Below the pieces are notes generated by a model. That model saw only the letters and a program-made list of their open reading frames with translations, was not told the origin of the DNA and searched no databases. A program made the position numbers and the translations under genes. From positions 394,840-458,839 of the forward strand of contig NZ_JAJUWT010000003.1 in NCBI RefSeq assembly GCF_021390395.1: a stretch of 64,000 bases of DNA, read 5' to 3'. The DNA comes from Saccharothrix sp. S26. GTDB lineage: Bacteria; Actinomycetota; Actinomycetes; Mycobacteriales; Pseudonocardiaceae. Below, in pieces: positions 1 through 64,000 of the stretch (position 1 is its first letter; the number at the start of each line of letters is the position of its first letter).

Positions 1-836
1 GCGCCGTGGCCGGGCTGGAGCCGCCCACCGCCGGGACCGTGTCGTGGGACGGCGTCGACCTGGCCGGGACGCCGGTGCACCGGCGCGGGTTCGGCCTGGT
101 GTTCCAGGACGGCCAGTTGTTCCCGCACCGGGACGTGGCGGGCAACGTGGCGTTCGGGCTGCGGATGCGCCGGGTGGACCGGGCGGCGCGCGCCGAGCGG
201 GTGGCCGAGCTGCTGGACCTGGTCGGCCTCACCGGGTACGCCGACCGCCGGGTGACCGAGCTGTCGGGCGGCGAGCAGCAGCGGGTGGCCCTGGCCCGTG
301 CGCTGGCGCCTCGGCCGAAACTGCTGTTGCTGGACGAGCCGCTGTCCGCGCTGGACCGGGCGTTGCGGGAACAGTTGGCGCTCGACCTGGCACGGCTGCT
401 GCGCGAGACGGGCACGACGGCCCTCGTCGTCACCCACGACCACGACGAGGCGTTCACGCTGGCCGACCGGGTGGCCGTGATGCGGGCGGGCCGGGTCGTG
501 CAGGTCGGCGAGCCGTCCGCGGTGTGGCAGCACCCGGTCGACGTGGACACCGCGCGCTTCCTGGGCTGCGGCCGCGTCCTGGCCCCCGAAGCGGCGCAGC
601 GCCTGGTCGGCGTCCGGGAACGCGTCGGCCTGCGTGCGACGGCGCTGCGGGTCGACCCGTCCGGGCCGATCCGGGCGGAGGTGGTGACCCGCGTCCACCG
701 CCGCGACCACGTGCGGCTGCTCGTGCGGCTGGACGGCGAGGACTTCGAGGCCGTGGCCGGGGTCGCCGACCCGCCGTCACCCGGCGACCACGTCACCCTG
801 ACCGTCGACCACGACGGGGTCGCGGTCATCGGCTGA
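1..836 (+). CDS. ABC transporter ATP-binding protein, 5' end cut off by the window
   Basis: The nucleotide-binding subunit of an ABC transporter. The reading frame is open to the left edge, and the Walker A motif that should precede it is absent, so the true start lies outside the window. Visible are the Q-loop ([11 protein letters not shown]), the signature [15 protein letters not shown], Walker B ([11 protein letters not shown]) and the H-loop (VVTHDHDEA). About 80 C-terminal residues look like a TOBE-type regulatory domain, as in importers of the ThiQ/FbpC/MalK/ModC group. Such ATPases energise uptake with a permease and a binding protein, presumably encoded upstream. The substrate cannot be read from this fragment; iron, thiamine or molybdate are possible. 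Confidence 0.9.
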
Positions 837-846
837 TCGCGTTCGC

Positions 847-1341
847 TCACAGGTCGAGGGCGTACTCCACGTCACCGTGCTCCGCGCCCTCGACGTAGTC
901 GGGCCACTGCTCGTGGAACGTGCGCACGCGCCGCAGCCCGACCTTCGCCAACACCCGCCGCGACCCGGTGTTCACCGTCATCGCGTACGCCACGACCCGC
1001 GTCAACCCCACCGCCCGCGCGTGCTCGACCAGCGCCGCCGCGCCCTCCGTCGCGTACCCGCGCCCCCAGTGGTCCGGGTGCAGCCGGTACCCCAGCTCGG
1101 CCACCCCCGGTTCCACCGGGCTCAGCTCGAACCAGCCGATGAACGCGCCCGACTCCTTCACGTGAGCCGCCCACCAGCCGCCCTCGGTCACCCTGGGCAG
1201 CACGACCCGCTCCACGTCATCCCGCGACACGGGCTTGCCGTCCTCGATGTACCGCATGACCCGCGGCTCGCCCAGCAGCCGGGCGACCGAGTCCACATCG
1301 GACTCCACGAGCGGGCGCAGCAGCAGCCGGGCGGTCTCCAC
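847..1341 (-). CDS. GNAT family N-acetyltransferase (RimJ/RimL type)
   Basis: A 164-residue acetyltransferase predicted to move an acetyl group from acetyl-CoA to an amine; substrate unknown. It opens with the typical VETARLLLRPL, has the acetyl-CoA loop DHWGRGYATEGA near residue 105, and ends with the family's VNTGSRRVLAKVGL segment. This matches the Acetyltransf_3 (ribosomal-protein-alanine acetyltransferase-like) group. I chose GTG at 1341 because the domain begins there; the frame stays open upstream without homology-like sequence. It starts 15 bases after the stop of the ABC permease gene on the same strand and may be the last gene of that operon. Confidence 0.85.
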   Translation of the reverse strand: METARLLLRPLVESDVDSVARLLGEPRVMRYIEDGKPVSRDDVERVVLPRVTEGGWWAAHVKESGAFIGWFELSPVEPGVAELGYRLHPDHWGRGYATEGAAALVEHARAVGLTRVVAYAMTVNTGSRRVLAKVGLRRVRTFHEQWPDYVEGAEHGDVEYALDL

Positions 1342-1355
1342 GGGCCGATTCTGCG

Positions 1356-2189
1356 CTAGTTGTCCTTGGTGGCCAACCGCATTGCCGCCAACGACATCCC
1401 GATCAGGATGTAGCAACCCGCCAGCGCCGTGCCGCGCCACAACGCCTCCGTCGGCAACGGGTCGCGCATCACGTCGATCAGACCGTCCCACGCGGACGTG
1501 ATGAGGTACGGGTGCAGCCAGTCCAACGCGCTGAAGATGCCCAGCACCGCGAACACGATCACGCCGGCCATCGTCGCCGCCATCACCACCAGCGGGTGCT
1601 CGGTGCACGCCGAGATCGCCATCGCGATCGCCGCCACACCCCACACCTGCACGGTGACCAGCAGGATCGTCAGCACGATCCGCCCCAGCGCCGCGCCGAT
1701 CGGCAGCGTGGACCCCGACAGCGTCAGCATCCCCTCACCGCCGAACAGCACCACACCGGTGATCGCGCCCACGAACGCGATCAGCGTCACCGCGAACAAC
1801 GTCATCGTGGCCACGCCGAACGCCTTGATGCCCAGCAGCCGCAGCCGCCCCACCGGCGAGATCATCAACCCGCGCAGCGTGCCGTGCTGCGCCTCACCGG
1901 CCAGCCCGTCGGCCGCCCAGATCGCACCCACCAGCGGCAGCAGCAGCGGCAGGGCCAGCATCAGCGTGAACACCGGCAGCACCAGCCCGTTGCCCGCGAT
2001 GATCGCGGCCAGCCCCGGCCCGGCGGGCCCGTCGCCGTCGACGGCGAACCACAGCCCGATCCCGGCCAGGACCGGCACCAGGCACAGCGACGCCAGCCCG
2101 ATCACCGTCCGCGGCCGGCGCAGGATCCAGCGCAGCTCCGAGCGCAGTTGCCTGCCCAGCGGAGCGCGCGTCGCGACCAGCGCGCTCAT
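1356..2189 (-). CDS. ABC-2 type transporter permease
   Basis: A 277-residue integral membrane protein with about six hydrophobic segments (first at residues 28-50, then near 70-95, 120-150, 170-195, 205-230 and 250-270). It fits ABC-2 type exporters of the NatB/YhgE kind. The ATG at 2189 overlaps the stop of the upstream ATPase gene by four bases, so the two are translationally coupled and should form one transporter. A LolA-like exported protein precedes the ATPase, so a role in moving lipids, lipoproteins or antibiotics out of the membrane is plausible. The substrate is not visible. Confidence 0.85.
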   Translation of the reverse strand: MSALVATRAPLGRQLRSELRWILRRPRTVIGLASLCLVPVLAGIGLWFAVDGDGPAGPGLAAIIAGNGLVLPVFTLMLALPLLLPLVGAIWAADGLAGEAQHGTLRGLMISPVGRLRLLGIKAFGVATMTLFAVTLIAFVGAITGVVLFGGEGMLTLSGSTLPIGAALGRIVLTILLVTVQVWGVAAIAMAISACTEHPLVVMAATMAGVIVFAVLGIFSALDWLHPYLITSAWDGLIDVMRDPLPTEALWRGTALAGCYILIGMSLAAMRLATKDN

Positions 2190-3199
2190 CGCGCACCCTC
2201 CTCGATCGTGTCCACCGCGGACAGGTTGTGCTCGGACTCCTCGGCCTCGGTGAGCCGCGCGAACAGGTCCTCCAGCCCGGTGCGGTGGCGACGCGCCTCG
2301 TGCACCGCGACCCCCGCGTTCACCAGCGCCTGCACCACCACGGGCGCGGTCGTGCCGATCAGCTCGACCCGCACGCCGCCCTCGATCGGCCGCGCCGAGA
2401 TCCGACCGGCGCGCAACGCGTTCAGCGCCTCGTCCACGTCCGGCGTGACGACGAGCAGCGAGCTGCTGTCGGCGTGCAGCAGCTCGGCCAGCTCCCCTTG
2501 CGCCACCACGGTGCCGCGGTGCAGCACGGCCACGTGCGTGCACGTCGCCTCGATCTCGCTGAGCAGGTGCGACGACACGACGACCGTGCTGCCCGCCTCG
2601 TGCAGGTCGGCGATCACCTTGCGCACCTCGCGCGTGCCCGCCGGGTCCAGGCCGTTGGTCGGCTCGTCCAGCACGATCAGCTTCCGCTTCACCAGCAGCG
2701 CCGAGGCCAGCCCCAGCCGCTGCTTCATGCCCAGCGAGTACCCCCGGTAGCGCCGGTGCGCGGCGGCGGCCAGGCCGACCCGCTCCAACGCGTCCTCGAC
2801 GGCCTGCTTGATGTCACCGGTGGCCAGCAGCGGCTCGAACGCCGCCGCCCGCCGCAGGTTCTCCCGACCCGACAGGAACGGGTGGAACCCCGGACCCTCG
2901 ACCAGCGCGCCCACGTGCGGCAACGCCTGCGCGACGCCGTCGGGCAACGCCTTCCCCAGCAGCTCGACCTCCCCCTCGGTCGGCCGCACGAGCCCGAGCA
3001 GCATGCGGATCGTGGTGGTCTTGCCCGACCCGTTCGGGCCGAGCATCCCGAGCACCGCCCCCCGCGGCACGTCGAGGTCCACCCGGTCCACCGCGACCGT
3101 GCGCCCGTACACCTTGCGCAGCCCTCGCGTCCGGGCCGCGAGGACCGGGGTGGAGCCGGCGGTCGCCGGCTCCACCCGCGCGCTGGTCGAGGTGGTCAC
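2186..3199 (-). CDS. ABC transporter ATP-binding protein (ABC-2 exporter type)
   Basis: A 337-residue ATPase with Walker A GPNGSGKTTT, the degenerate signature YSLGMKQRLGLA usual for ABC-2/drug-type exporters, Walker B LIVLDEPTNGLDP and H-loop VVVSSHLLSE. A C-terminal extension of about 80 residues resembles the DrrA/CcmA-type tail. GTG at 3199 was chosen because it overlaps the stop of the LolA-like gene as GTGA. It also overlaps the permease start by four bases, making a tightly coupled exported-protein/ATPase/permease operon. Confidence 0.9.
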   Translation of the reverse strand: MTTSTSARVEPATAGSTPVLAARTRGLRKVYGRTVAVDRVDLDVPRGAVLGMLGPNGSGKTTTIRMLLGLVRPTEGEVELLGKALPDGVAQALPHVGALVEGPGFHPFLSGRENLRRAAAFEPLLATGDIKQAVEDALERVGLAAAAHRRYRGYSLGMKQRLGLASALLVKRKLIVLDEPTNGLDPAGTREVRKVIADLHEAGSTVVVSSHLLSEIEATCTHVAVLHRGTVVAQGELAELLHADSSSLLVVTPDVDEALNALRAGRISARPIEGGVRVELIGTTAPVVVQALVNAGVAVHEARRHRTGLEDLFARLTEAEESEHNLSAVDTIEEGAR

Positions 3200-4332
3200 T
3201 TGACCTGGCCGATCGCGTCCACCAGCACCTGCTCCGGCACCGCGCCCGCGGCCACCCGGCCGTCGTCGGCGATCAGCACGCCACCGACCCGCGTCGTGAT
3301 GAGCGTGCCCGAGCCCCACGCGCCGCTGACCGGCTTGCCCAGCTGCTTGACCAGGCCCTGCACGTCGACGTCCGCGTCCTGGCCGCGGTCGGACCAGCGG
3401 CCCTCGCGCTGACCCCTCTGCTGCGCCTCCGCGAGCCCGGCCAGGGCGTCCCGCGGCACCCGCGCGGCCAGCACGACGTCCCAGCCCTCGCCGATGACCT
3501 GCGGGTTCGCCTCGGTGAACACCTTCTCGGCCGCCGCCTTGTCCTCCGCCGACGGCTCGCCGACCTCCGGCTCGGTCACCTTCGCCCCGGCCGGCGGCGC
3601 GAACGCGAACAGCGACGCGTCCTGCGGGCCCACGGTCAGCTCGGAGAACCCGACCTGCGCGGCGGGCGCGTCCGTGCCGTTGGTCAGCACGGCCACCCGC
3701 AGCGGCACCCGCAGCTCCGAGTCGACCGCGACGCGCACCTCGCGCAGCACCGTCTTCTCGGTCGGCTTCGGCGTCAGCACCAGCTCGTACACCGGCCGGT
3801 TCGCCACCCGCGCGGTGCCGTCGACGGTGACGTCGCTGTACTGCTGGATCGCCGCCACCACCTGCCGCGACAACGTCACCGGGTCGGTCGGCGCGGCCTT
3901 CGGCTCACCGCCCAGGTCCGGCTCGGCCCGCTCGAACGAGCCGTGCGGCAGCTTGGTCACGGTCTGGTCCGCGGAGTCCCACAGCCACGCGGTCCGCCCG
4001 TCGTCGACGAACGTGCGCTCGGAGTCGCCGCCGGGCAGCTGCACCCGCAGCTTGCCCGTGCCGTCGGTCCAGATCCGCAGGTTGCTGGCACCGTCGGACA
4101 GCTGCGGCACACCCGCGATGGCCGGGATGCCCAGGTCGTTGTCCACGTCCACGGTGCCGCCGAACGCGGCCGGCTTCGCGTTGAGCACGGACTCGACCAG
4201 CGCCTCGGCGCTGACGTCCGGCAGCACCGGTGCGGGCCCGGCGCCGGCGGGCATCGCGAGCAGCCCCAGCCCGGTCGCGCCGGCGACCACCCCCACCGCC
4301 GCCGCCACGACGGTCACCCTTCTCCGGTTCAT
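3196..4332 (-). CDS. LolA/RseB-like exported protein
   Basis: A 378-residue protein with an N-terminal hydrophobic signal or anchor (about residues 5-32, ending ...AMPAGAG). A LolA/MucB(RseB)-like half-barrel follows, with RTFVDDGRTAWLWDS, LTPKPTEKTVLREV and VFTEANPQVIGEGWDVV as recognisable family-type segments. In proteobacteria this fold carries lipoproteins (LolA) or senses them for the envelope-stress anti-sigma factor (RseB). Actinobacterial members are often encoded with an ABC-2 exporter, as here. It is the first gene of the operon, 150 bases from a divergent two-component system. TCTCAG repeats at 4395-4440 point towards it, so control by that response regulator is likely. Confidence 0.75.
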   Translation of the reverse strand: MNRRRVTVVAAAVGVVAGATGLGLLAMPAGAGPAPVLPDVSAEALVESVLNAKPAAFGGTVDVDNDLGIPAIAGVPQLSDGASNLRIWTDGTGKLRVQLPGGDSERTFVDDGRTAWLWDSADQTVTKLPHGSFERAEPDLGGEPKAAPTDPVTLSRQVVAAIQQYSDVTVDGTARVANRPVYELVLTPKPTEKTVLREVRVAVDSELRVPLRVAVLTNGTDAPAAQVGFSELTVGPQDASLFAFAPPAGAKVTEPEVGEPSAEDKAAAEKVFTEANPQVIGEGWDVVLAARVPRDALAGLAEAQQRGQREGRWSDRGQDADVDVQGLVKQLGKPVSGAWGSGTLITTRVGGVLIADDGRVAAGAVPEQVLVDAIGQVK

Positions 4333-4394
4333 GTGTCCCTCCTCCGCCGGGCAGCCCCTTGCGACCCGACGCCACAGACGCTCCTCCGCACGCC

Positions 4395-4440
4395 CTGAGA
4401 TCGCGCTGAGAGCGGGCCGCACGCTGAGAGCGCACTGAGA
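4395..4440 (-). promoter_or_regulatory. Four TCTCAG repeats with 11-bp spacing: probable response-regulator binding site
   Basis: On the minus strand TCTCAG occurs four times, its plus-strand CTGAGA starting at 4395, 4406, 4424 and 4435, that is two pairs spaced exactly 11 bp, with 18 bp between the pairs. Tandem sites one helical turn apart are the usual binding pattern of OmpR-family response regulators. The array lies between the LolA-like operon and the response-regulator gene and faces the former. The same hexamer with the same spacing occurs upstream of sigE (52380-52406). Confidence 0.65.
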
Positions 4441-4482
4441 CTCCCGCGCCGATTGTCCTCCTCACGGGGCATGCTGTGGGAC

Positions 4483-5217
4483 GTGAGACCACGGGTGCTG
4501 GTTGTCGACGACGAGATCGGCGTGCGACGCGCGTTGGAACGCGGCCTGTCCGCGGAGGGCATGGAAGTGGTGACGGCCGCCGACGGCCCCAACGCCCTGC
4601 GCGTGGCGTTGACCGGCGCGTTCGACGTGGTGCTGCTGGACATCATGCTGCCCGGCCTGTCCGGCTACCGGGTGCTCCAGCGGATGCGCGCCGAGGGCGT
4701 GCGCACGCCCGTGCTGATGGTGTCGGCCAAGGACGGCGAGGTCGACCAGGCCGACGGCCTCGACCTCGGCGCGGACGGCTACCTGGTGAAGCCGTTCTCG
4801 TTCGTGGTGCTGGTGGCGCAGGTGCGGGCCCTGCTGCGGCGCAACTCCGCGGACCTCGCGCGGCGCAGGCTCAAGCTGGGCGAGCTGGTGGTGGACCGCG
4901 CCGTGCGCGAGGTGAGCTGGGCGGGCGAGCCGGTGTCGCTGTCGCCGCGCGAGTACGCCGTGCTCGACGTGCTCGCCAGCCGGGCCGGGTCCGTGGTCAC
5001 CAAGGACGAGCTGCTGCGCACGGTGTGGGGCGACGAGCAGGCCGCCACCCGCAACGCGGTCGAGGTGTACGTCGGCTACCTGCGGCGCAAGCTCGACGCG
5101 ATGGGCGCGGGCGAGGTCGTGCGGACCGTGCGCGGGCACGGCTACCTGGCCTCCACGCCCGACCTGGACGCGGCGCTGGGTGCGGCGGGAACCCCGGCGG
5201 GGACCAGGCGCAGGTGA
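4483..5217 (+). CDS. OmpR/PhoB-family response regulator
   Basis: A 244-residue DNA-binding response regulator. The receiver domain (residues 1-120) shows RPRVLVVDDE, the phospho-acceptor in VVLLDIMLPG and the conserved lysine in LVKPFS. The winged helix (about 135-230) ends NAVEVYVGYLRRKLD and VRTVRGHGYLAS. The frame could start at ATG 4471, but GTG 4483 places the receiver immediately at the N-terminus. The histidine kinase start overlaps its stop as GTGA. Its likely targets are the TCTCAG arrays at 4395-4440 and 52380-52406. It resembles MprA/CseB-type envelope regulators in general design; orthology to MprA is not shown. Confidence 0.9.
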   Translation: MRPRVLVVDDEIGVRRALERGLSAEGMEVVTAADGPNALRVALTGAFDVVLLDIMLPGLSGYRVLQRMRAEGVRTPVLMVSAKDGEVDQADGLDLGADGYLVKPFSFVVLVAQVRALLRRNSADLARRRLKLGELVVDRAVREVSWAGEPVSLSPREYAVLDVLASRAGSVVTKDELLRTVWGDEQAATRNAVEVYVGYLRRKLDAMGAGEVVRTVRGHGYLASTPDLDAALGAAGTPAGTRRR

Positions 5218-6497
5218 ACCTGGTGCGGTGGTGGCCGCGCCGGTGGTGGCTGCACCGGACGCTGCGGTTCCGGATCACCGTCGTGGCGACCGGCGTGGCG
5301 CTGCTGTGCCTGCTCGCGTTCACCCTGCTCGCCCCGCAGCTCATCGGGTACGTGCAGGTCAGCGCGGTGGACCGGGAGCTGACCAAGGCGGGCACCGTGC
5401 GCGTGCTCGACACCGCGGGCACCCCGCTGGACGGCGGGCCGCGACCCGACCTGACCGCGGCGGAGATCCGCGCGCTCAAAGCGGGCGACCCGGTGCTGCG
5501 CGTCGACGGGGCCAGCGCGCACCGGTGGATCGGCCGGGTCGTGTTCACCGCGGACGGCACGCCTGAGCTGCACGTCACCGGCGACACCCTGATCGGCTAC
5601 CGCGAGGCCAACCAGCTCGGCACGCGGTGGCTGGCCGTGGCCGCGGTGCTGGTCGCGGGCCTGGTGGGGATCGCGACGTGGCTCGCCGTGCGGTCGTCGT
5701 TGCGGCCCGTGGAGCGGATGCGGGTGGCCGCGGCGGAGCTGCCGCGCGGGCAACGCCTGCCCGTGCCGGCCGCGCGGGACGAGCTGCAAGCGCTTGCGGA
5801 GGCGTTGAACGCGCTGCTCGCCAGGCGTGACGAGGCCACCGAACGGCTGCGCCGGTTCACCGGTGACGCCGCGCACGAGCTGCGCTCGCCCGTGACGTCC
5901 GTGCGGGCGCAGGCCGAGGTGGCGGTCGCGCACCCCGACCCGGACTTCTCCATCGAGGTGCTGGAATCGGTCGTCGAGGAGTCCGAGCGGCTGTCCGCGC
6001 TGGTCGACGCGCTGCTGATCCTGGCCCGCGCGGACACCGGCGAGCTGCCCCGCGCCGAACCCGTCGACCTCGTGCTGCAAGCGCAGGCCGCGGTGGACCG
6101 GATGGGGGAGACCGACCTGCTCGTGCAGTTGGCCGCGCCCCTGTCGGCGTGCCTGATCTCCGCCGCGCGCACCGAGGTGGAGCTGGTGCTGGACAACCTG
6201 CTGCGCAACGCGGCCCGGTACGCCCGGACGTTCATCCGGATCTCGGTGCTGCCCGCCGCCCGCGAGGTGCGGCTGCTGGTGGACGACGACGGGCACGGCA
6301 TCCCCGAGGAGCACCGGGAGAAGGTGTTCGACCGCTTCTACCGGGTCGAATCCGATCGCGGACGGGCCACCGGCGGGTTCGGGCTCGGCCTCGCGCTCGT
6401 GGCGCACCTCGTGCGGCGACGGCGGGGCACGATCCGGGCCGGTGAGTCACCCGAGGGCGGCGCGCGGCTGGAGGTGCGCTGGCCGCTCTACCGGTGA
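5214..6497 (+). CDS. Sensor histidine kinase
   Basis: A 427-residue membrane kinase. TM1 lies at about residues 20-42, followed by an extracytoplasmic sensor loop of about 90 residues, TM2 at about 138-160, and a HAMP segment. The HisKA phospho-acceptor is in AAHELRSPVTSV, and the HATPase domain shows N box LDNLLRNAARYA, G1 VDDDGHGIPEEH and G2 GGFGLGLALV. All catalytic boxes are intact. GTG at 5214 overlaps the regulator's stop by four bases, so the pair is a two-component system. The short sensor loop and the LolA-like neighbour suggest an envelope signal, which is inference. Confidence 0.92.
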   Translation: MNLVRWWPRRWWLHRTLRFRITVVATGVALLCLLAFTLLAPQLIGYVQVSAVDRELTKAGTVRVLDTAGTPLDGGPRPDLTAAEIRALKAGDPVLRVDGASAHRWIGRVVFTADGTPELHVTGDTLIGYREANQLGTRWLAVAAVLVAGLVGIATWLAVRSSLRPVERMRVAAAELPRGQRLPVPAARDELQALAEALNALLARRDEATERLRRFTGDAAHELRSPVTSVRAQAEVAVAHPDPDFSIEVLESVVEESERLSALVDALLILARADTGELPRAEPVDLVLQAQAAVDRMGETDLLVQLAAPLSACLISAARTEVELVLDNLLRNAARYARTFIRISVLPAAREVRLLVDDDGHGIPEEHREKVFDRFYRVESDRGRATGGFGLGLALVAHLVRRRRGTIRAGESPEGGARLEVRWPLYR

Positions 6498-6522
6498 CGT
6501 GCGGCTGACAAGATGTGCGACC

Positions 6523-7338
6523 GTGCCCGAGCTGAGGACCACCACCCTGGTCGACGCCCCGTTGCGGACCGTCGCCGCCGCGTTGCTGGACGCCCGACTG
6601 CTGGCGCGGGCCGTGCGCGGGCTGGGGGTGCGGATCACCGGCGGCGCGCCGGTGCTGTTCGCGGGCGCTTCGCTGGCCGGGTCGGTGGGGCCGGTGAACG
6701 GGACGCTGGTCGTGACGCGGGCCGACACCACGGGCGTGTCGGCGGAGCTGGTCGGCGGGCCGTTGCCGCGGTTCACGCTGGTCACGGACCTGTTGCACAC
6801 CGGTGGCGGCACGATGGTGGTCGACTCGGTCGAGTGGACCAGCCCCGGCGGGCCGTTCGGCCGCCTGGCGGACGTGCTCGTGGGCCGTGGCCTGGCCTTG
6901 AAGGTCTTGGAGGCACGTGCCGCCGCCGTGTCCGCGCGGAGCGTCGAGCTGCTTCGCGCGCGCGTGGTGGTAGCCGCCGCGATCATCCACGAGGGCCGCC
7001 TGCTGGCCCAGCAACGCGGCTACCCGCCCGAGGCGGCGGGCAAGTGGGAGCTCCCGGGCGGCCGCGTCGAACCGGACGAGACCGACCACGACGCCGTGAT
7101 CCGCGAGTGCGCCGAGGAGCTGGGCATCACCGTCACCCCGGGCGACCAGGTGGGCCCGGACATCCCGCTGCGCCCCGACCTGCTGCTGCGCGCCTACGCG
7201 GCCACCCTGACCTCGGGCACCCCGACCCCGACCGACCACCAGGCCACCCGCTGGCTGACCTCCACCACCCTGGACACCGTCGACTGGCTCCCCGCCGACC
7301 GCGTCCTCCTCCCCACCCTCCACCTCCTCCTCCCCTAA
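6523..7338 (+). CDS. SRPBCC-like domain fused to a Nudix (MutT-type) hydrolase
   Basis: A 271-residue two-domain protein. Residues 1-140 look like a START/SRPBCC ligand-binding fold (VPELRTTTLVDAPLRTVA..., and a C-terminal helix GRLADVLVGRGLALKVLEAR), as in polyketide cyclase/CoxG-type proteins. Residues 148-271 are a Nudix hydrolase with a complete box: GGRVEPDE, seven residues, then RECAEELGI. The IIHEGRLLAQQRGYPPEAAGKWELPGG lead-in is typical of MutT-like (deoxy)nucleotide pyrophosphohydrolases. There is no stop or frameshift between the halves, so the fusion is real in this sequence. GTG 6523 follows the kinase gene by 25 bases. Confidence 0.8.
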   Translation: MPELRTTTLVDAPLRTVAAALLDARLLARAVRGLGVRITGGAPVLFAGASLAGSVGPVNGTLVVTRADTTGVSAELVGGPLPRFTLVTDLLHTGGGTMVVDSVEWTSPGGPFGRLADVLVGRGLALKVLEARAAAVSARSVELLRARVVVAAAIIHEGRLLAQQRGYPPEAAGKWELPGGRVEPDETDHDAVIRECAEELGITVTPGDQVGPDIPLRPDLLLRAYAATLTSGTPTPTDHQATRWLTSTTLDTVDWLPADRVLLPTLHLLLP

Positions 7339-7350
7339 AACCCCGCGCGT

Positions 7351-7510
7351 GTCCTACGTTCAGAACGCGAGAGTCCTACGTTCAGAACACGAGAGTCCTA
7401 CGTTCAGAACCCCCGAGTTCAACGCTCAGACCGACCGACCGGTCTGCCGAGTGTTGAACTCGAGGGTCGCGAACGTAGGACTCTCGCGGCGTGAACGTAG
7501 GACTCTCGCG
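7351..7510. repeat. Composite palindromic intergenic repeat, copy 1
   Basis: The left side carries three tandem copies (first one partial) of a 22-base unit containing GAGAGTCCTACGTTC. The right side carries two copies of the same unit inverted. Between them is a 14-base inverted pair, CGAGTTCAACGCTC at 7414-7427 and GAGTGTTGAACTCG at 7449-7462, around a GACCGACCGACCGGTC core. It fills nearly the whole gap between the convergent Nudix and trpS genes, so it could fold as a bidirectional terminator. A second copy lies at 24231-24370, also between convergent genes. Confidence 0.85.
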
Positions 7511-7514
7511 GGGG

Positions 7515-8480
7515 TCAGGACAGGCCCGACATGCGGAGGGCGGCGTCCAGGCGGTGGGTGCAGCGCTCACGGGAGCGCTCCGCGCCGTGGGCGCGGGCCC
7601 GGTCCAGCTCGGCCGGGTCGTCCAGCAGGCGTTGGGTGACCTCGCGCACGGGACGCAGCTCCTCGATCACCGCGTCCGCCGTGACCTCCTTCAACTCCGA
7701 GTAGTCCGACAACGACGACGCCAGCTCGGCAGGCTCCTTGCGCGTGCACGCGGCCAGGATCTCCAGCAGGTTCGCCACCCCCGGCTGCTCCACCGGCGCG
7801 TAACGCACCTCGCCCAGGTCGTCGGTCACCGCACGCCGGATCTTGCGCCGCACCAGGTCCGGCGGGTCCAGCACGAACACCGTGCCCGCCGCGTCCTTCG
7901 CGGTCTTGGCCATCTTCCGCGACGGGTCCGCCAGGTCGCGCACCCGTGACGCGGTCGGCGGCACCACGGACCGCGGCACCACGAACACCTCGCCGTAAGC
8001 GCCGTTGAACCGACGCGCCAGCACCCGCGCCAGCTCCACGTGCTGCCGCTGGTCGTCACCGACCGGCACCTCGTGCGCACCCTGCAACAGGATGTCGGCC
8101 GCCATCAGCACCGGGTACGTGAGCAGGCTCAACCGCACCGACGACCGGCCCGCCGACTTCTCCTTGAACTGGATCATCCGCGCCGCTTCGCCGTACGTGC
8201 AGGTGCACTCCAGCACCCACGTCAACGCGCCGAGCTCGCGGACCAGGTCCGACTGCACGGCCACCGAGCGCGGGTCGACGCCGGCGGCGATGAGCACCGC
8301 CAACTGCTCCCGTGTCAGCGATCGCAGTCGTGACGGGTTGTGCGACGTCGTCATCGCGTGCAGGTCGCTGATGAAGTAGACGTCCTCTTCGGTGCCGTCG
8401 GCGGCCCACCGCCGGATCGCGCCGAGGTAGTTGCCCAGCTGGACCGGGCCGGACGGGGTGATCGCGGACAGCCTGATCAT
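7515..8480 (-). CDS. trpS: Tryptophanyl-tRNA synthetase
   Basis: A 321-residue class I aminoacyl-tRNA synthetase that charges tRNA-Trp in the cytoplasm. It begins MIRLSAITPSGPVQLGNYLG, the TrpRS form of the HIGH region. ISDLHAMTT (tryptophan-site loop), MIQFKEKS and YPVLMAADILL follow, and the KMSKS loop reads RKMAKTAK. ATG 8480 was chosen because the TrpRS fold begins there. The reading frame upstream crosses a terminator hairpin and a separate leader peptide, so it is not coding. In Streptomyces coelicolor an auxiliary, indolmycin-resistant TrpRS is controlled by ribosome-mediated attenuation; the layout here suggests the same type of control, though resistance itself cannot be read. Confidence 0.93.
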   Translation of the reverse strand: MIRLSAITPSGPVQLGNYLGAIRRWAADGTEEDVYFISDLHAMTTSHNPSRLRSLTREQLAVLIAAGVDPRSVAVQSDLVRELGALTWVLECTCTYGEAARMIQFKEKSAGRSSVRLSLLTYPVLMAADILLQGAHEVPVGDDQRQHVELARVLARRFNGAYGEVFVVPRSVVPPTASRVRDLADPSRKMAKTAKDAAGTVFVLDPPDLVRRKIRRAVTDDLGEVRYAPVEQPGVANLLEILAACTRKEPAELASSLSDYSELKEVTADAVIEELRPVREVTQRLLDDPAELDRARAHGAERSRERCTHRLDAALRMSGLS

Positions 8481-8527
8481 GGTGATCCCTTCGGGGTGTG
8501 CCCGCTCGGCCCGAACCCCCGAAAGCA

Positions 8528-8556
8528 CGAAGGCCGCCCCAGCGGGCGGCCTGCGT
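8528..8556 (-). terminator. Attenuator terminator upstream of trpS
   Basis: In the trpS transcript AGGCCGCC (8552-8545) and GGCGGCCT (8538-8531) form an 8-bp GC stem with a 6-base loop, extendable by a few pairs, followed by a pyrimidine-rich stretch before trpS. The leader segment GGCGGCC just before the leader-peptide stop is complementary to the left arm GGCCGCC. A leader:left-arm pairing (antiterminator) and the terminator hairpin would therefore exclude each other. Confidence 0.75.
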
Positions 8557-8574
8557 TCGTCTGACGCGCAGTTC

Positions 8575-8622
8575 TCAGGGCCGCCGGAAGGCGGACCACC
8601 AGAACGGGTAAAGAGTGCGCAT
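8575..8622 (-). CDS. trpS leader peptide with tandem Trp codons
   Basis: A 15-residue reading frame, MRTLYPFWWSAFRRP, starts at ATG 8622 and stops with TGA at 8575, 94 bases upstream of trpS. Two consecutive TGG codons lie at 8601-8596, just before a small hairpin (CCGCC-TTC-GGCGG) and about 23 bases before the terminator stem. This is the classical arrangement for transcription attenuation: stalling at the Trp codons when charged tRNA-Trp is scarce would free the antiterminator. It is too short for routine gene finding; the tandem Trp codons and the overlapping alternative stems support it. Confidence 0.8.
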   Translation of the reverse strand: MRTLYPFWWSAFRRP

Positions 8623-8662
8623 AGCCGCGATCCTAGCGTGTTACGCCGGTGTGTCACGGGTC

Positions 8663-8668
8663 TACATT
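8663..8668 (+). promoter_or_regulatory. -10 element TACATT, leaderless start of the YciI-like gene
   Basis: TACATT ends six bases before ATG 8675, the spacing expected if transcription starts at or next to the start codon. There is no Shine-Dalgarno sequence in front of the ATG. Confidence 0.5.
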
Positions 8669-8674
8669 TCTTCT

Positions 8675-8974
8675 ATGTACGTCGTGCTGCTGGAGTACAC
8701 CGCACCGCTGGACGAGGTCGACTACGCCCTCCCGGACCACGTGGAGTGGCTGAAGAAGCAGTACGAGGCCGGGCACTTCCTGGCCTCGGGCCGCCAGGTG
8801 CCGCGCGTGGGCAGCGTGATCATCGCGCGGCCGATGCCGCGCGGGAAGCTGGACGCGCTGCTGGCCACCGACCCGTTCGCGATCCACAAGCTGGCGAAGT
8901 CCCAGGTGGTGGAGTTCCAGGCCACCCGGACCGCGCCGGAGCTCGCCAGGGTGAACGAAGCGGTGATGGGCTAG
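8675..8974 (+). CDS. YciI family protein
   Basis: A 99-residue single-domain protein of the YciI/DGPF-like ferredoxin-fold family. It starts MYVVLLEYTAPLDEVD, has HVEWLKKQYEAGHFLASG and ATDPFAIHKLAKSQVVEF, and the conserved histidine and aspartate of the family are in place. Members are proposed to be small enzymes or dehalogenase-like proteins; the function here is unknown. It is divergent from trpS and its leader and followed convergently by the small Cys/Lys-rich gene. Confidence 0.88.
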   Translation: MYVVLLEYTAPLDEVDYALPDHVEWLKKQYEAGHFLASGRQVPRVGSVIIARPMPRGKLDALLATDPFAIHKLAKSQVVEFQATRTAPELARVNEAVMG

Positions 8975-9023
8975 CCGGCGGGCACGGCCCACGACCCACC
9001 CGGCGTCGGCCGGGCGGCGGCTC

Positions 9024-9203
9024 TCACGCGGCCGTCTTCTTCTTGCCTTTCTTCTTCTCCTTCTTGCGCTCCTGCTTCGCCGCCTTCTTCGCGGCTTTCT
9101 CCCGGGCCTTGAGCAGCACGACCACCGGACAGCTCTTGCACCTCGGTGTCGAACGGCAGCACTTCTTCTTCACCTTGACCTTGCCCACGTCCGCGTGCTC
9201 CAC
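9024..9203 (-). CDS. Small Cys- and Lys-rich conserved protein
   Basis: A 59-residue protein, GTG 9203 to TGA 9024. After VEHADVGKVKVKKK comes a cysteine cluster CCRSTPRCKSC, then PVVVLLKAREKAAKK and a Lys/Ala-rich tail ending KKKTAA. Four cysteines within 11 residues suggest metal binding, and the basic tail suggests nucleic-acid contact; neither is proven. An alternative frame starting at ATG 9207 reads as acidic low-complexity sequence and is rejected. An IdeR-like iron box (9223-9241) overlaps a TACTCT -10 element (9225-9220) just upstream, so expression is probably iron-regulated. Confidence 0.75.
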   Translation of the reverse strand: MEHADVGKVKVKKKCCRSTPRCKSCPVVVLLKAREKAAKKAAKQERKKEKKKGKKKTAA

Positions 9204-9222
9204 TCATCCGGGTGTCCTCAGA

Positions 9223-9241
9223 GTAGGTGAGGCTGACCTCA
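9223..9241. promoter_or_regulatory. IdeR/DmdR-type iron box
   Basis: GTAGGTGAGGCTGACCTCA matches 15 of 19 positions of the actinobacterial iron-regulator consensus TTAGGTTAGGCTAACCTAA. It sits in a longer inverted repeat with arms AGGTGAGG and CCTCACCT (9225-9244). It overlaps the -10 (TACTCT, minus strand 9225-9220) of the small Cys/Lys-rich gene, where binding would repress. The typA start is 112 bases away on the other side and is a less likely target. Confidence 0.6.
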
Positions 9242-9353
9242 CCTGCCGTCCCTGTGTGGTAAGGGCGCTGCGCCCGGTAAGCTGTAGTCAGGCTGCGCGC
9301 GATCCATGTCCGGCGCCTGGCTTCCCTCGCACAGACATCTGTAGGAGTTCCGC

Positions 9354-11255
<1,902 letters not shown>

Positions 11256-11265
11256 GCGCGCCATA

Positions 11266-11279
11266 CCTTATATATAAGG
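11266..11279. repeat. Perfect 14-bp AT-rich palindrome after typA
   Basis: CCTTATATATAAGG reads the same on both strands and is an unusual AT island in this GC-rich sequence. It begins 11 bases after the typA stop and ends 9 bases before the terminator hairpin. It might strengthen termination or be a protein site; nothing decides between these. Confidence 0.6.
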
Positions 11280-11288
11280 GTCCGCTGC

Positions 11289-11318
11289 GGGCACCTCGGT
11301 CTTCGGACCGGGGTGCCC
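11289..11318 (+). terminator. Hairpin terminator of typA
   Basis: GGGCACCTCGGTC pairs with GACCGGGGTGCCC around a TTCG tetraloop, giving a 13-position GC-rich stem with one mismatch 33 bases after the typA stop. It has the form of an actinobacterial terminator without a long U tract. Confidence 0.75.
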
Positions 11319-11353
11319 GTCTCGTATCCGGCCCCGTCCACCCGTCATCGCCA

Positions 11354-11429
11354 AACACGATTGGGTGAACATCGGCCAAAAATGTACGGAAACACTGTTA
11401 CCGCCCCTCGGTTGGAACATGAGGAAACC
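11354..11429. repeat. Intergenic repeat with TGTACGGAAACACTG core, copy 1
   Basis: A block of about 75 bp whose central 36 bp (11379-11414) are identical to 43520-43555. The flanks are similar too (AACACGATTGGGTGA here, AACACGATCGGGTGA there; GAGGAAACC and GAGGAACC). The core contains an imperfect palindrome, CGGAAACA-C-TGTTACCG. It lies between typA and lpqW. Confidence 0.8.
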
Positions 11430-11804
11430 GACCGACCGCCCCTGCCTCACCCCCAACCCCCGACCCCGACCCACACCCCTCGACCACCGCTCCCACCCCA
11501 CCACCACCACCGCCCGCTCCCACCACCGCCCGCCACCCCGACCGCCCGCCACCCCGACCGCCCGACCGCCACCCGCCGCCTCCGGGCCCCGCGGCCGGCC
11601 GCCGAATCGGCGCGGGCCCCATGCGTCGGCGGTGGCCGGCCCGGGAGCGCTCGGGCCTGGGTCGGCGGGTGGTGTGGGTCACAGGGCTCGGTGCACGGCC
11701 GGATCGGGATCGGGATCGGGATCGGGTGGGGGTTGGTGGTGAGCGGGTGATGGGTGAGTGGGGTTGGGCGTCAACTGTCAGCGACGTCTGGCACGCTCGT
11801 ACCC
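11430..11804. other. Long C-rich/G-rich intergenic region upstream of lpqW
   Basis: No credible gene is seen in these 375 bases. The first part is C-rich low complexity with a 16-base unit (ACCGCCCGCCACCCCG) repeated at 11525 and 11541. Near 11702-11725 the hexamer GATCGG is repeated four times. Open frames here are compositional artefacts. The lpqW promoter should lie at the right end, but no clear -10/-35 pair is recognised. Confidence 0.6.
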
Positions 11805-13475
11805 ATGGGGACGCGACACGTTCTTGCGGTGGTGGCTGCGCTCGCGCTGGCCGGGTGCACGGCTACGCCACCGCCGCCCCTGGTGCCTTCGACGCCGGGG
11901 ATGACGGTCGTCCCGAAGGAGAAGCAGAACGAGGTCGTGGTCGGGGTGGACGACGTCAAGGGTGGCTACAACCCGCACACGTTGGCCAGCCAGAGCACGG
12001 TCACGACGGCGCTCGCGGCGCTGTTGCTGCCGTCGACGTTCCGGACCGACGCGGACGGCAGCCCGCGGCTCGACCTGGACCTCATGGTCAGCGCCGAGGT
12101 GACCGCGGCGGAGCCGTACACGGTCACATACACGTTGCGGCGGGATGCCAGCTGGTCGGACTCGGCCCCGATCGCGGCCGAGGACTTCGTGTACCTCTGG
12201 CAGCGGATGCGGGAGGAGCCGGGGGTGGTCGATCCGGCCGGGTACCGGCTCATCGACGACATCACCAGCCGTGAGGGCGGCAAGGTGGTCGAGGTCGTGT
12301 TCGGCAAGCCCTACCCGGGGTGGCGCAGCCTGTTCCGCAACCTCCTGCCCGCCCACCTGCTCAAAGACGCGCCCGGCGGGTGGGGTGCGGCGCTCGCGGA
12401 CAGCTTCCCGGCCACCGCGGGGCCGTTCGCGGTCCGCACGCTGGACCAGCCGCGCGGCGAGATCATCCTCGAGCGCAGCGACCGCTTCTGGGAAGCGCCG
12501 CCCACCCTGGACCGCGTGGTCCTGCGCCGGGCCAGCCAGCACGACACGGTCGAGGCGTTGAACACCGGTGACGACCAGGTCGCGCTCATCCGCGCGGACG
12601 CCATCGCGACCAAGGAGGTCGCCGAGCTGGCCAAGACCACCTCGCTGGCCAGCGTCGTCGTCCCGCGCCCGGAAGTCGTCCAACTCCTGTTCCGCCCCGC
12701 CTCGCCGCGGATGCAGGACGTCCGCGTCCGCACCGCCGTGATGAACCTGCTCGACCGCGACGACCTGATCGACGCCGACTCCCGCAGCGGCCCCAGCGAG
12801 AACCTCCGCGCGGACGCCCAGGTGATCCCGCCGAGCAAGCCCGGCTACACCCCGACCATGCCCCCCAAGACCGGTGACCCGGCGCAACTGCTCACCGAAG
12901 CGGGTTACACCCGGCCGGAGGGTGGGCAGTGGGGGCGTGACAACAAGCCGATGGAGTTGACCATCGCCGCACCGGTCGGGATCGAGCCGTACGTGACCGT
13001 CGCGAACCGCGTCCAGCGTCAACTGTCATTGTCCGGAATCGCTGCGCGCATCCTGACAACGCAGCCCAATGAGTTGTTCGGCCAAGATCTGTCGGATACC
13101 GCCGCGTCCAATGAGCCGGTCGACATTGCCGTCGTGCCGCAGGTGGACACCGGCGATTCCGCGGCCGTTCTGGCTTCCACATTCGGCTGCCGTCCCACGC
13201 CCGCGGACGGCGGTACACCCATTCCGGCGAATCTGTCCGGTTTCTGCGACCAGGCGGTCCAGCCGGTGATCGAACAGGCCCTCAGCGGCCAGGTGCTGCT
13301 CGCCGACGCCCTCAAGACGATCGAGCCGGTGCTGTGGCAGCAGGCCGTCTCGCTGCCGTTGTTCCAGGTAGCGGACTTGTTGGTGGTCCTGCCGGAGGCC
13401 GAGAACGTGACCGCCGGTGCTCCGTTCGCCGGTCCGCTGAGCACCGCCCGCGCGTGGCGACGCCAAGATCGTTGA
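11805..13475 (+). CDS. lpqW: LpqW-like lipoprotein (family 5 peptide-binding fold)
   Basis: A 556-residue secreted lipoprotein with signal peptide and lipobox LALAGC (cysteine near residue 18), then the SBP_bac_5 fold (TYTLRRDASWSDSAPIAAEDFVY is the family motif region). Stand-alone OppA-like proteins next to typA correspond to LpqW (Rv1166), which in mycobacteria tunes phosphatidylinositol mannoside/lipoarabinomannan synthesis rather than importing peptides. The next gene is another binding protein with its own promoter region and transporter. No permease follows directly here, which favours the LpqW assignment. Whether the regulatory role holds in this organism is inference. Confidence 0.8.
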   Translation: MGTRHVLAVVAALALAGCTATPPPPLVPSTPGMTVVPKEKQNEVVVGVDDVKGGYNPHTLASQSTVTTALAALLLPSTFRTDADGSPRLDLDLMVSAEVTAAEPYTVTYTLRRDASWSDSAPIAAEDFVYLWQRMREEPGVVDPAGYRLIDDITSREGGKVVEVVFGKPYPGWRSLFRNLLPAHLLKDAPGGWGAALADSFPATAGPFAVRTLDQPRGEIILERSDRFWEAPPTLDRVVLRRASQHDTVEALNTGDDQVALIRADAIATKEVAELAKTTSLASVVVPRPEVVQLLFRPASPRMQDVRVRTAVMNLLDRDDLIDADSRSGPSENLRADAQVIPPSKPGYTPTMPPKTGDPAQLLTEAGYTRPEGGQWGRDNKPMELTIAAPVGIEPYVTVANRVQRQLSLSGIAARILTTQPNELFGQDLSDTAASNEPVDIAVVPQVDTGDSAAVLASTFGCRPTPADGGTPIPANLSGFCDQAVQPVIEQALSGQVLLADALKTIEPVLWQQAVSLPLFQVADLLVVLPEAENVTAGAPFAGPLSTARAWRRQDR

Positions 13476-13766
13476 CCGTTGACCCGGACGAAACACTGGC
13501 TTCAAGATGCGTGCGCGGTGCAGTATTGACAGTATTCCCGTCGTCCGGTTAACGAACGCTCCCGCCCGGTAACGACGGAGTCGCGTGCTGCGACCAACGT
13601 GTCACCCTTTGGTCACGATCGGCCGATGGGCAGTGACCGTGCCGCGCACGGCTTCTTATCGTGCTGCAACGGTGTGTCGGTTCGGGGCGCGTTTGGCACA
13701 TCACGGTTATGGGTGGAAGTCGGCCCAAACGGTCGCTCCAACCCAGTGCTAGGAGGGCACGTGTCG
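13476..13766. other. Gap upstream of the peptide-transporter operon
   Basis: 291 bases without a gene. A TTGACA hexamer at 13526-13531 followed after 17 bases by TTAACG (13549-13554) is a possible but weak promoter. AGGAGG at 13751-13756 is the ribosome-binding site of the binding-protein gene. Nothing else is recognised. Confidence 0.35.
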
Positions 13767-15590
13767 ATGAGGAGATCAAAGGCTGTCTCGGCGCTCGCGC
13801 TGTTGACCGGCGCCGCGCTCGTGCTGAGCGCGTGCGGTGGCGGCGGCTCGGGCGGTGGCGATCAAGGCGGGCCGCAGGACAGCGACCCGGGCGCGATCGG
13901 TAGCCAGGACGAGGTGTTGAAGCGTCCGAAGGTGGAGGACATCGGCGAGGTCGCGATCGCCGTGGAAGAGGGCTTCAGCAACTACAACAACAACATCGGC
14001 GCCACGAACAACTTCGCGAGCACCATCGCGCTGTCGAACGTGCAGCCCTCGCCGTACGTGACCGACCTGGTCGACGGCAAGGTCATCATCAAGGTCGACG
14101 GCGACCTGATGGAGTCCATCAAGGTCACGTCGACCGACCCGCAGACCATCGAGTGGAAGGTCCAGAAGGCGGCCGTCTGGTCCGACGGCGAGCCGATCGA
14201 CTGCGACGACTTCTACCTGAAGTGGCTGGCCGCGACGAGCAAGGCCACCGTCAAGGGTGACGACGGCACGGAAGCGTCGATCTTCGACTCGTCCGACACG
14301 GGTTACAAGGACATCGAGAAGCTCGACTGCTCCGAGGACGGCAAGACCGTCACCACCACGTTCTTCAAGGACCGGGCGTTCGCGGACTACCGCGCCCTGT
14401 TCTCGCAGCCGGGCAGCGACAGCCTGCTGCCGGCGCACATCCTGGAGCAGAAGACCGGCGTCGCGGACATCACCAAGGTGCTGCCCTCGCAGAACGACGA
14501 CACGGTCAAGAAGGTCGCCGAGTTCTACACCACCGGCTGGCGGGGCTTCGACCCGGCGGTCGCGCTGTCCGGCGGCCCGTACCAGATCGTCTCGGCGGAC
14601 CTCAAGGACCAGACGGTCCTGGAGCGCAACCCGAAGTGGTGGGGCAACCCCGGTGGCCCGTCCAAGGTCATCCTGAAGACGAACACCGACGCCCAGTCGG
14701 CCGCTCAGCAGCTGCAGAACAAGGAAGTCCAGGTCATCGCGCCGCAGGCCGACGCGGCCGTGGCGCAGCAGCTGCGCGGTGACAGCGCGTTCGAGGTCTA
14801 CGCGGCCGGTGGCCAGACCTACGAGCACGTCGACTTCAACATGGCGCTGCCCCTGTTCAAGCAGAACAAGGAGCTGCGCACGGCGATCGCCCAGTGCTTC
14901 GACCGCGACGCGCTGGTCGAGAAGCTGGTCGCGGACGTGGACCCCAACGCCAAGCCGCTGGGCAGCCTGACGTTCATGCCGAACGAGGTCGGCTACGAGG
15001 ACCACTACAGCGACATCGGCAAGGGTGACGTCGCGGCGGCCAAGAAGACGCTCGAGGACGCCGGCTGGAAGCAGGGCGCCGACGGCATCTACGCCAAGGG
15101 CGAGTTCCGCGCCTCCTTCAAGCTGGGCCACAAGATCGTCCAGCGTCGTGCGGACACCGTGCGCATCCTGCAGGACAAGTGCAAGCAGGCCGGCATCGAG
15201 ATCGTCGACGACCAGGCGGCGGACTTCAACGACAAGCGCCTCCCGGCCAGCGAGTTCGAGGCCGCGCTGTTCGCGTGGGTCGGCCAGCCGCTGAAGGCCG
15301 GCGCGTACGGCAACTACGCCCAGAAGGACAAGGGCGGTTCGGCCAACTACAACAACTACGACTCCGCCGCGTTGACGGAGAAGTGGGCGGCCGCGAACAG
15401 CGAGCTGGACTACCAGAAGCGCGTCACCATGATGAACGACGCCGACAAGATCATGCGGGACGACCTGCACAGCGTTCCGCTGTTCCAGCTCACCGACTTC
15501 GCGGCGTCGAGCGCGGACATCGGCCCGATCTCCTACATCGGTGTCGGTGGCGGCGTGACCTGGAACCTCTACGCCTGGCAGAAGAAGTAG
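13767..15590 (+). CDS. ABC transporter substrate-binding lipoprotein (family 5)
   Basis: A 607-residue lipoprotein with an N-terminal signal ending in the lipobox LVLSACG, a Gly-rich linker GGGGSGGGDQGG and an SBP_bac_5 domain. It should bind the substrate, probably an oligopeptide or a related compound, outside the membrane and deliver it to the permeases encoded next. AGGAGG at 13751 could serve GTG 13761 or ATG 13767; I prefer ATG because the signal peptide starts there. A hairpin after this gene (15639-15673) separates it from the permease genes, a common way to make more binding protein than membrane subunits. It is less GC-biased and richer in AAG/AAC codons than its neighbours, as expected for a highly expressed gene. 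Confidence 0.9.
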   Translation: MRRSKAVSALALLTGAALVLSACGGGGSGGGDQGGPQDSDPGAIGSQDEVLKRPKVEDIGEVAIAVEEGFSNYNNNIGATNNFASTIALSNVQPSPYVTDLVDGKVIIKVDGDLMESIKVTSTDPQTIEWKVQKAAVWSDGEPIDCDDFYLKWLAATSKATVKGDDGTEASIFDSSDTGYKDIEKLDCSEDGKTVTTTFFKDRAFADYRALFSQPGSDSLLPAHILEQKTGVADITKVLPSQNDDTVKKVAEFYTTGWRGFDPAVALSGGPYQIVSADLKDQTVLERNPKWWGNPGGPSKVILKTNTDAQSAAQQLQNKEVQVIAPQADAAVAQQLRGDSAFEVYAAGGQTYEHVDFNMALPLFKQNKELRTAIAQCFDRDALVEKLVADVDPNAKPLGSLTFMPNEVGYEDHYSDIGKGDVAAAKKTLEDAGWKQGADGIYAKGEFRASFKLGHKIVQRRADTVRILQDKCKQAGIEIVDDQAADFNDKRLPASEFEAALFAWVGQPLKAGAYGNYAQKDKGGSANYNNYDSAALTEKWAAANSELDYQKRVTMMNDADKIMRDDLHSVPLFQLTDFAASSADIGPISYIGVGGGVTWNLYAWQKK

Positions 15591-15638
15591 TCACCGCCGG
15601 GCTCGGTGAGTCCGCATAGGTAAAGCACGACTCAGCCG

Positions 15639-15673
15639 CCGGGGGGTCGGTGCCACAAGCACCGGCCCCCCGG
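15639..15673 (+). terminator. Strong hairpin between binding protein and permease genes
   Basis: CCGGGGGGTCGGTGC (15639-15653) pairs with GCACCGGCCCCCCGG (15659-15673) around CACAA, a 15-bp stem with one G-U pair. It lies 49 bases after the binding-protein stop and probably attenuates or processes transcripts entering the rest of the operon. Confidence 0.75.
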
Positions 15674-15690
15674 ACGGTGTCCGCGTCCGG

Positions 15691-15696
15691 TAGGCT
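15691..15696 (+). promoter_or_regulatory. Possible -10 element (TAGGCT) of the permease operon
   Basis: TAGGCT follows the hairpin and lies 46 bases before the permease start, so the membrane and ATPase genes may have their own promoter. No good -35 is seen. Confidence 0.35.
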
Positions 15697-15741
15697 CCCA
15701 CGCTTGCACGCGGGGGTGCCTAGGGAGACTAGAGACTCGTC

Positions 15742-16740
15742 ATGTTCCGTTACATAATCCGGCGGTTGTTGATCTCGATTCCGCTGTTGATCGTCGCTTC
15801 ATTCCTCTGCTTCGGTCTCGTCAACGCCATGGGCGATCCCCTCGGCGAGTGGAAGCTCCAGAAGCCCCGGACACCGGCGGAGATCGCCGCCGCGTACGAG
15901 CGGACGGGCTACAACAAGCCGTTCATGGAGCGCTACGTCGACTGGGCCGGCGACTTCGTGACCGGCGACTGGGGCGAGTCCGTCGTCCCCGGCAACGCGG
16001 GCAAACCGGTCAAGGAAGAGCTGCTCAAGGCGTTCGGCGTGACGCTGCGGCTCATCCTCGGCGCGGAGCTCATCGCGCTGCTGCTCGGCATCGTCGTCGG
16101 CGTCATCGGCGCGGTGAGACAGTACTCGATATTCGACTACACGGCGACGGGAATATCGTTCGCGATGTTCTCGATGCCGTTGTTCTGCGTGGCCCTGGTG
16201 CTCAAGGCCGGTGGCATCGAGCTGAACAACTGGCTGGAGTCCATCGGCGCCGACCGCTGGATCATCACGGCGGGTCCGCCGGGTGACGGGTTCGGCGGCA
16301 GCTTCGGCCAGCAGGTGTTCCAGTACAGCGGCGCGTACATCCTGCCGACCATTTCGCTGGTGGTCATCCAGTTCGCGCTCTACAGCCGTTTCCAGCGCGC
16401 CTCGATGCTGGAGACGTTGAACGCCGACTACGTGCGCACGGCGCAGGCGAAGGGCATCTCGGAAGCGCGGTCGATCTTCCGGCACGCGTTCCGCAACGCG
16501 CTCATCCCGATCATCACGGTCTCCTCGCTCAACATCGGCGCCGGTTTCGGTGGCGCGGTGATCACCGAAACGGTCTTCAGCTGGTCCGGAATGGGCAAGT
16601 TCATCGTCGAGGCCATCACGAAGATCGAGCCGTACCAGGTGCTCGGCTTCATGATGCTCACGGCCGTGTTCATCATCGTGTTCAACCTGATCGCGGACAT
16701 CCTGTACGCCTTCCTGGACCCGAGGATTCGCCTTGACTGA
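15742..16740 (+). CDS. Peptide-type ABC transporter permease (DppB/OppB family)
   Basis: A 332-residue inner-membrane permease with about six TM helices. MFRYIIRRLLISIPLLIVASF is the first helix. The conserved EAA-type cytoplasmic loop reads DYVRTAQAKGISEARSIFRH, and NALIPIITVSSLNIG follows. It forms the channel together with the next permease. The stop overlaps the following TTG start by eight bases, so the genes are coupled. Confidence 0.93.
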   Translation: MFRYIIRRLLISIPLLIVASFLCFGLVNAMGDPLGEWKLQKPRTPAEIAAAYERTGYNKPFMERYVDWAGDFVTGDWGESVVPGNAGKPVKEELLKAFGVTLRLILGAELIALLLGIVVGVIGAVRQYSIFDYTATGISFAMFSMPLFCVALVLKAGGIELNNWLESIGADRWIITAGPPGDGFGGSFGQQVFQYSGAYILPTISLVVIQFALYSRFQRASMLETLNADYVRTAQAKGISEARSIFRHAFRNALIPIITVSSLNIGAGFGGAVITETVFSWSGMGKFIVEAITKIEPYQVLGFMMLTAVFIIVFNLIADILYAFLDPRIRLD

Positions 16741-17692
16741 GATCGGTTCCCCCGTGGCGCAGGCGCCCGCGCCCCAGTCGGGCGGCGAGGCGAGCACGTT
16801 CGACACGACCACGGCGCGCAAGCAGTGGCAGGTCATCCTGCGCCGGTTCACCCGGCACCGGGCGGCTTTGGTCGGCCTGGTCCTGTTCGTGGTCCTGGTG
16901 CTGTTCGCCTTCTTCGGCGGCCTGTTCTGGAAGTACAGCTACACCGACCTGGGCTTCAAGCGGTACCTGCCGCCCAGCGGCGACCACCCGTTCGGCACGG
17001 ACCGGCTGGGTGGCGACATGGTCGCCCTGATCATCCGCGGCACGCAGTTCTCGTTGCAGATCGCGATCGTGGTGGCGGTGCTGTCCACCGTCATCGGCGT
17101 GGTGCTGGGCGCGGTGGCCGGGTACATGAAGGGCTGGGTCGACACGCTGATCAGCCGCTTCATCGACCTGCTGCTGGTGATCCCCAGCCTGATCATCGCG
17201 GCCGTGCTGGTGCGCAACAGCTTCGTGGTGTCGGTGGCGGGCGGCAGCGGCGGCAGCAACTGGCTGATCGTGGCGCTCTACCTGGGCCTGATCGGCTGGC
17301 TGTCGATCGCCCGGGTCATCCGCGGCATGGTGCTGTCGCTGCGCGAGAAGGAGTTCGTGGAGGCGGCCCGCGCGCTGGGCGCGTCCACGTTCCGCATCGT
17401 GTTCCGGCACATCCTGCCCAACACCGTGGACGTGATCATCGTCAACGCCACGCTGGCGATCGCGCAGGCCGTGCTGCTGGAGGCCGCGCTGTCGTTCATC
17501 GGCCTCGGCGTGCAGAGCCCGGACACGTCGCTGGGCCTGATGATCAGCCTGAACAAGAACGAGTTGACGCTGCACCCGTGGCTGTTCTTCACGCCGTTCG
17601 TGTTCATCGTGCTGATCTCGCTCGCGGTGAACTTCATCGGCGACGGTCTCCGGGACGCCTTCGACCCGCGGCAGAGGAGGGTGAAGGCATGA
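16733..17692 (+). CDS. Peptide-type ABC transporter permease (DppC/OppC family)
   Basis: A 319-residue permease. A cytoplasmic N-terminus of about 45 residues precedes the first TM helix. GTDRLGGDMVALIIRGTQ, typical of DppC, and the EAA loop EFVEAARALGASTFRIVFRH are present. TTG at 16733 is the only start consistent with the full N-terminus and overlaps the DppB-like gene. The stop overlaps the next ATG as ATGA. Confidence 0.93.
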   Translation: MTEIGSPVAQAPAPQSGGEASTFDTTTARKQWQVILRRFTRHRAALVGLVLFVVLVLFAFFGGLFWKYSYTDLGFKRYLPPSGDHPFGTDRLGGDMVALIIRGTQFSLQIAIVVAVLSTVIGVVLGAVAGYMKGWVDTLISRFIDLLLVIPSLIIAAVLVRNSFVVSVAGGSGGSNWLIVALYLGLIGWLSIARVIRGMVLSLREKEFVEAARALGASTFRIVFRHILPNTVDVIIVNATLAIAQAVLLEAALSFIGLGVQSPDTSLGLMISLNKNELTLHPWLFFTPFVFIVLISLAVNFIGDGLRDAFDPRQRRVKA

Positions 17693-18876
17693 GTGAGGTG
17701 GACGTGATGGGTGCTCCCGAGTCCTCGGCCTGGCAGAACACGACGGGTGGCGCGGAGAAGCTGCTGCGCGTGGAGAACCTGTCGGTGGACTTCCCGACCG
17801 ACGACGGCACCGTGCACGCGGTGCGGGACGTGTCGTTCACCCTCGGCCCCGGCGAGGTGCTGGGCATCGTGGGCGAGTCCGGTTCCGGCAAGTCGGTGTC
17901 GTCGATGGCGATCATGGGCCTGCTGCCCAAGACCGCGAAGGTCGGCGGGTCGATCAAGTTCAAGGACCGCGAGCTGGTCGGCTTGACCTACAAGCAGATG
18001 CAGCCGATCCGCGGCAACGGCGTCTCGATGATCTTCCAGGACCCGATGACGTCGCTGAACCCGGTGTACACGGTGGGCTGGCAGCTCGCCGAGGCGCACC
18101 GGGCGCACCACGACGTGTCGAAGAAGGCCGCCTGGGCCAAGGCCGTCGAGGCGCTGGAGCTGGTCGGCATCCCGCAGCCGGACCGGCGCGCGTCGCAGTA
18201 CCCGCACGAGTTCTCCGGCGGCATGCGGCAGCGCGCGATGATCGCCATGGCGATCATCAACGACCCGGACGTGATCATCGCGGACGAGCCGACCACGGCG
18301 CTGGACGTGACCGTGCAGGCGCAGATCCTGGACACGCTGCTGCGCATCCGGGACGAGACGAGCGCGGGCATCATGGTCATCACGCACGACCTGGGCGTGG
18401 TGGCGGGCATGGTGGACCGCGTGCAGGTCATGTACGGCGGCACGGTGGTCGAGCAGGGCACCGTGGACGAGGTGTTCGAGGCGCAGCGCATGCCGTACAC
18501 GGTGGGCCTGCTCGGCTCGATCCCGAACCCGAACATGCTGGGCAAGCGGCTCACCCCGATCAAGGGCGCCCCTCCCTCGCTGATGAACCTGCCGCAGGGC
18601 TGCTCCTTCTCGCCCCGCTGCCCGTTGGCGATCGACGAGTGCCGCCAGACCGAGCCGCTGCTGCTGGAGACCGACCGGCCGGGCCACTTCGCGCGGTGCC
18701 ACCGCTCCGCGCACCTGGCCACGATCGAGAACCCGCAGCGGCTGTTCGCCCACGACGAGATCGGCGTGGTCGAGAACCCCGCGTCGCTGACCATGGCGAA
18801 CCCGGACATCCCGGTGAGCGAGGACCTCGACGTGGTCGAAGCTCGGTTGCACGAAGAGGAGAAGCCGACCTCATGA
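17689..18876 (+). CDS. Peptide-type ABC transporter ATPase (DppD/OppD family)
   Basis: A 395-residue ATPase with Walker [12 protein letters not shown]-loop [12 protein letters not shown], signature [14 protein letters not shown], Walker [13 protein letters not shown] and the C-terminal oligopeptide/dipeptide-transporter extension with [14 protein letters not shown]. Cysteines in that extension ligate an Fe-S cluster in some homologues. About 50 extra residues lie at the C-terminus. AGGAGG precedes the ATG, which overlaps the previous stop by four bases. Confidence 0.93.
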
Positions 18877-19940
18877 CGTCGACTGACATCAACCCCCAGG
18901 CCGGTGGCCTCGCGTCGGGCGGACGTCCGGGCGAGACGCCGTTGCTGGAGGTCAAGGACCTGGTCAAGTCGTTCCCGGTGCGCGGCGGCGGCATCATCCC
19001 GCGCACGGTGGGGCAGGTCCAGGCGGTGTCCGGGGTGAGCTTCGACCTCTACCCGGGCGAGACGCTGGGCCTGGTCGGCGAGTCCGGCTGCGGCAAGTCC
19101 ACCACCGGTCGGGCCATCCTCCAGCTGCACAAGCCCACGTCGGGCTCGGTGAAGTTCGAGGGCCGCGAGCTGACCAAGCTGCGCGGCAAGGGCCTGCGGG
19201 GCGTGCGGCGGGACATGCAGATCGTGTTCCAGGACCCGTACGCGTCGCTGAACCCCCGGTGGCAGATCAACGAGCTGATCTCCGAGCCGTTCAAGATCCA
19301 CGGCATGCCGGAGGGCTCCGGCAAGGACGTGCAGGCGCGGGTCAACGAGCTGATGGAGCTCGTCGGCCTCAACCCGGAGCACCGCAACCGGTACGCGCAC
19401 GAGTTCTCCGGCGGCCAGCGCCAGCGCATCGGCATCGCCCGCGCGCTCGCGCTCAACCCGAAGCTCGTGGTGCTGGACGAGCCGGTGTCCGCGCTGGACG
19501 TGTCGGTGCAGGCGGGCGTGGTGAACCTGCTCGAGGAGCTGCAGGAGCGCCTGGGCCTGGCCTACCTGTTCGTGGCGCACGACCTGTCGGTCGTGCGGCA
19601 CATCTCCGACCGGGTCGCCGTGATGTACCTCGGCAAGATCATCGAGATCGGTGACCGGGAGGAGATCTACGCCCGGCCGATGCACCCGTACACGCAGGCC
19701 CTGCTGTCCGCGGTGCCGGTGCCGAACCCGAAGATCGAACGGCAGCGCCAGCGGATCGTGCTCACCGGTGACGTCCCGTCGCCGGTGAACCCGCCGTCGG
19801 GCTGCCGCTTCCGCACCCGGTGCTGGAAGGCGCAGGACATCTGCGCGGTCGAGGAGCCCAAGCTGGAACGGCGCGGTGACGGCGCGGGCACGCTCTCGGC
19901 GTGCCACTTCGCCGAGGTCGCGCCCTCCCTCGTCGGCTGA
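18873..19940 (+). CDS. Peptide-type ABC transporter ATPase (DppF/OppF family)
   Basis: A 355-residue ATPase and partner of the preceding one. Walker [12 protein letters not shown]-loop [14 protein letters not shown] (diagnostic of the OppF/DppF branch), signature [15 protein letters not shown], Walker [13 protein letters not shown], and the C-terminal [14 protein letters not shown] segment are intact. It overlaps the DppD-like stop as ATGA and closes a five-gene importer set: binding protein, two permeases, two ATPases. Confidence 0.93.
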
Positions 19941-19947
19941 GCGCAAC

Positions 19948-19997
19948 GGCCGCCGCCGCGTGACGTGACCCTTGTGGCACTTCGCGCGGCGGCGGCC
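19948..19997 (+). terminator. Inverted repeat ending the transporter operon
   Basis: GGCCGCCGCCGCG (19948-19960) and CGCGGCGGCGGCC (19985-19997) are perfectly complementary over 13 bp with a 24-base loop. It lies between the last transporter gene and the mshB promoter element and is a likely terminator. Confidence 0.65.
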
Positions 19998-20000
19998 CAT

Positions 20001-20006
20001 TACTCT
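20001..20006 (+). promoter_or_regulatory. -10 element TACTCT, leaderless mshB
   Basis: TACTCT ends six bases before GTG 20013, which suits a leaderless transcript. It begins three bases after the preceding terminator arm. Confidence 0.5.
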
Positions 20007-20012
20007 CATCCG

Positions 20013-20852
20013 GTGACGCTCACTGCTCCACCACGGTTGCTCCTGGTACACGCACACCCCGACGACGAGAGCCTGTGGACGGGCGGCACGATCGCCCGCT
20101 ACTCGGCGTTGGGCGCGCACGTCACCGTGGTCACCTGCACCCTCGGCGAGGAGGGTGAGATCATCCCGCCGGCGCTCCAGGAGCTGACCGCGGCCAACGC
20201 CGACCAGCTCGGCGGGTACCGGGTCGCGGAGCTGCGCTCGGCGTGCGCCGCGCTCGGCGTGACCGACCACCGGTTCCTCGGCGGCATCGGCCGCTGGCGG
20301 GACTCCGGGATGGCGGGCGTCGAGGCGAACAACCACCCGCGCGCGTTCGTCAACGGCTCGTTCGACGAGCAGGTCGCCGCCCTCGCCGAGATCATCTCGT
20401 CGGTCAAGCCGCACGTCGTCGTCACCTACGACGCGTTCGGCGGCTACGGCCACCCCGACCACATCCGCGCCCACCAGATCACCATGGCGGCGGCGACGGA
20501 CGTGGACCGCGTGTTCCACGCCGTCACGTCCCGCGCCGCGACCGAGGCGGGCGCGGCGGCGCTGGCGGAGATCCCCGACCTGCCGTGGCGGCTGCCCGCC
20601 GAGGGCGAGCTGCCGGTGACCGACGACGCCGACATCACCACCACGATCGACATCTCCGAGCACCTGGTCGCCAAGCTGCGGGCGTTGCGCGCCCACTCCA
20701 CGCAGGTCGGCGTGTGGCAGGACGGCGCGGGCCGGGCCTGCTACGCGTTGTCCAACGGCATCGCGCAGCCCGTCGTGCAGGCCGAGTACTACGTGCTGGC
20801 CAAGGGGCCCGCCGAGGGCGCGGAGACAGACCTGTTCGGGGGGCTGGATTGA
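20013..20852 (+). CDS. mshB: N-acetyl-GlcN-inositol deacetylase MshB (mycothiol biosynthesis)
   Basis: A 279-residue zinc amidohydrolase of the LmbE/PIG-L family. It removes the acetyl group from 1-O-(2-acetamido-2-deoxyglucosyl)-myo-inositol to give the free amine used by the cysteine ligase MshC, in the pathway to the thiol mycothiol. The zinc site is HAHPDDE (H15, D18) and GHPDH (H147). TLGEEGEIIPP and the C-terminal ALSNGIAQPVVQAEYYVL match MshB rather than Mca. The following membrane gene overlaps its stop as TTGA, as mshB-Rv1171 are linked in mycobacteria. Confidence 0.93.
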   Translation: MTLTAPPRLLLVHAHPDDESLWTGGTIARYSALGAHVTVVTCTLGEEGEIIPPALQELTAANADQLGGYRVAELRSACAALGVTDHRFLGGIGRWRDSGMAGVEANNHPRAFVNGSFDEQVAALAEIISSVKPHVVVTYDAFGGYGHPDHIRAHQITMAAATDVDRVFHAVTSRAATEAGAAALAEIPDLPWRLPAEGELPVTDDADITTTIDISEHLVAKLRALRAHSTQVGVWQDGAGRACYALSNGIAQPVVQAEYYVLAKGPAEGAETDLFGGLD

Positions 20853-21241
20853 GCGATCGCCTGGCGCTCGTCGCGATCGCGGCGGCGGCGTTCGTGCTCG
20901 CCGTGCTGGAGCTGTTCTTCCTGCCGCTGCGGCTGGACGGCACGCTGCTGCCGCGGGTGGACGACCTGCCGTTCCCGGTCACGGTGGTGGTCGCGGTCGT
21001 GACCACGCCGCTGCTCGTGCTGGCCGCCTCGCGGCACGCGAGCCGCACGGTGGGCGCGGTGTCGCCGCTGCTGGTGTGGATGGGCACGTTGCTGCTGTTC
21101 GGCTTGTTCGGACCGGGCGGCGACGTGGTACTCCTCAACGACTGGCGCACCCTGGTGCTGTTCGCCGGGGGCGCGTTGCCGAGCGCCATCGCGGTGGGCG
21201 CGCACATGGGGAGGGCGGCCCGTGCCGGAGGCGATCACTGA
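20849..21241 (+). CDS. Conserved membrane protein downstream of mshB
   Basis: A 130-residue protein with four predicted TM helices (about residues 5-28, 44-64, 70-92 and 98-120). It starts at TTG 20849, overlapping the mshB stop by four bases. It corresponds in position to the small membrane protein after mshB in M. tuberculosis (Rv1171). No function is known. It overlaps the next gene by 20 bases. Confidence 0.8.
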   Translation: MSDRLALVAIAAAAFVLAVLELFFLPLRLDGTLLPRVDDLPFPVTVVVAVVTTPLLVLAASRHASRTVGAVSPLLVWMGTLLLFGLFGPGGDVVLLNDWRTLVLFAGGALPSAIAVGAHMGRAARAGGDH

Positions 21242-21950
21242 TTCCGACGTCGTGCGGGCGCTGCGCCCGTTCGTGCGGGCGACCGGTCCGCTGCTGGACA
21301 CCCTGCGCGACGTGAACCTGCTCGGCCTGCGCGACCGCGAGGTCGAGCGGGACGCCGACCGCACGCTCGTGGACAAGCTGTGGGACCAGCTCGCCGCGGT
21401 GAAGGTGCCCGGCACGGCCGCGTGGGCGCGGATGGACGTGCTCCAGCGCGACGAGTTCTGGCTCAACCGGGTCGGCCGGGTGGTGTCGCTGGTGGCGGCG
21501 CTGCCCGGCATCGGCGGCGTGCTGGCCGACCGGCTGCCGATCCAGTCCGCGCTGGGCGCGGCCGGCCAGGGGCTGCTGCTGTCGGCGATCGCGGGCGAGC
21601 ACGGGTTCACCTCCACCGAGGACCGCGTGCGGCTGCTCGCGCACGTGCTGTTCCAGCGCGAGGTCGACGGGCTGCCCGTGGACCGGCAGAAGGAGGACGA
21701 GCAGACCGCCGAGCTGACCGAGGAGCTGCGGGAGCGGTCCACGTTCCGGGCGATCGGCGCGACCATCTGGAAGCTCGCCAAGGTCCTGTGGAAGCTGGAG
21801 GACGAGCTGGACAAGCGTCCCCAGGGCAGGCTGTACCACCAGGCGCTGGGCATGCTGCCCGTGGTGGGCGTGGTGGGCGACTACTTCGGCGAGCGCTCGG
21901 CGTTGAAACGGGTCCGCACGGCCGCCTACGCGTGGTTCGACACCCAGTAG
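21222..21950 (+). CDS. Hypothetical protein with hydrophobic central segments
   Basis: 242 residues, not recognised as a known family. The N-terminal half is mixed helix (VVRALRPFVRATGPLLDTLRDV). A Gly/Ala-rich stretch at about residues 85-125 (VVSLVAALPGIGGVLADRLP, LGAAGQGLLLSAIAGEHGF) and LPVVGVVGDYFGE near 215 look able to touch membrane. The middle is highly charged (QKEDEQTAELTEELRER). The start overlaps the mshB-linked membrane gene by 20 bases and the codon usage is typical, so it is a real gene of the same operon. Confidence 0.7.
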   Translation: MPEAITDSDVVRALRPFVRATGPLLDTLRDVNLLGLRDREVERDADRTLVDKLWDQLAAVKVPGTAAWARMDVLQRDEFWLNRVGRVVSLVAALPGIGGVLADRLPIQSALGAAGQGLLLSAIAGEHGFTSTEDRVRLLAHVLFQREVDGLPVDRQKEDEQTAELTEELRERSTFRAIGATIWKLAKVLWKLEDELDKRPQGRLYHQALGMLPVVGVVGDYFGERSALKRVRTAAYAWFDTQ

Positions 21951-22663
21951 CGGTAGCGGTGGTGCTCGACGCAGCCCAGCGACTCGTAGAGCGTGATCGC
22001 GGGCTTGTTGTGCTCGGCCACCTGCAACGCGCACGTCGTCGCGCCCCGCTCGACGCCCCACGCCGCCAGGCCGCCCATGAGCAGGCGTGCCAGGCCGAGC
22101 CGGCGTGCCTCGGGCCGCACGGCGAGCCGCGCCACGTGGAGCAGGTCGCCGACGACGGCCCCGCGCACGGCGGCGAGCACCCGGCCGTCGCGGACCACCG
22201 ACCCGAAGCCGACCCGGTCGCCGGACGTCAGCACGTGCCGTTGCGCGGGCGTGGGAACGGGTTGGGCGGCCAGCTCCCACCATCCGGGAGCCGGGGTGCC
22301 CGAAATGTCGACGCCGGCTGCCTTCGGGGTGGCGAACCCATCCAGCAGGCCCGTCATCACGAGCGACTCCGCGCCGCCCGGGTGATCCACATCGACCCGC
22401 CAGCCGGCTGCCTCGACGCCGGCCTCCGCGGGCGCGCCGACCACCACGTGCGCGGCGGGCTTGATCCCGTTGGCGCCGGCGAAGTCGATCACCTCGCGGA
22501 GCGCGTCCGCGACCGGGATGCCGGGATCGCCCGTGGTCAGGGCGCTGTTGGCACGTCCGGTGAAGCCGCCCGCGGCGCGCAGCCGCCACTGGCCGAGCGG
22601 CCGGTCGACCAGCGCCGGCCACGCGTCGGCGCACCGCTGCTCCAGCTCGGTCACCCGCTGCAC
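21926..22663 (-). CDS. GNAT family N-acetyltransferase
   Basis: A 245-residue protein. The C-terminal half carries the GNAT core: [20 protein letters not shown] (acetyl-CoA loop) and [19 protein letters not shown]. The N-terminal half contains a [15 protein letters not shown] segment found in actinobacterial two-part acetyltransferases. Substrate unknown. GTG 22663 is used because the only nearby ATG is out of frame. The 3' end overlaps the convergent hypothetical gene by 25 bases. Confidence 0.85.
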
Positions 22664-22809
22664 CCCCGCATCGTGCCCCGCGCGCGTGGGCGGTGGTCTG
22701 TGAGCTGGAGCACGGTGCTGATAAGGCCGGCCTGGGCGTTGGACAATCGACTCCGCCGCGTACTCTCCGGCTTGCGCGGTGTGGACCAGAACAAGAGCAG
22801 GAGAGCGCA

Positions 22810-23136
22810 GTGACCTATGTGATCGCCCAGCCGTGCGTGGACGTGCTCGACAAGGCGTGCATCGAAGAGTGCCCCGTCGACTGCATCTACGAAGGCGACC
22901 GGATGCTCTACATCCACCCCGATGAGTGCGTGGACTGCGGCGCTTGCGAGCCGGTGTGCCCCGTCGAGGCCATCTACTACGAGGACGACGTGCCGGACGA
23001 GTGGAAGGAGTACACGAAGGCCAACGTGGACTTCTTCGACGAGCTGGGGTCCCCCGGCGGCGCCTCGAAGGTCGGCAAGGTCAGCGCCGACCCCCCGTTC
23101 ATCAAGGCCCTGCCCCCGCAGGCGTCGCACGAGTGA
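22810..23136 (+). CDS. fdxC: Seven-iron ferredoxin
   Basis: A 108-residue ferredoxin with one 3Fe-4S and one 4Fe-4S cluster. The cysteine ligands lie in [17 protein letters not shown] and [12 protein letters not shown]. The C-terminal extension [17 protein letters not shown] is typical of the FdxA/FdxC type. It carries electrons between reductases and enzymes such as cytochromes P450. The stop overlaps the dapC start as GTGA, the same linkage as fdxC-Rv1178 in M. tuberculosis. Confidence 0.94.
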
Positions 23137-24227
23137 CGTTGGGCAGGAGGCTCCCGGACTTCCCCTGGGACTCGCTGGCCGACCACGCCGCCAAGGCGCG
23201 CGCGCACCCCGACGGCGTGGTCGACCTGTCCATCGGCACCCCGGTGGACCCGGTCCCGGAGGTGATCCGGCACGCCCTCGGCACGGTCGCCGACCAGCCC
23301 GGCTACCCGACCACGCACGGCACGCCGGCGTTGCGGGAGGCGGTCGTCGGCGCGTTGGCGCGGCGGCACGGCGTGACCGGGCTCGACCCGGCGGCGGTGC
23401 TGCCGACCATCGGGTCGAAGGAGCTGGTGGCGTGGCTGCCGATGTTGCTCGGGCTGGGGCCGGGCGACGTGGTGGCCATCCCGGCGTTGGCGTACCCGAC
23501 CTACGAGGTCGGCGCGCGGCTGGCCGGGGCCTCGGTGGTGCGGTTGGCCGACGGTGAGCCGCCGCCCGCCGGGACGTCGCTGGTGTGGCTGAACTCGCCG
23601 TCCAACCCGACCGGTCGGGTGCTGTCGGCCGAGCAGGTGGCGCGGGCGGTGGCGGACGCGCGGGCGGTCGGCGCGGTCGTCGCGTCCGACGAGTGCTACC
23701 TGGCGTTGTCGTGGACGGCGTCGCCGGTGTCCGTGCTGCTGCCGTCGGTCAACGGCGGTGCGTTGGACGGGGTGCTGGCGGTGCACTCGTTGTCGAAGTC
23801 GTCCAGCCTGGCCGGGTACCGGGCGGGGTTCGTGACGGGCGACCCGGCGTTGGTGGCGTCGTTGCTGGAGGTGCGCAAGCACGCCGGGATGATCGTGCCG
23901 CGGCCCGTGCAGGCGGCGATGACGGCGGCGTTGGACGACGACGCGCACGTGGCTGAGCAGCGTGAGCGGTACCGGGCGCGGCGCGAGGTGCTGCTGCCGG
24001 CGTTGACGGCGGCGGGGTTCACCGTGGACCACTCGGAGGCCGGCCTCTACCTGTGGTCGACGCGGGGCGGCGAGAACGCGTGGGACACGATCGCGTGGCT
24101 GGCCGACCGGGGCATCCTGGCCGCGCCGGGCACGTTCTACGGCCCGACGGGCGACCGCCACGTGCGCATCGCCCTGACCGCCACCGACTCCCGCATCACC
24201 ACCGCCGCCACCCGCCTGACCCCCTGA
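23133..24227 (+). CDS. dapC: Succinyldiaminopimelate transaminase DapC (actinobacterial type)
   Basis: A 364-residue PLP enzyme of aminotransferase fold type I, exchanging the amino group between glutamate and N-succinyl-2-amino-6-ketopimelate in lysine/meso-DAP synthesis. Marks are [24 protein letters not shown], the PLP lysine in [16 protein letters not shown] and the C-terminal arginine region [12 protein letters not shown] 23133 overlaps the ferredoxin stop. It is convergent with dapD, the preceding-step acyltransferase, across a palindromic repeat. Confidence 0.9.
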
Positions 24228-24230
24228 CCC

Positions 24231-24370
24231 GAGAGTCCTACGTTCACGCCGCGAGAGTCCTACGTTCGCGACCTCCGAGTTCAACACTCGACCGACCGCC
24301 CGGTATGGCCGAGTGTTGAACTCGGGGGTGCTGAACGTAGGACTCTCGCGTTCCGAACGTAGGACTCTCG
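24231..24370. repeat. Composite palindromic intergenic repeat, copy 2
   Basis: It has the same design as 7351-7510: two copies of the GAGAGTCCTACGTTC unit, a central inverted pair GAGTTCAACACTC/GAGTGTTGAACTC around GACCGACCGCCCGGT, then two inverted unit copies. It exactly fills the space between the convergent dapC and dapD stops. The left end is 3 bases after the dapC stop and the right end 2 bases before the dapD stop codon. Confidence 0.85.
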
Positions 24371-24372
24371 GG

Positions 24373-25344
24373 TTAGTCGTTGGTGTGGAGGGCGGCGTTC
24401 AGGGCGACGGTCTGGCCGTGGCGGGGGAGGACCTTGACCGCGCCGGTGGTCGAGTCGCGCAGGAACAGCAGGTTCGGCACGCCGGACAGTTGGCCCGCCT
24501 TGACCACGGTGCCGTCGGCGGCGGTGACCTTGGTGCCCGCGGTGACGTAGAGGCCCGCCTCCACGACGCAGTCGTCGCCCAACGAGATGCCCACGCCGCC
24601 GTTCGCGCCGATCAGGCACCGCTCGCCGATGGAGATGACCTGCTTGCCGCCGCCCGACAGCGTGCCCATGATCGACGCGCCGCCGCCGACGTCCGAGCCG
24701 TCACCCACGACGACACCGGCGGAGATGCGGCCCTCCACCATGGACGTGCCCAGCGTGCCCGCGTTGAAGTTCACGAAACCCTCGTGCATCACGGTCGTGC
24801 CGGACGCCAGGTGCGCGCCCAGCCGCACGCGGTCGGCGTCGGCGATCCGCACCCCGGTCGGCACGACGTAGTCCACCATCCGGGGGAACTTGTCGATCCC
24901 GTACACGGTCACCGGCCCCCGTGCCCGCAACCGCAGCCGGGTCTGCTCGAACCCCTCCACCGCGCACGGCCCGAAGTTCGTCCACACCACGTTGTTGAGC
25001 AGCCCGAACAGGCCGTCGAGGTTCGCGCCGTGCGGCCGCACGAGCCGCGTCGACAGCAGGTGCAGCCGCAGCCACACGTCGTAGGTGGAGGTGGGCGCGT
25101 CGGCCAGCGAGCCGATGCCGACCCGGACGCCGACGACCTCGACGTCACGCTCGGCGTCCGCGCCGAGCTGCTTGGCCGCGGCCTCGCCGAGCTCGGCCGA
25201 GACCTCGGCGGACGACAGCAGCGCCACACCGGGCTCCGCGGTCCCGAGCGACGGCGACGGGAACCACGTGTCCAGCACAGCGCCGGTAGGGGTGACGGTG
25301 GCGAGTCCGACGCCGTACGCGCCGGTGGGGTTTGCGGTGCTCAC
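24373..25344 (-). CDS. dapD: Tetrahydrodipicolinate N-succinyltransferase DapD
   Basis: A 323-residue left-handed beta-helix acyltransferase that succinylates tetrahydrodipicolinate with succinyl-Co[21 protein letters not shown] and [20 protein letters not shown] are hexapeptide-repeat coils, and [22 protein letters not shown] is the actinobacterial form. The length fits the actinobacterial DapD (about 315-325). GTG 25344 was chosen; it is 25 bases from the divergent dapE start, so the two promoters overlap. Confidence 0.93.
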
Positions 25345-25369
25345 GGGTGCCAACGGTAACGTGCGCCGG

Positions 25370-26449
25370 GTGGCCGACACCTTGCACCTCGCCGCCGATC
25401 CCGTCGAGCTGACCGCCGCGCTGGTCGACACGCCCAGCGTCTCCGGCGACGAAGCCCACCTGGCCGACCTCGTCGAACGGGCCCTGAAGGAGCAGACCGC
25501 GCTGGAGGTCACGCGGTCGGGCAACACCGTGCTGGCCCGCACGAACCTGGGGCGCCCGGCCCGCGTGGTCCTCGCGGGCCACCTCGACACCGTGCCGATC
25601 AACGACAACCTGCCGTCCCGGCTGGAGCACGGCGTCCTGCACGGCTGCGGCACCGTCGACATGAAGGGCGGCGACGCGGTGATGCTGCACCTGGCCGCCA
25701 CCGTCGCCGACCCCCGCCACGACCTCACGTTCATCTTCTACGACTGCGAAGAGGTCGAAGCCGTCCGCAACGGCCTGGGCCGCGTCGAACGCGAGCTGCC
25801 CGAGTGGCTGCACGGCGACCTGGCCATCGTGTGCGAGCCGTCCAACGGCACGATCGAGGCGGGCTGCCAGGGCACGATGCGCATCGACATCCGCACGAAG
25901 GGCGTCCGCGCCCACACCGCCCGCGGTTGGATGGGCGTGAACGCGATCCACGCCATCGGCGAGGTCCTGCGCCGGCTGGAGGCGTACCGGCCGCGCGAGG
26001 TCGAGATCGACGGCTGCCTGTACCGCGAGGGCCTCCAGGCGGTGCGGATCAACGGCGGCGTGGCGGGCAACGTCGTGCCGGACGAGGCCGTGCTCACGGT
26101 CAACCACCGCTTCGCCCCCGACCGCACGCCCGAGCAGGCCGAGCAGCACCTGCGGGAGGTGTTCGAGGGCTACGACGTCACGGTCACCGACAGCTCGCCC
26201 GCGGCCCCGCCCGGGCTGACCGCGCCGATCACCCGTGAGCTGGTCGAAGCGGCGGGCGGCACGCCCGTGGCCAAGCTCGGCTGGACCGACGTGGCGCGCT
26301 TCGCCGCCCTCGGCATGCCCGCGGTGAACTACGGGCCGGGCGACCCGACGCTGGCGCACACGCAGCAGGAGCACGTCCCGGTGCACCAGGTCCACGGGTG
26401 CGTCGACGTCCTGCGCCGCTTCCTCAGCCGCGACCCGGCCCGCCACTAG
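25370..26449 (+). CDS. dapE: Succinyl-diaminopimelate desuccinylase DapE
   Basis: A 359-residue M20 metallopeptidase-family enzyme that cleaves N-succinyl-[16 protein letters not shown] and [13 protein letters not shown] carry the first zinc ligands, [10 protein letters not shown] the catalytic and bridging acids, and the dimerisation domain has [16 protein letters not shown]. The C-terminal [17 protein letters not shown] provides the last ligand. GTG 25361 is an alternative start. It is divergent from dapD. Confidence 0.93.
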
Positions 26450-26452
26450 ACT
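26447..26452 (+). promoter_or_regulatory. -10 element TAGACT overlapping the dapE stop
   Basis: TAGACT contains the dapE stop codon TAG and ends seven bases before ATG 26460, consistent with a leaderless promoter for the LOG genes. Confidence 0.45.
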
Positions 26453-26459
26453 CCCGGCA

Positions 26460-27224
26460 ATGACGGACAGCGTGGACGAGCACCCCAGGGAGAAGCAGCG
26501 CGGGCCGGTCGTCCTGCGCCGCGGCCGCCGCGACGAGCTGACCACCACCGACCAGCGGCTGCTGGACTCGCGCGGCCACAGCGACTGGGTGCACACCGAC
26601 CCGTGGCGGGTGCTGCGCATCCAGGCGGAGTTCGTGGAGGGCTTCGGCGCGCTGGCCGAGGTGCCGAGCGCGGTGACGGTGTTCGGCTCGGCCCGCACCG
26701 GCCGCGACCACCCCGAGTACGAGATCGGCCGCAAGCTGGGCGGCGCGCTGGCCGAGGCCGGGTTCGCGGTGATCACCGGCGGCGGTCCGGGCGCGATGGA
26801 GGCGGTCAACCGGGGCTGCTCGGAGGCGGGCGGGTTCTCCGTCGGCCTGGGCATCGAGCTGCCGTTCGAGCAGGGCCTGAACCCGTGGGTCGACCTGGGT
26901 GTGAACTTCCGCTACTTCTTCGTGCGCAAGACCATGTTCATCAAGTACTCGCAGGCGTTCATCTGCCTGCCGGGCGGGTTCGGCACGCTGGACGAGCTGT
27001 TCGAGGCGCTGACCCTGGTGCAGACGAAGAAGGTCACCAAGTTCCCGGTGGTGCTGTTCGGCAAGTCCTACTGGCAGGGCCTGTACGACTGGGTGCGCGA
27101 CTCGGTGCTGCACAGCGGCAAGGTCGGCGAGAAGGACCTCGACCTGCTGCACCTGACCGACGACATCGACGACGCGGTGCGCGTGGTGAACGACGCGCAC
27201 AAGGCCTGGGCGGACGCGCATTGA
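26460..27224 (+). CDS. LOG-family protein (TIGR00730 type), long form
   Basis: A 254-residue Rossmann-fold protein of the LOG (lonely guy) family, phosphoribohydrolases that release free cytokinin-type bases from nucleoside 5'-monophosphates. VFGSARTGRDHPEY, ITGGGPGAMEAVNRG and the signature LPGGFGTLDELFEALT are intact. About 65 N-terminal residues precede the domain. It overlaps the second LOG gene as TTGA. Confidence 0.9.
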   Translation: MTDSVDEHPREKQRGPVVLRRGRRDELTTTDQRLLDSRGHSDWVHTDPWRVLRIQAEFVEGFGALAEVPSAVTVFGSARTGRDHPEYEIGRKLGGALAEAGFAVITGGGPGAMEAVNRGCSEAGGFSVGLGIELPFEQGLNPWVDLGVNFRYFFVRKTMFIKYSQAFICLPGGFGTLDELFEALTLVQTKKVTKFPVVLFGKSYWQGLYDWVRDSVLHSGKVGEKDLDLLHLTDDIDDAVRVVNDAHKAWADAH

Positions 27225-27757
27225 CCGCCGTCACGGTGTACTGCGGGTCGTTGCGGACGGTCCCGGACAGCTACCTGGAGCTGGCGGCCGACGTGGGCAG
27301 GCGCATCGCGGCCCGCGGCTGGTCGCTGGTGTGGGGCGGCGGCCGCACGGCGATGATGGGCGCGGTGGCGCGGGCGGCCCGCGAGGGCGGCGCCCGCACC
27401 ACCGGCGTGATCCCGCGCGGCCTGGTGGACCGCGAGGTGGCCGACACCGACTCCGACGACCTGCTGGTCGTGGAGACCATGCGGGACCGCAAGGCGTTGA
27501 TGGAGGCGCACGGCGACGCGTTCCTGGCGCTGCCGGGCGGCATCGGCACGTGCGAGGAGCTGTTCGAGGTCTGGACGGCCCGGGTGCTGGCGATGCACGC
27601 CAAGCCGGTGGTCGTGCTCGACGTCGACGGCCACTACCGCGGCCTGGTCTCCTGGCTGGGGGAGCTGCGCGAACGCGGGTTCGTGTCCCCGTTCGCGCTG
27701 GACTCCCTCGTCGTGACCGACGACGTCGAGACGGCGCTGGACGCCTGCGCTAGCTGA
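27221..27757 (+). CDS. LOG-family cytokinin riboside 5'-monophosphate phosphoribohydrolase
   Basis: A 178-residue LOG protein. VTVYCGSLRTVPDSYLELA, GGGRTAMMGAVARAARE and LPGGIGTCEELFEVWT (active-site arginine and glutamates in place) match the short LOG proteins such as Rv1205 of M. tuberculosis, which lies at the same map position. TTG 27221 overlaps the upstream LOG stop; GTG 27236 is an alternative start. Two LOG genes in tandem suggest distinct substrates. Confidence 0.9.
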   Translation: MTAVTVYCGSLRTVPDSYLELAADVGRRIAARGWSLVWGGGRTAMMGAVARAAREGGARTTGVIPRGLVDREVADTDSDDLLVVETMRDRKALMEAHGDAFLALPGGIGTCEELFEVWTARVLAMHAKPVVVLDVDGHYRGLVSWLGELRERGFVSPFALDSLVVTDDVETALDACAS

Positions 27758-28793
27758 CCCGTGCGCCGTCGAGGCCCCGTGCGGCGGCCAGCCGCGCGGC
27801 CTCCTCGGCGAACATGTCCACGTCCAGCGGCACGAACGGCGAGACCTTCACCTCCAGCCGGGAGCCCGCCGCCTTGGCCTGCCAGGTGCCGAGGACCTCG
27901 CCGTCGACGAGCAGCGCGCCCCGCCGGCCCAGGATGCGCCACACCTGCTTCTGGTGCGCCTTGTCCGGCACGAGCAGGTCGCGGTCGCGGGCGTTGAGGT
28001 ACGGGTCCAGCGGCGGCAGCAGCCGCACCACCTCGGGTTCCGGCGGGTCCTCGAACGCCGCGATCCGGTCGGCGGGCAGCCACGCGCGCTTGGACACGGC
28101 GACCAGGTCGTCCGGCCACGCGTCCTTGACGTCGCGGACCGGCGCGCCGAAGTAGTGCGCGACCTCCGACGGCCCGGCGGGGCCGTGCAGCCGCAGGTAG
28201 TCGCTGATCAGCGCGGCGAAACCCGCGCTGCGTGCCGGCACGTCGCGCCGGCCCTCCAGCGGCACGAACGTCACCGTCTTCTCCGCGGGGTCGAACCGCA
28301 GCCCGGCCGGCAGCACGGCCAGGCGGAAGACCGGGTCCAGCACGTGCGTGGCCTCACAGCCCCGGCACCAGGCGGTCAGCTCGGGGCGCACCTTGGCGGT
28401 GAGCCGGGACGACGCCTCGCCCTTCGTCATCGGCCGGGTCACCACCTCCCGCAACGCCACCGCGACCTCGCGCAGCGCCGCCAGGCCGTCCGCCACCGGC
28501 GGCCGGTTCATCCGGGCGAGCGCGTCGGCGTCGCTCAACGGCCACAGCCGGGCCGCCAGCGACGGCACCTCGTCGGCCCGGTGCCAGTGCGGTGCGCCCC
28601 GCACGCTCCACGTCAGCGTGAACGCGCCCAGGTCGGGCACCCGCTCCAGCCGCGCGGCGAGCGCGGGCACCGCCGACCGCTCCGAGTCCTGCAAGCCCAG
28701 GTCGAACACCCGCAGGTCGGCCGCCCCGGTGACGGTGCGGTCGAACTGGTGCGCGGCGACCCGGTAGGCGATCACCCGTTCCCGGTCAGCCAA
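27750..28793 (-). CDS. Winged-helix DNA-binding protein of the AlkZ/YcaQ family
   Basis: A 347-residue protein of the HTH_42 (DUF1006) family, which includes DNA glycosylases such as AlkZ and YcaQ that remove bulky or crosslinked bases. Recognisable are the N-terminal VIAYRVAAHQFDR, SRLTAKVRPELTAWCRGC, LLPPLDPYLNARDRDLLVPD and the C-terminal VLGTWQAKAAGSRLEV. The segment where AlkZ has its catalytic QxQ reads DLGLQDS, with the first glutamine not conserved, so activity is uncertain. The TTG start overlaps the DUF3224 gene by 8 bases. Confidence 0.75.
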   Translation of the reverse strand: MADRERVIAYRVAAHQFDRTVTGAADLRVFDLGLQDSERSAVPALAARLERVPDLGAFTLTWSVRGAPHWHRADEVPSLAARLWPLSDADALARMNRPPVADGLAALREVAVALREVVTRPMTKGEASSRLTAKVRPELTAWCRGCEATHVLDPVFRLAVLPAGLRFDPAEKTVTFVPLEGRRDVPARSAGFAALISDYLRLHGPAGPSEVAHYFGAPVRDVKDAWPDDLVAVSKRAWLPADRIAAFEDPPEPEVVRLLPPLDPYLNARDRDLLVPDKAHQKQVWRILGRRGALLVDGEVLGTWQAKAAGSRLEVKVSPFVPLDVDMFAEEAARLAAARGLDGARVS

Positions 28794-29157
28794 GGTCGAC
28801 GTCCAGGGTGATCAGCTCGTGCTCCAGCCGGGCGGTGCCGGAGATGCCCGCCAGCTCACCGGTGCCGGAGCCGGGCACGACGTGGCCCCAGAACTGCTCG
28901 CCGGCCGGGGACATGATCGCGCCGTGCTGGAGCACGAACGTCCCCGACCGGCCCTCCAGCGTGCCGACGAACCGCTCCGTGCCCACGTAGCCCGCCGAGC
29001 CGTCCGACGGTTGGCACATCGTCAGCTCGGCGGTGCTGGTGCCCTCCATGGCCCCGCGGTACGCCTTGTCCACGAGCGCCCGGCCCAGCTGCGGCTCCGC
29101 CTCGTCGTAGACGGTCTGCTCCCATCGGGTGATCTTGAACGTCGCCTTCGATTCCAT
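28786..29157 (-). CDS. DUF3224 family protein
   Basis: A 123-residue beta-barrel-like protein (ATFKITRWEQTVYDE, YVGTERFVGTLEGRSGTFVLQH, SGTGELAGISGTARLEH) matching DUF3224, a family of unknown function with an allene-oxide-cyclase-like fold. It is cotranscribed with the AlkZ-like gene, whose start it overlaps. Confidence 0.85.
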   Translation of the reverse strand: MESKATFKITRWEQTVYDEAEPQLGRALVDKAYRGAMEGTSTAELTMCQPSDGSAGYVGTERFVGTLEGRSGTFVLQHGAIMSPAGEQFWGHVVPGSGTGELAGISGTARLEHELITLDVDLG

Positions 29158-29203
29158 GCGGGCGATACTCGCAGGTGTTCCTGTCACCTGCTGTCAGGCA
29201 CCC

Positions 29204-30694
29204 TCAGCCCAGGGGCACGTCCAGCCGGGAGTCCGCGCCGAACGCGACCGTCGAGCCGAGCGCGCTGGAGCCCTGGTAGCGGGCGTCCACGGTGTCCACG
29301 ACCAGCACCAGCCGGTTGCCCGCGGCCACCTGCCACACCACGGGCTCCAGGTCGAGGTCGACCGCGCGGGTCGCGGTCCCGGTCAGCGTCACGGGCTTGT
29401 GCGTGACCAGCGCGCCCAGCCCGAGCGCGTTCACCTCGTACAGGTAGGCGTAGAGCGTGGTCCGGGCGGCGCTCGGCGTCACGGTCAGGTGCGCGCGGGG
29501 CGTGCCGCTCACCGTCGTCGCGCTCCACTGCACGGGCCCGTGCCACACCGCCGCCGCGCCCCGGTCGATCAGCGGCGTGGACACGCCGACGGGCAGCTTC
29601 AGGAAGCCCTGCAACGCGCCGGACACGAGCACCGTGCCGCTCTCGGCGATGGTGGGCCACCCCGCGCCGATGCGGTCCGCGCTCAACGGCACGGTCCGGG
29701 TCCGCGCGGTGGCCGCCGCCCACGACGGGTACGCCCGCCAGTCGCCGCCGTTGTTCGGCTTGACCTGCACGGGCAGCTCGCGGTCGATGCCGTTGGCCTC
29801 GCCCTTGAGGTGGTGGTCGAACCACCGGCCGACCGACGTCCAGACCTCGTTGGGCAGCCCGGCCGCGCCGAACAGCTCGGCCGTGGCGTGGTCGCCCGGC
29901 GACAGCATCAGCCGCTTCGGCCCGGTCAACGCGCCGAAGAAGTCGGTGATCTGGCCGGGCGCGAACAGCCCGTCGTTCCACGCGTTGCCGATCATCACCG
30001 CCGCCTTGATCGACGACACGTGCGTGGCGGGGGAGCGCGGCGGCGAGATCGGCAGCACGTCGGCGAACCGGCCCTCCCGGTAGGCGGCCTCGGCGTCGCG
30101 CAGCACGGGCCCCGGCCGCCCGGTGAGCTTCCCGGCCGCGAGCAGCAGCTCCACGGCCTGCGCGCTCACCGTCTCGTTCGGGTACAGCGACCGCGCCAGG
30201 TCGGTCCACGTGCTCAGCGCGGTCACCGCCTTGATCCGCGGGTCGCGCGCCGCGGCCAGCAGCGACTGGCCGGCGCCGTAGGAGATGCCGCCGACGCCGA
30301 CGCGGGCCGGGTCGCCGCCGGCGTGCGCGAGGCCCCAGTCGATGACGCGGCTGACGTCGGCCACGGTGTCGGGCCCGGCCACGTCGATCTCGCCCGCCGA
30401 GTCGTGGAAGCCGCGCGAGGTGTAGCTGATCACGGAGTAGCCGGACTGGTAGGCGAGCTTGGCCGCCGCCCCGACGTACTCGATGTTGTTCACGCCCCAG
30501 CTCGACGGCAGCACGATCAGCGGGAACGGCCCGCTGCCCCGTCCGGTGGGGGTGACGACGAAGGCCTTCAGCGGCGTGCCGCCCTCGCCGGGGATGGTCC
30601 GGTACGCCACCGCGAAGCCGGGCGCGGCCTGGGAGGGCGGTGCGAGCAGGACCGCCAGGACGGTGGCGAGCAGCAGGGGAAGTGATCGGCGCAC
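29204..30694 (-). CDS. Secreted X-Pro dipeptidyl-peptidase/CocE-like hydrolase
   Basis: A 496-residue exported alpha/beta hydrolase. The signal peptide covers about residues 1-24 (ends PPSQAAPG). The nucleophile serine is in GVGGISYGAGQSLL, an acid candidate in MIGNAWNDGLFAP and the histidine in MLSPGDHATAEL. The C-terminal jelly-roll (PEPX_C-like) domain, about 340-490, ends VAAGNRLVLVVDT...DVPLG. The set resembles CocE/NonD and X-Pro dipeptidyl peptidases; the substrate is unknown. Start GTG 30694 has AAGGAGGACCTC directly upstream, a near-perfect ribosome-binding site. Confidence 0.88.
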   Translation of the reverse strand: MRRSLPLLLATVLAVLLAPPSQAAPGFAVAYRTIPGEGGTPLKAFVVTPTGRGSGPFPLIVLPSSWGVNNIEYVGAAAKLAYQSGYSVISYTSRGFHDSAGEIDVAGPDTVADVSRVIDWGLAHAGGDPARVGVGGISYGAGQSLLAAARDPRIKAVTALSTWTDLARSLYPNETVSAQAVELLLAAGKLTGRPGPVLRDAEAAYREGRFADVLPISPPRSPATHVSSIKAAVMIGNAWNDGLFAPGQITDFFGALTGPKRLMLSPGDHATAELFGAAGLPNEVWTSVGRWFDHHLKGEANGIDRELPVQVKPNNGGDWRAYPSWAAATARTRTVPLSADRIGAGWPTIAESGTVLVSGALQGFLKLPVGVSTPLIDRGAAAVWHGPVQWSATTVSGTPRAHLTVTPSAARTTLYAYLYEVNALGLGALVTHKPVTLTGTATRAVDLDLEPVVWQVAAGNRLVLVVDTVDARYQGSSALGSTVAFGADSRLDVPLG

Positions 30695-30813
30695 GAGGTC
30701 CTCCTTGACCGTGACCGGGATCACGCAGGGTGTTACCGGCGAGTAAACACGAACCTTACTCACGGGTAGCAGGAGTCTGTGACGCAGCTCACCGTGCGAG
30801 GCGACGTGGCACG

Positions 30814-31683
30814 ATGCCGTTCATGCGGTTCGGTTCACGTGAGGTCGCCGGGGATCGCGCGCTGGTGATGGCGATCGTCAACCGGACGCGCGACTCCTTC
30901 TACGACCGCGGCGCGACGTTCTCCGACGACGCCGCCATGGCCGCGGTGGACCGGGCGGTCGCCGACGGCGCGGACATCGTCGACATCGGCGGTGTCCGGG
31001 CGGGCTCCAAGGGCGAGGTGGTGGACACCGCCGAGGAGGCGCGGCGGGTCGTGCCGTTCGTCGCGGCGGTCCGCGAGCGGCACCCGGAGCTGGTGATCAG
31101 CGTCGACACGTGGCGGCACGAGGTGGGCCGCGCGGTGTGCGAGGCGGGCGCGGACCTCATCAACGACACGTGGGCGGGCGCGGACCCGGCGCTGGCCGAG
31201 GTGGCGGCCGAGTTCGGCGTCGGCATCGTCTGCTCGCACACCGGCGGCCTCGGGCCGCGCACCGACCCGCACCGCGTCCGCTACGCCGACGTGGTCGCGT
31301 CCGTGACCGCGGAGCTGGTCGGGCGGGCCGAGCGGATGGTGGCGCTGGGCGTGCCCGCCGAGGGCGTGCTGATCGACCCGACCCACGACTTCGGCAAGAA
31401 CACCTGGCACGGCCTGGAGCTGCTGCGCAGGCTGGACGAGCTGGTGGCCACGGGGTGGCCGGTGCTGATGGCGCTGTCGAACAAGGACTTCGTCGGCGAG
31501 ACCCTGGGCGCGGAGCTGGAGGACCGGGTCGACGGCACGCTGGCCGCGACGTCGGTGGCGGCGTGGGCCGGCGCGAAGGTGTTCCGGGCGCACCAGGTGC
31601 GGCAGACCCGGCGGGTGGTCGAGATGGTGGCCAGCATCGCGGGCACGCGCCCGCCCGCCCGCGTGCTGAGGGCGTTGGCCTGA
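30814..31683 (+). CDS. folP2: Dihydropteroate synthase homologue FolP2
   Basis: A 289-residue TIM-barrel protein of the DHPS family. ALVMAIVNRTRDSFYDRGATF, ADIVDIGGVRAGS, VISVDTWRHEV and ALSNKDFVGETLG follow the mycobacterial FolP2 pattern (Rv1207) rather than FolP1; the second motif has GGVRAGS where true DHPS has GGESTRPG. It is therefore probably not the folate enzyme, and its role may be linked to the following gpgS. ATG 30823 is an alternative start. Its stop overlaps the gpgS start (TGATG). Confidence 0.88.
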   Translation: MPFMRFGSREVAGDRALVMAIVNRTRDSFYDRGATFSDDAAMAAVDRAVADGADIVDIGGVRAGSKGEVVDTAEEARRVVPFVAAVRERHPELVISVDTWRHEVGRAVCEAGADLINDTWAGADPALAEVAAEFGVGIVCSHTGGLGPRTDPHRVRYADVVASVTAELVGRAERMVALGVPAEGVLIDPTHDFGKNTWHGLELLRRLDELVATGWPVLMALSNKDFVGETLGAELEDRVDGTLAATSVAAWAGAKVFRAHQVRQTRRVVEMVASIAGTRPPARVLRALA

Positions 31684-32585
31684 TGGCCGACTGGTTCGCC
31701 GCCAACACCTGGCAGAGTCCACAGTGGACCATCGAGGAGCTCGTGGCGCACAAGGGCGACCGCACGATCAGCGTGGTGCTGCCCGCGCTGGACGAGGAAG
31801 CCACCGTGGGCGACGTCGTGGCCGTCGTGCGCCCGCTGCTGGGCACCCTCGTGGACGAGCTGGTCGTCATGGACTCCGGCTCCACCGACGACACCGCGGC
31901 CCGTGCCGCGGCGGCCGGCGCGCGGGTCGTCCAGCGGACCGACGTGCTGCCCGAGCTGGCACCCCGGCCAGGCAAGGGCGAGGTGCTGTGGCGGTCGCTC
32001 GCCGCCACCACCGGCGACCTGGTCGTGTTCCTCGACTCCGACCTGGTCGACCCCGACCCGGACTTCGTGCCCGCCCTGCTCGGCCCGCTGCTGACCCGCG
32101 CCGGCGTGCACCTGGTGAAGGGCTTCTACCGGCGGCCGCTGCGGCTGGAGAGCACCGGCGGCGGCCGCGTCACCGAGCTGGCGGCCCGGCCGCTGCTCAA
32201 CGCCCTGCGGCCGGACCTGGCGGGGGTCGTGCAGCCGTTGGGCGGCGAGTACGGGGGCACGCGCGAGTTCCTGGAGTCGGTGCCCTTCGCGCCCGGTTAC
32301 GGCGTCGAGATCGGCCTGCTGCTCGACGCGCACACCCGGTACGGCCTGGACGGGATCGCGCAGGTCAACCTGGGTGTGCGCAAGCACCGCAACCGGGACC
32401 TGCGCCAGCTCGGGCCGATGGCGGCTCAGATCGCGGTCACCGCGCTGCGCCGCTGCGGCGTGCCGGTGGCCTCGTCGACGTTGACGCAGTTCGTGCCGTT
32501 CGACGGCGAGTGGCTGCCGTCGCCGGTGGACGTGCCCGCCGAGGACCGGCCCGCCATGCGCTCGGTGCTCCAGCGGTCGCGGTAG
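31683..32585 (+). CDS. gpgS: Glucosyl-3-phosphoglycerate synthase GpgS
   Basis: A 300-residue GT81 glycosyltransferase that makes glucosyl-3-phosphoglycerate from a nucleotide-glucose and 3-phosphoglycerate, the first step to methylglucose lipopolysaccharide/glucosylglycerate. ISVVLPALDEEATVGDVV, VVMDSGSTDDT, RPGKGEVLWRSLA, the metal-binding FLDSDLVDPDPDF, and PFAPGYGVEIGLLLD agree with Rv1208. The last 160 bases overlap the convergent cydC reading frame, but the conserved ending LTQFVPFDGEW belongs to GpgS. Confidence 0.94.
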   Translation: MADWFAANTWQSPQWTIEELVAHKGDRTISVVLPALDEEATVGDVVAVVRPLLGTLVDELVVMDSGSTDDTAARAAAAGARVVQRTDVLPELAPRPGKGEVLWRSLAATTGDLVVFLDSDLVDPDPDFVPALLGPLLTRAGVHLVKGFYRRPLRLESTGGGRVTELAARPLLNALRPDLAGVVQPLGGEYGGTREFLESVPFAPGYGVEIGLLLDAHTRYGLDGIAQVNLGVRKHRNRDLRQLGPMAAQIAVTALRRCGVPVASSTLTQFVPFDGEWLPSPVDVPAEDRPAMRSVLQRSR

Positions 32586-33970
32586 TGGCCAGGCGCCGAC
32601 ACCAGCTCCGCGTGCGTGCCCTCCTGCGTGACGCGGCCGTCCTCGAACACCACGACCCGGTCGAAGTCGACCAGGGGCGCGAGCCGGTGCGTGACCAGCA
32701 CGACCGTGCCGCGGGCGTGGTCGAGGACGCGGCGCAGCACGGCGTCGCCGTGGTCGACCGCCAGGCCCTCGACCGGCTCGTCCAGCAGCAGCACGTCCGG
32801 GTCGGCCAGCAGGGCGCGCGCCAGCAGCAGGCGTTGCCGCTGACCGCCGGACAACGCCTCGCCGTCCTCGCCGACCACGGTGTCCCACGGCACGTCCAGG
32901 TCCACCAGCGCGGCGACCCGGTCCAGCTCCTCCCGTGACGCCCCGGGCCGGGCGAGCCGCACGTTGGCCTCCGCGGTGGCGTGGAAGACGTGCGCGTCGT
33001 CCAGCACGCCCTTGGCGACGCCGGGGTGCGCGGCGGCCAACGCCCGCAGGAACGTGCTCTTGCCCGCCCCGCTGGGGCCGACCACCCCGACCCGACCCAC
33101 CGGCAGCTCCTCGTGCGGCACCGGCACGTCCGCCGCCCGCAACGCCTCCCGCACCCGGCCGACCGACCCGCGCACCTCGGCCCACCGCTGGGCGGCGGAC
33201 GTCAGCGGCGTGACCACCTCCAGCACCGCGATCGAGCCGAGCACGACGTGCGCCGGCGCGCCGGACCGCAGCAACGCCAGCGCCACGCCGAACTGCACGA
33301 CCACCGCCAGCCCCGCCAGCGCCGCCACGACGTGGCCGCCGCGCCGTTCCCGTTCGGCCAGGGCGTCGACCACCCGGCCGGTCGCGTCCAGCTCGCGGTC
33401 CAGCGCGCCGAACGCGGTCAGCTCCGCGGCCCCGTCCAGCAGCACGACGGTTCGTTGCGCCAGCTCCGCCCGTGCCGGCGCGAGCGCGCGCAGGTGCCGT
33501 GCGGCGAACGTGAAGGCGAGCCACGGCAGGACGCACCCGGTGAGCAGCAGCCCGACCAGCAACGGCCAGGCGAACCCGGTCGCGACCACCGCCACCGCGC
33601 CCACCACGACTGCCACCGCTGCGGGCAACGCGCACCGCAGCAGCGCGTCCTGCGCGCAGTCCACATCGGACACCAGCCGCGTGAGCGCGTCGCCGTGGGC
33701 GAGCGGGCGGCGCAGCAACGCGTCGTAGACCCGCCCGCGCACCTCCGCCAGGTGCCGCAGCACGGCCGAGTGCCCGGCCAACCGCTCCGCGTACCGCAGG
33801 CCGCCACGCGCCAGGGCCAACGTGCGCACCGTCACGATCGCCACCGTCAACGCCGACAGCGGCGGCTGCCCGGCCGCGCGCACGATGAGCCACACGGCGG
33901 TCGTCATGAGCCCGATCCCGGCGAGTTCGGCGGCCACCCCGGCGGCCACCGCGAGCACCAGCCGCCTCAT
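32426..33970 (-). CDS. cydC: CydC-type ABC exporter subunit (thiol reductant export for cytochrome bd)
   Basis: A 514-residue TMD-NBD half-transporter. N-terminal TM helices cover residues 1-270, and the NBD (about 300-465) has Walker A GPSGAGKSTF, signature LSGGQRQRLLLARAL, Walker B VLLLDEPVEGLA and H-loop VLVTHRLAP. It pairs with CydD to export cysteine/glutathione-type thiols needed for bd oxidase assembly. The natural NBD end (APGHYRDRW) is near 32570. About 47 extra Ser/Thr-rich residues run antisense through the end of gpgS because no earlier stop exists. The start overlaps the cydD stop as ATGA. Confidence 0.85.
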   Translation of the reverse strand: MRRLVLAVAAGVAAELAGIGLMTTAVWLIVRAAGQPPLSALTVAIVTVRTLALARGGLRYAERLAGHSAVLRHLAEVRGRVYDALLRRPLAHGDALTRLVSDVDCAQDALLRCALPAAVAVVVGAVAVVATGFAWPLLVGLLLTGCVLPWLAFTFAARHLRALAPARAELAQRTVVLLDGAAELTAFGALDRELDATGRVVDALAERERRGGHVVAALAGLAVVVQFGVALALLRSGAPAHVVLGSIAVLEVVTPLTSAAQRWAEVRGSVGRVREALRAADVPVPHEELPVGRVGVVGPSGAGKSTFLRALAAAHPGVAKGVLDDAHVFHATAEANVRLARPGASREELDRVAALVDLDVPWDTVVGEDGEALSGGQRQRLLLARALLADPDVLLLDEPVEGLAVDHGDAVLRRVLDHARGTVVLVTHRLAPLVDFDRVVVFEDGRVTQEGTHAELVSAPGHYRDRWSTERMAGRSSAGTSTGDGSHSPSNGTNCVNVDEATGTPQRRSAVTAI

Positions 33971-35751
33971 CCGAACGCCACCACCCGGTCGACCTCGCCG
34001 AGCACCGCGGGCCGGTGCGCCACGATGACCGCCGTCCGGCCGGACGCGAGCCGCCGCGTGGCCCTCAGCACCGCCTCCTCCGTGCCGCCGTCCAGCCGGG
34101 ACGTCGGCTCGTCCAGCAGCAGCACCCGCGCGTCGTCCCGGACCAGCGCCCGCGCCAACGCCACCCGCTGCCGCTCGCCGGAGGACAGCGGGTGCTCGGC
34201 GTCGACCAGGTGCGCCAGCCCCATCTGCGCGGCGGCGGCCCGCACGTCGCCGGACGAGCCGAGCGCGATGTTCTCGCCGACCGTGCCGGGGAACAGCGTG
34301 GGGCGTTGGGGCACCCAGGCGAGCTGCCGCAACCACGACTCCCGGTCGATCTCCCGCAGGTCGACCCCGCCGACGAGCACCCGTCCCTCCGCCGGCGTCA
34401 CGAACCCCATCAGCGCGGCCAGCACGGTGCTCTTCCCGACCCCGCTGGGCCCGACCAACCCGACCCGCTCACCGGCCGCGACGCGCAACGACACCGGACC
34501 CACCGCGTCCCTCCCGGGATACCGGACCACGACCCGTTCCAACGCGATCTCCGCCGTCCGCGCGTCGGGCGCGCGCACCGCCACGGCGACCCTCCCGCCG
34601 AGTTGTCCACAGGCAGCGCTTTCCGCCGCTTTTTTGTCGCCCTCACCTGGCAGCATCGAAACCGGGGGTCCCCCCGGCGGGGACGCCTGCGCAGCCACGG
34701 CGGCGGACTCATGCGTGGTGACGGCGGCGGATTCCTGCGCGGCCACGGTGGCGGGCGCTTGTGTGGTGGCGGTGGCGGATTCCTGCGTGGCCACGGTGGC
34801 GGGCGCTTGTGTGGTGGCGGTGGCGGATTCCTGCGTGGCCACGGTGGCGGGCGCTTGTGTGGTGGCGGTGGTGGCGGGCGCTTGCGCAGCCACCGCGGCG
34901 ACGGACTCCAGCACGGCCAGGCCCTCGGCCGAGGCGTGGAACTGCGAGCCGGCCGCCCGCAGCGGCAGGTAGGCCTCGGGCGCGAGCAGCAGCACCAGCA
35001 GCGCCACCTGCAACGTCACGCCGCCGTGCAGCAGCCGCAGCCCCACAGGCACCGCCACCAGCGCCACCGACAGCGTCGCCACCAGCTCCAGCACCAGCGC
35101 TGACAGGAACGCCACCCGCAGCGTGCGCATGGTGGCCGCCGCGTGCGCCCCGGCCATCGCCCGCACGGTCGCCGCCTGCGCCGCCGCCCGGCCGAACACC
35201 TTCAACGTGCCCAACCCGCGCACGACGTCCAGGAAGTGGCCGCCCACGACGGCGAGCCCCGCCCACTGCGCCCGCGTCCGGTCCCGCGTGTGCAGGCCGA
35301 CCAACGCCGCGAACACCGGCACGAGCGGCAACGTCACCAGCACGACCACCGCCGAGGTCAGGTCGGCGAACGACAGCCGCGCCACCACGGCCACCGGCAC
35401 CACCGCCGCCACCGCCACCTGCGGCAGGTAGCCCGCGAAGTACGGCTCCACCGCGTCCACGCCCTTCACCACCAGCGTGGTCACCGACCCCGCCGGGCCG
35501 GGCGACCCGCACGAGTCGCGCAACACCCGCTTGCGCAACGAAGCCTTGACCGAAGACGCGCAGCGCTGCGTCACCAATCGCACGGCCCACACCACCACCG
35601 CACGCGCCACGACGACCGGCACCAGCCACCACGCCGACCACCCGCCGGCCAGCACGGACGCCAGCACCTCGGCCTGCGCGAGCACCACCGCCGCCGTGAG
35701 CACCGCCGCCACGGCCAGCACGACGGCGTACCGCCGGTCAACGTGCCGCAC
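33967..35751 (-). CDS. cydD: CydD-type ABC exporter subunit with a repeat-rich interdomain linker
   Basis: A 594-residue half-transporter and partner of CydC. The TMD spans residues 1-285 (ending GSQFHASAEGLAVLESV), and the NBD starts near 398 (IALERVVVRYPGRDAV) with Walker A GPSGVGKSTV, Q-loop WVPQRPTLFPG, degenerate signature [15 protein letters not shown] and Walker B VLLLDEPTSRLD. The linker between them is about 110 residues instead of the usual 20-30. It is made of 16-residue repeats rich in Ala/Thr/Gln (APATVATQESATATTQ) followed by a copy of an intergenic hairpin element read in frame (ASPPGGPPVSMLPGEGDKK). GTG 35751 overlaps the cydB end by 14 bases. Confidence 0.88.
   Translation of the reverse strand: MRHVDRRYAVVLAVAAVLTAAVVLAQAEVLASVLAGGWSAWWLVPVVVARAVVVWAVRLVTQRCASSVKASLRKRVLRDSCGSPGPAGSVTTLVVKGVDAVEPYFAGYLPQVAVAAVVPVAVVARLSFADLTSAVVVLVTLPLVPVFAALVGLHTRDRTRAQWAGLAVVGGHFLDVVRGLGTLKVFGRAAAQAATVRAMAGAHAAATMRTLRVAFLSALVLELVATLSVALVAVPVGLRLLHGGVTLQVALLVLLLAPEAYLPLRAAGSQFHASAEGLAVLESVAAVAAQAPATTATTQAPATVATQESATATTQAPATVATQESATATTQAPATVAAQESAAVTTHESAAVAAQASPPGGPPVSMLPGEGDKKAAESAACGQLGGRVAVAVRAPDARTAEIALERVVVRYPGRDAVGPVSLRVAAGERVGLVGPSGVGKSTVLAALMGFVTPAEGRVLVGGVDLREIDRESWLRQLAWVPQRPTLFPGTVGENIALGSSGDVRAAAAQMGLAHLVDAEHPLSSGERQRVALARALVRDDARVLLLDEPTSRLDGGTEEAVLRATRRLASGRTAVIVAHRPAVLGEVDRVVAFG
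34602..34690. repeat. GTTGTCCACA-to-GGGGTCCCC hairpin element inside cydD
   Basis: This stretch starts AGTTGTCCACAGG and ends in the hairpin GGGGTCCCC-CCGGC-GGGGACGCC-TGCG (34663-34690). The same start and hairpin occur at 51257-51343, and the hairpin alone at 55966-55992. Here it lies in the coding region of the CydD linker and is translated in frame on the minus strand, so it appears to be an intergenic-type repeat captured by a gene. Confidence 0.6.
34741..34880. repeat. 48-bp tandem repeat in the cydD linker
   Basis: A 48-base unit (GGCCACGGTGGCGGGCGCTT... ) occurs as two exact copies at 34741-34788 and 34789-34836 and a partial third to about 34880, with a degenerate copy just before. 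48 is a multiple of three, so each unit adds 16 residues to CydD without a frameshift. Copy number is likely to vary between strains. Confidence 0.85.
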
Positions 35752-36583
35752 GGGACATCCGCCAAGTCGCCCACTGGAACACCAGCACCAACGGCACCAC
35801 CACGACCGCCGCCCACGTCAGCACTCGCAACGTCGACACGTCCGCCATCACCGACACCGTCACCACCGACCGCGCCCCGAACACCCCGAGCACCGGCAGC
35901 GCGCACAACACCGCGCTGCACCCGAAAGCCGCCCGGTACCGCTCGGCCCGCAACGCCGTCCAAGTCGCGCCCACCAGCCCCAGCGCCGCCACCGCCGTCA
36001 CCCCGAACACCGGCGCCGACACCGACCCGGCCGTCACGACCGCCGCCACCACGAACACCGCCGCGGCCGGCACGAGGTACCCGGCGATCCGCCGCGCCCG
36101 CTCCCGCAACTCGCCCGACAGCCGCCAGGCCAGGAAAACCGCGCCGTGCAAGGTGAACAGCACCGGCATCCCCGCACCCCACAGCACGAGGGGCCCGCCG
36201 AGCACGCGTCCCAGCAGCACACCCCACGCCACCGCGACCACCACCGCGCCACCGACCAGCAGCACGTCCCACCCCGGCGACCGCAGCTGCACGGCGACCG
36301 TGAAGCACACCAGCCCGGCCAGCAGCACCGCGAACACCGTGTGCTGCGACGACAGCAGCTCGCCCTCCAGCCGGGGGAACGCCCCGAACAGCACGCCCAC
36401 GGCCGCGACCAGCCACACCTCGTTGCCGAGGAAGAACGGCGTCACCGCCCGCAGCACGGCCCGCCGCGCGGGCTCGTCCCGCCCGACCAGCCGCAACAGC
36501 ACCCCGACCCCGTAGTCGAACCCGGCCAACGCGAAGTAACCGCAGGTCAGGAACGCCAGCAGGGCAACCCAGACACCTTCCAC
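35738..36583 (-). CDS. cydB: Cytochrome bd-type oxidase subunit II (CydB-like), divergent
   Basis: A 281-residue membrane protein with about eight TM helices, shorter than typical CydB (about 335-380). The N-terminal GFDYGVGVLLRL and PFFLGNEVWLVAAVGVLFGAFP match CydB, but the usual WDGNEVW motif has lost its Trp-Asp (here FLGNEVW). It should form the oxidase with CydA. It ends inside the cydD start. The assignment rests on the cydA-B-D-C order and the N-terminal motifs; subunit function may differ from the classical enzyme. Confidence 0.85.
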   Translation of the reverse strand: MEGVWVALLAFLTCGYFALAGFDYGVGVLLRLVGRDEPARRAVLRAVTPFFLGNEVWLVAAVGVLFGAFPRLEGELLSSQHTVFAVLLAGLVCFTVAVQLRSPGWDVLLVGGAVVVAVAWGVLLGRVLGGPLVLWGAGMPVLFTLHGAVFLAWRLSGELRERARRIAGYLVPAAAVFVVAAVVTAGSVSAPVFGVTAVAALGLVGATWTALRAERYRAAFGCSAVLCALPVLGVFGARSVVTVSVMADVSTLRVLTWAAVVVVPLVLVFQWATWRMSRAAR

Positions 36584-36593
36584 GACACACCCC

Positions 36594-37760
36594 TCACAGA
36601 GCCGGAACGAGCGGCGACACGGGCGCGGCGTCCGACGAGACGGGCCCGCGCCGGGCCAGCCGGGCGATCAGCACCCAGTCGGCGACCGCCAGCACCGCGA
36701 ACACCCCGGTGAACGCGATGAACGACACGAGCAGTTGGTCCCGGCTGACGTGCGACATCGCGTCCTGCGTGGTCAGCACCCCCTGGACCAGCCACGGCTG
36801 CCGCCCGACCTCGCGGAACAGCCACCCGCCGATCGCGGCCACGAACGGCAGCGGGATGCCGACGACCATCAGGTACAGCGGGAACCGCAGCCGCACCACC
36901 CAGTCGCGCACCAGCAGCGGCACGGTCAGCCAGCTCACCAGCAGCAGCACGAACCCGATCTGGATCATGAACCCGAGGCCCGCGCCGTCCACCGCGCCGA
37001 CCGTGTCGAACTTGTCCGGCTGGTAGCGCTGCACGATGGGGAACTGGCCGAACCCGAAGCCGATCAGCATCGGCGTGGCGAGCGCGGTCAGCACCACGCC
37101 CAGCCGCAGCGACCGGCGGAAGAAGTCGACCTCGGTGGTGCGCCGGATGAAGTGGTAGGCGCTCACGCCGGTCAGGAACACCCCGCCCGCGGTCAGCGAC
37201 GCGAAGCACACGTGCAGGAACGCCGTGCCGAACGTCGGGTTGGCCACCAGCGCGGAGAAGTCGACCAGCCGCAGCACGCCGTCGCGCAGCTCGTGCCCGG
37301 CGGGGTGCTGGAGGAAGGCGTTCGCCATCATGATCCAGAACGCCGAGGCGAACGCCGTGAGGGTGACCAGCCAGATCAGCGCGAGGTGCACCCACTTGTT
37401 CAGCCGGTCCCAGCCGAAGATCCACAGGCCGAGGAACGTCGACTCCAGGAAGAACGCGACCAGCGTCTCCAGCGCCAGCGGCGCGCCGAACACGTCGCCC
37501 GCGACCGTCGACAGGCCCGACCAGTTCAGCCCGAACTGGAACTCCATGACGATGCCGGTCGCGATGCCGAGCGCGTAGTTCACCACGTAGAGCCGACCCC
37601 AGAAGCGCGTCATCCGGGCGTGCACGGGGTCGGCGGACAGCGTGGCCCGGGTCTGCATCACCGCCACCGACGTCACCAGTCCGAGCGTCAGCAGCACGAA
37701 CAGGAAGTGGAACGACGTCGTGGTGGCGAACTGGAGCCGGGCCAGTCCGAGAGCATCCAT
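36594..37760 (-). CDS. cydA: Cytochrome bd-type oxidase subunit I (CydA-like) with shortened Q-loop
   Basis: A 388-residue haem-binding membrane subunit. H18 (TSFHFLFVLLTLGL) corresponds to the haem b595/d ligand and H183 (FGTAFLHVCFASL) to a b558 ligand. MEFQFGLNWSG and EVGRQPW are conserved. It is about 100 residues shorter than mycobacterial CydA. The quinol-binding loop is missing: after YQPDKFDTVGAVDG the next helix follows at once. The usual FRxM haem-ligand methionine context reads FMIQIG. Classical CydA uses that loop to oxidise quinol, so electron donor or function may differ. It is the first gene of a cydABDC operon divergent from padR. Confidence 0.88.
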   Translation of the reverse strand: MDALGLARLQFATTTSFHFLFVLLTLGLVTSVAVMQTRATLSADPVHARMTRFWGRLYVVNYALGIATGIVMEFQFGLNWSGLSTVAGDVFGAPLALETLVAFFLESTFLGLWIFGWDRLNKWVHLALIWLVTLTAFASAFWIMMANAFLQHPAGHELRDGVLRLVDFSALVANPTFGTAFLHVCFASLTAGGVFLTGVSAYHFIRRTTEVDFFRRSLRLGVVLTALATPMLIGFGFGQFPIVQRYQPDKFDTVGAVDGAGLGFMIQIGFVLLLVSWLTVPLLVRDWVVRLRFPLYLMVVGIPLPFVAAIGGWLFREVGRQPWLVQGVLTTQDAMSHVSRDQLLVSFIAFTGVFAVLAVADWVLIARLARRGPVSSDAAPVSPLVPAL

Positions 37761-37777
37761 GAGTAGGGAGGTTATAT

Positions 37778-37847
37778 GTAGGCAAACTACTTAACATCGG
37801 GGATGTCCCCGATTCCCACCCCGGTCCGCGATCCGTAGAGTGCCTAC
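37778..37847. promoter_or_regulatory. Operator-like inverted motifs between cydA and padR
   Basis: The 89-base gap holds GTAGGCA (37778-37784) and its inverse TGCCTAC (37841-37847). Between them is a perfect 7-bp inverted repeat, ATCGGGG-ATGT-CCCCGAT (37796-37813). TAGAGT (37836-37841) ends eight bases before the padR ATG and may be its -10. PadR proteins usually bind such dyads next to their own gene, so this could control both padR and the cyd operon. Confidence 0.5.
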
Positions 37848-37849
37848 TC

Positions 37850-38188
37850 ATGAAGTCCGACGCGTTGCGCGGGCACCTCGACGCGCTCCTGCTGGCCACG
37901 CTCGACGGCGGCCAACTGCACGGCTACGCCATCATCGAGGCGTTGCAGCGGCGCAGCGGCGGGGCGCTCGACCTGCCCACCGGCACCGTCTACCCGGCCC
38001 TGCGCCGACTGGAGACCGCGGGCCTGGTGGCCAGCGAGTGGAGCACCGTCGGCGGACGCCAGCGCCGCACCTACCGGCTGACGAAGGCGGGCCAGCGCGC
38101 GCTGGACGCCGAGCGCACCGCGTGGCGCGAGTTCACCGCCGCGATCGAGGGCGTGCTGGGAGGTGGGCCGTGGCCGGCGCAGGCGTGA
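37850..38188 (+). CDS. PadR-family transcriptional regulator
   Basis: A 112-residue winged-helix repressor. MKSDALRGHLDALLLATL, the helix-turn-helix LHGYAIIEALQRRSGG, LPTGTVYPALRRLETAGLV and RRTYRLTKAGQRAL are the PadR hallmarks, followed by a short dimerisation helix. The ligand is unknown. It is cotranscribed with a HAAS-domain membrane protein whose start lies inside its 3' end, a frequent PadR partner, and is divergent from the cyd operon. Confidence 0.92.
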   Translation: MKSDALRGHLDALLLATLDGGQLHGYAIIEALQRRSGGALDLPTGTVYPALRRLETAGLVASEWSTVGGRQRRTYRLTKAGQRALDAERTAWREFTAAIEGVLGGGPWPAQA

Positions 38189-38847
38189 TCGACGAGTACG
38201 TGACCGCGCTCGACCGGCGGCTGCGCGGGCCCGACCCGGTGAAGGACGACCTGCTCGCCGAGGCCCGCGACAGCCTCCACGACGCCGCCGCCGCGCACCG
38301 CGACCGGGGCCTGGCCGAGGAGGACGCGCAACGCCGCGCCGTCGCCGAGTTCGGCCCGGTCACCACCATCGCCCGCGAGTACCAGGGCCTGCTCGGCCTC
38401 GCCTACGGCACCCGCACGCTGCGGTCGGTGATGCTGGTCCTCCCCCTCGCCTACGTGATGTGGGAGCTCAACCGCGCGTTCTGGATCGGCGCGTGGGACG
38501 ACTTCGACGCCCCGCCGCCCGACTGGTACCTCACCGTCGCCCGCTTCAACGACGCGTCGGCGTGGCTCGTGGCGGGCGCGGCCGTGCTCGCGCTGCTCGT
38601 CGGGCGGCGACTGGCCCGCACCAGGGTCAGCACGGTGACGCTGGCCAGGCTCGCCGGGGTCGTCGCCGTCGTCGCGGTCGGCGTGTCCCTGCTCGGCACC
38701 GTGGCCATCCTGGCCGCGACCGCCTACCTGGACGCCGCCAGGCTGTTCCTGTCACTCCCGGTGACCGCCGCGTCCGCGGTCTCGCTGGCCGTCGCGCTTC
38801 GGCTCGCCGTCCTCGCCCGGCGCTGTGTGGTGTTCTCCTCGGTGTGA
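38170..38847 (+). CDS. HAAS (permease-prefix) domain membrane protein
   Basis: A 225-residue protein. Residues 5-75 are the permease-prefix/HAAS domain (VIDEYVTALDRRLRGP, AEARDSLHDAAAAHRDRG, AVAEFGPVTTIAREYQ), followed by four TM helices. HAAS proteins are typically controlled by an adjacent PadR regulator. GTG 38170 has GGAGG six bases upstream; GTG 38185, overlapping the padR stop, is an alternative. Confidence 0.85.
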   Translation: MAGAGVIDEYVTALDRRLRGPDPVKDDLLAEARDSLHDAAAAHRDRGLAEEDAQRRAVAEFGPVTTIAREYQGLLGLAYGTRTLRSVMLVLPLAYVMWELNRAFWIGAWDDFDAPPPDWYLTVARFNDASAWLVAGAAVLALLVGRRLARTRVSTVTLARLAGVVAVVAVGVSLLGTVAILAATAYLDAARLFLSLPVTAASAVSLAVALRLAVLARRCVVFSSV

Positions 38848-38875
38848 CCCGGCACGCATGTGTCACGATCGTCCC

Positions 38876-39307
38876 GTGACCTCAGCGCTCTTCTACATCC
38901 TCGTCATGGCGCTCGTGGCGGCCGTGGTCTTCCTGCTGGCCGCGCTGGTGTTCGGCCGTGGCGAGGAGCTGGCGCCGCTGCCGCCGGGCGCGTCGCCGAC
39001 CCGCCTGCCGTCCGACGACGTGACCCCGGAGGACGTGCGCGACCTGAAGTTCCAGCAGGTGCTGCGCGGCTACAAGATGACCGAGGTGGACTGGGCGCTG
39101 GACCGCCTGGCCGGCGAGGTCGAACGGCTGCGCGACCGCGTCGCCGAGCTGGAGGCCGAGCTGGGCGTCGACGCGCGCCCGGGGACCGCGCCCGAGCCGG
39201 AGACCGAGCCGGACGCCACGTCCGAGCCGCGGACCGCGTCCGAACGGCAGACCGCGCCCGAGCCGGAGCCGGAGGGCGACCGGGAGCCCCAGCGCGACCC
39301 GGCCTGA
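38876..39307 (+). CDS. DivIVA-domain membrane protein
   Basis: A 143-residue protein. One TM helix lies at about residues 3-25. A DivIVA-type motif (DLKFQQVLRGYKMTEVDWALDRL) is followed by a short coiled coil (GEVERLRDRVAELEAELG) and an acidic Glu/Pro/Thr tail. The position between gpgS and tagA matches Rv1209. Probably a polar or septal scaffold; the exact role is unknown. Confidence 0.85.
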   Translation: MTSALFYILVMALVAAVVFLLAALVFGRGEELAPLPPGASPTRLPSDDVTPEDVRDLKFQQVLRGYKMTEVDWALDRLAGEVERLRDRVAELEAELGVDARPGTAPEPETEPDATSEPRTASERQTAPEPEPEGDREPQRDPA

Positions 39308-39348
39308 CCAGCGCCTCGACCGCCCGACCCAGCTCAGGAGCACGACGC

Positions 39349-39912
39349 ATGACCGACCTCGTCCGCTGCCCGTGGGGCGACAGCACGCCCGACTACGTCG
39401 ACTACCACGACACCGAGTGGGGCGTGGAGCTGCACGGCGAGGCGGCGATGTTCGAGCGGATGTCGCTCGAATCGTTCCAGTCCGGCCTGTCGTGGATCAC
39501 GATCCTGCGCAAGCGCGAGAACTTCCGCGCCGCGTTCGCGGGCTTCCGACCCGAGGTCGTCGCCGAGTTCGGGCCGGACGACTTCGACCGGCTCATGGCC
39601 GACGCGGGCATCGTCCGCAACCGCGCCAAGATCACCGCCACGATCAACAACGCCCGCGCGGTGGCCGAGCTGGACGTGCCGCTGGACGACCTGCTGTGGT
39701 CGTTCGCGCCCGAGCACCACGAACGTCCCGCCACGATCGCCGACGTGCCCGCCGTCACGCCCGAGTCCAAGGCGATGGCCAAGGAGCTCAAGCGCCGCGG
39801 CTTCGTCTTCCTCGGCCCCACCACCTGCTACGCGCTGATGCAGGCCACCGGCATGGTCGACGACCACATCGCGGCCTGCTTCCGCGCCGCCGACGCCGTC
39901 ACCGCCCGGTGA
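39349..39912 (+). CDS. tagA: DNA-3-methyladenine glycosylase I
   Basis: A 187-residue helix-hairpin-helix glycosylase that removes 3-methyladenine from alkylated DNA. RCPWGDSTPDYVDYHDTEWG, LSWITILRKRENFRAAF, RNRAKITATINNARA and FLGPTTCYALMQATGMVDDH contain the active-site and zinc-binding Cys/His residues of the Tag family. CAGGAG lies nine bases before the ATG. It corresponds to Rv1210. Confidence 0.94.
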   Translation: MTDLVRCPWGDSTPDYVDYHDTEWGVELHGEAAMFERMSLESFQSGLSWITILRKRENFRAAFAGFRPEVVAEFGPDDFDRLMADAGIVRNRAKITATINNARAVAELDVPLDDLLWSFAPEHHERPATIADVPAVTPESKAMAKELKRRGFVFLGPTTCYALMQATGMVDDHIAACFRAADAVTAR

Positions 39913-40678
39913 ACGACGGCTTCCGCTTGGCCACGAACGCGGCCACCGCCTCGCGGTGGTCGGCCGTCGCGCCCGCCTCCGCCTGCGTGCGGGCCTCCAC
40001 GTCCAGCGCGGCCGCCAGCTCGCCGGAGAACGCCATCGCTTCCTTGATCTTGGCGTAGGCGGTGGTCGGCCCCGCGGCCAGCTGGCGGGCCAGCGCCTGC
40101 GCCGTCGACAGCACCTCGCCGTCCGGCACCACCTGGCCCACCATGCCGATCCGCAACGCCTCCTCCGCGCCCACCGGCTGCGCGAGCAGCATCATCTCCA
40201 TCGCCCGGCCGTGCCCGATCAGCCGCGGCAACGTCCACGACGCGCCCGAGTCCGCGGTCAACCCCACGTTCGCGAACGCCATCAGGAACTTCGCCGACGC
40301 CCCGGCCACCCGCAGGTCGCACGCGTACGCCAGCGACGCCCCCGCGCCCGCCGCCGTGCCGTTCACCGCGGCGATCACCGGCTTCGGCATCCCCACGATC
40401 GCCTTGATCAGCGGGTTGTAGTGCCGCTCCACCGTCTCCAGCGGCGCGGGGTCGCCCGCCTCCAGCAGCGCCACGTGCTCCTTGAGGTCCTGACCGGCGC
40501 AGAACGCCTTCCCCGCGCCCGTGATGACGACCGCCCGCACGGCGTCGTCCGCCGCCGTCTCGACCACGGCGTCGAGGAACCGCTCCTTCAACGCCACCGT
40601 GAACGAGTTGAACGACTCGGGCCGGTTCAGCGTGAAGGTGCGAACGCCGTCAGCGTCGTCGATGAGGAGTTCGGACAC
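39899..40678 (-). CDS. PaaG-like enoyl-CoA hydratase/isomerase
   Basis: A 259-residue crotonase-fold enzyme. LNRPESFNSF, the oxyanion-hole segments GAGKAFCAGQDLKEH and AAVNGTAAGAGASLAYACDL, and the ending AFVAKRKPSFTGR match PaaG (ring 1,2-epoxyphenylacetyl-CoA isomerase) closely. ADSGASWTLPRLIG carries the catalytic acid region. The gene lies 15 bases after a PaaX-type regulator gene on the same strand, supporting a phenylacetyl-CoA-type aromatic pathway. The rest of the paa set is not in this window. The stop overlaps tagA by 14 bases. Confidence 0.82.
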   Translation of the reverse strand: MSELLIDDADGVRTFTLNRPESFNSFTVALKERFLDAVVETAADDAVRAVVITGAGKAFCAGQDLKEHVALLEAGDPAPLETVERHYNPLIKAIVGMPKPVIAAVNGTAAGAGASLAYACDLRVAGASAKFLMAFANVGLTADSGASWTLPRLIGHGRAMEMMLLAQPVGAEEALRIGMVGQVVPDGEVLSTAQALARQLAAGPTTAYAKIKEAMAFSGELAAALDVEARTQAEAGATADHREAVAAFVAKRKPSFTGR

Positions 40679-40692
40679 GGGGTGACCTCCGG

Positions 40693-41511
40693 TTAGTGGT
40701 GGGCGAGGCAGTCGTCGACGAACTTGGCCACCGCGGGCGCGAGGCGGTTGGTGTGCCGGTCGAAGAACTCGGCCGCCTCCGCGCCCGGCCAGCCGGCGGG
40801 CAGCAGCTCCCGCGGCAGGCCCGGGTCGCGGAACAGGAACTTGCGCCACGCGTGCAGGAACCGCTGCGACGCGGCGAACGCCGACGGCGGCGACGTACCG
40901 TCCACAGCGGACATCACCGGCTCCCACTCGGCCACGAACCGCGCGTAGTCGCGCCCCAGCGTGGCCAGGTCCCACGCCCGGCCCGCCAGCTCGGCCGGAT
41001 CGCCCTCGTGCTCGCCGCGAAACGTGCTTCCCCTCACGTTCTCCGAGCTCAGCACGTCCGCCAGCTCCGGCGACGGGCGCGGGGCGATCCACGTCACGGG
41101 GCCCAGCGCGCCGTAACCGAGCAGTTGCAGCGAGGAGGCGAGCCGGTCGCGCGCCTCCCGCGCGGGCAACTCCTCCAGCACAACCACGTGCCACCGACCG
41201 TCCCAGGTGGACGGCCGGGTGCGGTAGATGCGGGCCGCGGCCTCGTCCAGCCGCCGTTCCGCGCGAGGTGTCATCGCGTAGCCCGGGCCGTCCGGCAGGC
41301 GGACCGGCTCCAGCCAGCCCTGCCGCACCGTGCGCGATACCGCCGTGCGCACGGCGGGCGCGGCGAACTCCAGCGGCTCCAGCAACCGGACGAGCGCGGC
41401 GATCGTCGCCGCGCCACCCCGCTCGCGGAGGTGGCCGCCGTAGACGTCGAAGAGCGCGGAACGGGCTCGCACGAGTGCCGAGTCTGTCAGGGCGACCCCG
41501 CGACACGCCAC
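40693..41511 (-). CDS. PaaX-family transcriptional repressor
   Basis: A 272-residue regulator. The N-terminal winged helix contains RSALFDVYGGHLRERGGAAT and VRTAVSRTVRQGWLEP. The central PaaX domain has WDGRWHVVVLEELP and the C-terminal domain FLHAWRKFLFRDPGLPRELLP. PaaX represses phenylacetate degradation and responds to phenylacetyl-CoA. GTG 41511 is the longest start; GTG 41472 (VRARSALF) fits the family length better. The following 224 bases to DUF3117 hold no gene. Confidence 0.85.
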   Translation of the reverse strand: MACRGVALTDSALVRARSALFDVYGGHLRERGGAATIAALVRLLEPLEFAAPAVRTAVSRTVRQGWLEPVRLPDGPGYAMTPRAERRLDEAAARIYRTRPSTWDGRWHVVVLEELPAREARDRLASSLQLLGYGALGPVTWIAPRPSPELADVLSSENVRGSTFRGEHEGDPAELAGRAWDLATLGRDYARFVAEWEPVMSAVDGTSPPSAFAASQRFLHAWRKFLFRDPGLPRELLPAGWPGAEAAEFFDRHTNRLAPAVAKFVDDCLAHH

Positions 41512-41735
41512 AACGCCCGCGATCGGTCACGACCAGGTGACGGTCGCCCGCCCGCGCGGAAGTCGTTGCGGCACGGCGATCCTGGCCCTGATCTGCGGCT
41601 CGGTGAAGATCGCCAACCGGTCCCCGACCGGCCGGAAAGATCGGTTCGGTTTCGCTGCCGAGTCCGCATAGGGGAGAATGGGCGGAGTATCCGGCCCTGG
41701 TCGGACGGGGAAGATGTTGACGGAGGGAGCACGCG

Positions 41736-41903
41736 ATGGCGGCCATGAAGCCCCGGACCGGCGACGGTCCCCTCGAGGTGACCAAGGAGGGGCGCGGCAT
41801 CGTGATGCGCGTTCCGCTCGAGGGTGGTGGGCGCCTCGTCGTCGAGATGTCGGCGGATGAGGCCAACGCCCTGGGCGACGCCCTCAAGGCAGCCGCCGGC
41901 TGA
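41736..41903 (+). CDS. DUF3117 small conserved protein
   Basis: A 55-residue protein, ATG 41736 to TGA 41901-41903, beginning MAAMKPRTGDGPLEVTKEG and containing RGIVMRVPLEGGGRLVVEM. It matches the DUF3117 family, nearly universal in actinobacteria, represented by Rv1211 at the same map position. A predicted small beta-sheet protein of unknown function. CGGAGGG nine bases upstream is its ribosome-binding site; ATG 41745 is an alternative start. Confidence 0.9.
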   Translation: MAAMKPRTGDGPLEVTKEGRGIVMRVPLEGGGRLVVEMSADEANALGDALKAAAG

Positions 41904-42057
41904 CCAGCCGGACCGAAGACAGCGTCGACGCCCCGGTTTCCACTGTGGAACCGGGGCATCGCCACGTCGTGCCGCGCTGCCGTGCGGCACCTGTTCACCT
42001 GCGGCTTTAGTCCCGGTCGCGTCGAACCCGCCTGCTCACCCCCTCGGAGGTCCCCCC

Positions 42058-43509
42058 GTGCGAGCACCCCTGCCCACCCCGCTGGTCACCGTCGAGGTGG
42101 CCGACACCCTCCGGCGAGGTGTGCCCGCGGTGCTCGTCGCGTTCCCCGGCGACCCGGCACGGGTGGGGCCCGGTGCGCAGGACGTGGTCGACCCCGCCGA
42201 CGTGAGCGGCAAGGCCGGTGCGACGTCCCGGCAGGGGCGGTCGTGGGTGGTCGGCGTGGGCGACGGCACGGCGGGCGACTGGCGGCGGGCCGGCGCGTCG
42301 CTGGTGCGGGCGCTGCACGCCGACGCCGAGCGGTCGGGCGCGACCACGTTCGACGTGCGGCTGCCCGGTGACGTGGCGGCGCAGGCGGTGTCGGCGTTCA
42401 CGCTGGGCGCGGCCGTCGGCGGCTACCGGTTCAAGGTGACCGCCGAGGAACCGCCGCCTCGGGTGAAGTCGTTGCGCCTGGTCACGGACGTGCCGGGGAT
42501 GGCCGACGTGGTGCGCGAGGCGAACGTGCTGGCCGCGGCGACGTCGCTGGGGCGTGACCTGGCGAACACGCCGTCAAACGTGAAGGACCCGGCCTGGTTG
42601 GCCGCGGCGGCGGTGAAGGCGGCGCGGGGCGTGCCGGGGCTGCGGGTCGAGGTGCGCGACGAGCGGTGGTTGGCCCGGGAGGGCTTCGGCGGCGTGCTGG
42701 CGGTGGGCGGCGGTTCGGTGCGTCCGCCGAGGTTCATCGAGCTGACCTGGCCGGGCACCGGCGACGACCAGCCGCACCTGGTCCTGGTCGGCAAGGGCAT
42801 CACGTTCGACACCGGCGGCATCTCGATCAAGCCGGCGGACGGCATGCACCTGATGCGCACGGACATGTCCGGCGGCGCGGCCGTCATCGCGGCTGTGGTG
42901 GGCATCGCCCGGCAGGGGCTGCCCGTCCGGGTGACCGGCCTCGTGCCCGCCGCCGAGAACCACGTGTCCGGCTCGGCCTACCGACCGGGTGACGTCATCA
43001 CCCATTACGGGGGCACGACGACCGAGGTGACGAACACGGACGCGGAAGGCCGCCTGGTTTTGGCCGACGCCCTCGCCTACGCCGTGCGCAACCTGGCGCC
43101 GGACTGCCTGGTGGACGTCGCCACCCTGACCGGCGCGATGAAGGTGAGCCTCGGCCTGCGCACGGGCGGCCTCTTCGCCACCGACGACGACCTGGCCGCC
43201 CGCGTCGCCGCCTCGGGTGCGCGGGTGGGGGAGTCGTGGTGGCGGATGCCGCTGCCCGAGGATCTGGCGGAAGACGTCCGCAGCGACATCGCCGACGTCC
43301 GCCAGTGCCCACCGGGTCCGGGCGGGATCACCGCCGCACTGTTCCTCAAGGAGTTCACCGGCACTGTCCCGTGGGCTCACCTGGACATCGCGGGCCCGGC
43401 CCGGGCGGACAAGGTCTACGACGAAGTCGTGCCCGGAGCCACCGGCTTCGCCGCCAGGACCCTGATCGCCCTGGCCACGACCTACACCCGCCCGAACACG
43501 ATCGGGTGA
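42058..43509 (+). CDS. pepA: Leucyl aminopeptidase (M17 family)
   Basis: A 483-residue cytosolic metallo-aminopeptidase that removes N-terminal residues from peptides. The N-terminal macro-like domain is about residues 1-160. The catalytic domain has VLVGKGITFDTGGISIKPADGM with metal-binding Lys/Asp, MRTDMSGGAAV, the M17 signature NTDAEGRLVLADAL, and VDVATLTGAM. GTG 42058 follows CGGAGG. The last four codons (NTIG-stop) lie within a dispersed repeat that continues downstream. Confidence 0.92.
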   Translation: MRAPLPTPLVTVEVADTLRRGVPAVLVAFPGDPARVGPGAQDVVDPADVSGKAGATSRQGRSWVVGVGDGTAGDWRRAGASLVRALHADAERSGATTFDVRLPGDVAAQAVSAFTLGAAVGGYRFKVTAEEPPPRVKSLRLVTDVPGMADVVREANVLAAATSLGRDLANTPSNVKDPAWLAAAAVKAARGVPGLRVEVRDERWLAREGFGGVLAVGGGSVRPPRFIELTWPGTGDDQPHLVLVGKGITFDTGGISIKPADGMHLMRTDMSGGAAVIAAVVGIARQGLPVRVTGLVPAAENHVSGSAYRPGDVITHYGGTTTEVTNTDAEGRLVLADALAYAVRNLAPDCLVDVATLTGAMKVSLGLRTGGLFATDDDLAARVAASGARVGESWWRMPLPEDLAEDVRSDIADVRQCPPGPGGITAALFLKEFTGTVPWAHLDIAGPARADKVYDEVVPGATGFAARTLIALATTYTRPNTIG

Positions 43510-43567
43510 TCATGGCCGGAAAATGTACGGAAACACTGTTACCGCCCCTCGGTTGAATCGAGGAACC
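43495..43567. repeat. Intergenic repeat with TGTACGGAAACACTG core, copy 2
   Basis: A second copy of the block at 11354-11429, with 36 identical central bases (43520-43555). Its left part, AACACGATCGGGTGA, contains the end and stop codon of pepA. The imperfect palindrome CGGAAACA-C-TGTTACCG is conserved. It lies between convergent pepA and the LysR gene. Confidence 0.8.
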
Positions 43568-43873
43568 GCAACCCCCCAACCCGACCCCCGACCCAGCAAC
43601 CCCCCCGCACCGCCGCCTCCACGTACTCCGACTCCCTGCCCTTCGGGCTCACTGACCTCCGGGCTCGGGGCTCGTGGGCCGGCCACCAGCCCCTCCGGCC
43701 TCTGCGGTCCGCCCAGCTGAGGACTTACGGCCTGGGGGTCCCCGGCCGAGAACCTGCGGCCTGAGGATCCCCGGCTGAGGGCCCCAGCTGAGGGTTCCGG
43801 CCGAGGGCCGCAGCTTTGCGCCTCGGCTGAGGGCGTCCGGCTCGAGGGCTTGGCTCGGGGCGCTCGGTCGGGC
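43568..43873. other. Intergenic low-complexity region
   Basis: 306 bases without a credible gene. The first part is C-rich; from about 43720 the sequence has many degenerate GGCTGAGGG/CCGGCCGAGGGC units. No promoter is recognised, and the flanking genes converge here. Confidence 0.55.
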
Positions 43874-44740
43874 TCAGGTGCGGAGCGCGTGGTCGCGGAA
43901 GGCGTCGACGGCGGGCGGGAGCGGGGTGTCGGTGGGCCAGACCAGCGCGATCTCCCGCGCCGCACGCGGGGTGAGCGGGATTTCCGGCAGGCCGGACGGC
44001 GAGTCCGCGTGCGGCAGCAGGGCCACGCCCAGGCCGGCGGCGACCAGGCCGCGGACGGTTTCGGTCTCCTGGCCCTCGAAGGCCAGGGTGGGCGTGAACC
44101 CGGCCGCGGCGCAGAGGTCGTCGGTGATCTGGCGCAGGCCGTAGCCGGGCTCCAGGCCGACGAACTCCTCGCCCGCCAGCTCGGCGACCGCCACCGCGGC
44201 GCGGCCGGCCAGGTGGTGGCCCGGTGGGACGACCAGGACCAGCTCCTCCTCCGAGATCACCGCGTGGGTGAACGCGGGATCGGTGGGCGGGGGTGAGACG
44301 AAGGCCAGGTCGACCGCGCCGTTGCCCAGGTCGGCCAGGATGCCCTGGCGCGAGTTCTGGACCAGGCGGAATCGCACTGACGGATGATCTTCGCGGAAGG
44401 TGCCGACCAGGGCGGGGACGACGGAGCGGCCCAGCAGGTAGAGGAAGCCGAGCGCCACTTGGCCACGTTCGGGTGACACCTCTTCGGTGGCGGCGCGGTG
44501 GCCCGCTTCCAGGGTGGTCAGGGCTCGGTCGGCGGCTTCGCAGAGCAGGCGGCCTGCCCTGGTCAGGCGGACGCGGCGACCCGATCGAATGATCACCGGT
44601 GCGCCCAACGACTCGCTCAGTGACGCCAGCCAGCGGCTGACGGTCGGCTGCGGCACGCCCGCGTGCTCGGCGGCGTGGGTCACGTGCTCGTCGGCGCCCA
44701 GGGCGCGCAGAACGGTCAGGCGCGCCACCAACTCATCCAT
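43874..44740 (-). CDS. LysR-family transcriptional regulator
   Basis: A 288-residue regulator. The N-terminal helix-turn-helix (LRALGADEHVTHAAEHAGVPQPTVSRWLA) is followed by the effector-binding domain with GQVALGFLYLLGRSVVPALV, VDLAFVSPPP and GLVAAGLGVALLPH. I chose ATG 44740 (MDELVARL); the frame extends to ATG 44770. It is divergent from an MFS transporter with only 56 bases between starts, so it probably controls that transporter. Confidence 0.92.
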   Translation of the reverse strand: MDELVARLTVLRALGADEHVTHAAEHAGVPQPTVSRWLASLSESLGAPVIIRSGRRVRLTRAGRLLCEAADRALTTLEAGHRAATEEVSPERGQVALGFLYLLGRSVVPALVGTFREDHPSVRFRLVQNSRQGILADLGNGAVDLAFVSPPPTDPAFTHAVISEEELVLVVPPGHHLAGRAAVAVAELAGEEFVGLEPGYGLRQITDDLCAAAGFTPTLAFEGQETETVRGLVAAGLGVALLPHADSPSGLPEIPLTPRAAREIALVWPTDTPLPPAVDAFRDHALRT

Positions 44741-44783
44741 CACCGCATGGATTCTGGCAAATCGGCGCATTGGACGTATCGCT

Positions 44784-44789
44784 TAGCGT
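44784..44789 (+). promoter_or_regulatory. -10 element TAGCGT, leaderless MFS gene
   Basis: TAGCGT ends seven bases before GTG 44797 in the 56-base divergent gap between the LysR and MFS genes, consistent with a leaderless transcript. Confidence 0.5.
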
Positions 44790-44796
44790 CGGAGAC

Positions 44797-46071
44797 GTGC
44801 CGAGCCGCCTCACCACCGCCGTCGCCGCCACCGGCCTGGCCACGTTCGCGCTGCTCTACGCACCGCAGTCGGTCCTGCCCGCCATCGCCGCCGACTTCCG
44901 CCTCACGCCGGCCGAAGCGTCCCTCGCCATCAGCGCCGCCACCGGCGCGCTCGCCCTCGCGATCATCCCCCTGGCGACCCTCGCCGACCGGGTCGGCCGA
45001 CGCCGCGTGATCGTCTGGTCCGTCCTCACCGCCGCCGCCCTCGGCTTGCTCCTCCCGCTCACCCCGACCTACGAAACCCTCCTCGCCGCCCGGGCCCTGC
45101 AAGGCGTCGCCACCGCGGGCGTCCCGGCGACCGCCATGGCGTTCCTCGCCCAGGAAGCCGGCCGGACCCACGTCGGCGCGGCCATCGGGGCACTGGTCGC
45201 GGGCAACAGCGCGGGCGGCATGGTCGGCCGCCTCATCACCGGCTTCACCACCGACGGCACCTCGTGGCGCACCGCCCTGGCCCTGGCGGGTGCGTTCGGC
45301 GCGGCCTGCGCGATCACCGCCGCCCTCTTGCTGCCCAACGGCCACCGCGCCGAACGCCGCCCGAGCGCGCTCAAGGACGCCCTCACCGACCGCGTCCTGC
45401 TTTGCCAGTACGCGATCGCGATCCTCGCCGTGGCGGCGTTCATCTCGGTCTTCAACGTGATCGGCTTCCGCCTCACCACCGACCTGGGCCTGCCCACCGC
45501 CGTCGCCACGCTGGTCTACCTGACCTACGCGGCGGGTGGCGCCACGTCCGCCGCCGCGGGCCGCCTGGCCGACCGCCACGGCCGCGCCCGCATCACCCTC
45601 GCCGACCTGGCGTTGGCCGCCGCGGGCGCCGCCCTCACCCTCGCCGACCACGTCGTCGTGATCGCCGTCGGCCTCACCCTGTTCACCGGCGGCTTCTTCG
45701 CCGCCCACGCGGTCGCGAGCGGCTGGGTCGGCGCCCGTGCCCCGGCCCACGTGCGGGGCCAGGCGTCGGGCGTCTACCTGTTCGCGTACTACGTCGGCAG
45801 CAGCACCGGCGGCACCGCGGGCAGTGCCGCCTACCAGGCGCACGGCTGGCCGGGCCTGACCGCCCTGGTCGCGGCCTGGCTCGCCCTGGCGGCCCTCGCC
45901 GCGGTCACGGCTCAGAAGTCCAGCGGCACCTCGACCCCCGCCCCGCCGGTCACCGCGACCGCGTCCACCTGCGGCAACGTCACCGTGCCCGCCGCCACCG
46001 AGAACGTCACCGCCCGCACGTCCTCCGGCACCTCGAACACCACCGCCACCGGGAACGTGTCCCCGCCGTAA
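44797..46071 (+). CDS. Major facilitator superfamily transporter
   Basis: A 424-residue permease with 12 predicted TM helices in two bundles (LTTAVAATGLATFALLYAP, the conserved loop ATLADRVGRRRVIV between TM2 and TM3, and AGRLADRHGRARIT in the second half). The family resembles YnfM/aromatic- or drug-efflux transporters regulated by an adjacent LysR. The last helix ends near 45905. About 50 further Ser/Thr/Ala-rich residues overlap the 3' end of the convergent lipoprotein gene antisense for 160 bases because no earlier stop occurs. Confidence 0.88.
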   Translation: MPSRLTTAVAATGLATFALLYAPQSVLPAIAADFRLTPAEASLAISAATGALALAIIPLATLADRVGRRRVIVWSVLTAAALGLLLPLTPTYETLLAARALQGVATAGVPATAMAFLAQEAGRTHVGAAIGALVAGNSAGGMVGRLITGFTTDGTSWRTALALAGAFGAACAITAALLLPNGHRAERRPSALKDALTDRVLLCQYAIAILAVAAFISVFNVIGFRLTTDLGLPTAVATLVYLTYAAGGATSAAAGRLADRHGRARITLADLALAAAGAALTLADHVVVIAVGLTLFTGGFFAAHAVASGWVGARAPAHVRGQASGVYLFAYYVGSSTGGTAGSAAYQAHGWPGLTALVAAWLALAALAAVTAQKSSGTSTPAPPVTATASTCGNVTVPAATENVTARTSSGTSNTTATGNVSPP

Positions 46072-47264
46072 CGCGCGCCGACCTGCCGCGCCGCCTGCCC
46101 GCTGGGCACGGTCAACGTCAGCAGAGCCGACGTCTGCCCCGCGCCGACCACGCTCGGCAGCCCGTGCCCGATCAGCCGCAGCTCCACCAGCGCCATCCCG
46201 GGACCGGCCGTGACCAGCTCGTACTGCCCGCCCGACGACACCGGCCGCTGCCGCCCCAACCGGGCCCGCACGACCTCCAGCGACCCGGCCGCCGCACCCA
46301 CCGCCACCGGCGTCGACACCGAGATCGACTCCGGCCCCGGCGCCCGCCGCAACGCCCGGGGCGCGTCGCCGACGACCTGCCCGGACGGCACCTCGACCCG
46401 CTGCTGCAACGACTTCGTCCCCACGGTGTCGAGCACCAGCGACTCCTGCCCGCCCGCGGCCGGCACGGTGTAGACGATCAGCGCCGACCCGTTGTCCGGC
46501 AGCCGTTCGGCGGGCAGCCGGTGCCGCCTGCCGGGCACGTCCAGCGACAGCTCCGGCGGCTGCGGCAGCCACCCGCGCCACGGCGTCTGCCCGAACGCCG
46601 AGTCGACCTCGCCGTGCCGCGTCACCCGCACCCGCAGCACCCGCAGCGCCACGCCGTGCTCGGCCCGCAGGTCGCCTTCCGCCGTCGGCCACACCGCCGG
46701 CGACGCATACCCCGTCACGTGCACCTCGAGCTGGTCGTCGCGCACCATCGCGGACGCCGCGTCCAGCACCTGGCCGTCGTCGGGCAGCACGGCCAGGAAG
46801 TCCGGCCCCGCCTGGCCGACGCCCTGGTCGGCGGAGGTCTCGCGGCCGTCGGTGCGCACCAGCTTGCCCACCGGTGTGCTGCGCGCGCCCTGCGGCGGCA
46901 CCTGCGGCGGCTGCACCTCCAGCCGGATCCCGGCCGCGCTGCGCTCGACCTGCTTCAACGGCACCGGCACCCAGTCGGTGGTCGCGGCCGTGCCCGGCAC
47001 CTGCACCGGGCCGCACCACAGCCGCGTGTCGACCTCGAACGCCTGGCCGGTGCGCGCGAACCAGCAGCTCACCGCGTCACGGCCGGTCCGGGCCACGTAC
47101 CCGAACGACAACGTGTAGCTCAGCTCGGCCTCGCCCCGCGCCTGCAGGCCGGCCGCGTCCAGCACCGCCTCTCCCTGGATGGTCAACCTCACCTGCTCGG
47201 CGCTGAACGCGGGCGTGGCGCACCCTCCGGCCACCAGCGCGAGCAGGAGCACAAGCCACCGCAT
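45912..47264 (-). CDS. Putative lipoprotein, unknown function
   Basis: 450 residues. The N-terminus MRWLVLLLALVAGGCATP is a signal peptide with lipobox VAGGC. The rest is beta-rich with no recognised domain (LTIQGEAVLDAAGLQARGEA, RVRVTRHGEVDSAFGQTPW, HRLPAERLPDNGSALIVYTV). It is probably anchored on the outer face of the membrane. It is convergent with the MFS gene (160-base overlap) and lies upstream of glgA on the same strand, separated by 112 bases. Confidence 0.7.
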   Translation of the reverse strand: MRWLVLLLALVAGGCATPAFSAEQVRLTIQGEAVLDAAGLQARGEAELSYTLSFGYVARTGRDAVSCWFARTGQAFEVDTRLWCGPVQVPGTAATTDWVPVPLKQVERSAAGIRLEVQPPQVPPQGARSTPVGKLVRTDGRETSADQGVGQAGPDFLAVLPDDGQVLDAASAMVRDDQLEVHVTGYASPAVWPTAEGDLRAEHGVALRVLRVRVTRHGEVDSAFGQTPWRGWLPQPPELSLDVPGRRHRLPAERLPDNGSALIVYTVPAAGGQESLVLDTVGTKSLQQRVEVPSGQVVGDAPRALRRAPGPESISVSTPVAVGAAAGSLEVVRARLGRQRPVSSGGQYELVTAGPGMALVELRLIGHGLPSVVGAGQTSALLTLTVPSGQAARQVGARYGGDTFPVAVVFEVPEDVRAVTFSVAAGTVTLPQVDAVAVTGGAGVEVPLDF

Positions 47265-47376
47265 ACCGCCCCCAGTAGTCGCCCCTACTGGTTAGAAGGC
47301 GGTCGGCGGGCCGTACCGTTGCATCCCGTTCGGGTGATGGAGGTCACACCCCCCATCACCCTCGGGCATCATCCGG

Positions 47377-48540
47377 TCACTTGGCGCTGGTCAACGCCGC
47401 TTCGTAGACGGCCACGGTCTGCTCGGCCACCGTCGCCCACGAGAACTCCTCGACCGCCCGCACCCGGCCGGCCTCACCGAACGCCTTCGCCCGCGCCGGG
47501 TCGCCGAGCACCTCGTTCACCGCGTCGGCCAACGCCACCCGGTACGCCTCGACGTCCTTCTCGTCGTAGTGCACCAGCAGCCCGGTCCGCCCGTGGTCGA
47601 CGACCTCCGGGATGCCGCCGACGTCGGACGCCACGACCGCCGTGCCGCACGCCATGGCCTCCAGGTTCACGATGCCCAGCGGCTCGTACACCGACGGGCA
47701 CACGAACACCGTCGAGTGGCTCAGGATCTGCCGCACCTCGGCCGGCTGGAGCATCTGCTGGATCCAGAACACCCCGGGCCGCGACGCCGCCAGCTCCGCC
47801 ACCGCCAGCCGCGTCTCCTCGGCGATCTCCGGCGTGTCCGGCGCGCCCGCGCACAGCACGACCTGCGCGTCCGGCGAGATCCGGTGCGCGGCGGCGACCA
47901 GGTGCCCCACGCCCTTCTGCCGCGTGATCCGCCCGACGAACGTCACGATCGGCCGTGCCGGGTCGATCCCGTGCCGGACCAGCGCGTCGGTCTCGGACAC
48001 CGGGTGGTAGGCGGCGGTGTCGATGCCGTTGCGCACCACGTGCACCCGCGCCGGGTCCAACGCCGGGTAGCAGTCCAGCACGTCGGCCCGCATGCCCTCG
48101 CTGACCGCGATCACCGCGTCCGCCGCCTCGTACGCGGTCCGCTCGACCCAGGACGACACCCGGTAGCCGCCGCCGAGCTGCTCGGCCTTCCACGGCCGGC
48201 GCGGCTCCAGCGAGTGCGCGGTCACCACGTGCGGGATGCCGTGCAGCAGCTTGGCCAGGTGGCCCGCCATGTTGGCGTACCAGGTGTGGGAGTGCGCGAG
48301 CTGCACGTCACCCAGCGCGGCGGCCATCTCCAGGTCCACCGACAGCGTGGCCAGCGCGGCGTTCGCCCGTTCCAGCCCGTGCGCCGGGTTGTGCGCCCTG
48401 GCGTCCGCGCGCGGCCCGCCGAAGGCGTGCACGTCGACGTCCACCAGTTCGCGCAACCTCGGCACCAGGAAACCGACGTGCACCCCAGCTCCGCCGTAGA
48501 CCTCCGGCGGGTACTCCCGTGTCAGCAGTCCAATTCGCAC
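47377..48540 (-). CDS. glgA: Glycogen synthase/maltose-1-phosphate synthase (GlgA/GlgM type, GT4)
   Basis: A 387-residue GT-B glycosyltransferase. IGLLTREYPPEVYGGAGVHV is the nucleotide-sugar loop, VTAHSLEPRRPWK follows, and the donor site is FVCPSVYEPLGIVNLEAMA. In M. tuberculosis the equivalent gene (Rv1212c) makes alpha-maltose-1-phosphate from ADP-glucose and glucose-1-phosphate for alpha-glucan synthesis. GTG 48540 lies seven bases after a TACGGT -10 element; GTG 48549 is the alternative start. It is divergent from glgC, which supplies ADP-glucose. Confidence 0.93.
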   Translation of the reverse strand: MRIGLLTREYPPEVYGGAGVHVGFLVPRLRELVDVDVHAFGGPRADARAHNPAHGLERANAALATLSVDLEMAAALGDVQLAHSHTWYANMAGHLAKLLHGIPHVVTAHSLEPRRPWKAEQLGGGYRVSSWVERTAYEAADAVIAVSEGMRADVLDCYPALDPARVHVVRNGIDTAAYHPVSETDALVRHGIDPARPIVTFVGRITRQKGVGHLVAAAHRISPDAQVVLCAGAPDTPEIAEETRLAVAELAASRPGVFWIQQMLQPAEVRQILSHSTVFVCPSVYEPLGIVNLEAMACGTAVVASDVGGIPEVVDHGRTGLLVHYDEKDVEAYRVALADAVNEVLGDPARAKAFGEAGRVRAVEEFSWATVAEQTVAVYEAALTSAK

Positions 48541-48547
48541 GGGGCTC

Positions 48548-48553
48548 ACCGTA
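48548..48553 (-). promoter_or_regulatory. -10 element TACGGT, leaderless glgA
   Basis: On the minus strand TACGGT ends seven bases before GTG 48540. If it is the -10, transcription starts at the glgA start codon, which argues against the longer GTG 48549. Confidence 0.45.
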
Positions 48554-48631
48554 ACCCGGTCGCCGGGGGCAGCCGGGTGAACGAGCGGAGTCCGCGCCGC
48601 TTCGCCGTTGGTGGGCCGGTGCTCACCCGGT

Positions 48632-48637
48632 TAGGGT
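48632..48637 (+). promoter_or_regulatory. -10 element TAGGGT, leaderless glgC
   Basis: TAGGGT ends seven bases before GTG 48645 and there is no Shine-Dalgarno sequence, consistent with a leaderless transcript. The -10 elements of glgA and glgC are 78 bases apart. Confidence 0.5.
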
Positions 48638-48644
48638 CGTTGCC

Positions 48645-49859
48645 GTGAAAGGGCAACCGCACGTTCTAGGAATTGTCCTCGCCGGTGGCGAAGGCAAACG
48701 GTTGTGGCCGTTGACCGCCGACCGGGCAAAACCGGCGGTGCCCTTCGGCGGTAACTACCGGCTGGTGGACTTCGTCCTGTCCAACCTGGTGAACGCGGGG
48801 TTCGTCAAGCTCTGCGTGCTCACCCAGTACAAATCCCATTCCCTGGACCGGCACATCTCCACGACGTGGCGACTGTCCAATGTGCTCGGGCAGTACGTCA
48901 CGCCGGTGCCGGCGCAGCAGCGGCTCGGGCCGCGCTGGTACACCGGCAGCGCGGACGCGATCTTCCAGTCGCTCAACCTCGTCAACGACGAGAAGCCCGA
49001 GCACGTGATCATCTTCGGCGCGGACCACGTCTACCGGATGGACCCGGGCCAGATGGTGGAACAGCACGTCGAGACGGGTGCGGGCGTCACCGTGGCGGGC
49101 ATCCGGGTGCCGCGGGCGGAGGCCAAGGCGTTCGGCTGCATCGACTCCGACGCGTCCGGGTTGATCACGCGGTTCCTGGAGAAGCCGTCCGAGCCGCCGC
49201 ACGTGCCGGACGACCCCGAGGTCACGTTCGCGTCGATGGGCAACTACGTGTTCACCACGGAGGCGCTGATCGAGGCGTTGCGGGCGGACGCGGCCAACCC
49301 CGACTCCGACCACGACATGGGCGGCGACATCATCCCGATGCTCGTCGACCAGGGCCAGGCCCACGTCTACGACTTCGCCGACAACAAGGTGCCGGGGGAG
49401 ACCGACCGCGACCGCGGCTACTGGCGTGACGTGGGGACCATCGACGCCTACTACGAGGCGCACATGGACCTGGTGTCGGTGCGCCCGGTGTTCAACCTCT
49501 ACAACCAGGCGTGGCCGATCCGGACGGCGACCCCGCCGCTGCCGCCCGCGAAGTTCATCGCGGGGGGCAGCGCCGAGGACTCCATGGTGGGGCCGGGGTC
49601 GATCATCTCCGGCACCGTCCACGGGTCCGTGATCAGCTCGGACGTGGTCGTGGAGTCCGGGTCGGTGGTGCAGGGCAGCGTGCTGCTGCCGGGCGTGCGG
49701 ATCGGGCGCGGCGCGGTGGTGCGGCGGGCGATCCTGGACAAGAACGTCGTGGTGCCCGACGGCGCGCTGATCGGCGTGGACCCGGCGACGGACCGGCAGC
49801 GCTACACCGTGTCGTCCGGCGGCGTGACGGTGCTGGGCAAGGGCGTCACGGCGCACTGA
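48645..49859 (+). CDS. glgC: Glucose-1-phosphate adenylyltransferase
   Basis: A 404-residue enzyme making ADP-glucose from ATP and glucose-1-phosphate. The N-terminal nucleotidyltransferase has [20 protein letters not shown] and GTADA-like [20 protein letters not shown] is the sugar-phosphate site and [13 protein letters not shown] the core motif. The C-terminal left-handed beta-helix has [17 protein letters not shown] and [13 protein letters not shown]. Length and motifs match Rv1213. It is divergent from glgA. Confidence 0.95.
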
Positions 49860-50226
49860 GCGGGTGGCCGGTGGTCACGTCGACGTGCTCGGGGACCTCC
49901 TCGTGGCGGTCCCCGACGGTCGACGTGCCGCTGGGCTCGATCATCAGGATGCGCGCGCCGTCGGGGGACGACGGCTTGTGACGCGTGCCCTTCGGGACGA
50001 CGAAGACATCGTGCGGCTCCAGGTGCACCGTGCGGTCGTCGAGGGCGATGTCCAGTTCGCCGTCGAGGACGAGGAAGAACTCGTCGGTGTCGTCGTGGGC
50101 GTGCCAGACGTGCTCGCCGCGGACCTTGGCGACGCGGATGTCGTAGTCGTTGACCGCGGTGACGACGCGCGGGCTCCACAGGGCGTCGAAGCTCGCCAGC
50201 GCCTCGGTCAGGTTGATCGGATCCAT
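49846..50226 (-). CDS. Cupin-domain protein
   Basis: A 126-residue single cupin barrel. The two metal-binding motifs are visible: [19 protein letters not shown] and [17 protein letters not shown]. Possibly an isomerase, dioxygenase or sensor; the substrate is unknown. It overlaps the glgC end by 14 bases. Its start is 53 bases from a divergent GlxA-type regulator. Confidence 0.88.
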
Positions 50227-50279
50227 GGCGTCGATGCTGCGCGGCGGGGGCGTGCGGGCGTGAGTGCTAGGAATCGCAC

Positions 50280-51311
50280 ATGCCGCCAGGATCCTCGCAC
50301 CGCGTGGTGATGATCGTCGACTCCGGCTCGAACCCGTTCGAGCTGGGGGTGGGGACGGAGCTGTTCGGGCTGCGCCGGCCGGAGCTGGGGCGGCCTTGGT
50401 ACTCGTTCGGCTTGAGCGCGCTCGGGCCAGTCCGGATGAACCACGGCTTCTTCACCCTTACGGGTGTCCCCTCGTTGGGCGAGGTGGAGCACGCGGACAC
50501 CGTGATCGTGTCCAACCGGCCGGACAGCTGGATCCGGCCGCCGGAGCCGGTGCTGGAGGCCGTCCGGCGGGCCCACGACCGGGGTGCGCGGCTGGTCAGC
50601 TTCTGCACCGGGGCGTTCACGCTGGCGCACGCGGGCCTGCTGGACGGTCGTCGGGCGACCACGCACTGGCAGTGGGCGGGGTTGTTCCGGGAGATGTTCC
50701 CGCAGGTGGAGCTGGTGCCAGACGTGCTGTACGCGCAGGACGGCCCGTTCTGGACGGCGGCCGGCAGCGCGGCCGCGCTGGACCTGGGGCTGCACCTGAT
50801 CCGGGAGGACCACGGCGCGGAGGTGGCCAACGCGGTGTCCCGGCGGCTGGTGTTCGCGGCCCACCGCGACGGCGGGCAACGCCAGTTCGTGCGCCGCCCC
50901 GTGCCCGACGTGCCGGACCAGTCGCTGGCCGACGTCCTGACCTGGGCACGAGCGCGCCTGGACGAGCCGGTGACGGTGGCTTCGCTGGCGGCTCGCGCGG
51001 CCGTGAGCCAAGCGACCCTGCACCGCCGGTTCCAAGCGGAACTGGGCACCACACCCCTCGCCTGGCTGACCGCCGAACGGGTGGACCTCGCCCGAAGCCT
51101 CATCGAGCGTGGCGAAACGCGCCTGGACGTCGTCGCCCGCCGCAGCGGCCTGGGCTCCCCGTCCACCCTGCGCACCCACTTCCACCGCCGCACGGGCCTG
51201 ACCCCCAGCGCCTACCGCGCCCGCTTCGGCCCTGCTCCAGCCACCCCACCGCCAGTTGTCCACAACCCGCCACGGACTACCGCCGATCGTCGAATCGAGC
51301 CGGCAGGATAA
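50280..51311 (+). CDS. GlxA-type AraC-family regulator with DJ-1/PfpI domain
   Basis: A 343-residue two-domain regulator. Residues 8-190 are a DJ-1/PfpI-like domain (VVMIVDSGSNPFELGVGTELF, nucleophile-elbow region LVSFCTGAFTLAHAGLLDGR with Cys, ATTHWQW). Residues 215-315 are the AraC double helix-turn-helix (VASLAARAAVSQATLHRRFQ, VVARRSGLGSPSTLRTHFHR). The last 20 residues (VVHNPPRTTADRRIEPAG) are encoded by a repeat element that starts GTTGTCCACA, suggesting the original stop was lost. It may control the divergent cupin gene. Confidence 0.88.
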   Translation: MPPGSSHRVVMIVDSGSNPFELGVGTELFGLRRPELGRPWYSFGLSALGPVRMNHGFFTLTGVPSLGEVEHADTVIVSNRPDSWIRPPEPVLEAVRRAHDRGARLVSFCTGAFTLAHAGLLDGRRATTHWQWAGLFREMFPQVELVPDVLYAQDGPFWTAAGSAAALDLGLHLIREDHGAEVANAVSRRLVFAAHRDGGQRQFVRRPVPDVPDQSLADVLTWARARLDEPVTVASLAARAAVSQATLHRRFQAELGTTPLAWLTAERVDLARSLIERGETRLDVVARRSGLGSPSTLRTHFHRRTGLTPSAYRARFGPAPATPPPVVHNPPRTTADRRIEPAG

Positions 51312-51343
51312 AAGCAGGGGTCCCCTGGGCGGGTACCCCTGCG
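51257..51343 (+). repeat. GTTGTCCACA-to-GGGGTCCCC hairpin element, copy at the end of the GlxA-type gene
   Basis: It begins AGTTGTCCACAACCC inside the 3' end of the regulator gene and ends in the hairpin GCAGGGGT-CCCC...GGG-T-ACCCCTGC (51314-51342). It shares both parts with 34602-34690 and the hairpin with 55966-55992. After the stop codon the hairpin can act as a terminator towards the convergent methyltransferase gene. Confidence 0.65.
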
Positions 51344-51694
51344 AAGCATCCCCGCGCCGCGGGCCTCGCGGTGACCGGGTGGTTCGTGACCGGGTGGTTC
51401 GTGCGAGCACGTGCAGGTGGCGTGCGATCCGGTCCGCGGCAGCGGGCGGGCGGGGGTGCGGTCGAAGGTGGTGCCGGCGGTGTGTGGGTTGCCGCTGCTC
51501 GTCGCGATCCGCAGCGGGTGACCGTGGCAGACGAGCCCTGTGTGGTGGTCCCGCGCCGGTTCGCGGCCTTGCGGGGCCGGTTGGTTCGTCCGAGCGCGTG
51601 CGGGTGGTGTGCGGTCGGGTTTGGCGCGTGTCGGGTGGGCCTGGTGCCGGCCGCGTGTGGACAACGGGGCGGTTCGTCGGGGCGACGGGCCGGG
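51344..51694. other. Intergenic region with direct repeats
   Basis: 351 bases without a gene between convergent genes. A 15-base unit GTGACCGGGTGGTTC is repeated in tandem (51371-51400). A longer stretch of about 40 bases near 51392-51431 recurs in diverged form near 51582-51621 (GGTTCGTGCGAGCACGTGC against GGTTCGTCCGAGCGCGTGC). It looks like decayed repeat sequence. Confidence 0.5.
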
Positions 51695-52321
51695 TCAGCC
51701 GGCTTTGGCGGCCACCAGCAGGCCGTCGCCCAGCGGCAGGATCACGGGCACCAGGCGGTCGTCCTCGCGGACCGCGCGGGCCACCTCCCGCATCGCCGCC
51801 GTGTCCGGGTCGCGCTGGGACGGGTCCACCACGCGGCCGTGCCACAGGACGTTGTCGAACGCGATCACGCCGCCCGGCCGCAGCAGCCGCACGCCCTCCG
51901 CCAGGTACTTCGGGTACTCCGACTTCGCCGCGTCCACGAACACCAGGTCGTACGCGCCGTCGGTCAGCCTCGGCAGCACGTCCAGCGCCCGGCCCATGAT
52001 CAACCGGGTCCGCGACACCGCGATCCCGGCCTCCGCGAACGCCACCCGCGCCGCCCGCTGGTGCTCCGGCGACACGTCGATCGACGTCAGCACCCCGGCC
52101 GCCGGCATGCCGCTGAGCAGGTACAACGCCCCGACCCCGGCCCCGGTGCCGATCTCCACCACGGCCTTGGCCTGCAACGCCGCGGCGAGGAACCGCAACG
52201 CCGCCCCGCCGCCGGACCCGATCGGCACGCACCCCAACTCGGCGCCACGAGCCCTGGCGGCCGTGATCACGGCGTCCTCGGGCAGGTAGCCCTCCACGTA
52301 CTCGCGCGTCGGCGCATCCAC
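51695..52321 (-). CDS. O-methyltransferase (class I, CCoAOMT-like)
   Basis: A 208-residue SAM-dependent methyltransferase of the catechol/caffeoyl-CoA O-methyltransferase family. The SAM-binding VVEIGTGAGVGALYLLSGMP, LTSIDVSPEHQRAAR, the metal-site DLVFVDAAKSEYPKYL and GGVIAFDNVLWHGRV are intact. GTG 52321 lies seven bases after TAGCCT (minus strand 52334-52329), so it is probably leaderless. Divergent from sigE, as Rv1220c is from sigE in M. tuberculosis. Substrate unknown. Confidence 0.92.
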   Translation of the reverse strand: MDAPTREYVEGYLPEDAVITAARARGAELGCVPIGSGGGAALRFLAAALQAKAVVEIGTGAGVGALYLLSGMPAAGVLTSIDVSPEHQRAARVAFAEAGIAVSRTRLIMGRALDVLPRLTDGAYDLVFVDAAKSEYPKYLAEGVRLLRPGGVIAFDNVLWHGRVVDPSQRDPDTAAMREVARAVREDDRLVPVILPLGDGLLVAAKAG

Positions 52322-52328
52322 AGCACGA

Positions 52329-52334
52329 AGGCTA
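52329..52334 (-). promoter_or_regulatory. -10 element TAGCCT, leaderless methyltransferase gene
   Basis: On the minus strand TAGCCT ends seven bases before GTG 52321, with no ribosome-binding site. Confidence 0.5.
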
Positions 52335-52379
52335 ACGCCGCCGGCGGCGGTTCGGGTGGTTCCCGGCGACAACCGGGAT

Positions 52380-52406
52380 TCTCAGCGTGCTCTCAGCCGC
52401 CTCTCA
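52380..52406 (+). promoter_or_regulatory. Three TCTCA(G) repeats with 11-bp spacing upstream of sigE
   Basis: TCTCAG at 52380 and 52391 and TCTCAC at 52402 are spaced exactly 11 bp, facing sigE. TATAAG (52414-52419) follows and could be the -10, placing the repeats over the -35 region as for OmpR-type activators. The motif and spacing are the same as at 4395-4440. In M. tuberculosis the response regulator MprA binds directly repeated motifs in front of sigE. Confidence 0.65.
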
Positions 52407-52445
52407 CGATGGTTATAAGGGAGGACGCCAAGCTGGTCCCAACGC

Positions 52446-53111
52446 ATGACGAGCAGGACCAACGGGAACACGTCAGGGGAGCCGAGCGTTGACCCGTGCA
52501 GCAGGGCAGCCAGCCCAGTGGAGGTGCGTAACCGCCCGATGCCAAAGCAGACCGCCGCACTGACGGCCCCCATCGACGACGTGGAGTGGATCCCGCCCAC
52601 GTGGGATGAAGTCGTGCGCGAACACGCCGACCGGGTGTACCGGTTGGCCTACCGCCTGACCGGCAACCAGCACGACGCCGAGGACCTCACCCAGGAGACG
52701 TTCATCCGGGTGTTCCGGTCGCTGGCGTCGTACAAGCCCGGCACGTTCGAGGGCTGGCTGCACCGCATCACCACGAACCTCTTCCTGGACATGGCCCGCC
52801 GCCGCTCCCGCGTGCGGATGGAGGCCCTGCCCGAGGAGACCGACCGCATCCCCGGCGACGACCCCACGCCGGAGGAGATCTACGACGACACGCACCTCGA
52901 CCCGGAGCTGCAGGCCGCCCTGGACGAGTTGCCGCCCGAGTTCCGCGCCGCCGTCGTGCTGTGCGACGTGGAAGGACTCTCCTACGAGGAGATCGGCGCC
53001 ACCCTCGGCGTCAAACTCGGTACCGTGAGGAGCAGGATCCACCGGGGCCGCCAGGCCCTGAGGGTCGCACTGGAACGCCGCCGGGGTCTGGCTCAGGAGG
53101 ACTCTGCATGA
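52446..53111 (+). CDS. sigE: ECF RNA polymerase sigma factor SigE
   Basis: A 221-residue ECF sigma factor for envelope stress. Region 2 has [24 protein letters not shown] and [20 protein letters not shown], and region 4 has [42 protein letters not shown] split over 110 residues later. The match to mycobacterial SigE is close. ATG 52446 gives the long form. ATG 52539 (MPKQTAAL) gives a 190-residue form and lies downstream of an internal promoter-like site, so both may be used; mycobacterial sigE also has several starts. Its stop overlaps rseA as ATGA. Confidence 0.93.
52464..52490 (+). promoter_or_regulatory. ECF-type promoter inside the 5' part of sigE
   Basis: GGGAAC (52464-52469) and GTT (52488-52490) give GGAAC-N18-GTT, the form of SigR/SigH-type (thiol-stress) or related ECF promoters. 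A transcript from here would encode the short SigE starting at ATG 52539. In M. tuberculosis sigE is also transcribed from a SigH-dependent promoter. Confidence 0.5.
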
Positions 53112-53731
53112 CCGACCTGCGAGGTTGGCAACTGCCCGAGCAGCACCTGCTGCCCGACGCGGTCGTCGCCTTCGTCGACGGCGAGCTGTCCGCCTCGGCG
53201 CACAGCAGGGCTTCCGCGCACCTGCAGCGCTGCCCGTTCTGCGCGGCCGAGGCGTACGCGCAGCAGCAGGCACGCTCCGCGGTGCGCGCCGCCGACGCGC
53301 CGTGCGCCCCCGCGAGCCTGCTCGCCAGGCTGGGTGCCATCCCGCAGGAAGTGGAGCTGCCCAGCGCCCCGGACGGCCTCGCGGTCACCGAGGACGGTCA
53401 GCTCGTCACGGTCCAGCGGCCCGACCGGGTCGCGTTCGGCAACGGTCCCGTGCTGGGGTCCGGCCGCCCTTTCGGAACCGGCGGCGGCAGCCGCTTCGGA
53501 GCAGGTCTGTTCGGCGGTAGGCGCGCCCGCCAAGGCGCGGGCGTCGTCGTGTCCGGCCTCATGCTCGGCGCGCTCGCCCTGGTCGCACCGGGCGGCGAGG
53601 ACGCCACGCCCGCACCCGCCCAGGGCAACACCCCTCCTCCCTCGCCCGTGGTGGCGCCGTCGTCGATCGACGACCGCGAGCCCGTCGGCGTGCTGCGTCC
53701 GGCGGCGACCATCGCCCCGCTGGGCCGCTGA
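53108..53731 (+). CDS. rseA: Anti-sigma-E factor RseA (zinc-binding)
   Basis: A 207-residue anti-sigma factor that should bind Sig[30 protein letters not shown] contains the start of the ZAS domain, with HLQRCPFC giving the HxxxCxxC zinc/redox motif. A hydrophobic stretch at about residues 143-165 ([21 protein letters not shown]) may be membrane-associated. The C-terminal tail is Pro-rich. Coupled to sigE by a four-base overlap, equivalent to Rv1222. Confidence 0.9.
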
Positions 53732-53812
53732 CCAGCCCGCTGACGGCAACTTCACCGGTCACCGGGCACGATTGCCCCGCGACAACCATGGTGTGACGAC
53801 GTGCGGGGAGCG

Positions 53813-55339
<1,527 letters not shown>

Positions 55340-55388
55340 CGGCTACGCTGGCGGTCACGGGTCGGGGCGCGGAAAGTGGGGCACGCGG

Positions 55389-55769
55389 GTGTTCGACAGC
55401 ATCGGGTGGCTTGAGATCCTCGTCATCGTCGTGGCGGGGTTGTTCATCCTGGGCCCGGAACGACTGCCCGACGCCGCGGCGTGGGTCGGCAAGACGGTCC
55501 GCAAGGTCCGCGACTACGCGACGGGCGCGCGCGAGCAGCTGAAGCAGGAGATGGGGCCGGAGTTCGAGCAGCTGCGCAAGCCCTTGGAGGACTTGCGGGA
55601 GCTGCGCAACTTCGACCCGAAGCGCGCGATCACCAAGCACCTGTGGGACGACGACCCGATCGAGAAGCCGAACGGCCACCCGGCCGTCCCTCCGGCACGT
55701 GACACGACGAGCCGCGACCGTCCGCTGGAACGCGGCGAGCGCCCCCCGTTCGACCCGGACGCCACCTGA
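55389..55769 (+). CDS. tatB: Sec-independent protein translocase subunit TatB
   Basis: A 126-residue TatB: N-terminal TM helix [27 protein letters not shown] with the conserved Gly-Pro hinge, an amphipathic helix ([20 protein letters not shown]) and a charged C-terminus. TatB receives twin-arginine signal peptides with TatC, encoded elsewhere. Same position as Rv1224 after htrA. Confidence 0.93.
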
Positions 55770-55881
55770 CCGTTCCACCGCGCACCACCCGCGTCCGGCG
55801 GTGGATCGAGCCGCTCGTCACCATCCTGGTCGGCTGGAAGCGTCGGCAGCGGGCTCGATCGGCGTGGCGCTGTCGCAGGTC

Positions 55882-55992
55882 GCTGCCGACACCGCGACCG
55901 CTCCTCCTGTCCCCACCGCGGTCGCGGGCAGCCGAGAATGTCGGACCCCGCCGGTAAAATCAGAACAGGGGTCCCCTTGGCGGGGACCCCTG
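55882..55992. repeat. Hairpin element between convergent tatB and mrp
   Basis: Two stem-loops. GCTGCC/CGCGACCGC (55882-55901) pairs with GCGGTCGCG/GGCAGC (55918-55932). After TGTCGGACCCCGCCGGTA comes a perfect 11-bp stem CAGGGGTCCCC-TTGGC-GGGGACCCCTG (55966-55992). The second stem is the same hairpin as in 51314-51342 and 34663-34690. Placed between convergent genes it is a likely bidirectional terminator. The TGTCGGACCCC box with an A-rich stretch is the type of sequence often dispersed in Pseudonocardiales genomes, from general experience. Confidence 0.7.
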
Positions 55993-56017
55993 CGCGGCGT
56001 TCGGGTGGCTGGGCGGA

Positions 56018-57151
56018 TCAGCGGCCGGCGGGTGAGACGTTCAGCAGGCGGCCGGCCAGGCCGCGTGACCGGGTCGACAGCTTGCCCGCCACGGTGGTCA
56101 GCACCTGGCCCGCGGCCGACTCCGGGTGGGCCAGCACGATCGGCGTGCCCGCGTCACCCTGCTCGCGCAGCCGCGGGTCGAGCGGGACCTGGCCCAGCAG
56201 CGGGACGTCGGCGCCCACGGCCTGGGTCAGCGAGTCGGCCACGGCCTGCCCGCCGCCCGCGCCGAACACGTCCATCCGCGTGCCGTCCGGCAGCTCCAGC
56301 CACGACATGTTCTCGATCACGCCCGCGATCCGCTGCCGCGTCTGCAACGCGATCGACCCGGCCCGCTCGGCCACCTCGGCCGCCGCCTGCTGCGGCGTCG
56401 TCACGACCAGGATCTCGGCGTTCGGCACGAGCTGCGCCACCGAGATCGCGATGTCGCCGGTGCCCGGCGGCAGGTCGAGCAGCAGCACGTCCAGGTCGCC
56501 CCAGAACACGTCGGCCAGGAACTGCTGCAACGCCCGGTGCAGCATCGGGCCGCGCCACACCACCGGGGTGTTGCCCGACGTGAACATGCCGATCGAGATC
56601 AGCTTCACGCCGTGCGACTGCGGCGGCATGATCATCTTCTCGACCTGGGTGGGCCGCGCCTCCGTGCCCAGCATCCGCGGGATCGAGTGGCCGTAGATGT
56701 CGGCGTCCACCACGCCGACCGACAGCCCGCGCGCGGCCATCGCCACGGCCAGGTTCACCGTCACCGACGACTTGCCGACGCCGCCCTTGCCCGACGCCAC
56801 GCAGTACACCCGCGTCAACGAGCCGGGCTGGGCGAACGGGATCACCGGCTCCTCGACGCCGCCGCGCAGCGACTTGCGCAGCTCGGTGCGCTGGGTGTCG
56901 CTCATCACGTCCAGCTCGACCCGCACGCCGGTCACGCCGTCGAGCGCGGACACCGCGGCCGTCACGTCGGCGGTGATCTTGTCGCGCAACGGGCAGCCGG
57001 CGACGGTCAGGTAGACCGCGACGTGCACGACCCCGTCGTCGCCGACCACGACGCCCTTGACCATGCCCAGGTCGGTGATCGGACGCCGGATCTCCGGGTC
57101 CTGCACACCGGCCAACGCCTTCTGCACGTCGTCAACGGAAGGAAGAGTCAC
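56018..57151 (-). CDS. mrp: Mrp/NBP35-family Fe-S cluster carrier ATPase
   Basis: A 377-residue protein. The N-terminal MIP18 (DUF59) domain (LAGVQDPEIRRPITDLGMVKGV, LTVAGCPLRDKI) is followed by a deviant Walker A ATPase (VYCVASGKGGVGKSSVTVNL, DADIYGHSIPRMLG, LLLDLPPGTGDIAISV). Mrp/ApbC proteins bind and transfer Fe-S clusters. GTG 57151 was chosen; ATG 57187 would add 12 residues. It corresponds to Rv1229c. Divergent from a MarR regulator. Confidence 0.93.
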   Translation of the reverse strand: MTLPSVDDVQKALAGVQDPEIRRPITDLGMVKGVVVGDDGVVHVAVYLTVAGCPLRDKITADVTAAVSALDGVTGVRVELDVMSDTQRTELRKSLRGGVEEPVIPFAQPGSLTRVYCVASGKGGVGKSSVTVNLAVAMAARGLSVGVVDADIYGHSIPRMLGTEARPTQVEKMIMPPQSHGVKLISIGMFTSGNTPVVWRGPMLHRALQQFLADVFWGDLDVLLLDLPPGTGDIAISVAQLVPNAEILVVTTPQQAAAEVAERAGSIALQTRQRIAGVIENMSWLELPDGTRMDVFGAGGGQAVADSLTQAVGADVPLLGQVPLDPRLREQGDAGTPIVLAHPESAAGQVLTTVAGKLSTRSRGLAGRLLNVSPAGR

Positions 57152-57270
57152 GGGAACGCCTTCGCCAAGAGGTGGTGGGACCGCCATGCTACGGCGGACC
57201 GTGCACCTCCAAGCTACCGGTTGGTCACCCCGGTTCCGGGGGCAGCGCGCAGCCGGTCGCGTGCTTTCCG

Positions 57271-57276
57271 TAACAT
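57271..57276 (+). promoter_or_regulatory. -10 element TAACAT, leaderless MarR gene
   Basis: TAACAT ends eight bases before GTG 57285, with no ribosome-binding site in between. Confidence 0.45.
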
Positions 57277-57284
57277 TGGTATCC

Positions 57285-57746
57285 GTGCCGGAAACCGGAT
57301 CTGCCCGGTTGCCCACCCGTGCCGAGCTGGGGGTGTGGCGATCCTTCCTCCGGGCGCACGCGAGGCTCACACGGGTGCTGGAAGCCGAACTGATCGCCGA
57401 GCAACGCCTGTCGCTCGCGGCCTACGACGTCCTGGTCCAGCTCGCCGAGGCGCCGCACCACCGACTGCGGATGACGGAGCTGGCCGACGCGGTGCTGCTG
57501 TCGCGCTCCGGCGTCACCCGGCTCGTCGACCGCCTGGAACGCGCGGGCCTGGTGCTGCGCGAGCGCGCCGACGGTGACGGCCGCGGCGTGGTGGCGGTGC
57601 TCACGTCGCAGGGCCTCGACCGGCTGCGCGTGGCGTCGAGCACGCACCTGACGGGGGTGGCGCGGCACTTCGCGGAGGCGTTCGACCACGCCGAGCTGGA
57701 GGCGTTCGGCCGCACGTGCGACCGGCTGGGCGCGGACGAACCGTGA
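57285..57746 (+). CDS. MarR-family transcriptional regulator
   Basis: A 153-residue winged-helix regulator (WRSFLRAHARLTRVLEAEL, LSLAAYDVLVQLAEAP, recognition helix LLSRSGVTRLVDRLERAGLV, wing RERADGDGRGVVAVLTSQG). The dimerisation helices are at both ends. Ligand and targets are unknown. It faces the mrp gene with 133 bases between starts and converges with the DUF1003 gene. Confidence 0.92.
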   Translation: MPETGSARLPTRAELGVWRSFLRAHARLTRVLEAELIAEQRLSLAAYDVLVQLAEAPHHRLRMTELADAVLLSRSGVTRLVDRLERAGLVLRERADGDGRGVVAVLTSQGLDRLRVASSTHLTGVARHFAEAFDHAELEAFGRTCDRLGADEP

Positions 57747-57755
57747 CCCCCGGCC

Positions 57756-58247
57756 CTACGGCGACGCCACGTCGTCCTTGACGGCCCGCTTGCGCTCGCG
57801 GAACACGCGTTCCAGCTCGCTGCGCAGGTAGTCGCGGGTCACCACCTCGCCCACGGCCAGTCGCAGCGCCGCCAGCTCCCGCGCCAGGTACTCGGTGTCG
57901 GCCTTGGTCTGCGCGGCGCGAGCCCGGTCCTCCTCCAGCGACACCCGGTCGCGGTCGTCCTGCCGGTTCTGCGCGAGCAGGATCAGCGGCGCGGCGTAGG
58001 CGGCCTGCGTGGAGAACGCCAGGTTGAGCAGGATGAACGGGTACGGGTCCCAGCGCAGCGACACCGCGGCGAGGTTGAGCGTGATCCACACGATCACGGT
58101 CAGGGTCTGCCAGAACAGGAACTTGCCGGTGCCCAGGAACCGGGCCAGGCGCTCGGAGAACCGGCCGAACGCCTCCGGGTCCAGCGACAGCCGGAACCGG
58201 CCCTCCGTGCGCGGCTGGTCGAGCCGTCGACGCGGCAGCTCAGGCAT
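57756..58247 (-). CDS. DUF1003 membrane protein
   Basis: A 163-residue protein. Two TM helices (about residues 42-64 and 70-92: FWQTLTVIVWITLNLAAVSL, YPFILLNLAFSTQAAYAAPL) are followed by the family's LILLAQNRQDDRDR motif and a long charged coiled coil. It overlaps the MgtE-like gene by 8 bases. Rv1231c/Rv1232c show the same pairing, so the two proteins probably work together. Confidence 0.92.
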   Translation of the reverse strand: MPELPRRRLDQPRTEGRFRLSLDPEAFGRFSERLARFLGTGKFLFWQTLTVIVWITLNLAAVSLRWDPYPFILLNLAFSTQAAYAAPLILLAQNRQDDRDRVSLEEDRARAAQTKADTEYLARELAALRLAVGEVVTRDYLRSELERVFRERKRAVKDDVASP

Positions 58248-59493
58248 GGGTCAGCCCCGTTTCGCGCCAGTTGTCCGGCAGCAGGTGGTCCAGCACGTCG
58301 TCCACGGTGACCGCGCCGAGCAGGTGGTCGCTGTCGTCCACGACCGGCCCGCACACCAGGTTGTAGGTGGCGAAGTAGCGGGTCACGTCACCCAGCGACG
58401 CCGACGGCGACAACGTGGCCAGGTCGGTGTCCAGCACGCCCGCGACCAGGTCGGACGGCGGTTCGCGCAGCAGCCGCTGGATGTGCACGCAGCCCAGGTA
58501 GCGGCCGGTGGGCGTGGCCGTCGGCGGCCGGCACACGAACACCATGCTGGCCAGCGCGGGCGTGAGGTCCGGGTTGCGCACGTGCGCCAGCGCCTCGGCC
58601 ACGGTCGCGTCCGGCGCGAGCACCACCGGCTCCGGTGTCATCAGCCCGCCCGCGGTGTCGAAGCTGTACTCCAGCAGCCGCTTCACCGGCGCGGACTCCT
58701 CCGGCTCCATCAACCCCAGCAGCCGGTCCTGCTCGCCCTTGGGCAGCTCGGCCAGCAGGTCGGCCGCGTCGTCGGGGTTCATGGCCTCCAGGATGTCCGC
58801 GGCGCGTTCGTCGTCCAAGTGCGCCAGCAGGTCCTTCTGGTCCTCCTCGGCCATCTCCTCGATCACGTCGGCGAGCCGTTCGTCGTCCAGCGCCTCGGCC
58901 ACCTCGTAGCGCCGCTTGAACGGCAGGCTGTGCAGGGCCAGCGCCACGTCCGCCGCGCGCATCGTCTCGAAGATCGCCACCAGGTGCTGCGCGCCCTGCG
59001 GCTGGCCCGCCAGCTCGGTCACCGACAGGCCGGTCAGCTCGTCCCACCGCAGCACCTGCACCGGGCCGCGGCGGGCCAGCCGGCCGGTGCGCTCCCGCAC
59101 CGCCACCCGCGTCATCCGCCAGTCCCGGGTGCGGCTGGGCTCCATCGCCGCGTCCACCAGCACGGCCTGCGCGCCCGAGCCGAGCGTGACGCGGGCGTCG
59201 AGCAGCTCGCCGACGACCAGCACCTCGTTGGCGCGCTGGTGGAACTGGCGCAGGTTGACCGACCCGGTGGCCAGCGCCACGGCGTTCGGCTCGATCGAGG
59301 TGACCCGCAGCATCGGCACGAAGATGCGCCGCCGGGTCGCGAGCTCCAGCACCAGGCCGAGCACGCGGGGCGGCTGCCGGTCCACCCGCAGGCCGATGAC
59401 CAGGTCGCGGACCTTGCCGATCGACTCACCGTCCGGCCCGAACACGGGCAGCCCGGCGAGTTGGGCGGCGAAGACGCGGTTGACGGCGGCCAC
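58240..59493 (-). CDS. Soluble MgtE N-domain/CBS protein with a PRC barrel
   Basis: 417 residues. The N-terminal PRC-barrel-like repeats (AGLPVFGPDGESIGKVRDLV; VLGLVLELATRRRIFVPM) precede an MgtE_N domain (LPFKRRYEVAEALDDERLADVIEEM, ILEAMNPDDAADLLAELP) and two CBS motifs (GGLMTPEPVVLAPDATVAEAL; GAVTVDDVLDHLLPDNW). The transmembrane magnesium channel of true MgtE is absent, so it is a regulatory protein, perhaps a Mg2+ sensor, possibly acting with the DUF1003 membrane protein. Confidence 0.9.
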   Translation of the reverse strand: MAAVNRVFAAQLAGLPVFGPDGESIGKVRDLVIGLRVDRQPPRVLGLVLELATRRRIFVPMLRVTSIEPNAVALATGSVNLRQFHQRANEVLVVGELLDARVTLGSGAQAVLVDAAMEPSRTRDWRMTRVAVRERTGRLARRGPVQVLRWDELTGLSVTELAGQPQGAQHLVAIFETMRAADVALALHSLPFKRRYEVAEALDDERLADVIEEMAEEDQKDLLAHLDDERAADILEAMNPDDAADLLAELPKGEQDRLLGLMEPEESAPVKRLLEYSFDTAGGLMTPEPVVLAPDATVAEALAHVRNPDLTPALASMVFVCRPPTATPTGRYLGCVHIQRLLREPPSDLVAGVLDTDLATLSPSASLGDVTRYFATYNLVCGPVVDDSDHLLGAVTVDDVLDHLLPDNWRETGLTHA

Positions 59494-59557
59494 GTGATCA
59501 GGTTAGTCCGCCCGGTGCGCCGCCGCTGCGTTCCACTGTGGACGGCGGGGGCCGCGG

Positions 59558-60415
59558 CTACGGGCGCAGGGCGTGCGCGATGGCCTCGACGGGGCCGGCC
59601 ATCCGGTCCAGCTCCTGGTCCAGGCACCACAGCCAGGTGTCCACGGCGCGGCAGAACGTCCAGGCGCGGGCCCGGTCGACGTCCAGCTCGCCGATGTCGC
59701 ACAGCGCGGCGAACCGGTCGCGCACGCCGCGCTCGCCGTCCAGCTCGCCGAACCTGTTCCACAGCAACGGGACCACGCCGAACTCGCGGTCGCCCGCCAG
59801 CGGCTTCGGGTCGATCATCAGCCACGGCTCGCGCTCGCCGCGCAGCACGTTCTCGTAGTGCAGGTCCTGGTTGACCAGGGTGTTCCCGGCGGTCTCGGCG
59901 AGGTCGCGGCCCAGCTCGCGGGCCTGCTCGACCAGCGCGGCCGGCAGCGGGTCGCCCAGCTGCGCGTTCTCGGCGACGAGGTCGGGGAACTCGTGGCGGC
60001 GCACCTCCGGTCCGGCCGGGACGCGCAGCCCGCGCAGCAACCCGCCGGTGACGGCCAGCGCCTCCTCGATCGGCGCGTCGAGCAGCGACCTGGTGTGGTC
60101 CAGGCGTTCCAGGAGCAACGCGCCGTGCTGGTCGTCGTGGTCGAGCAGGTCCACCACGCCGCGCGCGGCCCACGCGCGCAGGGCGATCGGCTCCTGACGC
60201 GTCTCGTCGTCCAGCCAGGTGAGCTTGAGCACGGCCGGGTGGCCGTCGGCGCGGCGCACCGGCAGGACGACGGCGACGTTGCCGTTGAGCAGGGCGCCGT
60301 CGGGGGTGAGCTGCCAGCGGGCGCAGAACTTCGTGGCCAGCGCGGGCAGGGTGGCGCGCCACTCCCGCGCCTCCTCGCCCAGGATCGCGCCGAAGTCGTC
60401 GGGGACGGTGATCAC
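59558..60415 (-). CDS. Aminoglycoside/hydroxyurea-type phosphotransferase (APH family)
   Basis: A 285-residue kinase-fold protein resembling APH(6)/hydroxyurea kinases: PAVLKLTWLDDETRQEPIAL, GALLLERLDHTRSLLDAP, the catalytic loop GNTLVNQDLHYENVLRG (conserved D and N) and the metal-binding WLMIDPKPLAGDREFGV. Family members inactivate streptomycin-like drugs, but many chromosomal copies have other small-molecule substrates. GTG 60415 overlaps the upstream gene's stop as GTGA. Confidence 0.9.
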   Translation of the reverse strand: MITVPDDFGAILGEEAREWRATLPALATKFCARWQLTPDGALLNGNVAVVLPVRRADGHPAVLKLTWLDDETRQEPIALRAWAARGVVDLLDHDDQHGALLLERLDHTRSLLDAPIEEALAVTGGLLRGLRVPAGPEVRRHEFPDLVAENAQLGDPLPAALVEQARELGRDLAETAGNTLVNQDLHYENVLRGEREPWLMIDPKPLAGDREFGVVPLLWNRFGELDGERGVRDRFAALCDIGELDVDRARAWTFCRAVDTWLWCLDQELDRMAGPVEAIAHALRP

Positions 60416-60747
60416 GCGAGCTCCAGCCGGTACACGTCGGCCCACTCCGGGCGGCCGTTGAGCCGGGCCGCGGTCAACGCCGCCCGCGCGTCGTCGTCGA
60501 GGTCGGTGCGGCGGGCGGTCGCGCGGGCGTCGACCAGGTGCGAGTGCGTGGTGGGGGAGCGGACGGTGACCGTGCACGCGACGCCGTCGACCAGCCCCGG
60601 CACCTCCTGCTCCGTGCCGCCGACGGCCACCAGCAGCGTCCCGTCGCGCCACAGCGCCCACACCAGCCTCGGCTCGTGGCCGTCCGGCCGGATCCACACC
60701 GCCGCGGCCTTGCGCAGCGCGTTGTCCAGCACCTGTGCGATCTCCAC
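60412..60747 (-). CDS. Hypothetical protein upstream of the phosphotransferase
   Basis: 111 residues (VEIAQVLDNALRKAAAVWIR..., LVWALWRDGTLLVAVGGTEQ, HLVDARATARRTDLDD, ending NGRPEWADVYRLELA). The fold looks like a small alpha/beta protein such as a flavin-reductase/pyridoxamine-oxidase-like barrel fragment, but I do not recognise the family. It is coupled to the phosphotransferase gene and divergent from the CitE-like gene. Confidence 0.7.
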   Translation of the reverse strand: MEIAQVLDNALRKAAAVWIRPDGHEPRLVWALWRDGTLLVAVGGTEQEVPGLVDGVACTVTVRSPTTHSHLVDARATARRTDLDDDARAALTAARLNGRPEWADVYRLELA

Positions 60748-60862
60748 CGGTTCAGCCTGCCACGGGCCTGTGAGCCGGGACTCACGAAATAGCGGGCGGC
60801 ACACGTGCGTGCCACCCTTCGCACGACAGGAGTTACCGGCCGGTACGAGGAGGTACCCCCCA

Positions 60863-61822
60863 GTGGTCGACCAGCAGCGTCCCCGTCGCTCGTGCCTGGC
60901 CGTGCCCGGGTCGAGCCAGAAGATGATCGACAAGGCCCGCACGCTGCCCGCGGACCAGGTGTTCCTCGACCTGGAGGACGCGTGCGCGCCGCTGGCCAAG
61001 CCGGACGCGCGCAAGACCATCGTGGCGTCGTTGAACGAGGGCGGCTGGGGCTCGCGCACGCGGGTGGTCCGGGTCAACGACTGGACCACCGAGTGGACCT
61101 ACCGCGACGTCACCGAGGTCGTCGAGGGCGCGGGCGCGAACCTCGACTGCATCATGCTGCCCAAGGTGCAGACCGCCGAGCAGGTGCACGCGCTGGACCT
61201 GCTGCTCACCCAGATCGAGAAGACCATGGGCTACGAGGTCGGGCGCATCGGCATCGAGGCGCAGATCGAGAACGCCCTGGGCCTGATCAACGTCAACGCG
61301 ATCGCCACCGCCTCGCCGCGGGTGGAGACGATCATCTTCGGCCCGGCCGACTTCATGGCGTCGATCAACATGAAGTCCCTGGTCGTCGGCGAGCAGCCGC
61401 CCGGCTACGACGTCGGCGACGCCTACCACTACATCCTGATGCAGATCCTCATGGCGGCCCGCGCGCACGACAAGCAGGCCATCGACGGCCCGTACCTGCA
61501 GATCCGCGACGTCGAGGGCTTCAAGCGCGTGGCCGGCCGCTCGGCGGCGCTGGGCTTCGACGGCAAGTGGGTCCTGCACCCGGGCCAGATCGACGCGGCC
61601 AACGAGGTGTTCAGCCCCAAGCAGGAGGACTACGACCACGCCGAGAACATCCTCGACGCGTACGACTACTTCACCTCCGAGAAGGGCGGCAAGCGCGGCG
61701 CGGTGATGCTCGGCGACGAGATGATCGACGAGGCCTCCCGCAAGATGGCCCTGGTCATCTCCTCCAAGGGCCGCGCCGCCGGCATGTCCCGCACGAACGT
61801 GTGGTCGCCGCCGGAGGACTGA
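60863..61822 (+). CDS. HpcH/HpaI (CitE-like) CoA-ester lyase
   Basis: A 319-residue TIM-barrel lyase. RRSCLAVPGSSQKMIDKA, the metal-binding VFLDLEDACAPLAKPDAR, IMLPKVQTAEQV, RIGIEAQIENALGLIN (catalytic Glu), IIFGPADFMASINM and the C-terminal GFDGKWVLHPGQIDAANEVF fit malyl-CoA/beta-methylmalyl-CoA/citramalyl-CoA lyases. It should cleave or hydrolyse a 3-hydroxyacyl-CoA dicarboxylate. AGGAGG at 60847 precedes GTG 60863. No partner genes are adjacent, so the pathway is not fixed. Confidence 0.9.
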   Translation: MVDQQRPRRSCLAVPGSSQKMIDKARTLPADQVFLDLEDACAPLAKPDARKTIVASLNEGGWGSRTRVVRVNDWTTEWTYRDVTEVVEGAGANLDCIMLPKVQTAEQVHALDLLLTQIEKTMGYEVGRIGIEAQIENALGLINVNAIATASPRVETIIFGPADFMASINMKSLVVGEQPPGYDVGDAYHYILMQILMAARAHDKQAIDGPYLQIRDVEGFKRVAGRSAALGFDGKWVLHPGQIDAANEVFSPKQEDYDHAENILDAYDYFTSEKGGKRGAVMLGDEMIDEASRKMALVISSKGRAAGMSRTNVWSPPED

Positions 61823-61853
61823 CTTCAGCCGGTTCCCGGTCGGCGCGTGGTCG

Positions 61854-61859
61854 TAGAGT
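61854..61859 (+). promoter_or_regulatory. -10 element TAGAGT, leaderless ATPase gene
   Basis: TAGAGT ends six bases before GTG 61866, suggesting that the ATPase-DUF4276 pair is transcribed as a leaderless unit of its own. Confidence 0.45.
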
Positions 61860-61865
61860 GATCGC

Positions 61866-62948
61866 GTGGCCGACCGGGAGCTGAAGTCGATCGAGGTCGA
61901 GGGGTACGCCTCGATCCGATCGGCGCGGGTGGACCTCGGCCGGTTGAACGTCCTGATCGGCGCGAACGGCGCGGGCAAGAGCAACTTCGTCCGCGTGTTC
62001 GAGCTGCTGGGACGGCTGGTCGAGTCGGACCTGGGCTACTTCGTCGGCCTGAACGGCGGCGCGTCGGCGCTGGTGAACTCGACCGCCGGTCACCTGCGGG
62101 TCGGGCTCGTCACATCGGCAGGGCAGTACGAAGCCGTGCTCGAACCCGCCCGCGACGACGAGGTGATCTTCGCCCGCGAATCGGTCGGCTGGGCCGTGCC
62201 GGTCGAGGTGGGCAGGGGCAACCGGGAAACGCGGCTGCACGAAACCGCCCGAACTGGGGTCAACCGGGTGGCCGCGGGCATGGTCGACCTGCTGCGGGAT
62301 TGCCGCGTCTACCACTTCCACGACACCAGCCGGCACGCGCCGGTCAAGCAATCGGTGCCCACGGCGGACAACCTGTTGCTGCGCAACGACGGGGGCAACC
62401 TCGCCGCCGTCCTGCTGGCCCTCTCGGACAGCGACGACCAAGCCGATCAATCGGCATACCGGCGCATCGTCGGCGTGATCCGCCAGGTCGCACCGTTCTT
62501 CCGGGACTTCGTGCTCCGGCCGGAGAAGAGCGATCGGTTGCGGTTGCGGTGGCGGCCGGTCGACTCCGACGCCGTGTTCTCGGCCGATCAGATGTCGGAC
62601 GGCACCTTGCGCTTCGTCTGCCTCGCAACGCTCCTCCTGCACCCGCAGTCGCCGGCGCTGGTGGTGTTGGACGAGCCGGAGCTCGGGTTGCACCCCTACG
62701 CGGTCGTCCAGCTGGCAGGGCTCTTGCGGCAGGCGTCGACACGCGGTCAGGTGATCATCGCCACTCAGTCGGTGACGCTGGTGAACCAGTTCGAGCTCGA
62801 CGACCTGATCGTGGTCGAGCGCGTCGACGGCGGCTCGACGTTCACGCGACCGGACCGCGAGCGGCTCGGTCGATGGCTCTCGGAGTACTCGCTGGGTGAG
62901 CTGTGGGAGAAGAACCTGATCGGCGGCAGGCCGGGCGGGCACGCGTGA
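61866..62948 (+). CDS. AAA-family ATPase (RecF/OLD-like, AAA_21)
   Basis: A 360-residue ABC-type ATPase with an N-terminal RecF-like start LKSIEVEGYASIRSARVDL, Walker A IGANGAGKSN (residues 32-41), a signature region FSADQMSDGTLRFVCLA, Walker B ALVVLDEPELGLHP and an H-loop-like IIATQSVTLVNQF. It is similar to the ATPases of OLD, PARIS and Septu-like phage defence systems. The next gene, a DUF4276 protein, overlaps its stop as GTGA. ATPase plus TOPRIM-like partner is a known two-gene defence layout; the function here is inferred. Confidence 0.88.
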   Translation: MADRELKSIEVEGYASIRSARVDLGRLNVLIGANGAGKSNFVRVFELLGRLVESDLGYFVGLNGGASALVNSTAGHLRVGLVTSAGQYEAVLEPARDDEVIFARESVGWAVPVEVGRGNRETRLHETARTGVNRVAAGMVDLLRDCRVYHFHDTSRHAPVKQSVPTADNLLLRNDGGNLAAVLLALSDSDDQADQSAYRRIVGVIRQVAPFFRDFVLRPEKSDRLRLRWRPVDSDAVFSADQMSDGTLRFVCLATLLLHPQSPALVVLDEPELGLHPYAVVQLAGLLRQASTRGQVIIATQSVTLVNQFELDDLIVVERVDGGSTFTRPDRERLGRWLSEYSLGELWEKNLIGGRPGGHA

Positions 62949-63607
62949 CCCGTGTCGTCCGGCGAGTTCACCTGCTGGTCGAGGGGCAGACGGAGGAAGT
63001 GGTGGCCGACGCCGTCATCCGGCCCCACCTCGAAGGGCTCGGGTGGGTCACCAGCCTGTCGCTGGTCAAGACCAAGCGGCCGGCGGCCGGACCGTCGCAC
63101 AAGGGCGGCATCACCGGTTGGGCGCAGGTGCAGCGGGACATCAAGCTCCTGCTGAACGACACCAGCCTCGACGTGCTCACCACGGTGTTCGACTACTACG
63201 CGTTCCCGGTGGACTGCCCCGGCATGGCCGACCGGCCGTCCGGTGACGTCTACGAGCGGGTGGGGCACGTCGAGCGCTGCCTGGCCGCCGCGGTCGGCGA
63301 TCGGCGGTTCCGGCCCAACCTGGTGGTCCACGAGCTGGAGGCCTGGGTGTTCGCCGCCGCCGACGAGCTGGGGCAGTTCCTCGGTCCCGGACTCGCCGAC
63401 CGGCTCCGTGACGACGTCCGGGCTGCCGGCGGCCCGGAACTGGTCAACGACGGACCCGCCACCGCGCCCTCGAAGCGGCTGCTCGACTACTGCCCGGGTT
63501 ACGTCAAAACGGTCGACGGGCCGCTCGCCATCCAAGACCTCGGGCTGGTCCGCCTGCGGGCGGCGTGCCCGCACCTCGACGGTTGGCTCCGTGCGTTCGA
63601 AGAGTGA
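62945..63607 (+). CDS. DUF4276 protein (TOPRIM-like), partner of the ATPase
   Basis: A 220-residue protein of the DUF4276 family. It begins RRVHLLVEGQTEEVVADAVI, whose glutamates resemble the first TOPRIM acid. TTVFDYYAFPVDCPG supplies aspartates in the place of the second motif, and PNLVVHELEAWVFAA and SKRLLDYCPGYVKTVDGPL are family marks. TOPRIM-type partners of AAA ATPases act as nucleases in OLD- and PARIS-like systems. GTG 62945 overlaps the ATPase stop. Confidence 0.85.
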   Translation: MTRVVRRVHLLVEGQTEEVVADAVIRPHLEGLGWVTSLSLVKTKRPAAGPSHKGGITGWAQVQRDIKLLLNDTSLDVLTTVFDYYAFPVDCPGMADRPSGDVYERVGHVERCLAAAVGDRRFRPNLVVHELEAWVFAAADELGQFLGPGLADRLRDDVRAAGGPELVNDGPATAPSKRLLDYCPGYVKTVDGPLAIQDLGLVRLRAACPHLDGWLRAFEE

Positions 63608-63693
63608 CCGGCGGCTCACCGACCGCTGAGGTGGCCGGTGAGCATCGCCACAGGTCGGGGCCTGGATTGGCGATCACGGGGTGCGGCCTGTGC

Positions 63694-63867
63694 ATGGTGG
63701 TCGGCGTGTCCAGACATCGCACCCCGCGCAGGCGGTTGTTCCAGCGCCGCCGCGACGACCTGATCGAGCGCAGCTTCCGACCCTGCCCCGCCTGCTCGCA
63801 CGACGTCCACGTGTTCGCCGACGTGTGCCGGCACTGCGGTGGCGAGCTGGAGCTGCGCGCCTCCTGA
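63694..63867 (+). CDS. Small zinc-ribbon protein
   Basis: A 57-residue basic protein. After a stretch VSRHRTPRRRLFQRRRDDLIE it carries CPACSHDVHVFADVCRHCGGELE, two CxxC knuckles 14 residues apart, a zinc ribbon. GTG 63706 (VSRHRTPRR) is an alternative start. The role is unknown; it sits between the ATPase-DUF4276 pair and an insertion sequence. Confidence 0.7.
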   Translation: MVVGVSRHRTPRRRLFQRRRDDLIERSFRPCPACSHDVHVFADVCRHCGGELELRAS

Positions 63868-63873
63868 GCTAGC

Positions 63874-64000
63874 TGTACTGATTCGTGACGTTGTTGACGC
63901 TTAGGCGGTCAGTCGGGTGATGGGGGGCTGGCCGCCGATGGCGCTGTGGGCGCGTCGGGTGTTGTAGTCCTGGACCCAGTAGGGCAGGGCGGCCAGGCGG
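63874..64000. mobile_element. End of an IS481/IS3-type insertion sequence
   Basis: TGTACTGATTCGTGACGTTG at 63874 starts like the TGT-terminal inverted repeat of such elements, and a transposase 3' end follows 27 bases inside. The rest of the element is outside the window. CTAG next to the end (63870-63873) may be part of the target duplication. Confidence 0.6.
63901..64000 (-). CDS. Transposase (rve integrase core), C-terminal fragment at the window edge
   Basis: Read on the minus strand, the last 32 codons give RLAALPYWVQDYNTRRAHSA followed by IGGQPPITRLTA and TAA at 63903-63901. YNTRRxHSAxGGxPP is the conserved end of IS481/IS3-type DDE transposases. The gene starts beyond the window, so whether it is complete cannot be seen. 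Confidence 0.85.
   Translation of the reverse strand, partial: RLAALPYWVQDYNTRRAHSAIGGQPPITRLTA

Follow-up and report, generated by a model that had tools for sequence, protein, structure and literature searches.

Gene content and repeats at the two loci

The window analyzed here (the whole stretch of 64,000 nt from a Saccharothrix genome, G000) contains two loci preceded by direct repeats of the hexamer TCTCAG. At the first locus, a predicted operon on the minus strand begins with a gene for a LolA/RseB-like protein (3196..4332) and continues with genes for an ABC transporter ATPase (2186..3199) and an ABC-2 type permease (1356..2189), both recognized by profile matches. Divergent from it on the plus strand lie an OmpR/PhoB-family response regulator (4483..5217; the start is uncertain among the in-frame positions 4471, 4483, and 4495), hereafter the window RR, and a sensor histidine kinase (5214..6497, profile match). 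The LolA-like protein scored just above the cut-off for Pfam DUF2092 and below the cut-off for MucB/RseB. Its AlphaFold model (pLDDT 73, pTM 0.69) was matched by Foldseek to LolA (best E 1.2e-10) and RseB (3.4e-10), with target-normalised TM values of ~0.5–0.6 and rmsd of 8–12; the modeled fold presents the LolA-like beta-sheet with helices and an RseB-like second domain.

Between the two divergent genes, we found two exact TCTCAG pairs on the minus strand: a distal pair, TCTCAGTGCGCTCTCAG (4424..4440), which is closer to the RR gene and has counterparts in relatives, and a proximal pair, TCTCAGCGCGATCTCAG (4395..4411), closer to the LolA-like gene. The array lies ~70 bp from the RR start. A −10 element (GAGCGT, 4378..4383, minus strand) is predicted 28 bp past the start of the proximal pair, where it follows the family consensus xA...T at +28..33; no −35 was assigned. 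The initial annotation had described two pairs with an 11-bp period. This period holds within each pair, but the inner units of the two pairs start 18 bp from one another, outside the 11-bp phase, and we therefore treat them as two separate pair sites. Throughout, pairs were scored as matches out of 12 (two hexamers); at mprA and sigE, backward-read units and coding DNA served as controls. A single continuous array was rejected at this locus, given that the pairs are out of phase and that G006, G030, G038, and G040 show just one pair scoring at least 11.

At the second locus, all on the plus strand, sigE encodes an ECF sigma factor (52446..53111; start at 52446, 52518, or 52539) whose product matched the NCBIfam SigE equivalog at 352.8 bits (cut-off 265). 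It is followed by a putative anti-sigma factor gene, rseA (53108..53731; zinc-finger match below the cut-off), and by a gene for an HtrA-like serine protease with a PDZ domain (53909..55339, profile match). Three TCTCAG units had been claimed upstream of sigE. Units 1 and 2 form an exact pair with an 11-bp period and counterparts in relatives (52380..52396), but the third unit reads TCTCAC (52402..52407), the form seen most often across the family. In the same 11-bp phase, there may be a fourth, degenerate unit (52413..52418; TTATAA here and CCTCAC in several relatives). The −10 element of this array-driven promoter (CAAGCT, 52429..52434) is predicted from the family consensus, 27 bp past the start of unit 3. 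Leaderless transcription of sigE was considered as a general rule, but just 4 of 57 genomes resemble the Saccharothrix genome in having their most upstream in-frame start 66 nt from the array, so that a leaderless sigE is not supported beyond the Saccharothrix genome.

Frequency of the paired hexamer

The exact pattern TCTCAG-N5-TCTCAG occurs three times in the window, against 0.003 expected under a first-order model of the window, and five times in the 9.08-Mb genome, against 0.40 expected under the same model. All five genomic pairs are intergenic according to our own gene calls. Allowing up to one mismatch yielded 13 matches genome-wide compared to two for the pattern read backward. With up to two mismatches in the window alone, there was no excess (four matches vs. 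2.7 by chance); the signal is carried by the exact pairs and by their conservation. Together, the exact-pair expectation, the backward-pattern control, and conservation rule out a chance origin and confirm that the arrays initially reported at 4395–4440 and 52380–52406 are real.

We also searched 59 relatives for TCTCAG-N(0–20)-TCTCAG and obtained 556 matches, compared to 103 for the backward control. The Saccharothrix genome was omitted from these sums because its backward control was inflated for this looser pattern (67 vs. 7 matches). Among the 150 matches listed, the spacer was exactly N5 in 79 and N6, the next commonest, in 12. The 79 listed N5 pairs came from 16 genomes, and 66 of them fell at four positions: RR/LolA (29), sigE (16), mprA (12), and up to 8 kb downstream of mprA on the same strand (9). 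The other 13 included a polyprenyl synthetase site (C29:83941).

An MprA counterpart and conservation across the family

One of the two exact genomic sites outside the window lies just 5' of an MprA-type regulator gene with an adjoining kinase gene (G000:C3:195023-195709), 200 kb away from the window. The encoded regulator shares 42% identity with the window RR and 79–84% with its mycobacterial counterparts. Counterparts were found in all 60 family genomes (80–100% identity), and the adjacent kinase was seen in the few relatives' loci that were inspected. We call this protein MprA on the basis of orthology and synteny; the 25 NCBIfam rows listed out of 98 did not include an MprA model.

The pair upstream of mprA is on the same strand and starts 39–40 bp before the ATG in 60/60 genomes, scoring 12 in 35 genomes, 11 in 18, 10 in one, and 9 in six. 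Backward units gave no score of 12, one of 11, and one of 10 in the same regions, and coding DNA gave none of at least 11. Upstream of sigE, 57 of the 60 genomes reach at least 11 (51 exact pairs and six at 11), compared to none for backward units (six at 10) and none above 9 in coding DNA. The array is missing from sigE in genus g33, in all three genomes seen (G033, G094, and G103). Between the LolA-like and RR genes, a pair of at least 11 was detected in 51 of the 53 family genomes that bear the window RR. Comparison of relatives at both promoters thus bore out the proposal that they have hexamer, spacing, and orientation toward the target gene in common. In addition, a −10-like xA...T is conserved at three promoters, 27–28 bp past the start of the pair at mprA, of the proximal pair at LolA, and of unit 3 at sigE.

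Further pairs were found at other genes in relatives. Eight pair-bearing loci downstream of mprA were inspected; the three proteases profiled were HtrA-type and the two following proteins were MoaB-type. This order corresponds to the mycobacterial mprA-mprB-pepD-moaB2. A pair is also present at sigB in two genomes, exact in G013 and with one mismatch in the Saccharothrix genome. A link of the box to broader MprA relatives was rejected: none of five lower-identity loci (54–63%; families f5, f9, and f13) had a pair of at least 11 upstream of the gene, and the box therefore goes with close MprA counterparts only.

The same element was present in mycobacterial-type genomes. In family f8, which we took as Mycobacteriaceae because the SigE query returned Mycobacterium records, MprA counterparts were found in 8/8 genomes, and the mprA pair was exact in seven of them with its distance to the start codon unchanged. 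We also scored the DNA 5' of sigE at 80 loci in named records of Mycobacterium, Rhodococcus, Nocardia, and relatives: 64 reached at least 10 (61 of them in the sense orientation) vs. 0/80 for the backward control, and the remaining 16 scored only 9.

Arrays in genomes lacking the window response regulator

The initial annotation attributed control of both the LolA-like/ABC operon and sigE to the window RR. Seven of the 60 genomes lack this regulator, and all seven have kept the arrays at mprA (scores of 11–12) and sigE (10–12). In 13 further RR-less genomes searched for exact pairs only, the sigE pair was found in seven and the mprA pair in two. The retention of the sigE array in RR-less genomes indicates that sigE does not require the window RR, which is probably not the reader of that array. 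Its role at the LolA array is a different matter. Since the RR gene is divergent across the array and its predicted base-contact residues equal those of MprA (N,A,E,V,Y,Y at six positions in both), the window RR is a plausible reader of the LolA array too, alone or with MprA. This half of the original claim thus stands as a live candidate.

A LolA array of at least 11 was found in 59 of 65 genomes with the RR vs. one of seven LolA-bearing genomes without it (Fisher P 4e-5, a value that ignores kinship and is confounded by adjacency). The array is absent from six of these seven RR-less genomes, and MprA was seen in four of the seven (G005, G035, G048, and G146; G156, G210, and G211 were left out). 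The LolA array therefore tracks the window RR better than it tracks MprA, which is counter-evidence to a reading by MprA. Array and RR likewise accompany each other in LolA-bearing genomes of g35 (2/2), g38 (3/3), and g5 (4/5). We estimate that the RR was lost six times among the 60 genomes, although this is a rough figure from a FastTree tree of two short proteins. The base 3' of the hexamer also varies by site: it is G at mprA in 40 of 53 cases and at sigE in 41 of 57, vs. mostly C at LolA, where 8 of the 49 distal pairs and 8 of the 34 proximal ones have G. The LolA site thus looks as if it had been shaped by another reader.

Candidate regulators of the arrays

The same element recurs in sequence before mprA, sigE, and LolA/RR and, in relatives, at pepD-type genes and sigB. 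We consider that both arrays represent a single conserved cis-element, which is most likely the MprA box, and that phosphorylated MprA is predicted to bind and activate there (a probability of roughly two in three). The kinase-adjacent counterpart with its own box and the boxes seen at sigE, at pepD-type genes, and, in two genomes, at sigB are what would be expected of an MprA regulon. We infer the binding of MprA, activation through this binding, and the stress signal: phosphorylated MprA, encoded outside of the window, would occupy both hexamers of a pair as a tandem dimer that replaces the −35 box, and would switch on sigE, mprA itself, and the LolA-like/ABC operon. The sigE genes of genus g33, which have no array, and the 16 mycobacterial-type sigE loci at only 9 speak against this reading. 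The presence of one conserved element at both promoters agrees with the earlier idea that two envelope-stress branches are linked.

The co-occurrence of the LolA array with the window RR would also be accommodated if MprA acted at mprA, pepD, and sigE while the LolA array was read solely by the adjacent RR, regulating its own divergent operon pair. The distinct base after the hexamer and the predicted base contacts equal to those of MprA also point in this direction. We nevertheless consider this division unlikely. With the array ~70 bp from the RR start, loss of the RR may remove the array mechanically; G210 (a draft genome, 87% complete) has no RR match and yet retains two exact pairs before LolA; and the RR and LolA occur without an array of at least 11 in G004 and in all five genomes of genus g42 examined (one at 10). 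A damaged recognition helix was rejected as the cause of the missing arrays in G004 and G042, as both helices are normal. Control of both promoters by the window RR would explain their identical hexamer, spacing, and orientation, and its recognition residues fit TCTCAG. This scenario is very improbable given that the sigE and mprA arrays survive in RR-less genomes, that mprA has its own box, and that mycobacterial sigE bears the same kind of element.

Another OmpR-family regulator such as PhoP could also be imagined as the main reader. PhoP forms a tandem dimer on TCACAGC-N4-TCACAGC, a similar repeat with an 11-bp period, and binds it by means of Asn212, Val213, Glu215, Ser216, Tyr217, and Tyr220 (PMC4832192). 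MprA and the window RR resemble M. tuberculosis PhoP (PDB 5ed4) in their OmpR/PhoB fold, in their 11-bp-period tandem repeats, and in four of the six base-contact residues, but both differ from it (N,V,E,S,Y,Y) by Val instead of Ser216 and Ala instead of Val213. Base 3 of the repeat is T rather than A, paired with the change at residue 216, and all 60 genomes have the pair, intact or degenerate, at a constant distance 5' of mprA. Such a reader is extremely improbable.

Returning to MprA as the main reader, we tentatively propose an extension that is somewhat doubtful: MprA and the LolA-linked RR would share base-contact residues, by convergence or retention, and both would read TCTCAG-N5-TCTCAG, so that two envelope sensors meet at the LolA/RR promoter pair, with G or C after the hexamer biasing which one wins. 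If the neighboring RR does read the same boxes, this would be a natural case of paralogous response regulators sharing or dividing a DNA code. Under this two-reader code, the LolA/RseB-like protein would belong to the actinobacterial SigE network as a secreted chaperone or sensor of envelope stress.

Relation to known systems

Our results provide a sharp candidate definition of the MprA box outside of mycobacteria, two TCTCAG hexamers 11 bp apart that replace the −35, and predict that mprA, sigE, and a new target operon have a single conserved promoter arrangement in common. We propose that the family-wide LolA-like/ABC/two-component locus is part of the MprA-SigE envelope-stress network. The original MprA boxes reportedly consist of two 8-bp repeats with a 3-bp gap. 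In the literature covered, which excluded most subscription papers, MprAB, Pseudonocardia, and sigE were never found together in one paper, and no paper was found on the LolA/ABC/response-regulator locus.

The precedent of MprAB and sigE in M. tuberculosis, invoked in the initial annotation, fits the MprA counterpart and the boxes at mprA and sigE, mycobacteria included. In M. tuberculosis, the phosphorylated form of MprA binds to boxes at sigE and activates promoter P2, which yields a leaderless mRNA, and the gene order rseA-htrA-tatB is named (PMC10027907). As in that network, direct repeats with an 11-bp period precede mprA and sigE and, in relatives, pepD-type and sigB genes, and sigE is followed by putative rseA, htrA, and tatB (tatB recognized by eye only). 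Unlike in M. tuberculosis, the box is a near-perfect TCTCAG-N5-TCTCAG, there are three to four units at sigE, and a box lies between a second two-component system and the LolA-like/ABC operon that diverges from it and is conserved in the family. Counting against our reading, C. glutamicum MprA is reported to have a different motif, TKTTAAGAAM, and to act mainly as a repressor (PMC12113857).

In its predicted fold, the LolA-like protein resembles LolA and the two-domain RseB of Gram-negative bacteria (Foldseek E about 1e-10), but identity to RseB/MucB and LolA is just 12–18% over the match, and roles in lipoprotein transport or sensing are putative. Finally, PolR of Microlunatus phosphovorus also has 6-bp direct repeats with a 5-bp spacer (GTTCACnnnnnGTTCaC), but its hexamer and targets differ, PolR being concerned with poly-P and phosphate (PMC6754071).

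Spaced TCTCAG pairs in the window and the genome

The initial annotation described one hexamer and one spacing in front of two loci, and the observation of shared arrays stands. Exact copies of TCTCAG-N5-TCTCAG precede the LolA-like gene (3196-4332, minus strand) at 4395-4411 (proximal pair) and 4424-4440 (distal pair), both on the minus strand, and another precedes sigE (52446-53111, plus strand) at 52380-52396 on the plus strand. The latter forms units 1 and 2 of an array whose third unit, TCTCAC (52402-52407, plus strand), lies one step beyond the exact pair. The suggested whole-genome search (9.08 Mb in 54 contigs; the window is C3:394840-458839) yielded five exact pairs, three of them inside the window, against 0.40 expected genome-wide, and all five lie between called genes. 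Allowing at most one mismatch gave 13 matches, against 2 with the backward pattern. Outside the window, one exact pair (C3:194983) stops 23 bp short of the ATG of a gene for an OmpR-family regulator, here called mprA, which is followed by a kinase gene. The other (C29:83941, equal to L015:7942-7958) likewise stops 23 bp short of a gene for polyprenyl synthetase (L015:7982-8986) and may represent a lineage-specific MprA target or a chance occurrence.

Conservation and promoter layout

We scored the pair, as matches out of 12 bases, in the 300 bp upstream of each gene counterpart in 60 genomes of Pseudonocardiaceae (46 genera). Comparing both promoters across relatives, as had been proposed, revealed that the pairs recur. 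Upstream of sigE, 57 of the 60 genomes reached at least 11/12 (51 exact, six at 11/12), with 10/12 in G002 and G048 and 8/12 in G033. No sigE array was found in three genomes of one genus (G033, G094 and G103; best 8-9/12), though mprA of G033 has 11/12. Upstream of mprA the pair was exact in 35 genomes, 11/12 in 18, 10/12 in one and 9/12 in six; the best match was always on the same strand, with its start 39-40 bp upstream of the ATG. In all six 9/12 boxes (G014, G020, G041, G044, G053 and G058) GTTAAG replaces TCTCAG as unit 1, and unit 2 is intact. Upstream of the window's response regulator (RR; OmpR/PhoB family, 4483-5217, plus strand), which is divergent from the LolA-like/ABC operon, 50 of 54 loci carried the pair (49 exact, one at 11/12). 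The remaining four are G004, G042, G050, whose RR has just 53% identity and was excluded as a counterpart, and G028, where the contig ends and the LolA end on another contig carries two exact pairs. With backward units, none of all 174 loci scored 12, two scored 11 (one mprA, one RR) and 12 scored 10; coding controls gave none at 11/12 or above.

The looser pattern TCTCAG-N(0-20)-TCTCAG matched at least once in every one of the 60 genomes, with totals of 556 against 103 backward in the 59 relatives. Among the 150 matches listed, the spacer was 5 bp in 79; the next commonest, 6 bp, was found in 12. Some pairs spaced by 6 bp recurred, identical or nearly so, in distant genomes (TCTCAGTTTCCGTCTCAG in G013, G015 and G045; TCTCAGTTCTAGTCTCAG twice in G038); they perhaps belong to some conserved gene or element that has nothing to do with the MprA box. 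Saccharothrix sp. S26 itself had 7 loose matches against 67 for the backward control GACTCT-N(0-20)-GACTCT, which gave 0-8 in each relative; a spaced-GACTCT repeat thus seems present in this genome alone among the 60.

At mprA, a conserved AASACT lies 27 bp downstream of the start of the pair, with its last base at -7 or -8 from the ATG, and a leaderless promoter is therefore predicted. A conserved xA...T likewise follows the start of the proximal LolA pair at 28 bp and that of sigE unit 3 at 27 bp, the predicted -10 elements being 4378-4383 (minus strand) and 52429-52434 (plus strand), respectively. At sigE, two units lie upstream of unit 3 and a possible degenerate fourth lies downstream. 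The array would stand in place of the -35 element at all three promoters. Since the LolA array is oriented toward LolA and not toward the RR gene, activation is predicted for LolA; for the RR gene, which in most loci begins about 70 bp away in the opposite direction, either activation or repression could result.

A probable MprA box

Counterparts of the regulator beside C3:194983 were found in all 60 family genomes (80-100% identity) and in all eight genomes of family f8 (79-84%), which is Mycobacteriaceae judging from named matches of its SigE. The mprA pair is exact in seven of these eight, where it again begins 39-40 bp upstream of the start codon, and scores 9/12 in the eighth (G128) and 11/12 in the single f7 genome. 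More distant MprA relatives (f5, f9 and f13) had no pair of at least 11/12 upstream in five loci, and no MprA match at E 1e-70 was found in the eight genomes tested from f4, f10, f14 and f16.

The MprA-sigE link is already known in mycobacteria, and the initial annotation invoked it as a precedent for M. tuberculosis. Named sigE loci of Mycobacterium, Rhodococcus, Nocardia and related taxa carry TCTCAG-N5-NYTCAG or similar, with at least 10/12 in 64 of 80 (61 in the sense direction), just 9 in 16, and none in the backward control (0/80). Order-wide, at least 10/12 was reached by sigE loci in 5/8 of f8, by both f9 loci, but on the opposite strand, and by 0/11 from f4, f10, f14 and f16. Both pepD and mprA are MprA targets in M. 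tuberculosis. Among the N5 pairs listed, 9 of 79 were second same-strand pairs within 8 kb downstream of mprA; in eight such loci inspected, where the next gene differs in some, profile libraries identified three proteases as HtrA-type and two neighbouring proteins as MoaB-type. A sigB pair is present in G013 and, with one mismatch, in S26. PMC12113857 names sigE, sigB and htrA as MprA targets, and PMC10027907 also names sigE. We call the pair an MprA box because it sits at mprA, sigE and pepD-type/sigB positions and goes with MprA presence across families.

Two side observations concern sigE loci. A minus-strand TCxCAG-N5-CACAG-like pair, pointing away at about -84 to -162, occurs in L219 and L220 (f9) and L231, L232, L236 and L238 (f16), and may belong to a different tandem-repeat regulator acting on the divergent gene. 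A SigE of mycobacterial type (88%) is encoded on L348, whose title names a Bifidobacterium breve MAG; this contig is probably wrongly binned.

Which regulator reads which array

The initial annotation had the window RR join two envelope-stress branches 48 kb apart by reading both arrays. The shared conserved element holds; its reader, and the regulator joining the LolA and sigE branches, is most likely MprA, encoded outside the window. RR counterparts occur in 53 of 60 genomes (at least 62% identity) and in 130 of 150 in a larger set, with about six losses on a rough tree of the 60. Among the 60, all seven genomes that lack the RR retain the mprA array (12/12 in four, 11/12 in three) and the sigE array (12/12 in four, 11/12 in one, 10/12 in two), and an exact-only search of 13 further RR-less genomes found the sigE pair in seven and the mprA pair in two. 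The window RR is therefore not needed at sigE, contrary to the proposed control.

The RR is a conserved component of this circuit and may also read the LolA array. LolA is kept in 7 of 20 RR-less genomes, and its array is absent in six of these (best 7-9/12; G210 has two exact pairs), against 59/65 RR-bearing genomes with the array (missing in G004, G042, G149, G170, G190 and G207, the last at 10/12; Fisher P 4e-5, uncorrected for kinship). This association with the RR is suggestive only, because a single deletion could remove the adjacent array and RR gene together. The base directly 3' of the hexamer is G in 40/53 mprA and 41/57 sigE arrays against 8/49 distal and 8/34 proximal LolA pairs (uncorrected P 1e-9 to 1e-5), a further hint that LolA may have a second reader.

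A PhoP-DNA structure paper (PMC4832192) has TCACAGC bases contacted by Asn212, Val213, Glu215, Ser216, Tyr217 and Tyr220. MprA and the window RR alike have Asn, Ala, Glu, Val, Tyr and Tyr at these positions, differing from PhoP by Ala for Val213 and Val for Ser216, and both are therefore predicted to read TCTCAG. Residue 216 lies near the third base, and its change from Ser to Val parallels the change of that base from A to T, which is consistent with this prediction but does not prove it. Many other RR counterparts have Val instead of Ala at the second position, and in the RR of G006 two of the six contacts are Thr and Gln, yet its exact pair is retained.

The predicted LolA-like target operon

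What this work adds is a sharply defined box, the promoter layout that goes with it and, within the family, a predicted target locus that is conserved; no description of this LolA-like/ABC/RR locus was found in the literature searched, which covered few subscription papers. The LolA-like gene is followed by genes for an ABC ATPase and then a permease. Its product, whose closest relatives are from Saccharothrix (92-93% identity), matches DUF2092 just above and MucB/RseB just under the profile cut-off. The fold model, of moderate quality (pLDDT 73, built from 31 of 120 listed sequences), is near LolA and, across most of its length, RseB. RseB is an envelope-stress sensor for sigma-E in Gram-negative bacteria, a role also named in the PDB titles of the fold matches, and our guess by analogy is that the LolA-like protein may have a role related to RseB stress sensing.
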